A stretch of DNA of 64,000 bases, from contig OY987249.1 of assembly GCA_963920765.1 (NCBI GenBank), positions 4,001,230-4,065,229 on the forward strand, given 5' to 3'. A program made the translations under genes and the position numbers. Below the pieces are notes generated by a model. The model ran no database searches. It saw only the letters and a program-made list of their open reading frames with translations, and was not told where the DNA came from. Numbering within the stretch: the first letter of the stretch is position 1; the number at the start of each line of letters is the position of its first letter. Positions 1 to 64,000 of this stretch are shown piece after piece. The DNA comes from Ulota crispa (Eukaryota > Streptophyta > Bryopsida > Orthotrichales > Orthotrichaceae).

Positions 1-903
1 AAAGAATCCTGCACACCTTGTTTTGCAAAGTTGAGCACAATTTGGACAACCGAGAGCTTGCCCAATGAGCCAAGGTCTTCACTTTATGAGAGTACGTCAT
101 TCAGTACGTGTCATAGTTTAGGCACCCAAAATGAACGTGATTAAACTAAAGTGTGCATTATTGTGACAATGTAAAAGGGGCAAATAAAAGAAAGTGTGTC
201 AGGAAGAGTATGATCAAGTACCGTAGTTTCTAGTTGTGTTACATATGGTGAAAGTACAAAGGATGTGATATTAGAATAGGTGAAAATTATGAAAGAAGTT
301 GGGGGAAACCACTACCAAACTAGACAATTGTCCTTGCTAAAATCAGTATCCACACATGCGGCATATCATGAGTGCAGGCAGCACTGTCTGCCCAAAAACA
401 ATGAAAGATTAAGCCGGAGTTGCTACTAAAGTCACAGCTTTCAACGCCATATTCATTAAATTGGGAAAACCAGATTCCCAAGTTGTATCCTAATGCTTGG
501 TTTAAGGTGGTCACCTTAATCCCAAAATGTTACAAAATTCCCGATTTGATGAATATGGCGTTTTTCACTGTTATTTGGGGTGCTTGCTGCCTTGCTGGCC
601 CTGTAAACTAGAACCCGCAGAAGGAGTAAGTTCCTTTGCCGTCCTTGAAGTAGCAGTCTGAGACGGCAGGCTCGCAGTCTCGAACAAACCCGCACATGCA
701 CCCCACAACGCCACCTACATTACACTCCACAACGCCCCCTTCCGGACACAATGGCCCAATCCCCAAACACTCTGCACAGCAATCCACGAGCGTCATCAGT
801 CAGTGCAACCAACGCTGTGATTCGTGCCACTTTCAGTTTCATGGTGCACCCCAGTGTCCACAAACGTGGCTAGTTTTAATAGCAACATTTCAACCATAAA
901 ACA
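1..903. other. Intergenic, no gene recognised
   Basis: I see only short open frames with no recognisable domain and no coding-like composition. Nothing here supports a gene. Confidence 0.5.
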
Positions 904-905
904 TA

Positions 906-1329
906 ATTTCTCTGTCCCTCTAAAAACGTCCGAAAAGCTTCCTTGCAAAGAATTTATTAACTGTGTTTTTAGTCTTTGTGCTAGTGACACATGTATTACA
1001 AAATCAATATACTATCTACCAAATGTATGTAAAATCTCCAATTTTGATATTGTCATTTAGGCACCCAAATTCCATGCAAAAAGTACCATATTTGGGCATG
1101 CTGCCAGCTCCTCATTATTGATGATTACAAGATTAGTAGCAACAATGGTACTCCATATGGAGCAAGGCCAAGCTTGCTAGGAGAGGAATGCTCCCTAATC
1201 TCTTAACTTGCCCCATGAGATCATTGAACATGGCAAACACTTTCTCAGCGTTTGAAATTAGCAACAGGGAGCTTTTTAGCGGTACAAGAAATGTGTCTGA
1301 TATGGACCTTTTTAGAGGGACAGAGGGAG
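906..1329. mobile_element. Candidate Stowaway/mariner-type MITE
   Basis: The two ends form an inverted repeat of about 30 bp. The right end, read on the - strand, begins CTCCCTCTGTCCCTCTAAAA, and the left end carries TCTGTCCCTCTAAAAACGTCC. The element is flanked by the dinucleotide TA at 904-905 and 1330-1331. A 5' CTCCCTCTGTCCC-type terminus with a TA target duplication is typical of plant Stowaway/mariner miniature elements. The length, about 424 bp, is in range. There is no coding capacity. The outer bases of the left end are diverged. Confidence 0.5.
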
Positions 1330-1331
1330 TA

Positions 1332-4311
1332 GATCCTTGAGGTTTGAAATATTTACACAATTAGCAGTGTTTTTGGCAACCTGAGCTAATTATAAAAAAC
1401 CACTGCCGGTCCAGATGGATCTTCGTGCTTCTGGCGCTAGTAGGGGGTTTTATGTGGACATATATTGGTTCGTCAAGAGCTCTCGCAAGTCACACAATGG
1501 CGATCACTGACTGGAACAATTGACATCACCACCCATCTGTTGTACTATGACAATAGGGGTTACCCCCACTATTTTATTCTTACATTTCTATTGATAGAAA
1601 TCATCACTACGTACATTGCGTTAACAATAAAGGAAAGAATAGCAGAAGAGAAAAAAAGCAGAAATGAGCATTAATTGTGGTGCTATGCTTTGTGCTGACT
1701 TGTTGGATAAAGTGATAGCGAATTCACAGCAATTCTCAGTTGGTGAAACTGCAGTGAGATCAATTTTGGTGATGTTAACGCCAAAGTGAGGTTTTTAATA
1801 TCCTTGACAAGCTATGAGTGCTGGGGGTAAAGATTTCTTGACTTTGGAGAGAGAAAGAGGAGGAAAGTGTCATACTGTCCAGAGGGTCGCCAGGTGGAAG
1901 AAGGGGTTCTCCGGAAAACACTTCCAGGAGTCGCCTGGGTTGCTTTGTTTGCCTGGTGTTGACCTGCACAGGGTCATCATCAAGCCATATATGTATTATC
2001 AAGTGTGGGTTATATGTGTGGCACGCAATGTTCAAAATTCTCTATTGACAATAGAAGTTCAAAATTCTCCATTATAAAGCAAGCAAGGGGTCAGGAGGTG
2101 TTTGGTAGGAAGGGTGAAAAGTCACTAAAAATTAAGAGAGAGACGGTTCATCAAAGTGCGTGCAAGGCATACTTGTATACCTTTGTTCCATCAATGTTAA
2201 AAAGGTCCTTCTCAAGTCAAAGGATAGGAACCTTGCATGAATAAATGAACTGGAGAGTCAAAAAGATGTCTTATATAAGTAGTTGAACTCTTTGAAAAAC
2301 TAGAGCAAGATCACTCAATCTTGGAGATATATTGCAACTGATTATAAGATAGGATTATGACTCTTAACCATTATCCCTCTTTCCAATTGCCTAATTATTC
2401 CATGTGTCATGTGGCGTGAAAGTGACAAGAAAAGATTATGAATTGCAAGAGACCTGCTCAAAATAAAGATGTTTGTTATGTTTATTTCTAAGCTTGGGAA
2501 ACAACAACAATTATTGACTAGCTATTAGTCAAAATATTATTCAAGCCCTTTCAAGTAGACTTGCATAGATTTCTCTTCCTTTAGCAAGACTGCTTTGCAA
2601 ATTTAAAACGGTGCATAAATGTTTTAAAATGGCTTTGTTTTGCAAGTGGGCTCTATTTTGCATCAATGTCAGCATTTCAACAACAACAGCTGAAGTGTGT
2701 GAGTTTAGAAGATCAACATAGGGCCATAGAGATCCCATTGACTCAAAAAAAAAATTTAAGAAATTACATATAGATCATTGTGTATGGCTTTCTGATACAT
2801 TTTGAAAGTGGGAGGTAAGTAGACAACTCCATTTACATTCAAAGATCTCCGACAGTTAACATGTCGCCAAATCATACACTCGCTTGTAAGTGCAACCAAA
2901 GTATATGGATAGATGATTTGGTTGTTAGTAACAAGAGGGTGAAAATAAGAGAAGAGATCTCACTACCCTTACCTTGGCAAGATTACTCGTGAAGAGTAGA
3001 GGTGAAGTCCCAAGCACTTGCATAGTCACCAAGACTGTCACAGCTCATATCAGTTGCACGTCAATTTTTTTGGCATACTGGTAGCAAATTATGCGCAGAT
3101 TTAACAAAAAATTATAAAACTTGCTATTTCAACCACAGCACCTGTTGTAAATTCTAATGCATTCAGTCACGCACCAATTGTGAGCACCCTGCCAACATTC
3201 CACGCCATCCTGCACATCAAAGTTCCCTTTTTATGAAAGCAAAAACCCCCAAAAGATGTATTTCTGAGGCAGGGAAGTTCAGAAACTGGTCACAAACTGC
3301 AGAAAATATTGATTGAGAAGGGCTTGCCAGTTTCGTTGCTGCTCAGCACCAGCCAAGTGTCACCCTCTTTGCCGAGGCAGCTTACAGAAAAAAACTTGAG
3401 GTCCAAGTACCTGCCTTGGGTAGGTTGCAATGATGGGACTTTGTGTTCACGTGTTCTTTCCCTTCTCCAGAAACATGCAGGCCCTGTGTGCTCATCATTC
3501 CCCACTCCGCACAATACATAACCTAACAAATCATAAGTTAAACCCTGTTGAATTCAACTTAGCAAACTCAGTTTCTACGAATCTTGTATCATCATCTTGT
3601 CATGTCAAAATCCCCCCTGCAGGTGTCCTAGAAAACAGGTCTACCCTCTTTAAACCTCGCCAATTGTAACGCAACTAGATTTTCTAAATTACCTTTGAGA
3701 GTAGGTTTCTTGCCATTGCTTGCTGCTACAATATATATGTACTTCTAGTACCACCATCGAGGTTGATGCGTACAAAACTGTGATCAAAGCTGAATCAGAA
3801 ATGTTAGACACAAACTTGCACCAGTCCTCTTCAGAGCTCTTCAATAATCAGCTTCTCTTATTTTAGAGTCACGTGATTGTGAGCCGAGTGATAGGACGAC
3901 TGTCTTGGATTCTTGGGTGAAAAGAGTAGAGCTGTTCAAGGGATGGGATCTTTTACTTATTTCCAGTCTAAGATAATTGCCTAAAAAACGGGATCAATGT
4001 ACGCATACAGTTCTACATATGCATGTCGTGAAGACTATCTATGACATCAGGTGTCCCCTAAAAGCCTCATGGAGCAGGCCCTGCAAAAAACAAGAAATCT
4101 TCATCCATGGACGCGCGCACCAAACCCGGCCCGTTTGAAGCACCATTTCGCACAACCTAAAGCTGAGTACTTCACTTGCCTTTGCGCAGGTTTAGAATTT
4201 GTGATGGTTGTTTGACGGTCTTTACAGAGGTTTCAAATACAGTGGTGCTTGGATAAGGTCAACACTTTGGGCTAGAAAAAAATGTTAATCGTATTCAAAC
4301 ATTGATCACAA
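1332..4311. other. Intergenic, no gene recognised
   Basis: AT-rich DNA with only short open frames in conflicting frames. I recognised no domain, splice-consistent exons or strong repeat. Confidence 0.45.
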
Positions 4312-4535
4312 ACAAGCACTCCATTTGCATTATTTTCCCTAGTTCTGGTGGTTGCAACTTTGGAGGTGCTTTCCCACTCGTAGTTCTAGTACACTCACCA
4401 ATGCCTTTCTAATTGATGAGTAAGAATGCCTTTCTAATTGATGAGTAAGAATGCCTTTCTAATTGATGAGTAAGAATGGACAAGCACTCCATTTGCATTA
4501 CTTTCCCTACTTCTGGTGGTTGCAACTTTGGCTCG
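4312..4535. repeat. 25-bp tandem triplication inside a duplicated 56-bp segment
   Basis: The 25-bp unit AATGCCTTTCTAATTGATGA (then GTAAG) occurs three times head to tail at 4400-4474. It is bracketed by two copies of a longer segment starting CAAGCACTCCATTTGCATTA, at about 4312-4367 and 4480-4535. The two differ at only a few positions. This is a recent local duplication in non-coding DNA. Confidence 0.85.
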
Positions 4536-5673
4536 ACCTTAACGAAGCTCATAATACACGCTTTCGGCAAAAGGGGAGTGAAGCTGTGATCTTATCCAAT
4601 CGTTGTTTCTGTTACAAAGGTTGACGTTAACCTGCCTTGATCGGGGTAATCATCTGAGAGGATCTTCAAACCATCCTGCTTGAGGTAACGAAACCCTAAA
4701 ATATGCTAGGTTTCCAGTTTCTCTATTGTACAATCTAGTCTCGAAACTCGAAACTGTCGAGGATGTCTTATTCTATTCTCTTTAAGAAACACCATGAAGG
4801 AGTAAAGCTCGTCACATGTATGATATTCGATAATTGAGAGGAAACTTATACACACCTTTACCCACCCATGCTCCTGCTAACACTTGACATTGAGAAAGGA
4901 GCACTAAGCAGAACCAAGCTAGTAAGTAGCATGTAAGAAAGAAAGTGTCAAGTGCAGCGATATCCTTGCTGTAAGTACTAGAGTTGTCTCCCTTTTCTTC
5001 TAAGGTGACATGAAAATATTGCACACGGGCATCCCAAGGTATGGTATTACCCTCCATGTCATCTCTTCCAAACTTTATCAGGGCTTCCTCATATACAATT
5101 GTCTCTGTCGTGCTCTTACCCATCAAGCAAAGCTCGAGCCTCCTCTCCTCTTTAATACCCCACACACAACAACGTACTCAGAAACGTCAGTAAGTAAAAC
5201 TCGGCAAGTACGAAAGTGGGAGTTGTTGTCTTGTAGCAAGTGAGCAAGAGTACAATCACTCACTCAAAATCAATGAAAAATTGTGTACATTGATAAGCTG
5301 GTAATGCAATGTTTAAAACGATGCTTGAAATCATGGTGAACGCAGATTCTTCTGGGCATGGACTCATCCATAAGATGAAAGGAGGAGCATCTTCTGAAAT
5401 GGTTGTCATAGAAAAGTTTCATTGAGCAATGAATTAGCCTCTTTTATGCGTCTTATACCTTGATTTATTACTACTCTAAAGTAGCTGAAAAGAAGCATTA
5501 TAAGTCTCTTGAACCACAACATTGTATTATCTTGAGAGTAAATTGATTTGTGGGTTCGATTATAAAAATACCAGACTTTCAAAGAGAAAAGAAGCAGTGA
5601 GTAAGCTTACCTCGTTGTTGATGGAGAGTGATTCTAGGACAGAAGGTTCGGCGTCTCCGAATGCTCCCTTGCA
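4536..5673. other. Intergenic, no gene recognised
   Basis: Only short unsupported open frames on both strands. No domain or repeat was recognised. Confidence 0.4.
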
Positions 5674-5717
5674 GTTTAGGATTTAGGGTTTATGGTTTAG
5701 GGTTTAGGGTTTAGGGT
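5674..5717. repeat. Interstitial telomere-like repeat (TTTAGGG)n
   Basis: About six degenerate units of TTTAGGG run in a row (GTTTAGG, ATTTAGGG, TTTATGG, then three clean units). TTTAGGG is the usual plant telomere repeat. Shorter stretches also occur near 21918, 24495, 51505 and 51834. As an isolated tract this is an interstitial array or telo-box cluster, not a chromosome end. Confidence 0.8.
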
Positions 5718-6307
5718 CTTGCTTTGCACTCTAGCCTCAACCCTCTTGGTAAGTCATGTTTCACTCTCAATTGCAGCATTCCAAAACTCAAAGATTCCAA
5801 TACTTGAAACCACTGCGCCATCTGGCAAAGCAGCATACAGGGCATCGTCGAATGACACGAAACGCATGTTCTGATGTCAGGATATGCAGAAAACAGAGCG
5901 TGTCTGAGAATTGCTGAAGACTTTACAAGAAAGGGTTCGAACACTGGCACCAAAACAAGCTAAATTCAAGCGATTGGACTCCAACAGATCTCTATAAATG
6001 TTGTCTTAATGTATGATATCTTTCATTTTGTTTTACTTTTCTGATGTAAGCTATAGTTTAAAATATTTTCTTTTACATTCAAGAGTGTGAATTTCAACAC
6101 ACTACTTGAGTGGTCAGATATCATGGTTCTTGCATTACAACAACAAAACCTTCAAGATACTCATTTGTAGAATTCTTGAAAACGAGCATACTAGAATGTA
6201 TAAATTATTGCAAGAATACCTCTTTATGCTTGAAGAAAACTAATTCCAAATTTTTCACATTTTTTTGGTCATCTAAGACTGCAATCTCCTTAGATGCTAA
6301 AAATTTA

Positions 6308-6712
6308 GGGAATTGATATATACACACCTGGGGTTTGATATATGCACATTGGAGGAGGGGTAAATTTTAGATATTTACCATCAAAAAGTTGAATTTGGAA
6401 AATTTGAATTTAGATTTGGATTTAGAGACCTGGATTTAGTCTAGAACCACAAAGGAGGTTACACAAAACCTAGTGGAAAAGCTTAGTTAGGGTGCAAATT
6501 ATTACTTTTACCCTTGTTTATAAATAAAGCTAATTTTTTTCCACTTGGCATTGTTTAATTGTAACCTCCTTTGTGGTTCTAGACTAAATCTTGTAATCCA
6601 TGTATGAATTCATATTTTTCAAATTCAATTTGTTGATGATAATAATCTAAAAATTACCTCCCCAAGGTGTGCATGCATATATCAAATCTTGGATGTGCAC
6701 ATATCAATTTCC
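6308..6712. mobile_element. MITE, family 1, copy A (8-bp target duplication)
   Basis: A 405-bp foldback element. The termini are GGGAATTGATATAT on the left and, on the opposite strand, GGAAATTGATATGTGC. It is flanked by an exact 8-bp duplication, AAAATTTA, at 6300-6307 and 6713-6720. The arms share an internal inverted segment around GGTTCTAGACTAAATC. Copies with the same ends and interior occur at 30701-31858 and 62144-62642. The element is non-coding. An 8-bp duplication fits hAT-type transposition, but the GGGAATTG terminus is not a classical hAT end, so the superfamily is uncertain. Confidence 0.85.
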
Positions 6713-7273
6713 AAAATTTAATCCCACGTAGATAAGTCAACCAAAACATAATTGTAGTAAATTTTGAATTGCAAATTATAGATGAGCTCTTTGTCCATTA
6801 ACACAATTTTTTCCCTCGCACGTTGGAATTTTCATTTCTCCCCTAAATCCATTCCTATGAGGATCCTTGTAGCAACCCAGTAAACCATCACATAATCAAT
6901 AAATGAAAAAATGTTCTAAAATAGCCTTACCTATCCATGAACCTCAAGTTAAGAATATATCACGACCTTCTTATGACTAAGGTGTAACGATAAGGTGTAA
7001 TGATAAGGTGTAAGCTAGCATAAAGCAGCAATGACCTAACAATTGTATGAGTTGTTCATAACAGACATCCCTTTATAAGTCAAAACTCCTTGTAATCATC
7101 AGTAAGGAGGTTGTAGGAAAAAAGTTACAAAAATCTATTGAAGTTATCATTTGTCCAAGTTTTTTTTATCAACATTCAAAAAGGCATGTATATGACATTT
7201 TTGGCCAATATTTTGTTTGTTTATGGTGTCTTGTACTATACAATCACCATCACATTGCTAAAATCACAAGGCC

Positions 7274-7520
7274 CTTTGTACTATCACATATCTTCCTTTG
7301 TGATATCATATATATTCATTTGTGATATCACATATCTACCTTTGTAATATCACATATTTATCTTTGTAATATCACATATTTATCTTTGTATTGTCACATG
7401 TTTATCTTTATGATATCACATATGCAATCTTTGTGATACTATAAATACAATTACATTGACCTTTGCAACATCACATCTCCAATCTTTATGACATCATATC
7501 TTTGGTCTTTGGGATATTAT
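7274..7520. repeat. Degenerate about 22-24-bp tandem repeat
   Basis: Around ten imperfect units of the form CTTTGTRATATCACATATYT follow one another. The first six or so are well conserved, and later units drift in sequence and length. Nothing suggests a gene. Confidence 0.75.
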
Positions 7521-7653
7521 CACATATTTAGATACAATTTGAAGGCTTGCTAATTTTTTTACTTGCATTCTATTTAACATATGAAAATCCTAATAAAATT
7601 CTAATGATGAATTTCTTTATTGTAGCAAGTGTCAATCGCTAGTGTACTACTAT

Positions 7654-7656
<3 letters not shown>

Positions 7657-7700
<44 letters not shown>
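7657..7700. repeat. (AT)n microsatellite
   Basis: About 22 uninterrupted AT dinucleotides. Confidence 0.95.
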
Positions 7701-7706
<6 letters not shown>

Positions 7707-7779
7707 AATATAGGTTTGGTTATGTCCTTGGTGGTCAACCAACCTTGACGGTTCCGTAACTGAGGGCAGCAATTCCGTA

Positions 7780-8036
7780 ACCAAATTATGGGGATGAGAG
7801 TGCATGGGGTTTTGTAACAAAATTATGGAAATGGGAGGGCATGGAGTTTTGTAATCAAATTATGGGGATGGGGCACATGATGGGGGCACAGGCATGGGGG
7901 GCAAGGGATGAGGGCACGGGCATGGAGGGCACGAGCATAGGGGACAAGAGATGGGAGGGCCATAGTGATGGGGGCACATGATGGGGGGCACTAGCATGGG
8001 AGGAGGGCACAAGCATGGGAGGAGGGCACAAGGTTT
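7780..8036. repeat. G-rich degenerate minisatellite
   Basis: Strongly strand-asymmetric G-rich repeats of the type GGGGGCACNNGCATGGGAGG. Single units vary from about 15 to 30 bp. The open frame on the opposite strand is only the translation of this Pro/Ser-rich repeat. Confidence 0.7.
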
Positions 8037-8446
8037 TTAAACTCATGCATTGTCGAGCTGGTATTGTATAGAGAACTTGTCATAAATCTTTATTTCATAA
8101 GAGGGTTTGCCTCACCAAACGCATGTATGGAAAAGGTGGTTGCATCAGGAGGAGGACTATACCACTATACACTTCCACCATATTTTACCAATTTTGCATA
8201 CTAATGACAATGCCTATGGCGGGTCCGGGACATTGGGGACACAACCTCACCAGGCCCTAAAAGGCATTTAACAAAAAAGTGGTTGGATATAATTGTTTGA
8301 AATAGAACAATGAATAAAATACTAGATTGACATGATGTGAAAAGGTAAATGTAGGATAGAAGAATGGATGAATCAGTACGTTGATGTGCAAATGGATGAA
8401 TGTAGGCCATGTTGTAGAGTATAGAGGGATGGTGCCTTGCTAGGGG

Positions 8447-9517
8447 AGGGCTCGGTTTACTACACATACGTTAATCTGGGCCTCGCCCCTGTCAAGGCCA
8501 AAAATAAACTGTCTCCCTAGCTGCCCTGCTGCCCCTTGCAACTGAGCTGTCCAAGAGCGACTCAAGCTTTGGTCGAGCTTCATGTGGTCAAGTTAGGAAG
8601 TGGAAATCAAAATATTGGCATAAATTTCAAAACTCTAATTGCAAGCATTTGGTCACAATAAATTTTCAAGTCCAAAATCACTAAGATTGTATAGTTGTGA
8701 GTAGGAGATGCTACAAACAACTCTTAGTGAAGTCTTTAGTGTGCTCATACACTCATAACACTAACTTGAGGAGTTCTTAAATAGTGAGATAGGGCACTCA
8801 AAACCATCATGTCAATCACCCAAAACCATCACTTTGTCACCCAAAACCAATTCTTTTCTACACTTAGAAATGACTGACAAAATTATGTGTCACATTGGCT
8901 TGTAGGCAATGCCTCTAGGGACACCCATGGAGAGGGATGACGCTACCTTACAAAAAAATCAGGTCCAAATTGACACGTCCAAATTGACTAAATGTGTCTA
9001 AATTGATTTTTTTGTAAGGTAGCGTCATCCCTCTCCATGGGTGTCCCTAGAGGCATTGCCTACAAGCCAATGTGACACATAATTTTGTCAGTCATTTCTA
9101 AGTGTAGAAAAGAATTGGTTTTGGGTGACAAAGTGATGGTTTTGGGTGATTGACATGATGGTTTTGAGTGCCCTATCTCACTATTTAAGAACTCCTCAAG
9201 TTAGTGTTATGAGTGTATGAGCACACTAAAGACTTCACTAAGAGTTGTTTGTAGCATCTCCTACTCACAACTATACAATCTTAGTGATTTTGGACTTGAA
9301 AATTTATTGTGACCAAATGCTTGCAATTAGAGCTTTGAAATTTATGCCAATACTTTGATTTCCACTTCCTAGCTTGGCCACATGAAGCTCGACCAAAACT
9401 TGAGTCGCTCTAGGCAGTTCAGTCGCAAGAGGCAGCAAGGCAGCCAGGGAGACAATTTAATTTTGGCCCTGACAGGGGCGGGGCCCAGATTGACGTATGT
9501 GCAGTAAACCGAGCCCT
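8447..9517. mobile_element. Large foldback element, about 515-bp inverted arms
   Basis: Two arms (8447-8961 and 9004-9517) are reverse complements separated by a 42-bp spacer. The inner roughly 400 bp of each arm is essentially identical. The outer 110-120 bp has about one mismatch per ten bases. The terminus read inward is AGGGCTCGGTTTACT, with CAGGGCTCGG at the right end, which resembles hAT-type CAGGG ends. I find no clear target duplication. The spacer holds two copies of GTCCAAATTGAC. It has no coding capacity and could form a very long hairpin RNA or cruciform. Its right end lies about 1.6 kb upstream of the ARF start codon. Confidence 0.9.
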
Positions 9518-9539
9518 GGGGGAGTCGGGACCTTTTTTA

Positions 9540-11132
9540 GTCCGGGGTGTCAGTTTCCACCTCCCCTTCCTTCTATCCTCATCGTTACGTCACCGTGTCG
9601 CACGCGCGCGACGAAGCCCCTCCCGTGGCGTCGCGACGTCGCGCATCCCCAATGGCTCCAAGCGCGCAAACCCCGAATTGGCACCGTCGCAGCCTTCCGC
9701 TAAGCTTACCACTTTTTTATTCAACTTTTGAGGTGGCAGGTGGCTGTGCTGTGCTGCCTCAAAACTGCGACGGGTAACTTACGACCTTCCGAGTTCCGAT
9801 CCATCGCCAGAGCCACCATGAACAGAAACATTCCCCAATTGCCTCCCATTTATAATATGATCGTACTTCCTTTCGTCGTGTAAATCCGTGGTACCGCCCA
9901 CTCACTAGGCTTCCATGATGCAATTGGTAGGTTTGAAGAAGATCTCACTGGCATCATACCATCAATTCATCATCATCCAAGTAATAAGTTAGTCATTTCC
10001 AAGGTGCCTCAGCCTCACTCACGAGGTCGGTCTTTTCCCATGAAGGCATGAAGCTCTTTCGTCGTCATCGTCGCCCTGGCCCCTTTCTAGAAGAGAAAAG
10101 ACCGTCGTCGTGTCCGTCTGCGTCAGCCGTGGAGTGTCGTCCAAGGCCTTAGTTCACTTTTCTTCCTTCACACCTTTCGTCGCACGCGGAGGACGCGTCT
10201 CTCGAGTGCCTTTTCCTGCGCTCGCTTCAGGCGTGACTCTTTCCATACACATCATACATAGACAGACAGACAACTCGACCGTATTGCCATTTCGGCGTCT
10301 AAGAGGAGATCGGAATTCAAGTGGATTCAAATGGGTAGGCGCCCAACATCTCAGATACGCAATTGAAGCGTGGATTTGGGATTTTGCGTTTGAGGAAGGA
10401 ATCAAAGGAGCGCTGTTGTGATGTGAATTTTGGTTTTTGGGGTGAAAGCAATCATCTGGTATGCCACAACTTTGATCATGCCTTTGATCAGAAGAAGTCT
10501 CCATTCATTGTTTGTTAGTCAGTCTTTTGCCGCGACCACCACCACGCTTTTGAAAAATCGGTGGAGAATTCTGTTCAGTGATTCTTTTTGGTATTTGAAC
10601 TTCACATTAAAGTTGTGATTCTTGCGGAATTGAAATTTGTACATGATTTCTCGTCCTGGATTGACCGTAGTTGGTGGTGTCGAGCAGCAGATTGAGTGCT
10701 GGAAAGGAATTAGCCGTTTTTTTCTCTTTGAAACTTACAAAGTCAGTCTCTCTGTTAGCAATTATGAGTTAGTTGCCCACCTGTCGGTAGCAAAGAAAAT
10801 TGCAATTTTTTTGACAGCAAATTGCTGTCTTTGGAGTTTGGAGTGACCTTTCTGCACGTGTGGATTGACAATCTGCGATCTCTGGATATACGAGTTTCTT
10901 TCCTTTTGCCGACAATTGGCTTAATAATAGGGTTAGGGCTTAAAGGTTTTTTTTATTATTACAGCTGTCCGTGCTGGACTTCATTTCATTTGTGTGTTTT
11001 TTTCTTCATTTGTTTTTTGTCCTCCTATTTGACGGCTTGATGGACATGCGTGGTGTGGTGCAGCTTGTGAGAAGGAACAGGTTTTTTTCTTTGCGTGAGT
11101 ATCTAATTTAAGCCCAACAAGGAGAAATAATC
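9540..11132 (+). promoter_or_regulatory. CpG-rich promoter and leader region of the ARF gene
   Basis: Base composition changes sharply from AT-rich repeat DNA to GC- and CpG-rich sequence at 9540-10430, then to T-rich, intron-like sequence up to the ARF ATG at 11133. I infer that transcription starts in the GC-rich part and that the 5' leader contains at least one intron. No TATA box or exact start site can be fixed. The open frames in this region, up to about 116 codons on either strand, match nothing I know. Confidence 0.45.
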
Positions 11133-12678
11133 ATGGGGCTGCTCCTGGGAAAGCTGTTGTCGTCTATCTCATGGGGCACGAAGGATTACGGAATTCTCAT
11201 GATCGGTCTTGACAATGCAGGTGTGAATTCTTTAAACATCCTCCTCCTACCAACCTCCCAGTCATTTGGTTTTTTTGCGATGTAACTGCACTTGGGATGC
11301 ATACTTCGTAAGAAATGCTTGGCTGTTTTTCTCAGAGACTGATATTATTCTTTAGCCTGATGGTGAATGTGTTTTGGGCACCACAGGGAAGACAACAATT
11401 TTGTACAAAATGAAAATGGGAGAGCTTGTGACGACGATTCCTACAATAGGCTTCAACGTGGAATCAATCAAGTACCAGAATGTGAGCTTCACAGTGTGGG
11501 ATGTGGGGGGTCAGGATAAAATTCGACCTCTTTGGCGTCATTACTTCGACAATATTCAGGTCAGGCAAAAATGACGTTCACTTAGCCTTCTCTCAATGTG
11601 CGTTAATTAAAAATTGATTACCTATATGTATCAAAAAGTCCAAAACTCGTGATTTTTTGAAGCACGACGTTGGTCCATTCTATACAGACACCTGTACGTT
11701 GGCATGGTTGACGATTTGAGTTCTCCTTATACATCAACTTCTTTTTGTCAAACTCAAACCATACAAGTTTTTAGGGTTTTTAGTGTGAATTAAATCGTTT
11801 CGGAACGTTTCAGACAGTATCGTAAAGATGAGTTTCACCATAAAGGCGTCCTTCTAGTGACATTCATCACGTAGAGAGAGGCCTTCTTTTGTATTATGGA
11901 TTGGTCTCTATATGATCACAATTACAATAGGGAGACCTCCACATGAATCATGAAGAACATTTTCTATATACAAACAATTTACTGAAAGTGATGTTGGTGA
12001 CATTAGTCATATTTTCTCTATTTGTGTCTTAACCCTTGAACGCCTGAGCGTGCCACTCCGACCAGTACAGTGTTTTTTCTTGTATTTGGAATGGTTTTAC
12101 ACCCTTACTACATTTGATATTAACAAAGAAGTTGAAATATAGATCAATGCGGTTCTAGTGAGCTATTTGAGATCCCAAATAAAACCTTCTTGTTGGTAGC
12201 AAATGTCAAGTATATGGCAGCGTATATACTATGCCTATGGTCATTGAAGGGTTAAGGTCTACCAGAGCAGGACTACAGAGCAATGCATATGGGAACACTT
12301 TCATGGTTTTTTTCAGGATTGAGAATTTCGAGTGTCTCACAGGCTTCTTATTTGTGTATGCAGGGTTTAATATTCGTAGTGGATAGCAACGATAAGGAAC
12401 GAATCTCGGAAGCCAGAGATGAGCTTCACAAGCTGTTGAAGAATTCGGAACTAAGCAATGCCAAGTTGATGGTGTTTGCAAACAAGCAAGATCTGGCGAA
12501 AGTTTTGACCACCAAGGAGGTCACGGACAGGCTACACCTTAGCCAGTTGAAGCAAAGGGAGTGGCACGTGCAAGCTTGCAGTGCCACCACCGGGGAGGGA
12601 TTACGTGAAGGCCTGGATTGGCTTGCTGCAGCTCTCAAAGACAGTCCAGGCAGAACCACCAACGGATATGAAACGTGA
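11133..12678 (+). CDS. ARF1: ARF-family small GTPase
   Basis: Three coding exons with consistent phases: 11133-11220, 11387-11559 and 12364-12678 (stop TGA), giving 191 residues. All introns are GT-AG. Gly2 after the initiator Met is the expected N-myristoylation site. GTP-binding motifs are all present: P-loop GLDNAGKT (25-32), switch 1 Thr49 in [14 protein letters not shown] with catalytic Gln72, NKQD (127-130) and SAT (160-162). ARF GTPases of this type recruit coats and drive vesicle budding at the Golgi and endosomes, cycling with ARF-GEFs and GAPs. The body is close to plant ARFA1/ARF1, which is 181 residues. Here the C-terminus is about ten residues longer (ending GRTTNGYET), and the P-loop has Asn28 where ARF1 has Ala. 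The start is fixed by the MGL N-terminus. The open frame running in from 12283 is intron and should be ignored. The gene looks intact and functional. Confidence 0.95.
12101..12240. repeat. Dispersed repeat inside ARF intron 2
   Basis: About 140 bp of intron 2 matches 35371-35505 at roughly three quarters of positions by eye, for example ACATTTGATATTAACAAAGA against ACATTTGACATCAACAAAGA. It also shares GAGATCCCA and GGTAGCAA blocks with that copy. No terminal structure is evident. It is likely a fragment of an older transposon. Confidence 0.65.
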
Positions 12679-15600
12679 TGTGATGAGCCTGCTGCCTTGG
12701 ATGCACCTATATTTCTTAGTTTCCCAGTACACCGACTTGTTTTCCCCTGAGTCGAGTGCACTCGAGTTGCCCATGGCGCTGCTGTACATAAAAAAAGAGG
12801 CATATCTACTCCAAATCCCAACCAGCTGGTTAGCTCCTCGTCTCAGCAATCCATGTCCATAGCAACCTGGGATTAATTTTCATTAACTGCACAACTGGCG
12901 AACAGGTTACTGGACGTCATGTAGGTTGTTTCGATTGGACTCATAAGGAAGCGAACTCCAGGGTTATAGGTTTTTTTAAAACCTCTCGTGGCTAGATAAT
13001 GAGAGAGTGATACACCGTTGCGTCAAGACCTAAACCTGACATTATGTCTAGTAAGGTGAGCTTCATAGTCTACACACTCCCTTGATTTTCAAGGTGGTCA
13101 AGCTACAGTGAGCAAGTGATTGTAGAAGCCGAGCTGGAGAGCTGAGGCACTAATTGAAGCAACGGAATTTAGAAGGTCGGTTGAGAGCAAACTGAGTTTG
13201 TAAACAATGAGTTCTCCCAAGGGATGTGACTCCGGGGTTTATTCTGAGCATGCTGTTAAGAAGACTGGAGAGAAATTGAAGAATCTCAAATTGGCTGTTG
13301 TGCTGCCAGGGGTTTGTGTTCTTTTTTATTTCTTCAAGCAAGCATGTTGTTATTTTGCTGTGTCTAGGCTGTGCTCTGTATTTTGGGGAGTACAACCTTA
13401 TTCAAGTGTAAATTTGTAGATGGATATCCAAGGGTCTTGGGATATCTTTGTGATTTTTGCACATTAGATGAGAGAGGAAAAGAATAAGCAGTGCCTACAC
13501 TAGCTAAACTAGATGAAGTGTCAAGCATATCGTTGTCAAAGTTTCTCCAAACTCTCCAAGTCTGGCAATGCACTGGCCATGGATTTGTTGCGCTTGTTGA
13601 AGGCATCCTCAGCTTTTTAATGAGGACTGTTTGAATCTAAATTTGTAAAACACAAAGCATTCAGAGTTTGGGTTTGATGCTATGGACTATCCATAGACCA
13701 TAAGTGACAGTGAGTGCTTGCAAAAACTCAAAACAGTAAGAGAAGTCTAAATCAGAACAACTGTAATACTTTAAATATTTTTAATGCAAAACAGTGGGAA
13801 ATCTTCATGAATATTCCTCAAGTAGTTAATGTGCCATAACTAAAACTATTTGAAATTGATTTGCACGGGGGGACTTTAATATATTTATTAGTGTTTTGTA
13901 ATCCACATTGTAAATTACCTTGATTGCATGGCCCCGCATAAGTATGATGTTGTCAATGATATAATATTTTGATATAATATTTTGGCTGAAGTATATGTAC
14001 AAGCAAGACTTGATTCTGAACACCGTACTCTTCAAATGGCATATGAAAATTTTAGGAAGGATATTTTTGCTAGTACAAGAAAGCTAGTCACAATTTGGCA
14101 ATTGCAACAAATGTGTAAGCCATCTTATATTTTATGAAAAACCATGTTTGTGTTGTTGTGTTGAAATTATCTAGTAAACATAAAAAATCAAAAACTATGC
14201 ATGTGATCATGTAAGCTCTTTGTCTAAATTCAAAGTATAACATTTTAAAAACAAATTTTTTGCATGAACTTCAAACTAGGTGAGGTCATACTGACACTAA
14301 ATATTATAATTGACAAATACATACACATAAGAAAAGTATGGCCAAGGCATTATAACATTTCCAAATTAACCACTAGTTGGAGGGCCCTATTGAAAAGTGT
14401 GTAATGGAGCAAAAAAATTCTTAAACAAGGTCTATTGATACCCTGTCATTTGTCAAAATTTATTAATTATTATAACCATCCCTTATTGCTCAAGGGACAT
14501 ACTTGATTTTTGAATGATGTGAAGATGTCTTAGTTAGTACAATATAGAGCAAAATTAAGTGATGGCTTTCAAATAATTTTTAGACTATAACTTCTAAATC
14601 ATATTTATGTTTACATATAATGATCAAATTTTGGACAACAAATGAATGTTTTAGCTCACTCACAAGAGACAATGCATCTTTGTGAAAGTAGATTTTATAG
14701 CATCATATCAAACTTATAGTTTATGTGTTAATTGATCATACTCATCTAGAGATATATTTTGACAACAAAGATCAAAGGGAATTGGCAATTGATGAAAGAG
14801 CATGTGGAAGTGTTAGTTAACTTTTACAGCACTTCTAAAGAAAATTGCTATGTAATGCACAATTTGTACAAAAATATTGAAGAACATATTGTGAAATTTA
14901 ACATATAAAGGGCCAACCTTTATGAACCTCCATGCAATACATGAAAAACCATTTCTACAATGACTAAACAATAATTAAGATTAGTAATTTTAGTAATTTT
15001 GAACAAGATATTTCTTGTGGAGATGCACCACAAAAACCATCTTGACATGCTAGATGTGGAAAAGAAAAACTGATTGTTGAGTAAAAGTTTAATCTTGAAT
15101 TGGTAATTATTCAACATGGAACTTAGTTTCAACAACAATTACTCACATGGCATTGTTAGTATGAACCAAGCATGATGGCACAAGAGTCTTCATACCATTT
15201 TGTATCAAAATTCAATATACACAAAAATAAACAAAATGCAAGTCTATACTAGTCTCATGGGTATTTTGTTAAAATTTTAATTTGAATTTTTAATAGCACA
15301 ATCATGAACTCAGTTTTGCGATGGCAACAAAAATGGATTCCTAATTATGCTTAATAGCATGCCAAGTTACAAGACCAATGTATTGACATTTAAAACAAAA
15401 AGTACTTTTTGAATGGAGCCCAAAGAATAGAGTTTAAGATGATGTTATAAGTTGTGCATGTGCAACAATGCAAGTAACTCCAAGTTGAAGAGAAACAAAA
15501 AAAAGACCTAAAAAATGTAAAACAAATACTTGGATTATGTAGTCACAAAAAAGGGCTAATCATGATCTCACACTTTAGCAACCTCTTACTTTTGATCCTT

Positions 15601-18425
15601 CTAAGCGTATAGAATTCATGAATATGTTGAGGTTGTTGCTGTGGATGTTAATAGAGAGGATTCTACTATTTGAACTTCAAAAAAGAAAAAATGGTTGAGT
15701 TGAGTATCCTTTAATGCCGATTCCAACCTTGTGCATTGCCTAACTCCACTTACACTCACTTATTTCAACTTCACTTTCTATTTTGTGTATAGTGACTCAT
15801 TAATCATGTTTTTCTTAAAAAAAACCATATGCCAACTATTCAAGACTCATTTATTCAAGATGATAACTAACGTGAACATTGTTATTTTTAGGCCACATAT
15901 AGTGGCAAGATAGACATATCTTGAGATAATTTTTCAAAAAACAAAAAAATAATACAAAATATATGTATAGGCGGTTCATTCTATGTAATTTGCAACTTAA
16001 ATCAATTCACACTACTTCATAGAATCTGACTAAAAACATTTTTGTTTAGCATTCAAGATAGAATTCCATTACTCCAATAACATTTGTAACTATATTTATG
16101 AATCTCTTGTAATATTTTAATTTTGTTGTATCATATATGCCTCTTTTATCAAGTAGCTAGTTTATTTTATTTTCATCCAAATTATTTGGTATGTTCCAAG
16201 AAGGAGTTCAATCATGTGTGGCAGGTACGTGCAAAGCTCAAGAAATTTGGAATTGCATCAAACACAAGTGGAGTAAAATGCACAAACTATATTTTCATAA
16301 ATCTACTAATTAAATTGGCTTATGTTATTTGCTTCTTTGTTTGATGAACAATGGTACATCTTCTTTGACTACATTGGACTCTAAGGATGAGTGCCATAAA
16401 TTTGCATATGGAAGAAATGGTTTTGTATGGCACAATGAGTATTAATTGAATTTTTTAATCTCAAGACATGCTCAGAGGTGTTGTAGTAATACACATCCAC
16501 TTGCCTTGTCACTAAGATATTCAAGAAATAAAAGAATGATTTAAATTGCACGCCAAGTTCAAGATAGATTAAAAAGTGTAAAAGATTGATGCAAACAATT
16601 GTTCTTGGTCATGAAGCCACCATATCAATGGAAATTGGGCATGTTTCATGTTGATATCAAGAAGGCCAAATCAAAACAAGCTAATCAAGACTAGTCTAGT
16701 AATGACTATGCTAGTGGAAAAGTGGGTGCCTACTTTGCAAGAGTTATGGAGGGCTACACATATACAAGAGGTTGTGGCAATGTGATAGGTTGAAGAAAAA
16801 AGTGGTTACAAAACCCATCTAGTTTGTTGTACATATACTTGAGTAGTTAGGTTAGGTGAACATATGTTTTTGAAGAATATTTCACTAAGATGACATGTAT
16901 GTATTTTATGAACCCACAACATTATCTTTTATCATTTTATTTTCATTTTGAATGGAATGTTGGTTTTTCTTATGCCTGTTCTCATTTGCTATTGCTTGCC
17001 ATCTTTGTGATTTTGCACAATGGTTTTCAGATTGCTGTGAAGCATGTTCACAATGCATTTGTAAATTGTTCTCATCATGCTTGTTGCAAGCGCTCTTTTC
17101 CAATGCATTTTCAATAGTTCCTTCAGCGCGTGTATGATAATCTCTTCCAATGCACTCTTATAATAAATGTTTGCAATGCATTTTTTCTGTGGGTATTTAC
17201 AACAATTTAGCATAGACATTTTGAACAATTTTTTTTTTATGTTACAAAACTATAGCAAAATGCACCGTTTTAATTAATACTGTTTTACGATGTCTTTCAA
17301 ATTCTTTTTGCAACTTATTCTTTATTGCTTTGCAATAAAAATACGATTGTAGTTGTGTAATTTAAGTTTTTAATTTTCTTGCAATTAATGATAAGATTTT
17401 AATAGAGTACGTTGCATGCATTACGTGCGCTTGTACTTAGTTTGCAATTAAATTGTTGTTAAGTTGCACAGCAATATATATCACCAGGTGCTAGTCTCCC
17501 AAGGCTTTTGTTTTTCACAGATTTTTGCAGTGCCTTTGCAATAATTGTTTGTAGCAACACACCAAATAGTTGCAAAACAAATTATTGATGGTTTTTACTT
17601 GTTCTTAACAAAAGTTTTTTCCTTGAAGAAATTCTTTTACTCAGTTTTGATGATTTTCTGCAAAAAGTCTATGCTCTGAAATACGTTTGCATTTGTATCC
17701 TACTGATTTCACACTAGTTTCTCATTACAGTTGTCCACTACAGTACTGCTTTGAGGGACCCAAATTTTCCAGTTGCAAAACCGTTGCAAAATAACTTGCA
17801 AGTCCGTTGCATGCAAGCCGTATTTTCTGTTGTGGACTTTTTGGTCAAGGCCTGGGCTTGCTTGCTCATGTTTGAGCTGCTGCCGGACAGGATTTTTTTG
17901 GGTTAAGGACCGGTAGCTTCTCAGGCCATATGACAAATTTTCGTGGTGCAGATATGGCCACATAAGATTTTTTTAAAGTGCAAAATTAGGTCGCAAGTGT
18001 TTACACTTTGAGTATGTTGATTGTGAGGAAATTTTTCTAAAATCAAACATTGGTGTTGTAAGAATGAATTTTTTGAAAACATGGGTTACAAAACTAAAAA
18101 ATTTATTACAAATGAGACATTATCTCAAAGAAATTTAAGGGTGGTTTGATTTTCAAATAATACGACTCCTCACGGTTTGAAGATCACTTTATTTTCTACC
18201 TAAGATCCTAATTGACTAGCTACAAACAACAACATATTCTTTTTTCTAAAACGTAGCAGCACCAAGACTCTATTTTTTCTTCATTTTTATTTTCTTTTGT
18301 ATAGACTTGAAGCCTGAATTATATTTTTGTAGCTTTCTGGCTTTTTAAAGCCTAAAAAAAAGGAGAAGCAGCAGAATCATAGCACGGCGTTGCGGATTCA
18401 GTGATCAACTGGTTCAAGCACTACG
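12679..18425. other. AT-rich intergenic region, no gene recognised
   Basis: After the ARF 3' untranslated region the DNA is AT-rich, with many stops in all frames. The 16.9-17.6 kb part is full of TTGCAATGCATTT-like words. The last about 100 bp before 18426 contains a TATA-like TTATATTTTT near 18319, which could serve the ABCB gene. I see no supported gene. Confidence 0.5.
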
Positions 18426-21400
18426 ATGGAGAAATCCGATGCCGAAGACATGCGAGTCGACAAGACGAATGCGCAGCAAGACGAAGCGGAGAGCGATGCA
18501 GGACCAGAGGGGCTGATGATTCCAATACCAGTGACATGCGGCCCAAGCTCGCAGCAGTCGGGCGAGCAATCCTGGCAAGAGCCTGGGCAAATCATGACCG
18601 TGGATCTGCTGCCGAAATACATCGAGGGGTTCGAGAAAGACTTGGAGAGGTGCTTGGAGAAGACGGCCGCCTTGCGAGCCTTGGCGGATGTGGAGTTAGC
18701 GGACGCGCCGTCGCGAACGCAGCCAACACTGCGTCACCACCCGAATGCCAAGTGCTACTGCCCCACGCGCGTCGTCGTCCGCTCCCCATTCGGCGACGAA
18801 GCGTTCGTCCCCAAGGACGCCGAGCAAACGTTCTCCTCGCCGCCATCGCCTGGCCGTGTCGACGATGACGACGACCAGAGCTCCATGTGGGCGGGTACCA
18901 GCGCCCTGGAAGCGCAGTCAGAAAGCACCCAGGTCAGTGTCCCGTGTATCAAAGTTCACGCATGCAGCAATCAGCTTGCTTCGTGCAAAAAAATCAGTGT
19001 GCTTGTGCCTGTGCTCAATCAGCAGTGCAGTTTGGCACGTACGCATATTTTCATTATATAGCCAGTTTCGGATGTCGTGAAAAGCGACACATTCCACGAT
19101 GAAGGCTTGCATATGCTCATATGGCAGCCTGGTGTACGTGTGCACACCAAAATGCTCAATGCGAAACTCGGCTATTGTAGCATTGCGAGTTTCACATTGA
19201 TTGCATGAGTGAGCACAGCCAGTCTTGTGTATTTAACATGATGATCTCTGTGGAGCTTTGCCACTAGCAAGTTCATCCTCATTCTTCGTCTCTTTCAGTA
19301 TCCATTGCTCAAGGCTTGTTGAAACCCACTGTTGACAATTTGCATATCATAAGTTTTCGCTGGATGGCGACCGTGTAACGAGAGGTGTATCGGAGCCTGC
19401 ATGCATGCAGGTGGACGAGCAGCTGGCGGCGCAGGAGAAGGCGCATGTGTTCGTGGTGCCGAAGCTGACGCTGGAGCGGCAGCCGATGTTGGGGTTGACG
19501 GTGAAGAAAGTGGAGAGCCAGAAGGTGGTGGTGGTGGTGGAAGACCATCCCGTGAAGCCGCCCTCGACGTCTTCGTCGTCCGATGCCAAGCTCTCGTTTC
19601 TCATCCTCTTCTCCTTCGCCGACACGGCGGATTACCTGCTCATGTTCCTGGGCTCGTTGGGCGCGTGTGCACACGGCGTGGCCGTGCCCATCTTCTTCGT
19701 CTTCTTCGGACGACTCATCAACGCCTTCGGGTTCAACCAGCACCACCCCCATCGCCTCGCGCAAGAAGTCGGCAAGGAAGCGCTCAGCATGTTCTACTTG
19801 GGCATCGTCGTCATGTTCGCTTCCTGGATAGGTGCCCCAACCCCTGCTATAAAACTTGAACGCCATCAGAATCACACTGTTCATAATATATATAATATAG
19901 GGCAAATTTCATGGGTACCCGTAAGTTTGCAATATTTGCATCAATACCCCTGCTTTTTCAGAAATTGCACAAACACCCTTGCACCATAATTTTCAGGCAT
20001 TTATTTGTTGTGCTCGTACTTCCTTCATGACCAATATTGAAGAAGGGAATGTAATGAAACAAAAAAGAAGCAACATGCCCACAAAGGAAGAAGAGAAGGG
20101 AAGTGGCATGCACAACATAACAAACGCCTGAAAATTTTGGTCCCAAGGGTATTTGTGTAATTTCCTGATAAAGCAGGGGTATCTGTGCAAATATTGCAAA
20201 CTTCAGGGTATCCATTAAACTTTCCCTATAATATAATAATCCAAGCGAATTGGTCATTTTTTCAAACCTTGAACGGGTCTCGGTCCTTGAGCCGCTAACC
20301 CTAATTCTTTTAATGTGCATGCCGCCGTGTTTGAGTTTCCTTCTGATGAGGAAGGGTGGTGGCCGCTACTGCAGAGGTGGCGTGTTGGATGCAAACTGGA
20401 GAGCGGCAGTCGGCACGAATTCGTATCCGTTACTTGCAGTCTGTACTGAGCCAGGATGTGGGCTACTTCGACACCAACGTCAACACTGCGGAGATTGTGG
20501 GACACATTGCGCAAGATATCTCCCTGGTGCAAGATGTCATCAGCGAGAAGGTACGAACAAGAGCCACCATAGCCGTCCCCTACCTTCAATGCCCTCTACC
20601 GATCTCGTTTGCCTTTGTTTTTATGTGTAGTTTTACTTAACAGCAACTGCAACTTTGTGTGCATAGTTTCTGGACTACAAAATAACATTTTTTTACCTTA
20701 CCTCCTTCTCTGTTGGCTTGTCTGGATCACCACTTGCCCGTGTGTCCCCGGGCATGAGAAACCGCATTTGGGTGTGTAGACAGGGAATTTTATCCACTTC
20801 ATGGCGAAATTCGTCGCGGGCTTTGCGGTGGGGTTTTCGTCCGTGTGGCAGCTCTCTCTCACCACGTTGGCAGTAGTGCCGGCTATCGTTGTTGCAGGGA
20901 GCATTTATGCGATCACGATGACCGGCCACGCCACGCGCAGCCAGAAAGCATACGAAGACGCCGGCCGAACTGTGGACCAGGTAAAAAGACATTCAATCCA
21001 CCAATTAGCGAAGGATGCACACAACATTCTTCAGTAGTGTTAAACTTACACCCTCTCCCCCGTAGATCTAAAGTCAAAAAACAATCTTGACCTCTTTGAT
21101 CCCACTCCCTGGAGTCCATGACAACAACTAAAAACATAGTTTGAAAGAGTGACAGCCAATGGTCTTATGACAAGCTCTTGCAGTATGCTATTTTAAAAGT
21201 GGTCTGTGTGTTGATCACTGAAAACAATGCGAGAACCAGTAGTGTCACGAGTCACGAGATTCTGCAAAGTAAATACACGTGGCAGATTTGGCAGCTTGAG
21301 GAATGTTTGGACATCTTTAGAACCACAGTGGCTCGTGAGTCAGAAGGTTTGTTTTTCATCTTTTGAACTCAACGTTATAGAGTAAATGCGTCGAAGGAAA

Positions 21401-24400
21401 ATAAGCGCCAGAGGAGCTTGAAAATTCTGATTCCCATAAAAAAGCAGATGGACTGAGGATGTGAGGAGAGCTATGTTTGAGAAAGTTTTGGGAGGGATCT
21501 GATGAAAGAAAAAAGCAAAAATAAAATAAAATTACATGACGTGTAGAAATTTGACTGTACCTCGTTGTAGGCGATCACGCAAGTGCGCACGGTGTACGCT
21601 TACGTGGGAGAGACGACAGCGGTGAACGCGTACTCCAAGCAATTGCAGACGACGTTGAAGCTGGGGAAGCAAGGGGGGTTGGCCAAGGGACTGGGCTTGG
21701 GCTTCACATACGCGCTCTGCGTGGGGGCGTGGGCTCTGCTGCTGTGGTACGCAGGCAAGCTGGTGCGCCACGGCGCTACCAATGGTGGCAAAGCTTTCAC
21801 CACCATTTTGAATGTCGTTGTGGGTGGAATGTACGCTTTTCTCTACATCTCTCTCACTTCTGCATGTCGGTACTACTAGCATGTGCGAAGAGGAGTCAGT
21901 ACGCTTTTTTCATAGCTACGGGGTTTAGGGTTTAAGCACCCCCGAGGAGGATGCAAATTCGGCACTACCAACAGGGTTTTTTCTGTGAATGCATTATTTT
22001 TCCAGCGCTTTGGGTCAGGCATCTCCCAATTTGGCAGCGTTTTCCAAAGGAAGGGTGGCTGCGTTCAAAATCTTCGAGATGATTAAGAGGCGGCCAGGGT
22101 TGAGTCACACGAGCCAGAGCACAAGAGGCAAACAGTTGGCATTGGTATGTACTTCCTCTCCTCAAGAGCGCAGTTTCTTCCTCAGCTTTTTCTCTTCTAA
22201 AGCACCAAAAAGGCCCAAATTTCACAACTCCACGGGAACTTTCGAGTTGTCCCCGAAACATGCAACGTTCTTCACCTATACTGGTGATATGAAGTATGGC
22301 CTCATCTGAATTGTAACTTCCTCAACAATATGGCAATTTTCAAGCCGTACATCCTTGGTCCTTACAGAGTAAGTCTTTTATGTTGTGCTGCGTTGAATAT
22401 GTTGTCTTTGCTTTCGATCTGACTGGAGGCTCTTTCTTCATGAAGGTGAAAGGCAACATCGAGTTGCGAGATGTAGCATTCAGCTACCCCTCAAGGCCCG
22501 ATACGCCAGTGTTTCAAAACTTCAACCTGAACATCCAAGCTGCCAAGTCCATCGCCATTGTGGGCAGTAGCGGGTGCGGCAAGAGCACCCTCGTGTCCCT
22601 CATTGAAAGGTTCTACGATCCCAGCTCTGGTAATTCCCAGCTTCCAAACTCATGCTGCGTCAGAAAATGTATGCAAAATTTGATCTCAACAGATTATACT
22701 CTTAGACCGAAAGGGTATGTATCTCTTCACAACAGTGTAATTCTTCCAGCAAAAACTCACCTGTATATGTTAGGATGCTTGAAATGATGCCAATAGGATT
22801 CTTGGAGTTTGTAAATGAACTTGGGGTGGAATGTCTGGCAGGTGAGGTGTTGCTGGATGGGCACAACTTGAAATCTCTAGACCTGAAATGGCTTCGGAGA
22901 CAGATTGGGCTTGTCAACCAAGAGCCCGCTCTGTTTGCAACGACCATCCGCGAAAACCTTCTCTATGGCAAGGAAGATGCCACAATGGAGGAAGTCGTCG
23001 CTGCCTCCACGGCCGCCTTCGCACACAGCTTCATCAGCCGCTTCTCCCAAGGCTATGATACACAGGTCATCCACCCCACTTCTGCAGTCAGCTCTTCCCC
23101 AATAAAAACTAACCATGATCACGTATAGTTTGCGCACAAAATAGTAGAGGAAATTGTGATTCAAAGGCGCAGCTTAATTGGTAAATCAGACCTAATAAGG
23201 ATATTTGTGTCATACAAGTTGTATCGTTATCACCGTTGATCTGTAGCGCCTGATACTTGAGAACTAGTACGTGAAAAGTTTCAAATGGCATAGGAATTGA
23301 AAGAGACTTGCCATGGTTTCAGGTAGGGGAGAGAGGAGTGCAACTTTCAGGAGGGGAGAGACAAAGGCTCGCCATAGCCCGGGCGATGCTGACGGACCCA
23401 AAGATCTTGATCCTGGATGAGGCAACCAGCTCCCTGGACACCGACTCCGAGGAAATTGTATGCAAGGCACTGGATTCGCTCATGGTGGGAAGAACCACGG
23501 TGATGATCGCCCACCGCTTGTCTACGGTGCGAAAAGCAGACACCATTGCTGTCATGCAGCAAGGGAAAATTGTGGAGAGCGGTAGCCACGAGGCGCTCAT
23601 GTCCAAGGAAGAGCCAGGGGCGTACTGTATGCTGGTCCACTTGCAAGCGGCCAGATCTCCTTCATGTACCGATGCTCCATCGAACACTCATCCCAGGTAT
23701 TGCTGTCAATTTGCCACAACAAAGATCTCAAAACGGCGTTGCAATCTCACGCAATTAACTGAATTATAATAAAAGTCAAGGATACTGAAAGCCGTAAGGG
23801 ATTTGCTTTCAACTCCTGCACCAACTCTTGTTATCAACAGCACCTCATCCACTCGTACACTAGATTGGATTTATTAGCAAGTGGTGTAAGCAGGACTTGG
23901 CTAAGGACTGACGGTTACTGATCTTCGAATGGAAACTGGCACTAACGGTGATCTTCAACCTCTCGCTTTGAAACTTGACAAGAAAATTTGTAGACTGAGA
24001 TAGAGATTTGATCGCCACCAGATTTGGCTTTTGTACCCAAAGACCTCTCTATAGCTCTATCCATCATTCTCCCAAAACTCGTACTCATATATATACATGT
24101 CCAAATGCTCAAATAGTATCCTCTACCTTAACTTGTGTCGGTGTTTGCATGATTACCTCAGATTCGTGCGAGGATCTTCCCAGAATCGCAGTTTTGCAGA
24201 TTCAGATGGCATGTCTGAGGCACGGGTCGACCTGGCTACATGCACAGCATTACCAAAACCATCCTCGTGGAGGCTGCTGATGTTGAACCGCCCGGAATGG
24301 CACCACGGTTTGTTCGCGAGCTTCGGTGCCATCATCGCCGGATGCGAGTTTCCTCTTGCTGCATTTGTTATTGGTCAGGTTGGTTCAGATTTTCCTCCTG

Positions 24401-26989
24401 CACTGGCATTCAACAATCGTGCAAGTTAACACGATCTCTTGTGCATGCTTTGTTTGTTAAACTGGATTTTGTACAAATCTGGATTTTGATCTTGGAGTTT
24501 AGGGTTTGGGGTTTAGGGAAGGATTACTAAGCATTGGTTTGGTTCAATGAAACTAAATGAATTTTTTGAAGATTGTTGCCAGGTGTTAGTGACATTCTAC
24601 AGCCCAGACAAACACTTCATCAAGAGAGAAGTTCAAAAGTACTCTGCAATCTTTGGGGGTACGGCAGTCCTAGTGCTTCTTGGACATGTCATGCAACACT
24701 ATTTCATGGCGTCTATGGGAGAAGCCTTAACGAAAAGAGTGCGGGAGGTTCTGTTGCAAAGTACGTACCCAGTATTTCTCTATGCTCTGCACCCTCCCAT
24801 CCCGTACATGGGAGGCTACGGTCTGCATGTACAATACGTTGAACTTTTAAGGTCTTTAAAGCAAATAATCCAAAAATGTCATAACTAATTAATTACCTCT
24901 CGATGCTGCCTGTTGAACTTGGGACTCCAGGAATACTGCAGAATGAAGTGGCCTTCTTTGACGACGTGGACAGCAACACGAATATCTTGGGGACGAGGCT
25001 GTCAACAAACGCCATGTTTGTTCGTTCCGCAGTGGGAGACCGGCTGAGCACTGTAGTACAGAACTTGGCTCTCATTGTGACGGCTATGGCCATTGTCTTT
25101 GCTCTGGAATGGCGTGTGGCGTGGGTCATGGTTGCCACTTTTCCCTTCCTCATCGGCGCCTTGGTGGGGGAGGTATATTAATAACAACTCCGCCTCAGTT
25201 GACCAAATAACTAAAACAGTTCCTGGGTGTAGTAATTGCACATTTGTACTTGGTCACCTCTGGGCCTACTACAGCACTGCAAGAACTACTGCAACTGCAG
25301 CAAATTGGCCCTTCTCTTCAACTAGACAAGTGCACCCTTTTTTCCCAGAGCGAGCATTTCAATTGAGCCACTCTCTTTCACTGTGTGGGGACACAGAATC
25401 TGTTCCTGAAGGGGTTCAGTGGAAACTTGGACAAATCGTATGCAAGGACGAGCATGATAGTGGGCGAAGCTGTGTCCAACATTCGCACAGTAGCTGCGTT
25501 CTGTGCCGAGACCAAGGTAACAAAAGAACAAAGCTCTAGTCCAGAACATCACTCCTGTAAATATTTGTAATCCTGAGTTAGTCCGATTCCTAATTGTTCA
25601 ATTGACCGAACATGACGGCTTAAGTACTACTTAAAGGAATCTAATTATTTATGTCATATCAGAAAGGTGTGATTGGACATTAGAATGTGGCAAAGGAAGT
25701 ATTCAGAGTAGAATCACCTGATTTGTGTACTAGCACTTGCTCGTTGCAGGTGCTGAATCTGTACATTCGAGAGCTGAGAGTTCCGAAGAGGAACTTGTTG
25801 CTGCGAGGGCAGGTGGCAGGCGTAGGATATGGGGCTTCGCAGTTCTTTATGTACAGTTCATACGCACTGGCTCTGTGGTACGCATCTACGCTTGTAAAAA
25901 GCGGTCACGCGACTTTTGGCAATACCATCAAAATGCTCATGGTGCTCATCTTTGCAGCATTTGGGGTGGCAGAGACGGTCGCAATGGCTCCGGACTTTGT
26001 GAAGAGTAGTCAGTCTCTGGCCTCTGTCTTCCAGATCTTAGACCGCAAGACGAAAATTGACCCCGACAATCCTATGGGAGAACAAGTGAGAGAGTCGTAT
26101 AATACATGACTCATTACGTACCATTGCAGCTCAGCTCTACTTCCCTACGTTGTCGTACGTGCATAACTAAAGCTTAAATTCCTTTTTAACAATTCCTGGA
26201 TCATTGGAGCAGATTCAGGAAGTGAAGGGTGAAATTGAGCTCCGTCACGTGGTTTTCAACTACCCGACAAGAAATGAGGTGCCCATTTTTAAGGACTTCA
26301 ATGTACGAGTGCGAGCAGGCAGCAGCTTAGCTCTGGTAGGAGCCAGTGGTGCTGGAAAATCCACAGTGATCAGCTTGATCCTGCGATTCTATGACCCCCT
26401 CTCAGGTCGAGTGTTCATTGACGGCAAGGACATCCGGAGGTTCCGACTCCGGTCACTCCGCAAGCACATGAGCCTGGTGCAACAAGAGCCTGCTCTGTTT
26501 GCAACAACGATCTACGACAACATCCGGTACGGCAAAGAGGAGGCAACAGAGAGCGAGATTGTGGAAGCGGCGAAGGTAGCGCATGCACACACCTTCATCA
26601 GTGCCCTGCCCGAAGGGTACCATACCTCAGTTGGGGAGCGGGGAGTGCAGCTCTCGGCAGGGCAGAAGCAGCGAGTGGCCATCGCCAGGGCTGTGCTGCG
26701 AAGTCCGGCCATCTTGCTGCTGGATGAGGCCACGAGCTCGCTCGATGCACAGTCGGAGATGGTGGTGCAAGATGCGCTCAACCAGTTCATGGTGGCTCGC
26801 ACCACAGTCGTCGTTGCGCACCGACTCTCCACTGTCCAAAATGCCGTCTCTATCGCCGTCGTGCAAGATGGGATGGTGGCGGAGCAAGGCAGTCATCAGG
26901 AATTGATAGCCACGCCTGCCAGCATCTACGCTCACCTTGTCCATCAGCAAAACCGCAATCAGAGTAGTAAACTTGATGAGTCAAGGTAG
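18426..26989 (+). CDS. ABCB: Full-size ABCB (MDR/PGP) transporter, ABCB19-like
   Basis: Fifteen exons, all GT-AG and phase-consistent: 18426-18932, 19411-19831, 20375-20550, 20780-20980, 21571-21830, 22006-22144, 22446-22629, 22842-23065, 23323-23696, 24162-24378, 24583-24760, 24931-25172, 25397-25516, 25750-26085, 26213-26989 (stop TAG). This gives about 1451 residues. Order is TMD1, NBD1, linker, TMD2, NBD2. NBD1 has Walker [10 protein letters not shown] (608-616), signature LSGGE (712-716), Walker B ILILDEA and His768. NBD2 has Walker [10 protein letters not shown] (1236-1244), signature LSAGQ (1340-1344), Walker B ILLLDEA and His1396. TMD sequence (SGERQ-like TGERQ, ISEKxGNFIH, [11 protein letters not shown]) is closest to plant ABCB19/ABCB1, plasma-membrane auxin exporters of about 1250 residues. 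Transport of auxin is inferred from family only. Exon 1 adds about 169 acidic, disordered-looking residues. Starting at the ATG at 19405 instead would give about 1284 residues, the usual family length. The ATPase halves look intact. Confidence 0.92.
19900..20226. mobile_element. MITE in ABCB intron 2, 9-bp target duplication
   Basis: A 327-bp foldback element with long inverted arms (about 100 bp). Left end is GGGCAAATTTCATGGGTACC. The right end on the other strand is GGGAAAGTTTAATGGATACC, and both continue through GTTTGCAATATTTGCA. It is flanked by an exact 9-bp duplication, TATAATATA, at 19891-19899 and 20227-20235. A 9-bp duplication suggests Mutator-type, or possibly hAT-type, mobilisation. 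It makes up most of the 543-nt intron, and the splice sites are outside it. Confidence 0.88.
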
Positions 26990-28261
26990 TCTTATTTCAC
27001 CCTCACCGTCTTCCCCAACTACTTTTTTCTCGCAATCAGTTGTCTCGATTCAAGGACGGCCCTTGATCAGTACCTATATCCGGATTTCAGGTAGTTTTCT
27101 TGGTTGATTATTGCACTGCACATTGCACCTCAGTCAGTTCAATGATCTAGGTTCATCGAGGCCATTTCAAGTTACTCCAGTGCTATGCTATCTCCATCGA
27201 GAGACGTGAATCTTGCACGTACAAAGACTCAGTGTAGGCAGACGGAGGGTTTAACTCTTGTAGGTGAATAATCTTATCATGGAAGGAAAAAAGCACATGG
27301 CTGAATACATTCAAAGGTGGTTAAGCCTGCGGTATTACCGATACATAAACGCACTTCTTGCATGGAGCTTCGCATCAGCACGAATTCAACTTTATGCTGC
27401 AACCGGAGCGGCGTCCTGCAAGAATGCACAACTTGACAAGCAACGATCGACCTCTTGTAACTGGGTGAGGTTTTAGGTTTGGAAATAGATCAACTTATTA
27501 CTCCCACGTCAGGATCAGGGTAGTAGTGATCAGGTCTTCCATACTTAAAGATAACTGTTGTTGAATAGAACGGCCAGAAAAGTGATTGCAAAATGTTGAG
27601 ACTCTGTCAGCAAAATGGCACCTTGATGCAATCAGGCATCCCATACACAACTTTCTGGTGAAATGCAACTTCTGCCTATCTATGAGTAAACGAGGGGTCA
27701 AACATTTATTCATTGGTATAATGCAACAGATACGAATAAAAGTCGGCTATTTACTGAACGATTATATAAACAAAATCGCGGATGAGACTCTCGTATCTCA
27801 GAAAGTATCTGAAACGGAGCAACGCTTATATAATACTGACAATGACCAACCGGAAATGATTCCACAAGATCCTTCTCTTGCTGATCATGCAGCGTAAACA
27901 AGAGTGTCATGGTCGACACACGAATTTAATCCTGAGAGCACGATAGTCTCCTAACCAGAGACGCAAATCTGCTCTATGCACCCTACGGCATGTAATGATT
28001 GCGCTAGAACAGGACGTTCGGCACGAACTAGGTCTAACTGTTATGTTTACCGCGCAAGTCTTGCGTTGAAAATTTTCTTTCAAATACGCTGAATTGAGAA
28101 AACTCGATTGCCGGTTGAGTCCGTCCGTCGTCGCGCTCCGGATTCGGTATCGGTTGGGTCCGATCCTCGTGTTCGAAATTGAGCATTTCGACGGTGCAGT
28201 CGGATGCGCCATGCAAGCCTAGTACAGAAATTGTAGCCAAGCTCTGTAGCTACTAGTCACA
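26990..28261. other. Intergenic between convergent ABCB and the 336-residue gene
   Basis: This holds the 3' untranslated regions of two convergent genes. The stretch 28030-28240 is CpG-rich and has an open - strand frame of 68 codons just 3' of the - strand gene. I regard it as part of that gene's 3' region, because no domain or splice link is visible. The + strand frames at 27264-27897 have no supporting feature. Confidence 0.5.
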
Positions 28262-29272
28262 TCATTCTTTGTGTGCAAATAATGATCCTGTTGATCCACT
28301 CTGCTGTAACCTAAATTCTGCCCGGGACCCTGTACCAGCAAGCAGTTTCTCCCGCTCGCGAAAAAGATCATTCGAGCCGACGAGTTTCGATTCGGCATTC
28401 GGTTCACGGGCGATAATGGCGGCTTTCCAGTCGCTATCGGCATAAGGGTTTTCTTGCAATTTCTTTTTCCTGGAGCCTTTAAGTTTGCGGGCGAAGAAGA
28501 CTTCGTCAGAGAAAGGATTGGATTTACTTCTCGGATATGCGGATTCCCCGCTCAATCTTCGCCCGGACCTGGAGGTGGAGTAGAAAGCAAGATCAGCATG
28601 ACTCCTGGTCGACTTGCATCTTTCGAGCACCGGATCGCCAACAAGTTTCACCCCGGGATCACCAAAGGGCTTCACCCTCGAAGAATTTCGGCCGCTTGCC
28701 AAGTTCTGCCTGTACTGAGCGTCATCCTTCAAGCTGTTCCGCTCGAGCTGCCCAAGCTTTGCGATGGACGCGGCGTCATACTCCCGCGAGAAGAACAGAG
28801 TAGACTGCTGTGCGGACGAGTCGCCCACAGGTCCACTCGGGACGACTCCCGAAGTCGCCACGCCATTCATCATTTGAATGTACGCGTCCCGCAGCTTTGC
28901 AAACAGGGAGAACGGATTGAGGTAGTGACCGATCGATCTCTTCTTCGCCTTCTGCCGAGGAAGTCCTTGCACCTGCACAGGCCTCTGCACAGAAACCTGC
29001 ACTGGCCCTCGCTCCGCTCTCGAGCGCGAATTATGCAGCATCGGCGAAACGCGTGACCGATTCCCATTGTCCTCCGCCGTCGCCGCGCTGTCCGCCGGCC
29101 CTTTTCGAAGAGCCTCCGTTGCCGTAGAGATCACCGGCGCATTTCCAGTTGCCACTGCCGAAGGCGTCGACGGATCGGCAACATTTCCTCGGAACTGAGG
29201 CGGCACGAAATCTTCCAGCACCGGCGAAAGAATTGGCAGTCCATGCACATGATAACCTTTCGTCGTCTTCAT
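28262..29272 (-). CDS. Conserved-looking 336-residue protein of unknown function
   Basis: A single uninterrupted frame whose first ATG is at 29272-29270 (MKTTKGYHVHG) and whose stop TGA is at 28264-28262. Codon use is GC- and CpG-rich like the intact genes and unlike the surrounding repeats, which supports a real gene. The N-terminus GYHVHGLPILSPVLEDFVPP looks structured. The centre has a basic run KKRSIGHYLNPF followed by a helix-like segment FAKLRDAYIQMMNGVA. The rest is rich in Ser, Arg, Lys and Gln and is probably disordered. A second basic cluster, KLKGSRKKKLQENPYADSDW, lies near the C-terminus. I see no signal peptide, transmembrane segment or catalytic motif. The basic patches could mean a nuclear or nucleic-acid-associated protein, but that is a guess. 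I do not recognise the family. It is transcribed towards the ABCB gene. Confidence 0.75.
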   Translation of the reverse strand: MKTTKGYHVHGLPILSPVLEDFVPPQFRGNVADPSTPSAVATGNAPVISTATEALRKGPADSAATAEDNGNRSRVSPMLHNSRSRAERGPVQVSVQRPVQVQGLPRQKAKKRSIGHYLNPFSLFAKLRDAYIQMMNGVATSGVVPSGPVGDSSAQQSTLFFSREYDAASIAKLGQLERNSLKDDAQYRQNLASGRNSSRVKPFGDPGVKLVGDPVLERCKSTRSHADLAFYSTSRSGRRLSGESAYPRSKSNPFSDEVFFARKLKGSRKKKLQENPYADSDWKAAIIAREPNAESKLVGSNDLFREREKLLAGTGSRAEFRLQQSGSTGSLFAHKE

Positions 29273-30507
29273 AGCCGCGGCAAATTCAAGCAACTACACA
29301 CTCAACCCCCGCACTCTCTCACTCTCTCTCAATCTGTCACCTAACAGAAATTTCAAATAACGCTCAAGCCTTCAAATCTTACAATGTAGATTTGCGAATG
29401 GCTTTCGGTCAAGAACGTTCTCGCTCTCTAGCTCAGCGTCAATTACAAACATCCTCCCCCGCGCTTCAAATAAAATCTAAGATTATAAATCAAGAACAAA
29501 GTATAATTATAGAAGAAAGACTCGAATTAAGAAACGGTCATCCCTCCTCGCTCGCTTAATCTCCAGTCTCATTCAATCTTCCAATGGAGCTCAAACAAGA
29601 AGCCAATTCCTAATAAACTTACTTAGTTTCAAGAACGGACCAAGCGTTCTACCAGCTTCAATTAGAACGATTTTCCAATATTCGTCAATTACATCTTAAG
29701 AGCGCAGGATGCTAAAAAGCGCAAAATGCAGTCCAAAATTGCTTGAATCAAGAAGATTTCATCGTTTTTTTCCGTAACCGTGCCAGCAACCACTGATTGA
29801 ACGCCTACGAGACCGAGCTCGCTCCTGCAAATTCCAGAATCCTCCGGAATCACATCACACCCTGCTACTTCTTTGTTAATCGCCTCATCTCATGCCGCAT
29901 GCACCTCCGATTTCCAATGCATCATCGCCTCATCACAAACCGCATGCACCTCCGATTTCCAATGCAGCATCAATTCACCTCAACCACAGATTGAAGGAGC
30001 TCCGTGAAAGATGATTCGCACAAGCAGGTGGTGCCCCGGCATTAATGATGATCCGCCGTTCGACAGCCGTAGTTTTCTCCGCTCTCGTCCCAAGAGCTCC
30101 ATATTAACCGCTCCGGAGAACCGCTTCGTCGCCAACAACAAGTCCACGGGAGTCCACGCAATTGCATAGCGCGTGGTAGATCCTGCGAATACTAGACTCA
30201 AATAACAAAAATCATGCAACCGAGTTCAAATTCAACTCGCCGAGGGCGGTCATCTCGGACGACTCTTCCGGGGCTAATTCGGGAAAAAAGGGCCTTGCTG
30301 ACCCTCCGGAATTTCAACAAAAGAAGCCGACGTGGACTTTTCGTGCCGCCTACGGCCCGTGCTCATTGGCTGCGCGTTGGCGCCATTCGCCTCGCTAACT
30401 CAGTCGTCGATATGTCTCGACGTCGTGTCCAATCATCGTTCAGACTCCGTCTCGTATGGGATTTTGAAATTCATGGTCCGCGTACACTTGTAGTAAAGTA
30501 GCAGTCT
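29273..30507 (-). promoter_or_regulatory. CpG-rich upstream region of the - strand gene
   Basis: The DNA upstream of the - strand start remains GC- and CpG-rich to about 30480 and then drops abruptly into AT-rich transposon sequence. I infer promoter and 5' leader here. A 45-bp tandem duplication sits inside it at 29881-29970. Open frames on the + strand (for example 30214-30501) are Arg/Ser-rich and unsupported. Confidence 0.4.
29881..29970. repeat. 45-bp tandem duplication
   Basis: Two adjacent 45-bp units start CGCCTCATC. They share the block CCGCATGCACCTCCGATTTC and differ at a handful of positions. The repeat lies upstream of the - strand gene. Confidence 0.85.
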
Positions 30508-30700
30508 ACTAATAAGGGAATTGATACATGTACCCGACCCCTTCTTGACTATTCTACCATACCCTGCCATATATGGTCAATATTTACAATATTAAAATGG
30601 GATTGATATGTCTATCACACCCTTTCAACTATTTTACCACATCTTTTCAACTATTTTATCACACCCTATTATATATAGTCAAAATTTATAATATTAAAAT

Positions 30701-31858
30701 GGGGATTGATATGTCTACCACACCCTTTCAACTATTCTATCACACCCCAGGGTAAATTTTAGATTTCTACTCTCAAATAGTTGAATTTATGAATTTGGAA
30801 TTCAGATTTGGACTTAGAGACCTTGATTTTGTCTAGAATCATAAAAAAAAAAAGGTTGTAATTGAAAAACACCCAATGAAAAAGCTTAGCTTGGGGGAAA
30901 AGTATTACTTCTCCTTTTGTTAATAAAAAAAGATAAGCTTCTTCATTGCGTGTTGTTCAATTAGTGCCTTTCTATTATTCTAGACTAGGGTGATTGCAAG
31001 AAACACTTGTACTACATTTTGTCCCCTCTCCCCTAGGCAAGAGGTAATAGGCTCATATTTTTTGTAGAACAAGTTCTTTTGACCTGAAATTTCAGAGTAA
31101 GGTGAACATCAAAGTTACTGACGTTCAATAATTTTTTTTGTGTTTTTAAAATTGTTTTTCTATTTATAAGGGGGCCCCAATTGCATGTCTACTTTCGTGA
31201 TTTTGGGGGTTTTTAGTACTACATTGGGTCTGAAAAAGCAAATTCGCTGCCACAAATCAAGGTAGTGGTTTAGGAAGCATCTTTACACAGATTTGTAAAC
31301 CAGTTTTATGAAACTCAAAAATCTCTGCCCTGCACATTGTCTCAAAGTGGGCATCCTTTCTCCTTCCATTGATGAAAGACAAAAACCTTCCTCCAAAAAG
31401 TACTTGCATTAGTTCAAGCTAATGAGAGAAATCAGAAATGGCCATTTTTTGTTTTATTTTTTTTGAATTTTTTTATTATTTTCTAAAAAGCAAAAAGGAA
31501 ATTGTCTTTTTGTTAGTAATTTTTGTCCCTCTATTTTTGTGCATAACTTTTAGAATAAAATTTTTCTAGGTTTGAATTTTCATGAGTATGCTATTTAAGT
31601 GCTTTACAAATTCTCCATATTTTATTTTATTATTAAAAAATATATTTCAAAAGCTCATAGTACCTAGTACAACCAGTTTTAAGGGTGTTTGAGACAAAAT
31701 TGTGAAGTGTTTCTTGCAACTACCCACTAAAGCATAGTCTCTAAGTCCAAATCTAAATTCCAAATTCTCAGATTCAGCTTTTTGATGGTAGAAATCTAAA
31801 ATTTACCCCGCGGGTGTGGTGGAATACTTGAAAGGGTGTGGTAGACATATCAATCCCC
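30701..31858. mobile_element. MITE, family 1, copy B, nested in the outer MITE
   Basis: Ends are GGGGATTGATATGTCTACCA on both strands. It is flanked by an exact 9-bp (or 8-bp) duplication, TATTAAAAT, at 30692-30700 and 31859-31867. Interior sequence matches copy A at 6308-6712 and copy C at 62144-62642, including the TCTAGAC and ACCCAATGAAAAAGCTTA blocks. Its 1158 bp are inflated by a 738-bp insertion (30988-31725). Without that it is about 416 bp, the same size as copy A. Confidence 0.87.
30988..31725. mobile_element. Innermost element of the nest (4-bp duplication ACTA)
   Basis: Termini GGGTGATTGCAAGAAACACT and, on the other strand, GGGTAGTTGCAAGAAACACT. It interrupts the TCTAGACTAAA motif that is intact in copies A and C, leaving ACTA on both sides (30984-30987 and 31726-31729). 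It is 738 bp, AT-rich and has no coding frame. A 4-bp duplication is not diagnostic of a superfamily. It is the youngest insertion of the three. Confidence 0.8.
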
Positions 31859-32210
31859 TATTAAAATAGGTGTGGACCATGGGAAAACATCATTAATTCG
31901 AAAATAAAATTTGACATAAAAAATACATTTTATTTTTTATTTTTCAGTTGCTAATCCCACTCACAGTATCAATTTAAAATAATATGAATTAAATTAAACC
32001 TAGTTTAGATGTTTTAATTGATACTATGAGAGAGATCTGAAGCTAAACAAACAAAATTAAAGTTGCAACTTCTATGTCAATTTATATTTTCAAATTAGTG
32101 ATGTTTTCCATGGTTCACGTCTATTTTGATATTGTAAATATTGACCATATGTATAGTAGGGTGTGGTAGAATAGTCAAAGGGTGGTACATGTATCATTTC
32201 CCACTAATAA

Positions 32211-33955
32211 TGGTTTTTTTCTTTCTCCCTCTTTTCTTTTATGCACTTAATTTAGAAAAAGTAGGTAGTGAAAGTTTTCATCTTGAATGAAATTGATGAA
32301 TTCACTTACATTCATGACTTCGATTTCAATATATGAGCTTACGAGTTTAAGTACCAGTTGTACCAACTGTGACAACAACTTTAGTCAAAGTAAAGTCTCA
32401 ATGTAAATCACTTTACGCATGTACCCCTCTCTCATGTGGTGGATAACAATAAATTTTGACAAATCACTAGAAGTTACACCACAACACTCTCTTTTAACCA
32501 ATTAGATTGAGCCACTTCACTAGACATTAATAGCGTCACTGGCAATTACACCACAATACTCTCTCAACCCATCAAAATGTGGATGTATTCTTTTTTATAT
32601 ATATAAGATATTCATCCATGAATTGACTTGAAGAACAACTCTACATCCAACCACAAAACCAATTTAAGTGAAACATGTAAAATATGGACAATTAGTCATA
32701 AAGTTCATCCAAAAATTGTTGTTCTTCCAAAATGTAGATAGACAGATCGACTATCATTAAACTGGAAAGTATTTTGAAATTTCATTCAATCTAAAATGGA
32801 GATTTTTTTGCCAAATACAACCTTCAAACTTAATTTTGTTGCTATTGAGCAGACAAACTCCTCAACAAAGAAACTATGTTTTTAATGTTGTACCAATTTT
32901 GTATTAGTTTCAAACTAAATCGTGATATTTTTTCACGATGTCAAGGAGTAGGAAAAAACATAAATAAACTACTCTTACAAACAAGAGGTTTTGATTAATG
33001 CAGTTCTACTTTTGAAATCTATAAAATCTGAGATGCCATGTCCAACATTGGTGAGGCACCACATTGCATCATGTTTATATAGGTAGAGGGTTCCTAGGAT
33101 GTGTCCTTAAAGGACCAAGCCCTTTTTTCTGCCAAAATTAATGTAAACTGCCACTTCTAGGGGATGAGGAAGAAGGTAGATTTTGTTTTATTTAATTGGA
33201 AATCCAACTATAGGATTTTGCCTTGGACTAAAAGAGGTACATATGGTAAAAAAATCAGGTCATTCTAGATGGAGAGGAGGGACATATTTACATCTAAAGT
33301 AAAAAAAAATAGTTTTTTTCCTTGCAGTCTCTCAATTTTAGAAGCTTTTGGCCACCTTTATATGAAAAAAATTGCTCTGCCCAAAGTTGAGCTTTTATTT
33401 TCCATGTAGGAGATCAAGTTTGGTATATGTGAGAGAATTTTCAAATCAATTGGAACTATCCAACACATGGGGAAAAAAGAGTAAGTAAAAAGTAGAGAAT
33501 GAGTCAAAACACCAAATTGTTAAGAATTTAATTATTGAAATGAAAAATACAAATCCCAACGGTTATAATGTTGTAATAAATAATCTACTTCCTTGAGTTT
33601 ATTTTCTTTTCCAAAATATCAAAAATTGAATAAAATAAAGGACTTCCACGTATATTTTAGAGTAGAAAACCCAAGGACAAGGGTCCTTTAGAGGTAACCA
33701 GTTATGGGCTATTCAAAGTTTATAAACAATAATCCAAAATAAAAAATCAAGTTATTTGTAAAACACTAGGAGATCTTCCAATTGTTTTTCACATTTTTTC
33801 TATACAATTGAAAATCTCCTAGGTACATTGTTTGGATGTATAAAAGGTAATTGATAGATAGTTTCAAATACTACCTAATTGATGCAAATTTAACCTTTTT
33901 TCTTCCTAAACGGCCATGGAAGGAATTTTTTTTTTTTCAAATTGATTTTGTGAAA
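32211..33955. other. AT-rich intergenic, no gene recognised
   Basis: Stops are frequent in every frame, and no domain or clear repeat was found. A small perfect-stem hairpin around CTAGGAGAT / ATCTCCTAG lies at about 33768-33825. Confidence 0.5.
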
Positions 33956-34904
33956 TGATGATCAACCAAGATGTGAAACTTGGCTTCAAGTTGATGATTC
34001 AACAAAATTTGTAGCTTGGTGGCTTAGAAAAGGCGTCTACTTTGAAAATGATGAGCTCAAGAAGACCTATCCTTTTGTAGAAGGCCAAGAATCTTTTCTC
34101 ACTATTCAAGCAAGAATTGAAGAGTTTCATGTATTTATTGATGATCATCACACAAGTTCCTTTATTTATCAACAAGTAAGTTAAATAATGCATATAAATA
34201 TGTATTAGCATGAAAATTTAAAAATTTAGAAATTTGTAGTCTCATTTCCAATAGTTTATTTTTTAATATTGTAATTTATGACGTTTAGTTTTATGTTTGT
34301 GTTGTAGAGTTTCTCTATAGAAAAAGCAACTCAAATTGCAATAGGAAGAGTCATTGACATGAATTCTATTATATTGACATCATTGCCACAAGATGATACA
34401 CAAAGAGTCTTTTATATATCAATTAACAAAGTAGAATTATTTTTTGGAGAGATATCTAGCACTAAGCATTTTGAAGAGCAAATGAAAATTAGGATGATTT
34501 GGTATCAATCTTATTGTATACAATTTTTAATAATGGTGGCTTGGTTTCTTGTAGCTTTGTTATTTCTCATTGGATTCTTTTTTATATATGGAATACATAA
34601 CTTTTCAAGAATTTATTCAAATTCAAAATTAATCATTCTATAAAATTTATTTTATAAATGACATTATGAAGTATGATGTTTATGATGTAAAATTGTTTTT
34701 AACATTTTTGTATCATATTAACAAAATGATTAGATAACATTGTATATCTAGCGTTGTTGATTAATTCCTCTTTTCCTAATAGCATCAAAGCATCAATTTA
34801 CAACCGCAGGAGGAAAAAAGTATTATGGCAACAACATTATCTTGCCTTTCATTCCCAAATCTGATATTCTGGTTCTAAAGTCTCTTAAAGCTTGCAAGTT
34901 TGGG
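33956..34904 (+). pseudogene. Three-exon fragment of an unrecognised protein
   Basis: Three exon-like open segments fit together in phase with good splice sites: about 33956-34175 (donor CAA/GTAAGT), 34308-34515 (acceptor TTGTAG, donor GTATAC) and 34783-34904 (acceptor AATAG, donor GTATGT). They encode about 180 residues. The segments contain TWLQVDDSTKFVAWWLRKGV, then IAIGRVIDMNSIILTSLPQD, then TTAGGKKYYGNNIILPFIPK. Phase agreement at both junctions (0 and 1) makes chance unlikely. An in-frame TGA precedes exon 1, so the start lies in an exon I cannot find. No end was identified either. The family is unknown to me. It may be a host gene fragment or part of a transposon. A reading frame continues at 34956-35171 and shares a 27-bp block with 59816-59842. 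Confidence 0.5.
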
Positions 34905-34983
34905 GTATGTATCATTAACTCATATTCTCAAGAGTTGTGAGAACATAGCAACTAGGTGATAGATTTAGTAGAATTTGAAGGTA

Positions 34984-35010
34984 ATGCCATATTTAACTAC
35001 TTTTGGACTA
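34984..35010 (+). repeat. 27-bp exact match to 59816-59842 (inverted)
   Basis: The block ATGCCATATTTAACTACTTT continuing to GGACTA is identical to the reverse complement of 59816-59842. Both translate to NAIFNYFWT or HAIFNYFWT, and flanks diverge quickly. It may be the shared end or shared exon piece of one repeat family. Confidence 0.75.
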
Positions 35011-35370
35011 TGGCAAGTCCAAAATTCAGAAAACAAACAAATCCCATGGTGCCCAAGATCGTGGGGTCTCCCAATGATTATTTTGAGCTAGAGTGCTTTA
35101 CATATTTCATTTTGCCATGCCCCATTCTAGGAGACACCATTGGAATTAATGATGAGTTTCCCATACTTTGAGTTCCAAATTTGAATCCATCGTTGTGCTC
35201 TATATTAAAACAATGTCACTTCTAGATAATATTAGGAGATCCCCCAATGATATCCAATGAGAGATCTTCCATTGTATCCAAAAGAACTTGAACCCCAAAA
35301 GGACCCAGGAGCCCTATTTGATCAGCACAATACATGGTGTTTTACTTGTTTATGAAGTGCATCCACACCT

Positions 35371-35505
35371 TTAATACATTTGACATCAACAAAGAAGTTA
35401 GAATACAGATCATTGTTTACCTAGTGAGGTAGTGAAGATCCCACATTAAAACTTTTTGATGGTAGCAAGTGCCAATTATACAATAGCATACATAGTACGT
35501 ATTAT
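35371..35505. repeat. Second copy of the ARF-intron repeat
   Basis: Matches 12101-12240 at roughly three quarters of positions in the same orientation. It contains ACATTTGACATCAACAAAGA and the AAGATCCCACATT block. It is non-coding. Confidence 0.6.
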
Positions 35506-35849
35506 AATAACCTCTACCTCTCAGAGTTTAGGAAAGCGGGGGTTGTCTCAGACATGTTCTAGGTTTTAGGTCTTCCTTTTGCCATTATAGTCTTCATGGC
35601 CATGAAGGGCCCCACTCTGACGTATGAAATAAGAATGATATAGGCTATATGCAAAACAACTTAAGAGACACTATTAGATTTTACAATGAGAAGTAAAAAG
35701 AAAAGCAACATTAAAAGAATTTGGAACAACAGTCATTGGATAAATTGAAGTAAGACTTGCAAAAGGGAGGTGGATAATCCAATTATGAATTATCATAATA
35801 AACATTAACAGTCACAGGCCATTGTAAAATCAAAAGGCATTGCATTGTA

Positions 35850-36345
35850 GTTAAAGGAACAGAACATGTTACGCATTTTAGGTATCTGTTACATGTATGG
35901 GTCTTGGCAATTTGTAACAAGATTGCCAATTCAAGGGATCTACAATAACTATCATGAATTTTCTATCTAAAATTAGTCCGTGCGTGTCAAGATTCTGCAG
36001 AAGAGACCTAACTACTTTCTGAGGTTTAGGAAAACAGTGTCTGATGACCGGAGCCGGTACTCCTCCAATGAATACAATCTTTGATCTAACCTCCCGGGGA
36101 AGAATTCAATGAAGAAGCACTGTTAGTGTCTCCTTGCGCATTGAAGACCAACATCCACATACTGGTCGGTCAAGCAAAGCACGGATGAGTCTGACAAAGT
36201 CCAATCAGACTTGAATATTTTGAGGAAGATCCCCAGGACCACCCTCAAAGCATAGAGATCCCCACAGTATAATGAGCAACGCCTCTTGCAAAGAGCAATC
36301 TCACGACAAAGTCATTTCAGTGGTATGGCGGAACTCTCCTCCATC
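35850..36345 (-). pseudogene. Coding-like relic 3' of the FCP1-like fragment
   Basis: On the - strand two frames both look protein-like. One contains VVRSLLQNLDTHGLILDRKF with two internal stops, and the other contains LGIFLKIFKSDWTLSDSSVL with more stops. I cannot decide which was the real frame. The unit ends next to a GTGGGATCCCAC-type palindrome (36346-36357) and is downstream of the FCP1-like domain on the same strand. It may therefore be a later exon of that decayed gene. No family was recognised. Confidence 0.3.
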
Positions 36346-36963
36346 GCGGGATCCCACGACAAATCATGCATACAATGACATGGACAACCAAACAAATTGT
36401 CCTAGTAATACAAAAACAGGATTCAATTACTAAATGTTAGAGTTGAAGTTGTAGGGTTGGATTTGAAATGGTAAACTGAAAGAACATGTAGTTATCTCAA
36501 AAACTCCTGATGTGCACACGTATAGCTACTAAGTCCAAAATCAAGATGTATAAGGTTGAAACATCAGCAATGATATAGGACAAGGAATAATTCTCTAAAA
36601 CAAAATTTTGGTACATGTTGAACAAATGTGACAGAAAAATCTATTAAGATATATAATATAGTTGGGAGCAATACACATTCAACAAGATACAATAGTGCAT
36701 GATTGGACTAGCCAATGAGAGTTGGTACATTGCATATGCAAATAAGAAAAAAGAGTGAAGTGCTCAGCTGCACAACTTAGTGTGCATTAAAAAAAAGTCC
36801 CAAAATATATAGATGACCACCAAAAAAGTAAAAGAGAGTTCGACCGATGGAGATAGCATGTTGTAAACCTTGACAAAAATAGTCCTATACAGTAAGAACA
36901 ACTAAGCTACATTTGTAATGAGGACGCCGCTAATTTGAGAGAGGAACTATTGTGGGATTCCAC
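36346..36963. repeat. Two palindrome copies (GTGGGATCCCAC family)
   Basis: GCGGGATCCCAC at 36346-36357 and GTGGGATTCCAC at 36952-36963. Both lie between coding-like relics on the - strand. Confidence 0.75.
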
Positions 36964-36989
36964 GCAAGAAATGTCACGAAAGCCCATTC

Positions 36990-37639
36990 AAAATTTCCTG
37001 CACAAGACTTGAATCTCTAGGCTCCGGGCTTTGGCCGCCCAAAAGCAGATGTGCCTTAACAAAGTCGACCGCACCTTCTTGCGAGTGAAATAGACTTTAA
37101 AGCCATGGACAAAGGTGGTGCATCAAGAAAGTGTCACTCACTTTGCCAGTCCATGATGTTAGATGGACAGCGTTAAACTCATTGTTGAGGAGGTTCTTGA
37201 CTGGATTGTCATCAATTAGTATAACCTAATCTAATGATTCCAACTACTCAAAATTCTTGTAATCCTCTAGAGCCTTCAAAAAAATTGGTTTAAATGGCTT
37301 CTCAGGCATCCTGTAGGAAGTGGTCTTGCAAGCAGATTGAGTTAAGTACTTGACGTTGCCGCGATCAAATGAGCAGCCTTTGAGCAAATCATTAACCAAA
37401 GACGACATATTCAGATCATTGACACAGTTCCAAAAGGCAACACGAGCTTTAGAAACCAACCAATCTAGGAAATCGCAAACACCTGGTCTTGTCTCAATAG
37501 AACTCTGCTTATTGACAAAAATTCTATTAATCAAGACTCCGTTCAAGTCTAGGACCACCAAATACCGTCGAATAGATACCTCATTCATGTCCATTGGCAC
37601 TAGAAGGAAATGAAGGTATAAACGACTGCAACCTCCCAA
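36990..37639 (-). pseudogene. Degraded FCP1/HAD-type phosphatase domain
   Basis: The first part (37639-37244) reads RRYLVVLDLNGVLINRIF, then ETRPGVCDFLDWLVSKARVA, then MPEKPFKPIFLKALEDY. After two stops it resumes as VILIDDNPVKNLLNNEFNAV and ends near SQEGAVDFVKAH. This is the FCP1-homology (NIF) fold of the HAD superfamily in its correct order: DxN motif, RPG loop, KPI(F/V)LK and the DD motif. In FCP1 enzymes DLDxT carries two catalytic aspartates. Here the second is Asn (DLNGV), as in several plant FCP1-like proteins, so activity would be doubtful even before decay. In-frame TGA, TAG and TAA codons after the first block show it is broken. A palindrome copy (36952-36963) lies just 3' of it. 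Confidence 0.75.
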
Positions 37640-37719
37640 CTACCAAATCTGGGTCAGTTGCAGGTTTAGGGAGTGACTAGGGAAAAAGTAGCTGACCTAC
37701 CAAAAAGTTGATGTGGAAG

Positions 37720-38340
37720 GTACCTAGTTGTATAGCAGTTGTACGTAGTTGTATTGCAGTTGGACGTAGTTGTATTGCAATTGCATATACAACGACAAAA
37801 CCAAAGTGACAACTACAAGGGATGTAGACATTTTCATCATTTATTTTCTATCACTTCTTGGATGTAAACTACTAATGTGGCTTATGTCATCCAACACAGT
37901 TGTATTGTAGTCAAAGGTGGATTCATGATACTACTACAGCCCTACTACAATACGACTAGAACACAACTGCACCTTTTTTTTCTCAATTCTTGTTCTTGTG
38001 AATTTTTTTCCTCACATTTAGCTGCCCTGGGCAGTGCTTTCTTCTACAAAAATCCAACTCTAGGTGGGTGTGAATGCATTTCATTGCGTCAGTTGTGATA
38101 GAGTTGTGTTGCAGTTGTTTATGCAATTCTATACAACTGGGTTATTACTTGGATACAACTGCGCTTTAACTAGCCCCTATCTTTCACTGCTTTCCCTATT
38201 CTCACCTTCTCAATGTTCATTTCTTTGGGTTTTTTTGCAACCTTGGAAAGAAATCTTTGTTCCACTCATTGTTGCTCATGTAAGTGTGAACGCTGCCTCC
38301 GTACGCAGTTGCTTGGCAGTCGAGACGTAGTTGGCAACAG
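37720..38340. repeat. GTAGTTGTATT-type degenerate repeats
   Basis: Words such as CGTAGTTGTATTGCAGTTG recur through this stretch in loose spacing. They belong to the same family as the 11-bp repeats at 41.9-43.5 kb. No gene is supported. The short open frames are built from the repeats. Confidence 0.5.
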
Positions 38341-41040
38341 ATTTAGCTACTACTAACTCACTACTACAATGTGACTGACACATTGCTTCCATTTATAATT
38401 TTCAAAACCCATTTTTTTGTTCATTTAAACATCTCATGCTATTATTTGTTGCCATGGGCATCAAAGTTTACCACAACCTCATCTTCAGCTCTTGGTGTGA
38501 ATGTGTTCTAATAAACAAGTTGTATTGCAATTATATCCTTTTGTTTTTTAAATTCACTTTTATATTGTAGTATCACTCAAAAACAATTGTATGCATGATG
38601 ACTGCTACTCATATTTTTTGCAACAAATTACATTCTCTGTTTACATAAAGTTTTCTTGCGACTTTTTGTTGCTCTAAACAACAATGGTACTAGCATTTAT
38701 GTTGTTAGTTGTTGATATGAATGTATTTTATTGGAACAGTTATATTGCAATTGTATTTTATTTGTTTAATAGTGTTTTATTAACGTGCAAATATTTTGTA
38801 AGATTGTCTCATAGTTGCATTACAGTTGCATAGAAAACAAATTTTGCAATTTTTTTAAATATGGTTACAAAATTATTTTGCAAATATAGAGAAGTTATTT
38901 AGCAAATTAGTCTTCACTATTATTTTAAAATTAGTAGGCTCAAAATTTTATTGATGCTTTTTGATTTTCTAAATGAATACTCTTATTTAAAGGTTTAAGT
39001 ACTCTCTTGTATTTATAATGGCATTCTTATAATATTGGACATTATCCATTTGATTTAAGTTACAATTAAATATTCTTGATAATCTAAAATTGTTAGTAAA
39101 TTATTCTTTGCACATTTTGTGATTGCATTTACTACAAAAGGTATTAACAATCATTTTGAAATTGCTTTGCCTCAACAATTTTGAACAATTTCATTTTAAA
39201 CATGATAAAAACATTCAAAATATCTACCATTATTTTTTTAACATACATTTTTTTTGACACAGCTTTTTAGTTTAATTCATTATGAATATTAATAAAAATA
39301 TCTATATAATTTGATTTTAAAAAAACGGCTTCAATAGTTTAATCATCTTGTATTAAAAAACTCAACTCAAAGTTGAACCTGATATTCTATGTAAATATGA
39401 ATGCCTTTCCGTACTATAATTTTTTTTTTTTGATTTACATCAAGGATGTATGATTGAAATGTGAAAGAGATTATTTTGTAACTTTAATATTTAGTTTAAT
39501 TTTTTTACATAAATCATTGTTATATTGCTATTTTAGTTTTTTAATATTTCTAATGTTCAATCAATCTCTTTGACATCTATTTGCAAATACATAGCTAATA
39601 ACTCCTCTTTTTAAATAATATCTAAAAAGTTTTCATTTTCAAATGGCTCACAGTTTCCTTGAACTGTTTGTACATATTAATAAGCAATTTCTGATGATAA
39701 CATTTCTTATATCAATGCCTTTAATACATAAAAAATTTAAATATTGTTTATTACAACTCTGCTTGTAGTTGTTTTGTAATTGCCCCTAAATGCTAACAAC
39801 ATGAAATTACATAAATAAATGCACTTCAACTGTAATCAATTATAGTGTTATTAATTGTAAATATGTCTTGGTTATTTTAGAATTGTATTAAGTAATGATA
39901 AACATGCAATCAAATAAACAAATGCATTATAAATAACAATGATTTAACAATATTTATAGCTTATATTACAATAAAAATTACTATTGATACAAAGACCATT
40001 ATATATTTTTATTACTACCATGTTTGATTTAGATTAGATTGTTTTATAAAAATTATTCAATCAAAAGACTCATTATTTCACTTGACAATAATTGCAAAAC
40101 TTTTGGAATATTATTGTAGAGTTTATTTATTTGTTGAAATGTTAAGTCTAAAATGATTATAATTATGATCTAAAATTTACATAGAAACTTTTGCACATTC
40201 AAAAACTTCAATAAGTATAAACCAAAATATAATCAATAACATCATTAATTAATTATGCATATTTATTTGCTGATTTTATTAACATTGAACTTCAAAAATC
40301 TTATCGTAGTAAATACTGATGCTTATTAAATTTTTGATGATACATTAGTATTATGAAAAATTAAAGCATAGTAAATTTATTAAAAAAATGAAAAAATTAG
40401 GCTGAGTTTTTTTGATTTAATTAAATTTTTGATTTAATCCAAGTATTTTTAAATAATCAACCAGTCAACTTCTCAAAAGCAATTGATGTTGTTTTAACTT
40501 ATTAACCATTCTATGTTGGACAAGTTATTGGCATTATTTATCAAATTCAATTTTAGTTCTTACTTAACTATTCAAAAATTTCAAAAATTGATTTCAAAAT
40601 CTAAAATATGTATATATATATATAATGGACAAAAAAAAAATTCAAATTAGATAATGAAACATATGTAATTTATAATCAAAATCTTGTATGAGTTCCAAAT
40701 ATCAGTTGGGAGTTATGCATTTTCTACAAAATATCTTTGTTCTTTTAATTTTTGGGAAAAAAATACTTATCCACCAATTAAAAACAATCCAATTTGGATA
40801 TATGGAAATTATCAAATGTTGTAATCAAATTTACAATATTTTTAAATTTAAAAGTTGCTTTATTGCCTTAAATTCTAATAGAGTTAATGATTACAATTAA
40901 TGTATTATTATACATACAATTATGAAATCATCACAAATTTGTTTTATATGTGTAAAAAGAGTATTTCTAAGCTTGATGACTTGAACCTTTAATATAGCTT
41001 TAAAAATTCCAAAAAGTTCAGTTTTATTGCAATGAAATTA
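38341..41040. other. Very AT-rich region, no gene recognised
   Basis: Nothing but short AT-rich open frames and homopolymer tracts. I see no domain, exon-like segment or clear transposon end. Confidence 0.5.
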
Positions 41041-41432
41041 AGGAATTACTAGAGCAACACCCTAAATTACAGTGGACACCCCATGTGAGCATGAAATTTG
41101 TTAATTTAGTGTTGTTTTTTATTTATTCAAGTGGTCCATCTCCATTCAATTACAATATTGCTACTTCTTTGAAAGAAAACATGACAAACACAAATTTTTG
41201 TTAAAGTATTATTGCACCAATATTATATTTTAATGTATTTTTCTTTAAGTAACTCAAAAGTCCTATATTCTTAGTTTCATATTTAAGCACGCCTATTTTA
41301 TTAGTATAGCCTTAGAATGATAAAAGTGAAACAAATCTTTTGATCCAAATAAAAAATCAGCATTAAAAATCACATTTCATGCTCACAAGGGGTGTCTTGT
41401 TAGCAATTTAGAGTGTTGCTATGGTAATTCCT
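41041..41432. mobile_element. Foldback MITE of about 390 bp
   Basis: Left end AGGAATTACTAGAGCAACAC. The right end on the other strand is AGGAATTACCATAGCAACAC, and the arms continue through GACACCCC and GTGAGCATGAAAT. Flanks TGAAATTA and TGAATTAT suggest a diverged 8-bp duplication but are not identical. It is non-coding. Confidence 0.75.
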
Positions 41433-42895
41433 TGAATTATTGAAAGAAACAATATCAATATTTGAAACATTATGACAACAAAGTTAGAAGTTAAAAAGAA
41501 CTATGATCCAAAAATAAATTGATCATATCAATCATTTTAGTTTTTTTTAAGATAGAAGACTAAAAAATAATAATAATCTTTCTTCTAAAATAATTTTGTG
41601 CATTCCAATATTAGATGTAAGAACTTCAAAATTTGTGAAGTGGTTTGTTCTTAATGCTTCATAGTTTAGATATTAACATGTATATAGTCCATTTCAAGGT
41701 GAAATTATATTTTGAACACATCTCTATTATTAAATTAGTTAAAAACACATATCCTTTTAAGTTATAAAGGCAATAATTCCTAAAATTGGGTTATAGTTTT
41801 TAGATCATTAATTATAAGAAAAATATGTAATAAATGAATAAGTTCCATAACAAGTGCATAACTGTAATTGAGTCATTTTGTAGTTGTTTCATAGTTATTG
41901 TATAGTCATTTGGTTGTTTATAGTCATGCACTTATTGTGCAGTTGTGATGTAGTTGTGATGTAGTTGTTGTGTAGTTGTATTCTAGTCGTTTATTGTCCA
42001 TTTTCTCTCAGTGCATCTGAACCCTTGATTAAGATTAGGGTTGGTAGTTTGGAGGGTGGAGATGTGGCCGCCACTCTTGTATCCTAGGGTCTAGGGATAA
42101 AAGGGCATGCATGGTTCCTCTCTTCCACTCATTCTTCTCACTTGTAGGGCAAAGCTCTGCCAAGATTTTTTGGGAAAGAAAGTCCCTTCTCTTTTGTTTT
42201 AGCTTGTTTCATTTGCTTGCTGTAAGTTTGAATTTGGTCTTTATTTTTTGAAAATTATTGAGGTTCTTCCTTATGCTAGTAGCTTTCCAATGACACCAAG
42301 CACGCTAGATTTTGAGTTTTGAGGAGTTTTTGGTGGATTTTCTAGTAGAAGGATGTCTACTAGATGGCAGTTTTTAACCCAACTTCAAAAATCCACATCT
42401 TGGTGAGTTTTAGCTCAATTTTTGTGGAAGTTTGTATACTGGATATGTGGTAGAGTCTAGTTTTTGAAAAAAGATGAAACCCTTATCTTGAGTTGTTAGT
42501 GAAATATTGATTGCATTTTAAATGCATAGTGGTTTTCAGCTCTATGGGTGCAATTAGGTAGTTTTCAGAAAATCATATCTCATTGTGTATATAGGATCTT
42601 ATGATGTGGCTTACATGGCTGCTAATCTTTGTTAATCCAAATGTCAAAAGTGGGCTTTTACAATTTTTAGGTTCATTTTGAAGTTTTGACAAGAGTTTAG
42701 AGAAAGTAGGGTTTGAGTGCTTTTACCGTACTATTAGTAAGAGTTTGCAATTTATAGAAGCACAATGTGCAATTAGAGTGCAACTACAATAGATTTTAGG
42801 ATTTAGGTTAATTCCTATTGCAATTGGTTTGCAATTAAATTTCAATGTATTGACTACCAATTTTTGCAAATAAATTGTGGCTCTGTACTTTGTCG
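41433..42895. other. Intergenic with 11-bp repeats at 41.9 kb, no gene recognised
   Basis: AT-rich DNA without a supported frame. At about 41938-41992 there are five 11-bp units of the type GTAGTTGTGAT. They are in the opposite orientation to those at 42965-43041. Confidence 0.5.
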
Positions 42896-42964
42896 AAATT
42901 GGTTGGCAACTGTAGTACAACTGGTTACTAGTTGTGTTACAATTGAAGTTGATGTTACATTCCT

Positions 42965-43041
42965 TTACAACTGTAGTACAACTGCAGTACAACTGCATTA
43001 CAATTGTGTTACAACTATGTTACAACTGTGTTACAACTGCA
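42965..43041. repeat. Seven tandem 11-bp units
   Basis: Seven consecutive units of the form TACAACTGYAK, all exactly 11 bp. They vary mainly at the last three bases. The open frames over this stretch are repeat translations. Confidence 0.9.
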
Positions 43042-43302
43042 TTGTTGGTTCTTTCATGTGGCACAACTGGATTACAATTGAATAGCAACTAAAACTTGTT
43101 GTGTATTACTAGAGTGGCAGTAGTTTAAAATTACATTGTCAATTGCTTTGAATTCATTCTCTATTTATAGTTGTATGGTAGTTGTGAGCATGATTGTTAT
43201 TGCTTCATGTATTTTTTCTATAACAAGCAATGGTTATAACCAAATAAAAAATAACAAAAAAACTTCAAAAATCAATATTCACAAAATCAACATAAACAAC
43301 TA

Positions 43303-43478
43303 TAGTACAACTATAGTACCACTACACTACCACTACACTTCCACTACACTTCTACCACACTACAGCCACACTACTACCACACTACAATTAGAATACAACT
43401 ACATAACAAGTACATTACAACTATATAATAATCATATTACAATTGCATTACAACTACACCACAACTAGACTACAACCA
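43303..43478. repeat. Sixteen tandem 11-bp units
   Basis: About sixteen consecutive 11-bp units of the type CATTACAACTA or CACTACCACTA. The strict 11-bp register is kept although the sequence drifts a lot. Confidence 0.85.
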
Positions 43479-43680
43479 CACAACAATTCATTACAATTAC
43501 GTGTGACATGCACAATTACTATATTAAAACTACCTCCCAACTACTTTACAGCTAGTATACGACTGCAAAGTAGTCATGTCTTATTACAGAGGTAGTGTGA
43601 TACAAAAAGAATTATCAAACAAAAAACTTTCCAATAACTAGATTTTGGACACGTGGCAGTAGGCGATGCATGAGTCAAAT

Positions 43681-43804
43681 GTACATTGAATGCTATCTTG
43701 AGATATCTGAAAAAGATTTCAAGAGACAAAGGAAAAAGAAGGGTACACTGAATATTGTCTTGGGATATGTGAAAAAGATTTCAGGAGATGAAGGAAAAAG
43801 AAGG
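43681..43804. repeat. 62-bp tandem duplication
   Basis: Two adjacent 62-bp units begin GTACATTGAATGCTATCTTG and GTACACTGAATATTGTCTTG. Both end GGAAAAAGAAGG. They differ at about nine positions. Confidence 0.85.
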
Positions 43805-45467
43805 GCAGCAAGGGTTGTGACCACAAAAAAATTTTGAATTTTCATGGATGAAAGTTTTTTTCATTGAAGTTGCAGTTGTGGTAGATATCATTGAGTCACA
43901 ACGACTGTTTCATGACTGCTTCACGACTATTTTTGAATAGAATACGAGTGAGAATGTTTTGCAGTTGTAATGGCTTGAAAAGCTCCATTCCCCACTGAAA
44001 TGTAGTTGCCATACAGTCACCACGTAGTTGCTAGTTGGAGTCGTTTATTGGCCTTTTTCTTCTAGTGTGGGATCGTTTTGACATCTCTGTCAACATCTGC
44101 AAAAAAAATTGTATGGTAAATAATTTTGGCCTCATCAACAAAGTTGTGGTAATGAGTTACCGAATGTAACCACTGGGGAAATAAGATCACTCACCGTTGA
44201 CATTCCCAACAACGTTGACACTTCCATCCAATTCCATTGGAATTCTTTGGAACGTCGAGCTTGGTCCCGCATCATTTCCCGCACCCTACCCAAGTGCGAT
44301 ATCAAAAATGTTTTGGTAAGTAAAGAGGTGCGCAAGTCTTACGGCTTTAGTGTGCCTAGACTCTCGAGTTTTGTAGCTGCGTGTAGAGTCATGATTGAAA
44401 CAAGAAAATTGTGCAAAAACTTTGAACATTCCCCACAAGCGGACCTTCTCACTCTATATGTCAGCAAGATCAACAAAATTGACAGTTGACTTTAGTGAAT
44501 CCTGTTTCACATGCAAAGTTGCTAGACTAAGAGCAAATAAATCAGTCATTGTATCCAGTACAACTTGCGTAGACATGGGTTTAGCGGGACCTGATTCTAA
44601 GTCTGTTGAAACGCTGTCATCGAGTGCGGCTGATGTATTTCCCTCCATTGTGGGATCCTGCGCTGACTCCTGCACGGTATTCTTCTGCCTCTTCCTCTCC
44701 ACCACACCAAATCCGGAGTCACTAACTGTGGAGCTAACTTCGTTCTCTGTAGACTTCTCTGTCAGCGTTCAAACAGCAGGCACTTTGGTATCCCTCGATA
44801 AGGATGTGGGCAATGCAGAATGTGCTTCTAGAGCGGCTGAATTTGCATTGGCATCTACTATAGCAACGAGGGCTGTTGGCATAGGCAAATCGACGACAGT
44901 ACTAAGTGCCCGAAGACATAAGCGCGAATTACAATGAGGGATGTCCTCAGCGTGGGCTTCATCGTCGTTGGAAATTGGTGTGACAACTAACTAGCTCTGG
45001 ATTTGTCATCTTGCGGGTATCCTAGGGGCTTTGGCTGACTTTGACAACTTCTTTGATGGCTTCACTGTGTTCTCTTGGGGTTGAACTACCTGCTCTGGTT
45101 TCTTTACAAATTTATTTGAGGAGGTAGCCGCTGATCTAGAGGAAAGTCCCTTCTTATTGGACAAAACAATAGACTTCGCCTTTGCCGGTTTCATTGAAGG
45201 AACTGTTGGATTGGACTGCTTGGGTTTGGAGCGACTCCGGACTAACCGCCTTTGCGTGATTTTGACATGAGGAACCACTTGCGATTAGTGCAATGAAAAG
45301 GGGATATGAATAAGTGTGTAAAAGCTGGAATTGAGGAGTATCTCCCATCGTAAGATACCATGATGTGTGACATTGCCGGGTCCCGGCTGCGATCTAGCAT
45401 GGATTCCAAAGAAGAATGGGAAGAATGGGGATGTAAGATCAATGGAAAAACCCAACTATCTCTTATT

Positions 45468-45479
45468 GTGAGATCCCAC
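45468..45479. repeat. Palindrome copy in presumed intron
   Basis: GTGAGATCCCAC followed by AATAG, between two coding-like segments of the - strand pseudogene. Confidence 0.75.
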
Positions 45480-47278
45480 AATAGACAAAGAGAACTTATA
45501 GAATCCGGTGGGTGAATGACCTTACATCCGCAACTTCCGGCATGTCAAGCAAATCATCACTGCCGTCGCTGGATTTTGAGGAGTTGTCATTATGTACATT
45601 TTGAGCGATTGCGGCTGGCAGAGACAAAATCTAGTCAAGGATGTTGTTGGTCACAATGGCAACCTCAGTCGATCTTGAGAGATCTCAAATTTGACAAGCA
45701 ATGATCTCCGCGGCAATTTTGGCTTTTTCAGAGTCAACTACTTCTAGAATCTTGCATTTGACTATCTGAAAATTAAACTTGGATGTCAAAAATAAGGTGT
45801 TGATGAATTGAATAATAAAATAAGCGGAGAAAACAAAGTCATGGACAAGGAGGATCTACCATTCCAAGGTTAGTAAACTTAGGGCCACCATTGACATTCA
45901 TGAGAACCATGTCGTCTGACAAGTGCTGCTTGAACATATTGCGTGTAGTTTATAATCTCATCCAAGAAAGCCGAAGACGCCTCCAGAATCTACTCTTGTC
46001 CTCTGTATTGTCCATCACATAGAATGGAGAAATCTCATCCTTACCATGGAAGTAGGTAGCAAAACTATTCGCGTTACTGTTGTCTTTGAAAATTCTAAAA
46101 AGGACAATCACAAAAACATTATATTGAGTACCAGCAATTGGACTTGGGAAATTGTCTGCTGTAAGTGGGAAGTAGTTAATGAGGTGAAAACCCCAGACTT
46201 TAGACTTTGCCTCCTTCTTCTTGACTACCAAGTGACTTTGAATTTAAAAAAGGCCAGCGACGTCCGTCAAAAATACTGCTAGTGATTGAGCAACAAGTCT
46301 CATATTAATTCTGGCTTTGTCCTTCTCCATCGTGTCAAAAAGCTTCTTCAGCTTTCGGTCTTCAAAAAACTTAGCACGAACTCTTGTGGCTGCTTCTTCA
46401 AACATAAAGTAGAAATAAATGTGATACTTCTGTACTCCGTGCCACTTTACAACACTCGGCTCTGCTAAAACAGCACTAATGTTCTAGGCTGATTTGTCCA
46501 TTGTCATGCACATGTACTAGTGTGCAAATGCAAAGTCGCGATCCTCTTCAATGGCAACCACTGTATCCTCATCCTTAGAAGTTCTCCAGAGATCAATAAT
46601 CCAAGCCGGACAAGCATTGGCGTTGGTAGTCCTATTTAGTCCAACAGTCCGTCCTAGAAGCCATTTCTTCCTGGTGCTAGTGTCATATGCCATGTTCACC
46701 CAATGCATATCTGAAATCTTCTTCTTTGCCGCAAAGGCGTCCCATTCCTCTGCAGTATAAGGTACGTAATCTTTAGAATTGTTGAATAGTGGCTTCTATT
46801 TGTAGTGGAAGAGGAGCTCGTTCTTCATTGTCCTCTCATGTCTAATCCACGTCCCCGCGGCCAATAGCAATTAAATTGAATTTGCCTGGTTAGTGGATTT
46901 TGCTCTAGAGCTCTTCACAAAAACCAACTTCTTCTTGACTTGCGTCGCGAGGAAAGCAATGTCTTCCGGTCAAAGTCTGTAGATCATCTTGAGGTCGTAC
47001 TGAGTGAGGGGCTTTTGGTTCGCTGATCGTTCATCTTCTATTTTTCCTGACCCATCCGGTAGAATACCCTTCACGTAGACTTCCTCAATCTTGACCCAGC
47101 GCTGAACCACGGCGTCATCCTCCACAAACATTAAGGGAATTTTTGGATCGGAGGCCACCTTTGATCCTTTAATGTTTGTGAAGATTGTCGACAGTAGAGG
47201 ACTAAATTTATGTAAAATTGTGAACCAAGATTTAACGAATAAGGAAAATGCTGTGAGAATACCGGATATCTAATCATT

Positions 47279-47290
47279 GTGGGATCCCAT
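47279..47290. repeat. Palindrome copy in presumed intron
   Basis: GTGGGATCCCAT between the coding-like segments that end at 47304 and begin at 47158 on the - strand. Confidence 0.75.
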
Positions 47291-48760
47291 GCTCATTCCA
47301 GAACTAAGTAAGTTTCAAACAGGAAGATTTAAGGATAAAGGACATTAATATTTCAAATCTGATAGAGCTTACCGCATATTCAACCGAGTGCTGTCTCCCC
47401 CCGACAAAAGGTTGGGGGCTGTATACGTCTCTCCATTTGAGTCTTGCCGTCAGCAATTGCCTCATAAAACATTGCTCTTTCTGATCTCCTGCAATGTTTT
47501 GATTTAGGGCTCTCGATAAGTTTACCAGAGTCATGAAGTCTGCCTGCATCGTCCATACTAGAATGATGTTGAAAGTTGAAGCATACGGCACATCCCGTGG
47601 CGGAATGTCTTCACTTTTCTCTATCAATATCTTGTGGGCCTTAACAATGTGCTAGCCTCCAATGATGTAGTAAAGTGTTGATTCAGTTATGTCTGATTCT
47701 TTTGGGCACGTCTCAAAGAACGACACCAATTTGTTCTCCCCATATGGACCTTGTTTGAGGGGAAGGATGTTAATGAACATTTTCTCCAAGTAGTAGTCCG
47801 CATTGATTAGTACCTAATTTAGTATTCCTTTCAGTCGCGTTGGCTCAATTCCCCTGTATACTTGCCGAGCTAGAACGGCCTTGTGCAACATCTTATAGGG
47901 AACTCTCATTGGTTCTCCATCCTTATTTAGGAAGGGTTTCTTCTCCCACCTATACAATGGATCAAAGGTCTTCTTATAGAGGGCACTCATTGCCTTCATC
48001 TTGGTTGCTGAGAGCCTATTAATTTCAGCTTCAGTCATCGCAACGCATTGGTGAATTGGGTAGCCGACTTTCACCTTCTTGACAATCTCAGTAGTCACAG
48101 CAACGTCTCCGGGCGCGCCAACAATGGTCTTCTGCTTCCTCATCTTCTTCTGCGGTGACTGCACCTTTGACTTATGCACTACAGTAGCAGACAACTGTGG
48201 AATTGTCACCTGCCTGACTTCCAAAATGAGGGCCCACTGAAGGTCAAGATCTTTCGGAGAGAATTGAAGGTTGTCATCTGTGCTGGACAAGAAACTTTGA
48301 TCCAGCAGTGATTGGCAAAGGCTCTTATCCATTGACGCATAATCTAGAATCAACCCATAAGTACGGGAGTCTTCAGAGTTTGGTAGTTTCTCATAGACAA
48401 CAATAGTCGCTGAATCGTCGTCGACTCCCTACATGTTGATTACGTCCAATCCGGTAATATGATGGGTTTTTGGACCAATATACAGTTTTGGATAAATGAC
48501 AACAAATCCACATGTTTGAGGACCCCACTATAGTCCCCATTTAGTAACCTTCTTTAGACATCAGAAAAATGCCTCTAGAGGAGTTGCGCCCTTGTACTCG
48601 TGTGATGGCAACCAGCTGTCAATGAAGCTTATTAGTTTCATGGGCAATTCAGCCTTTGGAGCTTTCCTAAAATCTTCCTTGCTGAATCATCACAAATATA
48701 CAATTAGGATAGACTGCTGATTTATCATTGCCATCATTTGCAGATAAGAATACATGTATT

Positions 48761-49134
48761 GTGGGATCCCACAATATACTACATTTACTGAATAATACTA
48801 CTAAAAATCATCTAACGGAAATCTGGAATAATCAAGTAGTTCAACATCGTGAGATCCCATGCTGTCATCAACACAGATCCCACCTTGCCTCTTATTGCGG
48901 GATCTCCATACCACATATATTTATGAATTACAGAATATAAGCTAACGTGAGATCCTATGATGACCCACAATGTGAGATTCCGTGATAACCACATTCAAGG
49001 TATCCAGAAATTTCAAGGTATTGTGGGATCCCACGATGTCAGACATCAAGGAATCAAAAGATCAAAGGCAAGGACATATTTCAAAAGACAGGGCATAGTA
49101 GGTTCCTACGATGTGTGACAGCGTGAGATCCCAC
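48761..49134. repeat. Palindrome cluster upstream of the - strand pseudogene
   Basis: Within 374 bp there are two exact GTGGGATCCCAC cores (48761-48772 and 49023-49034). There are also variants at 48850-48861 (GTGAGATCCCAT), about 48889-48905, about 48949, about 48981, about 49098 and 49123-49134 (GTGAGATCCCAC). Flanks extend the symmetry to ATYGTGGGATCCCACRAT. The cluster sits directly 5' of the first recognisable exon of the 44.4-48.7 kb pseudogene. Confidence 0.9.
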
Positions 49135-51400
49135 GATGGATAGTAGGTCAAGAGCAATTTGTACAATCGAAACATAAATATTACAATATTGACTATTGTG
49201 TTGTTATTACTTACACATCCTGCAGATCTAGGTTGGTTTGTACTGTCGCGCCAAACGATGTTGCCATACTATTCCTGTTCATTGAATTACAGTGGTTTGG
49301 CCTTCAATATCAAGTACAAATTTGTTGGGCTCAGTGCAATCCTGCACAACATTATCATGTTTTGGGATCACACTCCATTGATGTCTACAAGACTCTGCTA
49401 CGGTAATGTACAAATACCTCATACACACAAGTGCTATTGGATATTAGGTTAGTGTCATTGGTCGCAAGATTCTAACACTCATATCAATACATCACCAAAT
49501 GGCATTCACTATGAACTAAAGTCCAGCTCAGTAGCAATCGAACAACTTAGACATAGCAATACATCCATTCATTCAAGCGAATGCAATATGAATGAATCCA
49601 TATTAGCCCTAGTACATTTGTTGCCTCTGGTCTGTAGTAGGGACCACTTTGGATGATAAAGTTTGGGTTAATCAGATCCATTTTCATGGAACAATTTGCA
49701 ACACCATTCCACAATGAATCAACATGGAACAAACTAGAAGAGATCATAGTACTCTGTATCATAGTTGCTAAAATTCATGCTCGCAATACCTTCCTATGTC
49801 CTCATACTCTCATTGTCTCATATAACCAATTTCAATTCTAATAATTGCATTATCTTCCTTATTTACAATTGAAATGCTAATGCATAATGATTTAACACAC
49901 GCCAAATTCGTTGAAATTGTAGAAATTTGTAACTAGGTTCCTGAAAATTGTGTTTGGAGAACCATCTTCTGTGCTCATATGCTCATCATACTAGTTTCAT
50001 TATTTTCCAATCACTCACATGGAGTACGCCGATTGACCCACTTCTCATTTGGAACCAATAGTGTTTTACTCGTATTCAAATTTCTCCGGTTGTTCAGTCA
50101 AACTACTTACAGTTATTTGTGTCAATCTCAAGTTTTGTGCATCACTGAGCTTAGCTAAAACAAATCTTCTCTTATGCAATGCTAATGAATGCCCTAAATT
50201 CAAACAAAGCAGCAAATTTTAATCCACAAATGACCATTTCACTATAAATTGCAAATTTCCCCGCTGACCCCTACATTGTTCTCTCTTACTTCAATGACGT
50301 GCAATTTTAAATGATGTCAATTAACATTACTTCATGTGGAAAGGATTTTGAAATCCAAGTCTACCTACAAGTTTGTGGCAAAGCACTACAAATGCATAAA
50401 GGAATCCTCGAAGATTGCAAAAACTACAAAAAACGCCCACCCAAAGATAAATCATGCACCTGTAATTTAATGACAATTGCAGATGGACGACAGGCTCATT
50501 GCCGCGCGCCGGACTTCAACTTTGTGGCACCAAAATCGGCGCCAGAGATGCCACCACGCAATCCAACTCCGGCGCTTCTAATACTAAAAATTCAAGGTAC
50601 AAACGCCAATGTCTTTGACAAGCATTGTACAAGCGAGCCTCGCCACAATTCACTACCAATCCTCCTTCTCAAAGACAATGATCACAACACTGGCAAGGGA
50701 AGTAATGATGCGCCATAAAGAGGGTGAGCATAGTGTCCGATAAAGAATTGAAAATAGCAAACACACAAGAAGGAGAAAGCCATTGCGGGGTACTGACTAC
50801 TGAGGTCCTGTTCCCATTGAGGAACGAGCCGCCAATTCCGGTTGGGAACGCCATCATTGCTTGGTAGTCTATCCTCTTGATAGAACGTCCATCATCATTG
50901 CTGTACATGTCGTTAGGATTGCAAAATTTCTGGATTTGTGGGCCGTATCTTCTGACATCAGTCAATTTGCTTGAACAAAAAAAATTGATATCTCCATATC
51001 AGAGATTATGTTTTCTTCAATCATAATATAATTTTGCCTTCCTTCATTATACTCTAAACATGAAATAAACATCAAAATCCGGAAGAGAAATCTAAGTGCA
51101 TCCTAACAATAATTTTGAAAACAAAATTACAACAGCAATCCCAAAAACTAAATCTTCAACACGAGTTATATGACAACTTCAATGAGGATTGCATAGGGGG
51201 TTACATAAAACAATGAGACACGCAACAACTAGAGAGGCATACCCTAAACCCTACTGAATGGAAAGGATACCAAGGAACATGAAGAGGCACTTGCATGATT
51301 ATTCATGAGAAATACCTAACCATGTCATGATGATTACCATAATGAATGAGAATAGGCTCATTTTAAGACGACAAGGTAAGATCATGGTGTGGGTTGTATG
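49135..51400. other. Region without a clear gene; one coding-like - strand segment
   Basis: Mostly short unsupported frames. A - strand segment at about 50965-50770 reads DVRRYGPQIQKFCNPNDMYS followed by a Gly-rich stretch. It looks protein-like and could be an upstream exon of the - strand pseudogene. I recognise no family. Confidence 0.3.
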
Positions 51401-51423
51401 GTAATTTCTGTGGAATTAATTGT

Positions 51424-51900
51424 GCTAGGGTAACGTGCCCCCATGAATTTTTGTGGAAGCATTAGAGCCATTAATAGTGGTCATCTCCTTTTAGCCTACC
51501 ATGCTTTAGGGTTTAGGGTTTAGGGGGGTTCATTCATTTCAAAAGCAAAATGAATGGGAATTAGGCAATTTAGGGACCACAAGTTCAGATCAAGGTATGG
51601 ATCATGGGGTAATTTTTGTGGAATTCATTGACTCATAAAAAGTGGTGTCCCTTTGTGGCCCACCATTTGCACACTTGGACAAAGTAAGAGGCATTTTTTA
51701 TGACATATCATTAATACTTGGATGGGGCTGAAATTTGCACCAGGAGTACGTGCTAGGGTAAGGTGCCCCCAAAGAATTTTTGTGGAAGCATTAAAGTCAT
51801 CAACAGTGGTCATCCCCTTTTAGCCTACCGTGCTTTAGGGTTTAGGGTATGATGAGGGTTCATTCATATCAAAAGCAAAATGAATGGGAATAGGTTCATT
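51424..51900. repeat. About 140-bp direct repeats with telomere-like core
   Basis: 51424-51580 and 51752-51890 share TTTTTGTGGAAGCATTA, GTGGTCATCYCCTTTTAGCC, TGCTTTAGGGTTTAGGG and CAAAAGCAAAATGAATGGGA in the same order, with minor differences. A weaker copy lies near 51591-51665. Confidence 0.8.
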
Positions 51901-52249
51901 TTGGGACAATTTATTCAATGCTAGTTTGTTCCAAAAAAAGAAGCAACTGTCCCATACCCTACCATACCTTCTACTGCTGGAGTTCACTCCTTTTGCTGAA
52001 TATTTTATAAACCATTTGAATTGAAACCCCATTTTATCCTCTTATCAAACTTAATGCTTGTATGGACCATAAACCAAATAAGTGTCATGATTTTCCACAG
52101 GAACCCTAAACCATAAACAACCCTTACCATAAATTTACCACAGAAATTGACTCCAATTCTTTTGAAAGATCTTTGGAGGCCCCGTACCCTATCATGAGTC
52201 ATGGGTTCAAATTTCAGCCCCATCCTAGCATTTTTGCTACAAAACAAAG

Positions 52250-53220
52250 CTGCCCCCCTCTTTTAGCAGTGCTTGCCAAATGTGACCCCAGAAGGGGTCA
52301 CCACTCATAATGTTTCAATTAACAAACAACAAAATATCCCAAAAGTTCTATACCCTAACCAAAGCTCTTGGTGAAAATTCTACCCACTTTTAAACTTTTT
52401 GCTTAGTAACATGAATTAACCCCCCATTTAGAGTTTATGGCGCATGTTATCCAAAGAGAGACTCCAAAAGGACCCTAAACCCTGAACCTCCCGTTTAGGG
52501 TTTAGGGCGCATGTTATGAAAGAGAGACCCCAAAGAGGCACCATTGAGAATGACTTCAATGCACCCACTAAAGTGTATGGGAACAGGTTACCCTAGCGTA
52601 ACCTTTTGTTCAAATTTCAACCCCATTCGAGCATTTTTGTTGTAGAATCAGTGTGCCCTATGCCTCTTCTTTTTAGTCATGTTAGCAAAATGTAAATCTA
52701 GAAGGGGTCACTACCAATTTATTGTCAATTAATATCATAGTAGTTCCCACATAACCCTGACCCTGAACCAAATCCTATGATTAAAACATCAGCCCACTTC
52801 AAAAGGTTTTGATTATTGATTTAAATTGACCAGTCATTTAACCCTTGTAGAGCATGATTGCCAAATGTGGCTATAAAATGGAGTGACCACTCTAAACCAA
52901 CTCTAGTTCTTCCACAAACTAACATAAAGGCTTGGTGGAAAGTATAGTCCCATGAAATTTCATTTAGTAAGAGATAAAAATTGGACCCTGTTTTGGCCAT
53001 GTTTGCAAAATTGTATCTCCAAAGGATGTAACCAATGATATGTCTCAATTAATTCCTTGGAAAATCCCAAATAACCCAAAATTTACCCTAACCCTTTGGG
53101 GAAAAAACCAACTCATTCCCAATGCATTAGCTTATCAATTTGAATGAATCCACCATCCATCATATCACCCTTGTGCCAAAATGTGACCCTGAAGGGGGTC
53201 ACAACCAAAAACAATTTCAT
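52250..53220. repeat. Degenerate tandem array containing GAAGGGGTCAC blocks
   Basis: A block of the type CCAAATGTGACCCCAGAAGG, then GGTCACNACNNATAAT and a CAATTAA motif, recurs near 52275, 52686, 52860, 53006 and 53172. Each is followed by CCCTAAACC-type text. Spacing is irregular (about 150-410 bp). It is an old, diverged satellite-like array, probably continuous with the 51.4-51.9 kb repeats. No gene. Confidence 0.6.
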
Positions 53221-54536
53221 GCTTCCACGGAAATCTATGAAGGCGCCTTACCCTAACAGAAGCCATGGGTGCAAATTTTAGTCGTATATGTGCTTTTACA
53301 TTATTGATTTATAAAAGAAAGAAAGTTGACTGGTAGAGATTTATATTTGGATACAATAGTTTAGTGAGAGTACCATTCAAGTATTAGAAGGCCTCTTATA
53401 TTATTCAACTAGATCATTCCTTATGATGGTAGAAAATAGAGGCCACAAGAACACTAGACCTTGTGGTACAAGTACAGGATAATGCTCTATCAATCATTAT
53501 TTTTGGTCATGGAGGTGAAGACGACTACACTCAAATTTTGAAGTGATGAAGCAAATATATGGCGGGGTGCATTATTTTGAAATCCAAGAACTTTGTCAAC
53601 AGTTTTATGGCAATATCCGGACTCTTAACCTAAATTCCTTTATCCGCCATACCATTGCTCCTGACATTCAGACTGTCTTGCTCATGCTTTTGGTGGTGCA
53701 CCATTTTGATTTAGTCACTTGCTTATGCTTTCTTAGAGCGCCAATTTGATTTAGTACATGCTCGTTTAGTTCAGTGCAGATTGTAGTTGAATCCTTAGTT
53801 GCGATCAACTATTCTATCGGGCGACATATCAAAGAAGACAGAGCGGCGCATGTTCAGCCAGAAATTGCCAAGGCATTATGCTCCAAGTTACTTCAGGAGC
53901 GATAGTTTGCGCTTTGGAGCTATGCAGCAATCCCAGACATCATTGCATCCAATTCTTGGAGGTATTGATCTGTGTCTTGCCAATTTTAAGTTGTCAGTAT
54001 TGTCATGAAGTATCTATGAATTGAAGTCTACTGTATTTTTGCAATGCCATTGATTGCATCAATGGTCTAGGGTGTGTATTAAAAATGCTAAAAAACGTGG
54101 ACCTGGGCTGTCTATTACAATGTCTTTGTAGATTTTGTGCTCCAATATATTAGATGGTATCGTGGGATTAGCATGCTAGCAGGCGTTATTGATTTCGGTG
54201 GAACGGTTATATTAAAGACGGTTATAGCATGAATGGCAGGGTTTGATTTAGAGGATTATGCATATTACCCTGCTTTTGAATGAAAGATTTCAAAAATCTT
54301 AGTTATGATCGCTATTAGTGAGTGGCTACAACAGATTTTGTTTGGAAATCAATACAGATGGATGGATGTCCCATTTTTCATCCTATCCAGCACAATGATT
54401 AGTTAATTTGGAAATTTTGTTGAATTTAGGGATATTTTCAATGGAAGTTCAATGTCTAATGTATCTATTGTCCGTATAGTCCGTCATCAGTGGAAGATGA
54501 AGCTGGCTTTGCGGTCTTTCGCAATTTTTTATTATT

Positions 54537-55063
54537 GTGGGATCTCATGATACCTGTTGTGGTGATTGTCCAATATATGAAGATTTACGGATGTCATGGA
54601 TATTTGGTAATCAGAGTATCGTGGAATCCCACGCTAGCAGTAAAAGCCACTCTCTAATTTTGGTCATTTGATCGTGGGATCCCACGTTAGTAGATGGTGT
54701 TGTTGTTCAATAGGAAATCACTGTCTTGTCGATCACTAGATGGATAGTACTACCTGTGTTTCTGTGAAAATATTCTGCGGTGGGGAATTAGTGTCAGATA
54801 TGAAGGACTCTCGATATATTTGGAATCACTGCATCGTGGGATCCCACAATAGGATGTGCTACCTTTTTGCATGCGAAGGTCAGAGCATCATGGGATCCCA
54901 CGGTAGATGGCATTGGTGCTTTTCTCATGTTGGTTACAGCTGTATTGTTAACCACTGCTGAGGGTTTAGGGTATGATCCCTTTGGATTTGTAATTCTCTA
55001 TTTTTGAATGGTTTGGAATCGATGTTGCATGATAATTAGAATCACTGCATTGTGGAATCCCAT
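54537..55063. repeat. Palindrome cluster in presumed first intron
   Basis: Copies at 54537-54548 (GTGGGATCTCAT), 54621-54632 (GTGGAATCCCAC), 54674-54685 (exact GTGGGATCCCAC), 54836-54847 (exact), 54890-54901 (ATGGGATCCCAC) and 55052-55063 (GTGGAATCCCAT). A half copy lies near 54164. They lie between the exon-like block ending at 53961 and the next at 55214. Confidence 0.9.
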
Positions 55064-56528
55064 GCTAGTTGTCCGGTGTGCCGGGCCTTAATATAATCTA
55101 TTCTTCGGTTGTTGTCTTAACAGGAGGATAGTCTTTTTGTTTTAGGGTCTCATTCCACGATTCTAGATGTTGTTGCAGGATTCATAGCTTTTTGTTTTGA
55201 TATACCGGAAATCATGGAACCATCCAATGAATCAGTTGTGCACAAAGCTGATCTACTTGCAGTCGTTCCATTCCTAATAGAGGAATCCCAAGACTCCTCT
55301 GGTTTCTCAAAAACATTTTGTAGTGGAGATGATATCAAACTCATTATTGATGGAGTCAAGGAAGTAGGTTTAGGTACTATTTTAGAGGCACAACCCATTG
55401 GTGAATGGCTTGGGGTTGTCATTCCTTTGGACCCGTGGGTATTCACCCTCATACGGCCTATAACCATTATTGCTTTTGCTAGGCCTCTACCTGTGGACTC
55501 CTGTCAGAAGGATTTAAGGACCCTTGGAGATGTTGTTGGCCAAACAATGCTATGAAAGGTATCAGGTTTGGATAAGTGTACCAAGGAACCTCCCATGGAT
55601 ACCTCTCCTTTCATTTCCTAGAGTGAGTGGGTTGGACTCAAAGTGCACTTGAGGAATGAGGTAGATGACTTAATTTCTTCCGATTGCATAAACTATTCCA
55701 TTGCTGACAATCATTTTCAAGGAGGAACACTTGGCGAGGATGACAATGAAGTTACAATTTTGGTCATTTTCCATGGTAACAAGGACAACATCATGACTCA
55801 CTATAGATGGCCACTATCATCATGCTGGTTCTCCAATGGTCAATCATTGGAAGATACATTATAGCATTTTGCATCCTACCCGTTGTTGATGATCCCCTAT
55901 CATATCTGGATGGACGCATGAAAGCTCCATATTGTTTTATTGTGCGGAAGCCTAGCTTAGGTAGCAAGGACTCCCAATATGTTATTAGGACACAAGAGGA
56001 AGAGATTTGGAAAGTCAGCTCCCTAAAATGCTGCAATAGTTGTTGCTATCAATTTTTTCCTCAGCAATCAACATTGATCGTTAGGCATAAGTTCTACCTC
56101 AAGTCATTTGATGATAACTGCAAATACGGGATCCGATGGTCAAATTCATTACAAGGACGCGATTAGGAATTGCAAATTCATCACTCTTGATAGTATAGAG
56201 GTGTGCACGACAGCTTGGCATTTGATTCATGAAATCCCCAAGTCAACGTATCACAATTATATTGATCAGCATAAGGCTGGTGTGATATTTGGGACTCATG
56301 GAAACAAGGGGATTAAGCATCCCAGAGTGGCAACTGTCCAAGTCATAGGAAGAATGAAAGCAATCATTGATGACAACGCCAACCAAATGCCACACCAAAT
56401 GCGCAGCATCAGAAATGGAAGAATGGATACTCTCAAATTCCTTCTGGCTAAGAACAATTGGAAGCGCGTGCAAGCTGACGCCAACGAGGTCGGTCCCTTC
56501 TTCATGTACTCAGTCTTGTTATTCCATC

Positions 56529-56663
56529 ATGGGATCCCACGCTGCTTTCATATTCATTCACCAGCCCTAATGGCATCCATGTCTATGTCTATATTTATTT
56601 GTTAGGCATCGTGGAATCCCATGATGATTCTGTTGACCTTATTTAGTCATTGTGGGATCCCAC
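56529..56663. repeat. Three palindromes in an intron of the DUF7869-type pseudogene
   Basis: 56529-56540 (ATGGGATCCCAC), 56611-56622 (GTGGAATCCCAT) and 56652-56663 (exact GTGGGATCCCAC). All three fall in the intron between about 56490 (donor) and 56722 (acceptor TAGCAG). Confidence 0.9.
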
Positions 56664-58722
56664 AATAAAGTTCTTTGCGGTCTAATTTTCTTTATACCTG
56701 ATTTTATATGTAACCATAGCAGAAGTTGACCTCATGATTTGTTTGTATGAGCAATTGAATGTGGACTACGAGCTTCGACCAGTGAGCCAGTCAACTATTA
56801 GTAGAATTAAGAAAGAGCTTTTTAACAATGTATCCATCAAACCTGTTGGTAGCTCTTTTGCGAAATGCAGTACCTACGACCAACTTCAGCAGTTTCTGCT
56901 CGAGACTCCAAAAGGGAGTCCCAAATATGTCAAGTTCATGAAGCAGCACACTAAACATTTGAATTATCAAGCCTCATGCCGACGACTATATAAATCCTGG
57001 CGTGAGGACTCCAAAAGAAATCTCAAGGATTTTCTTTGTGTTATTCATGACAAAATGGGTATTGCCAAAATTGCTCTTTCGAGGATGTGACAGACAACAA
57101 AGGGAACAGTTGGTTTTAGGCAACTTCCTATAAGTGTAATGGGAATGGTAGCACACGGTCACGGCAACGGTGCATACGCACATTACGCTCCTTTGTGTTG
57201 GCCTAGGAACTCCAACTTTACCATTTCTTCCTTAGCAAAGTTATTACGCCAATTAGAGGGTCCTCCAATTTGAGAATCCAGTGACTTATTTCCATTTCCA
57301 CCTGCAAATCCAATGTTTGAGGCGCATCTTAGAGGAAAATCTAGGTGTCTAGAGAGTCTAAATCTAACCGACCTCGCATGTCACTTAGGAGCAAAACCGC
57401 TTCCTAAAAATCTATATCTTCAACTTGACAATTCTACCAAGGATAACAAAAACAAGTATTTGATGGCTTTCCTTTCCCTCCTCTCGGCTTAAGGAGTCTT
57501 TAGGGAAATTCAGGTAGGGTTTTTGCTAGTCAAACACACGCACGAGGACATTGATGCATATTTCAGTCATCTCTCCAAGGCTTTGAAGAGCAAGAACACT
57601 TTCATATTGGCTGATTTAATGAAAGCCTTCATGCAGTTGCAAGAGCTATTGTTTATGCTGGAAATTATTCAAGAGGTTGGGGACTTCAAATCTTTTGTGA
57701 AAGATTTCTAGAGCAGCGGGTCATCTAGATTAATTGGGTTGGGAGAGATGCACATTTTCCGGTTTTTTATTGACAGTGATGGAGTGCCGGTTATGAGGTG
57801 TAAGAAATCCACCATTGATACATAATGGCTACCGGTTGACCAGCCCTCTATTTGGATTTGGAAGTGAGACAGCAATGGCAGGCCTATGCTCCCTCCAAGA
57901 AATCCAAAACCAATGCCATTCAAGCCTATGTGGGGTAGCAAAGTTCCAAAGGAGACATGTAACCAAGACAAGGCAAGGGAAATGGCTCGTAAAGCTACAG
58001 TGAATAAGGGTTTTATGTTAGTTGGACTAGAGAAGTACATTCAGTACTAGAGAAATGGTATGGCAAAATGCGTGGGTTTTGCAACGGCTTTTGGTCCTTA
58101 CGTTGATTATTGGAATCACGTGTTGCTTGAGCTTTAGGAACCAATGTCTAACTCCCCTTCTAAATTAGTAGAAGGTTTCTGGCCAATGCACAATTGGAAG
58201 CTTGCACTTGACAACACATTTTGGTCAAGGGACGGAGGGGATCCCATGGATTCCATTCCTAAAGTGGAGGAGCGTGAACCTTATTGCAATCCGGCAAATG
58301 AAGCACCACATGAAAGCTTTAACCTTAGGCCCGATGTTTGCCCTGGGTCTTGGATTCTTTTAAGGCCCGAAGACCCAATCATTTGTGCTATTTGGCTTGG
58401 AAGAGCATTGTCCACTGTTTGCTTAGTATACAGTGAAGTGAATCACGGGAAGTTCTTGATTCAGTATTGGCAACCTGATAATTCTAAAGCAGATCTACAG
58501 ATGAAGTATAGTGACTGCTAGAATGGAAAATGGAAAGTGGAGAATACTGCTCCAACATGGGTCGACGCAACCTCTGTAGTGTACTCCACTTGGTCTAAGG
58601 TTGAGCATCCAAAGACAAAGTCCATTTCAAAGAGATGTTGTCATGCTGCATTGCACAATCTCAGTAGGGCCAATGAGGCTGACCCTTGATTGAGTACCTA
58701 GCTTTCTGATTTCTATGTCATC

Positions 58723-59498
58723 ATGGGATCTTCTGATAGGTCCCAATTTTCAGGGTTCATGCTTTTGTTTTCATTGGGGGATCCCACGATCTTCCCTAAG
58801 TTCATCCAATTCGGGTGTTAGTATAGCAAATGGATTCCTTCATGTTTTCCAATGTCAAGTTGTCATTGTTTCACTATTGTCGTGGGATCCCACAATATGT
58901 TCCATGTACCTAGCAGAAGGTATTGTGTCTTACTTTCGACTAAAGGCACTTTGCCAGGGATATATCTAGTATTTATTAGTTGTATGCTTCTTTCATGACT
59001 CTTGTGCAATTGGATAAAGCCATGGACTTACAAAGTGTAATAAAGTTTGTTAATACTAATTGATTGCCCCCCTCTCTGGTTTTTTGGACATCTACTTATG
59101 CTGTTATGGGACCTTCAAGATAAGTTGATTGCCTCTCCTTTAGGGTTTTTGATATCTACTCATGCTGTTTTGAGACCTTCGAGCTATGCCTAGAACCTAC
59201 CCTCATTGTGGGGTCATCTTTTACTAGCATTCTATGAGGTTCATGGAGAAATTGTTCTTGGTATATTGAAGTGCTCTTGAATTTGCATATTATTAATATT
59301 TGTATGTTATCTTAATATTTATGTGGTTGCGACTTCTGCAAACTTTTCAACTTATGCTTCCTCCTCTGCTTATACAAAGGTTATGCTTTATCTTTCGTCA
59401 GCATGTGACGCTAACTGTCTGAATTTGTGCAATCTTTACAACCATGACCCCTTACTGAGTTCCCTATTCTGCTCACCATTATCGTCGTGGGATCTCAT
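58723..59498. repeat. Palindromes 3' of the DUF7869-type pseudogene
   Basis: 58723-58734 (ATGGGATCTTCT), 58776-58787 (GGGGGATCCCAC), 58882-58893 (exact GTGGGATCCCAC) and 59487-59498 (GTGGGATCTCAT). They begin just after the last coding-like segment ends at 58689. Confidence 0.85.
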
Positions 59499-59815
59499 GA
59501 TGAGCTTCACTACTAGGACACGGGATTGCTGAACTCTTCAAGAAACTGTCATGATCTCTTACAAAGTTGAATGTTAATCCCACATGCCCGAAGTTCCTTG
59601 TCAAGTCACCCAATTCCTCTATTAGAAACATATATATCACTCTACAATCTCCCAGGGATCTACCTAACTTCCACTACATCATGATATACCATGATGGAAA
59701 CATCCTTTATACCTAACATTTCTTGAGATTCTGGAATGTATAGCACTTTTCTGTTGCATACTCAAAAAATATCTTATGCAAAATTCAAACTTCTCGTAGT
59801 CCAAAATTAACGGTA
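58900..59815. other. No gene recognised
   Basis: Short unsupported frames only. A tandem-like pair CTCATGCTGTT / CTTATGCTGTT with GACCTTC lies near 59095-59180. Confidence 0.4.
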
Positions 59816-59842
59816 TAGTCCAAAAGTAGTTAAATATGGCAT
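59816..59842 (-). repeat. 27-bp exact match to 34984-35010 (inverted)
   Basis: Reverse complement of the 34.98-kb block. On the - strand it encodes HAIFNYFWT in a short frame that then diverges. Confidence 0.75.
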
Positions 59843-59919
59843 GGTAACAAAAGATGATGCTTTTTATTTTTGAATTTGTTAATATAGCACAATTTATTTT
59901 TATCATTGCAATGCTAAAC

Positions 59920-60114
59920 ATTGCTATTGAATTCAATACAAAATATGATGATGACACTTTTGTGCAAACTGATGGAGTTCTTGAAAAGGTTCAAGAAAAA
60001 GCAAGATTAATGACCTTCATTATGGGAAACATAAGTGAAAGACTTTGGCCCCCTTGCAACAAAAAGCGGGTTGTTACTATTGAAGTAGGGCCTATCAACA
60101 CAAAGTTTGAATGA
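59920..60114 (+). pseudogene. Single exon-like segment, unrecognised
   Basis: An open + strand segment reads DDDTFVQTDGVLEKVQEKAR, then LMTFIMGNISERLWPPCNKK, then RVVTIEVGPINTKFE and stops at TGA 60112-60114. The composition looks protein-like and unlike neighbouring AT-rich noise. I cannot find connecting exons upstream, and a MITE begins 21 bp after the stop. The family is unknown. It could belong with the 33.96-34.9 kb fragment, since both lie next to the shared 27-bp block, but there is no direct proof. Confidence 0.35.
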
Positions 60115-60135
60115 TAAAATAATACCTTAAAAAAA

Positions 60136-60541
60136 GGAATGACTAGGGGGACATCCCCAGTTGCTACGTGGACACCTCCCAAGTGTAGCTCAACCTATTA
60201 AATTTGAGATTGTTAGTACATTTAAATATGAAATAAAATCGAAACAATGTTTTAGCACACATTTGCGTCTACAAGCATTGCAAATATACAACAAATATGT
60301 CTTATTTGTGACATGGTCAAGAGGTAAACTTATAAATGAAGGGAGCTACTAGTTTAACTTTTGACCATATCACAAATCAAACATTTTTGTTGTATGTTTG
60401 CAATGCTTGTAGATGCAAATGTTTGCTAAAACATTGTTTTGATTTTATTTCATATTTCAATGTGCTAACAATCTCAAATTTAATAGGTTGAGGTATAGGG
60501 GGTGTCCACGTAGCAACTGGAGGTATCCCCTAGTCATTCCC
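60136..60541. mobile_element. Foldback MITE, 8-bp target duplication TAAAAAAA
   Basis: A 406-bp element with long inverted arms. Ends are GGAATGACTAGGGGGACAT and, on the opposite strand, GGGAATGACTAGGGGATACC. The exact duplication TAAAAAAA flanks it at 60128-60135 and 60542-60549. It is non-coding. The 8-bp duplication and GGGAAT-like ends recall family 1, but the interior is different. Confidence 0.85.
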
Positions 60542-60549
60542 TAAAAAAA

Positions 60550-61768
60550 CAGCTGATTTCATTTGCAAGTATGGAATGTTGTAAATAATGTTTGTGTTTA
60601 TGTTTCATTATATGAAAGTAGATAGTAAATAATTCAAACAAAAAAAACTCATTAAATTAAAGTCTATTGTAGTGTATATTACGTATAACATAGTTCAGTA
60701 TTATGTTTTTTAAATGAAATTTATATTAATAGTTTAGTTTTGGTTCCATTGAAAAATATCTTTGATGTATTCTTCTAATATGAAGCTTATTCACTTAATT
60801 CTATAGCATACATTAAATCTTTACAACTCACCATTGATAATATCATATTTAAATCAATGCAAATTTAGAACTTAGTTGGTGCATAAACAAGAATGGTCCA
60901 AGGAACAAAGATTTCCAGTATATGCTAATGGTCCAAGATATATACATTTTAAGGACTTTGTGAGCTTTTTTGTAGAAGAAAATGAGTAACAAAATTGCAA
61001 TCATGTTTTATTGCTACTTGTATACATTTTGAACTACAAACCTTTAAAAAAATGCTGTAACTCAAGTTGCAATTTTTGACTAATTCCTTTATTATTTCAA
61101 CTTTGTTTTAAACATCTTCATAAACATGTCATTTTTAACCATTGATTTCTTTGATTTTTTTTCCTTTCCCATTCTTATGCCTTGTTTTTAATATTCAATA
61201 AAAAAAAAGATGTAATAGAGAATCTCTATTGTTGTCAAGTGAAAGTATAACAAACTAATATGAAATTAAAAAAATTGATGTTTTTGTGTAGTACTTTAAA
61301 ATGGAAGATGTTGCTGTAGGTTTATGATCATGCAAACTTACTAATGAGAAAATTCGTGTGACTTGGTATGGATATTAACCCTTAAACAACAAGGCAGATG
61401 TTGGAAATGTCCGTTAATTATCGAAAAAACACTTTGTAGAATGGAGAAAAATCAAATTTTTATCTCAATACTTTTAAAAGTGATCATAAAGATGTGGTTT
61501 ATCATGGAAGGTAAAAAACATCCTCATTGAATGTATACATTTTTTTGAAATAGTCCAAATTTTGAGAAGACTTAGAGACATAGTGTTAGGTCCCGTTGTC
61601 CGTCTTGCAATTTTCATGAACTCAGCATGTATCATTGACATTTGCAATTTTTGAAATAGTAGTATAATGGGTGGACACTTGCCACACCACTATAGAGCAC
61701 TATATAGCAACTGCAGAGGGGCAGTCACAAAGACTAGGCCAACATTTAGGGGTTAAGGAAATTTCTTA
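60550..61768. other. AT-rich intergenic, no gene recognised
   Basis: No frame, repeat or domain that I can support. Confidence 0.5.
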
Positions 61769-62143
61769 GAGCATCATCAATCTAGCACTAGGAACATCTC
61801 ATATAAAATATTACTATTTTATGATAGTGTATAATTAGAAAGTGTGATTAGTGTCATTGGAAGCGATACATAGTCTCATTAAATAAATGAAATAATATAT
61901 GGAGTGGGAAATTGGACAATTAAAATAAAGCTCATTGAAAATTAGCTAAAAGAAAAACAACATGGCAAACCATCCCCAAGAAAGAAAATCCAAGGTAATG
62001 GCATACCAAATTTTCAAACTTTTTGGTGCCTTGTCCATAGATTCCCCTCTAAAGCTTGATTTGTCATGTTGTTTGTCTTTTAGCTAGTTTTCAATGAGCT
62101 TTATTTTAATTGTCCAATTTCCAACTCCATATATTATTTTTAA

Positions 62144-62642
62144 GGGAATTGATATGTGTACCACACCCTTTCAATTATTGTACCACACCATTTCAATTAT
62201 TGTACCACACCATTTCAATTATTGTACCACACCATTTCAATTATTGTACCACACCATTTCAATTATTGTACCACATTCCCAAAGTAAATTTTAGACTTTC
62301 ACCATCAAAATGCTAAATTTAAGAATTTGGAATTCATCTTTGGACTCAGAGACCATGACTCAGTCTAGAACCACAAAAAATGTTGCAATTCAACAACACC
62401 CAATGAAAAAGCTTATCTTTTTACAAACAAAAGTAAAAGTAACACTTTTTTCCCTAATTAAACTTTCTCATTGAGTATTGTTGAATTGCAACTTTTTTGT
62501 GTGGTTCTAGACTAAATCATGATCTCTAAGTCCAAATCTGAATTCCAAATTCTCAAATTCAACTTTTTGATGGTAGAACTCTAAAATTTACTCTAGGATA
62601 TAGTACAATAATTGAAAGGGTATGATACACATATCAATTTCC
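62144..62642. mobile_element. MITE, family 1, copy C, nested
   Basis: Ends GGGAATTGATATGTGTACCA and, on the other strand, GGAAATTGATATGTGTATCA. The flanks TATTTTTAA (62135-62143) and TATTATTAA (62643-62651) form a 9-bp duplication with one mismatch. The interior matches copies A and B. It lies inside the right arm of the 61769-62770 element. Its 499 bp include about 88 bp of extra 22-bp repeat units. Confidence 0.85.
62159..62268. repeat. Five tandem 22-bp units in MITE C
   Basis: Five consecutive units of TACCACACCATTTCAATTAT plus TG. The first unit has CCCT in place of CCAT. The unit is present once in the other family-1 copies, so it expanded in this one. Confidence 0.9.
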
Positions 62643-62770
62643 TATTATTAATTATTTAACAAGATTTTATATACGTTTCCAATGATACTCATCATACTTT
62701 CTAATTAGACTCCAGTCAAAAAGTAGTAATATTTTCTGTGAGTCGTTCCCTGTGCTGGATTGATGATGCT

Positions 62771-64000
62771 TAAGTCGTTCAGCAATTCATTCCGGCCTGT
62801 CGGGATTGCGCCGGTTCTTTTGCATCGTGTTCACACTGACACGTTTCTGGCGGACATGAGAGGGTTCCGTGTGAACGCATCATCCAAAAAGTCCACGTGT
62901 ACGGTATATCTGTTGCCTCCTGCCCTAATCAAAGTCCAACCCCTCGTGCTTCTGGGGCGCATGCGTAACGAGTGCCGCTATATGATTCTTCATTCATCCA
63001 TTTCTTATGAAGGAAGTCTTCATCATGGCAAACTCGGAAGGCAGGGCTTGGTGCCAGTAAAGAAAGCTTTAGGGGCGGTTCAAAGTCAAGGTATTTTTTT
63101 CTGGCGACGGAACTGACAGGTGTTGATAGTCCGTAGGTAGAAAAATGGAGGGACCCCTCTTAATTGCTGAGAATCGTGAGTTTGTTGCCAAAAAAATCTT
63201 AAGGTAGAAATATCATAAACGGTTAAAATAAGACATTTTAGCCTGAAGATATGGGGTATTTCTTGAGAAATTCAGCTCAATCTATAAAGAAACAAGGATA
63301 AAGAATAATGAAAAAAAAAAAAAAAAAAAAACTCAAAAATGAATATTTTATGCAATATAAATGTGGATTTAGGGTTTGGATCGATTCCGGTTTCATAAGT
63401 GCACCTTGAACGGCTACCTCTATAACCTTGTTCCGAAAGAAATTTGAACCAATCAAATGCAAGGAAGAGTATCTTTCTAAAATCTCTTTCAAAGCCAGCT
63501 CTTGTTGGTTTAAGGACACTCTACTCTGCCATCATCAAGCAGTAACCGTTTATGGTATTTCTACCTTAGTTCAAACTATGCCTGACATCCCAATCCCACC
63601 AAAATGGAGAGGCAAGAGGTGGGACTTGGTGTTTCACATTATGCTTGAAGTCTCACATTGTACTTGCTCACATGGCACTAACATGACAAAACTTTTGGAA
63701 GTTTTGGCACCAGAAAAAGTGGGGCTTCATTCAAGATTTGACTATTTGAGTCCACCAAAATGTCAAACCCAACTTTGAGCCCGAGTCCTATCTTTTCTGG
63801 CTCACAAAATTGGGATTTTGCACTTCAGTGGGACTTTGTGACATGGGACGTGGGACGTAGTCTGAACCGGCCCAAAGAGCGGTGGAGAAGAATGCCAGAA
63901 ATGCAGAGATTTGTGGAAACGTTCCATAGATCGATGTAGAGATTGATTGCACGAAATAAAGAGATTGATGCGACAACATAGAGATTGATTGTAAGAGAAT
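62771..64000. other. No gene recognised at window end
   Basis: Two moderately long + strand frames (62760-63116 and 63428-63778) have no recognisable domain, and the first begins in transposon sequence. A run of about 21 A lies at 63310-63331. Composition is mixed. A real exon here cannot be excluded. Confidence 0.35.

What the first reader, a model, noticed from the sequence alone, without database searches (positions are those of the whole stretch)
36346..59498. Dispersed palindrome GTGGGATCCCAC confined to one 23-kb interval
Seen directly: six exact copies of the 12-bp core (48761, 49023, 54674, 54836, 56652, 58882) and about fifteen or more close variants lie between 36.3 and 59.5 kb. I noticed none of similar quality outside. 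By chance one expects far less than one exact copy in 64 kb. The symmetry extends to ATYGTGGGATCCCACRAT. Variants are mostly single transitions that keep one half intact. It could be a tiny self-spreading palindromic element, a transposase or regulator binding site, or an RNA hairpin in introns. No known plant element with this core comes to my mind.
Basis: partly seen in the sequence, partly recalled or inferred. Interest (0 to 1): 0.85.

Follow-up and report, generated by a model that had tools for sequence, protein, structure and literature searches.

The report
Giant plant transposon's own palindrome code
The repeated palindrome is a built-in part of a decayed 25-kb jumping gene in what looks like a plant genome, and related jumping genes carry a slightly different palindrome at corresponding places, which suggests that each family marks its own DNA with a private code read by a protein.

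Summary
In detail: 22 copies with at most 2 mismatches, 6 exact, all between 36.3 and 59.5 kb, against 1.1 expected by chance. They are not a free-living mini-element. They lie inside one large DNA transposon (34984-59842, 24.9 kb) with terminal inverted repeats, a 4-bp target duplication (GGTA) and a gene for the uncharacterised domain DUF7869. Genome-wide, 33 of 39 exact copies lie in or near such elements; the other 6 match the chance control (7).

The full motif is a 20-bp palindrome, YATYGTGGGATCCCACRATR. Some 20-30 copies per full element sit mainly upstream of its genes, in probable introns and near both ends, mostly (62 of 70 spacings) about 25, 53, 80, 106 or 160 bp apart; linker sequences are not conserved. 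The two arms mutate independently, which argues against an RNA hairpin. A sister subfamily carries a different palindrome (YATYNGGGGATCCCCNRATR) at corresponding places; among listed sites no locus had both. One more distant DUF7869 family has an unrelated dyad motif.

Best reading: binding-site arrays for an element-encoded dimeric protein, co-evolving with it, resembling the VANC anti-silencing system of Arabidopsis VANDAL transposons in an apparently unrelated element. The binder and the anti-silencing function are inferred, not shown.

The parts
34984..59842 (+). whole DNA transposon (24,859 bp), decayed copy, oriented by its DUF7869 gene
   Evidence: Homologous to copies on contigs C2, C6, C7 and C11; ends set by terminal inverted repeats
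34980..34983 (.). left target-site duplication GGTA
59843..59846 (.). right target-site duplication GGTA
34984..35011 (+). left terminal inverted repeat ATGCCATATTTAACTACTTTTGGACTAT
59815..59842 (-). right terminal inverted repeat (same 28 letters on the minus strand)
35057..35249 (.). two left subterminal motif sites (35057, 35230), imperfect
   Evidence: about 75 and 240 bp from the left end also in C2, C7 and C6b
35881..36105 (-). conserved ORF of unknown function, with a motif site about 240 bp upstream at 36342
36342..36361 (.). motif site CATCGCGGGATCCCACGACA
37250..37588 (-). ORF with weak NIF (FCP1-like phosphatase) similarity: 19.2 bits in the window (cut-off 21.8), 22.0 bits in the C6b copy
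37650..44100 (.). 6.5 kb AT-rich stretch absent from the C2 copy: probable nested insertion (boundaries approximate)
44292..48425 (-). minus-strand gene or genes, no Pfam domain found, broken here; 406-aa open stretch in the C2 copy
47275..47294 (.). motif site between two coding stretches of the minus-strand gene (probable intron)
48757..49138 (.). left array: 8 motif sites upstream of the minus-strand gene (exact cores at 48761 and 49023; two of the 8 only just pass the score)
54533..55067 (.). right array: 6 motif sites upstream of the DUF7869 gene (exact cores at 54674 and 54836)
55214..58686 (+). DUF7869 gene in several coding stretches; pseudogene here, seven stops in the stretch 56746-58050
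57091..57708 (+). DUF7869 (PF25273) domain in three pieces, E 2e-14, 3e-10 and 4e-5 (the last below Pfam's cut-off)
56525..56667 (.). three motif sites in a probable intron of the DUF7869 gene (exact core at 56652)
58719..58897 (.). three motif sites 3' of the DUF7869 gene (exact core at 58882)
59483..59696 (.). right subterminal motif sites (59483, 59677), 340 and 146 bp from the right end
   Evidence: both offsets also in C6b and C6c, one of them in C2 (146) and C7 (340)

Best explanation
The palindromes are an array of about 20-30 binding sites built into the noncoding parts of a large DUF7869-bearing DNA transposon. A dimeric protein, most likely encoded by the element itself, binds them cooperatively upstream of the element's genes, in its introns and near its ends. 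In plants the likeliest purpose is to keep the element's own chromatin open and its genes on (sequence-specific anti-silencing, as VANC does for VANDAL), with control of transposition timing or end synapsis as the alternative. Each subfamily has its own version of the palindrome, as expected if site and reader co-evolve. SHOWN: location inside a TIR/TSD-bounded element; confinement to such elements genome-wide; noncoding placement in the copy counted; retention of motif and spacing but not linkers; independent arms; subfamily-specific base at +-5. INFERRED: that a protein binds, that it is dimeric, that the element encodes it, and that the effect is anti-silencing.
For: Confinement: the 20-mer (<=2 mm) has 146 genome sites against 3 in the control, and 47 of the 50 listed lie within 28 kb of one of 38 DUF7869 loci, an area of 0.8% of the genome. 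Transposon: shared TIRs, and exact flush 4-bp TSDs in 9 of 13 end pairs. Placement: 2 of 24 sites of the C2 copy fall in exon-like stretches that make up 31% of it. Conservation: window aligned to other A copies, identity at sites is 0.68-0.82 against 0.45-0.62 outside in 4 of 5 regions. Spacing: 62 of 70 spacings up to 170 bp fall at 25, 48-54, 75-84, 102-107 or 156-165 bp; period about 27 bp, R 0.71 against a maximum of 0.43 in 500 uniform trials. Linkers are 0.29-0.44 identical between units, the motif 0.65-0.83. No arm covariation. Code switch: T at -5 in 50 of 62 half-sites of the window against 1 of 94 in related loci, p=4.6e-28; G at -6 in 42 of 62 against 38 of 94, p=0.001. Of 100 listed sites, 7 loci hold A and 16 hold B, none both; A and B are separate clades, 100/100. 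A distant DUF7869 family has an unrelated dyad motif in an 81-bp tandem array. Parallel: VANC binds short motifs in noncoding regions, in tandem repeats that diverge between families (PMC5735166, passages; PMC10398659, abstract).
Against: No binder is identified; the minus-strand gene has no Pfam match and its fold failed (pLDDT 36). It does not stand out as fast-evolving: window against C2 it is 55% identical, like the N-terminal part of the DUF7869 gene (54%). Sites in the 3' region are no better conserved than their surroundings, and among the other A copies 3 of 6 regions show no excess at sites, slightly less in fact; the sites were also chosen by their match to the motif. Two of three distant DUF7869 families sampled over 4 kb showed no clear palindrome array. 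Spacings, arms and site counts come partly from homologous sites, so the statistics are not independent. VANC motifs are not palindromes. No methylation, expression or binding data exist here.
Confidence: 0.6

Rival explanations
1. The sites are binding sites of the transposase (the DUF7869 protein or a partner) used mainly to recognise and synapse the element, like the subterminal repeats of Spm or hAT elements, rather than for gene control.
For: Sites occur about 75 and 240 bp from the left end and 146 and/or 340 bp from the right end in several copies; clusters of sites and regular spacing suit a nucleoprotein complex.
Against: Most sites of the window copy are kilobases from the ends, upstream of genes and in probable introns; the outermost left site is imperfect in all four copies aligned.
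Confidence: 0.2
2. The sites are bound by a host transcription factor that the transposon exploits for expression.
For: Sites sit upstream of both gene groups and in probable introns.
Against: Sites of an element share the subfamily version, and the +-5 base differs between subfamilies; a host factor would not be expected to change specificity with the element. Outside the elements the exact core is at chance level (6 against 7).
Confidence: 0.1
3. The palindromes act as RNA hairpins or DNA cruciforms.
For: Perfect 18-20 bp palindromes can fold; some are in probable introns.
Against: At 10 paired positions over 169 distinct sites, complementary pairs do not exceed independence except one nominal p=0.018 in ten tests. 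A dyad without a loop is a poor RNA hairpin (general knowledge). Neutral decay after insertion could hide some covariation.
Confidence: 0.04
4. The arrays are only relics of tandem duplication (a minisatellite) in the ancestral element, with no function.
For: The number of sites at 25-bp steps differs between copies (3 in C7, 4 in C6b), and spacing is regular. VANDAL arrays also grow by tandem duplication (PMC5735166, passages).
Against: The motif is retained while linkers are near random; sites outside arrays, in introns and at ends, carry the motif too; the motif differs in concert between clades.
Confidence: 0.06

Closest known systems
VANDAL transposons and VANC anti-silencing proteins (Arabidopsis; Hosaka 2017 PMC5735166, Sasaki 2023 PMC10398659)
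   Same: Short motif dense in noncoding parts (introns, upstream regions) of the element and rare elsewhere; motif differs by a few bases between related families; motifs lie in tandem repeats that gain and lose units; several element genes.
   Different: Here the motif is a 20-bp palindrome rather than a 9-bp motif arrayed in one orientation; the element has a DUF7869 gene and a 4-bp TSD (VANDALs are Mutator-like, recalled); no binder or methylation effect is shown.
Spm/En, Ac and hAT subterminal repeats (recalled)
   Same: Many copies of a short sequence within a DNA transposon bound by its own protein.
   Different: Here sites are spread over 20-25 kb, upstream of genes and in probable introns, not concentrated at the ends.
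Eukaryotic DNA transposon superfamilies with 4-bp target duplications, e.g. Ginger1 (4 bp) and IS481EU (about 4, 15 or 25 bp) (PMC10045372, passages)
   Same: 4-bp target duplication, TIRs.
   Different: The TIR starts ATGCCAT here, whereas IS481EU ends in TGT (passages); DUF7869 gave no match to a solved structure by sequence. Relation to any named superfamily was not established.
DUF7869 (Pfam PF25273)
   Same: Domain clearly present (and E=5.5e-38 in the C6b copy).
   Different: Its Pfam name gives no function; no paper in the library mentions it.

Membership tests
Cut-and-paste (TIR) DNA transposon | Terminal inverted repeats shared by copies | tested here: met
   377 genome hits to the TIR 22-mer with <=3 mismatches, 5 in control
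Cut-and-paste (TIR) DNA transposon | Fixed-length target-site duplication | tested here: met
   exact flush 4 bp in 9 of 13 end pairs; the others: 3 of 4 bases (L039/L040), none (L051/L052), 7-bp repeat not flush (C2), ends seemingly exchanged with another copy (C6b)
Cut-and-paste (TIR) DNA transposon | DDE/RNase H-like transposase | tested here: inconclusive
   DUF7869 gave no PDB sequence match; fold of the window stretch failed, pLDDT 33
VANDAL/VANC-like anti-silencing system | Family-specific motif dense in noncoding regions of the element and rare outside | tested here: met
VANDAL/VANC-like anti-silencing system | Motif diverges between related families, with tandem-repeat growth | tested here: met
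   the number of 25-bp steps varies between copies
VANDAL/VANC-like anti-silencing system | Mutator-type (VANA) transposase and homologous VANC protein | tested here: inconclusive
   In Pfam scans of 26 protein pieces only DUF7869 and NIF passed Pfam's cut-offs; VANC itself was not compared, and the pieces are partial
VANDAL/VANC-like anti-silencing system | Encoded protein binds the motif and removes DNA methylation | not testable with these tools
   needs binding and methylation data
Endogenous giant-virus insert | Viral hallmark genes or relatives in viral contigs | tested here: not met
   no viral-contig relative of DUF7869 (one scan); only DUF7869 and NIF pass Pfam's cut-offs in 26 pieces; TIR and TSD of a transposon
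RNA hairpin element | Compensatory change between arms | tested here: not met

The most novel reading that the evidence does not exclude
DUF7869 elements are an undescribed superfamily of giant plant DNA transposons that independently evolved a VANC-like self-recognition system, in which each family carries its own palindromic address code, switched in concert across some 25 sites as its reader protein changes specificity.
Probability: 0.4. Interest if true: 0.85.

Novelty: new variant of a known kind. Interest (0 to 1): 0.72.

Why it matters
If true, sequence-specific anti-silencing by transposons arose more than once in plants and in an unrelated element type. The A and B subfamilies give a natural before-and-after pair for studying how a DNA-binding protein and some 25 scattered sites change specificity together. 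It also gives a likely context (a mobile element) to the uncharacterised domain DUF7869.

Tried and rejected
Endogenous giant virus: my first idea from gene content; set aside because of TIR/TSD ends, no viral-contig relative of DUF7869 in one scan, and only DUF7869 and NIF above Pfam's cut-offs.

Coding explanation of the palindrome (repeated peptide): rejected, spacings such as 53 are not multiples of 3 and sites lie in several frames and in noncoding stretches.

TCP-factor site GTGGGNCCCAC (recalled): the core here has a 2-bp centre, so it does not fit; not tested further.

ParB-like reading of the minus-strand protein (a GQH stretch seen by eye): no Pfam or PDB support.

Fast evolution of the minus-strand gene as a mark of the binder: A against B it is 42% identical, against 65% for the DUF7869 exon, but window against C2 it is no faster than the N-terminal part of the DUF7869 gene, so this does not single it out.

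ORF-homology test for coding overlap of window sites: it marked 12 of the 31 sites as coding-like, but it is muddled, because DNA homology makes antisense and noncoding open stretches match too. I used exon-like stretches of C2 instead (2 of 24). These were chosen by hand, and two of the eight (2116-2631 and 2821-3336) are C6b coordinates applied to C2. At least one window site (44646) lies within a conserved minus-strand coding stretch.

Structure predictions: two single-sequence jobs, pLDDT 36 and 33, no information.

The third distant-family motif (ATTYAGCTCNNNNNGAGCTRAAT) has 1060 sites against 6 in control, but only 9 of the 50 listed are within 28 kb of a DUF7869 locus, an area of 2%. 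Its link to these elements is partial.

An earlier count said 10 of 12 TSDs; the recount is 9 of 13.
Full report
Observation. Searching GTGGGATCCCAC with up to two mismatches gives 22 hits in the window, 6 of them exact, all between 36346 and 59498; shuffles give 1.1 on average and 4 at most.

What it lies in. Exact copies in the whole genome number 39, against 7 for the reversed control. They cluster at a few places, and tblastn with a protein stretch at about 57.5 kb of the window, which belongs to Pfam DUF7869, finds close relatives next to the same clusters. Counting by hand, 33 of 39 exact copies are in or near such elements, including a partial one at C11:5.338M, and 6 are elsewhere. Three of those 6 were read (L022-L024), and none has the flanking YATY/RATR. 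Comparison of the loci shows an element of 20-25 kb, collinear in most copies, that in the window runs from 34984 to 59842. It has inverted repeats ATGCCATATTTAACTACTTTTGGACTAT at the ends and GGTA on both sides. Of 13 end pairs examined, 9 have an exact flush 4-bp duplication. The four that do not: L039/L040 (3 of 4 bases), L051/L052 (none), C2 (a 7-bp repeat not flush with the end), and C6b, whose left flank matches the right flank of C6a and whose right flank matches the left flank at C6:245357, as if two copies had exchanged halves.

Genes. On the plus strand, several coding stretches at 55.2-58.7 kb make a protein with the DUF7869 domain (E=5.5e-38 in the C6b copy). In the window this gene is broken: the stretch 56746-58050 has seven stops, where the C6b copy has an open frame of 525 codons. 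On the minus strand, 44.3-48.4 kb codes for a conserved protein without known domain. At 37.25-37.6 kb lies an ORF with weak similarity to NIF phosphatases. The host looks like a land plant: a neighbouring ABCB gene matches an ABC transporter B family member 19 best, and TTTAGGG runs occur.

The motif. Aligned sites give a 20-bp palindrome, YATYGTGGGATCCCACRATR. A score that ignores positions +-5 and +-6 finds 31 sites in the window element against 3.2 in a Markov control and 3 against 3.2 in the rest of the window; seven other full or partial A copies hold 11-28 each. Sites lie upstream of the minus-strand gene, upstream of the DUF7869 gene, in probable introns of both, 3' of the DUF7869 gene, about 75 and 240 bp from the left end, and 146 and/or 340 bp from the right end. 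In the C2 copy 2 of 24 sites fall in exon-like stretches, which cover 31% of it; a cruder test on the window marked 12 of 31 as coding-like, including sites in the arrays and introns, and I do not trust it.

Constraint. In regions aligned between the window and other copies, identity at site columns is 0.68-0.82 against 0.45-0.62 outside in four of five regions; in the 3' region there is no difference (0.79-0.80 against 0.79). Among the other A copies the excess is present in three of six regions and absent in three, where sites are slightly less conserved. Of 70 neighbour spacings up to 170 bp, 62 fall at 25, 48-54, 75-84, 102-107 or 156-165 bp and 8 elsewhere; R=0.71 at about 27 bp against a maximum of 0.43 in 500 uniform trials. 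Copies share ancestry, so this is not an independent sample. Within arrays the motif is 65-83% identical between units and the linkers 29-44%. So motif and distance are kept while linkers are not.

Mechanism tests. If the palindrome worked as a paired strand, arms should covary. Over 169 distinct sites (188 in all) they do not; one of ten pairs reaches a nominal p of 0.018. This fits two half-sites read by the two halves of a protein dimer. Decay is mostly C>T and G>A (220 of 344), as expected for methylated transposon DNA, though methylation was not measured.

A different code in relatives. A related element on C2 (6721425-6742535) has none of the A cores with up to two mismatches in the 12.4 kb read, but 17 copies of GGGGATCCCC with at most one mismatch. 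Sites occur at corresponding places: upstream of its minus-strand gene, in that gene's probable intron and upstream of its DUF7869 gene. The base at -5 is T in 50 of 62 half-sites of the window element and in 1 of 94 half-sites of loci L055, L056, L032, L057, L029, L033 and L034 (p=4.6e-28; L031, with one site, was left out); at -6 G is 42 of 62 against 38 of 94 (p=0.001). Genome-wide the B 20-mer (<=1 mm) has 274 sites against 1 in control. Only the first places of each search are listed: of the 50 A and 50 B sites listed, 47 and 45 lie within 28 kb of one of 38 DUF7869 loci; 7 loci are A, 16 are B, none is both. The 3 unmatched A sites are in the partial element at C11:5.338M; the 5 unmatched B sites were not read. 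A tree of DUF7869 exon DNA puts the 6 A rows and the 3 B-like rows in separate clades with 100/100 support (11 rows, midpoint root, C6b left out as its protein is identical to C6a). One of three more distant DUF7869 families sampled over 4 kb has an 81-bp tandem array with an unrelated dyad motif; the other two showed nothing clear.

Interpretation. A motif scattered over promoters, introns and ends of an element, kept in number and spacing, and changed in concert between subfamilies, is best explained as the target of a protein that the element itself encodes. The closest known system is VANC/VANDAL of Arabidopsis: VANC21 binds YAGTATTAY in noncoding regions, VANC6 targets carry a different motif, and targets grow as tandem repeats (PMC5735166, passages read; PMC10398659, abstract). 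VANC removes DNA methylation over its element. Whether the protein here does so is unknown. The element type differs, and no protein of the element has been shown to bind.

Literature. DUF7869: no paper in the library. Searches for moss transposons with subterminal palindromes, large or new DNA transposon superfamilies, palindromic motifs in moss elements, and transposon anti-silencing in moss listed nothing that by title or start of abstract describes this element; the passages shown of a Physcomitrium TE paper (PMC7466625) name only Mariner-type DNA elements. The library lacks most subscription papers, and Repbase could not be searched, so novelty is provisional.

Noticed in passing
window 37650-44100: About 6.5 kb of AT-rich DNA with 11-bp tandem repeats (ACAACTACACT) lies inside the transposon but is absent from the C2 copy: probably a nested insertion. 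Its ends were not resolved.
   Followed up: partly
G000 C6:245357-294766 and C6:352868-374928: Two A copies seem to have exchanged halves: the left flank of each matches the right flank of the other as 4-bp duplications (CCAT, ATTG), and one half is inverted.
   Followed up: partly
G000 C7:6301036-6324472: This copy looks like a mosaic: the minus-strand gene of C2 is closest to that of C7 (81%), while the DUF7869 exon DNA of C7 is closest to the window's (86%).
   Followed up: partly
contig C11 (6.3 Mb): 14 of the 38 DUF7869 loci used for counting lie on this one contig, which is 2.3% of the genome: strong enrichment, perhaps a repeat-rich or sex chromosome.
   Followed up: no
L058:1121-1473: Upstream of a distant DUF7869 gene, an 81-bp tandem repeat carries the dyad motif ATTYAGCTCNNNNNGAGCTRAAT, with 1060 sites (<=2 mm) genome-wide against 6 in control; 41 of the 50 listed sites are not near DUF7869 loci.
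   Followed up: partly
whole genome: The TIR 22-mer has 377 hits with up to 3 mismatches (5 in control), far more than the full elements seen, which suggests many non-autonomous relatives.
   Followed up: no
window 19300-27000 +: ABCB-type ABC transporter gene in several exons; the one exon searched matches ABC transporter B family member 19 best.
   Followed up: partly
window 30569-30761 and 62157-62275: Tandem repeats with units like TACCACACC(C/A)TTTCAA on both sides of the transposon; similar sequence also lies between parts of the C6a copy.
   Followed up: no
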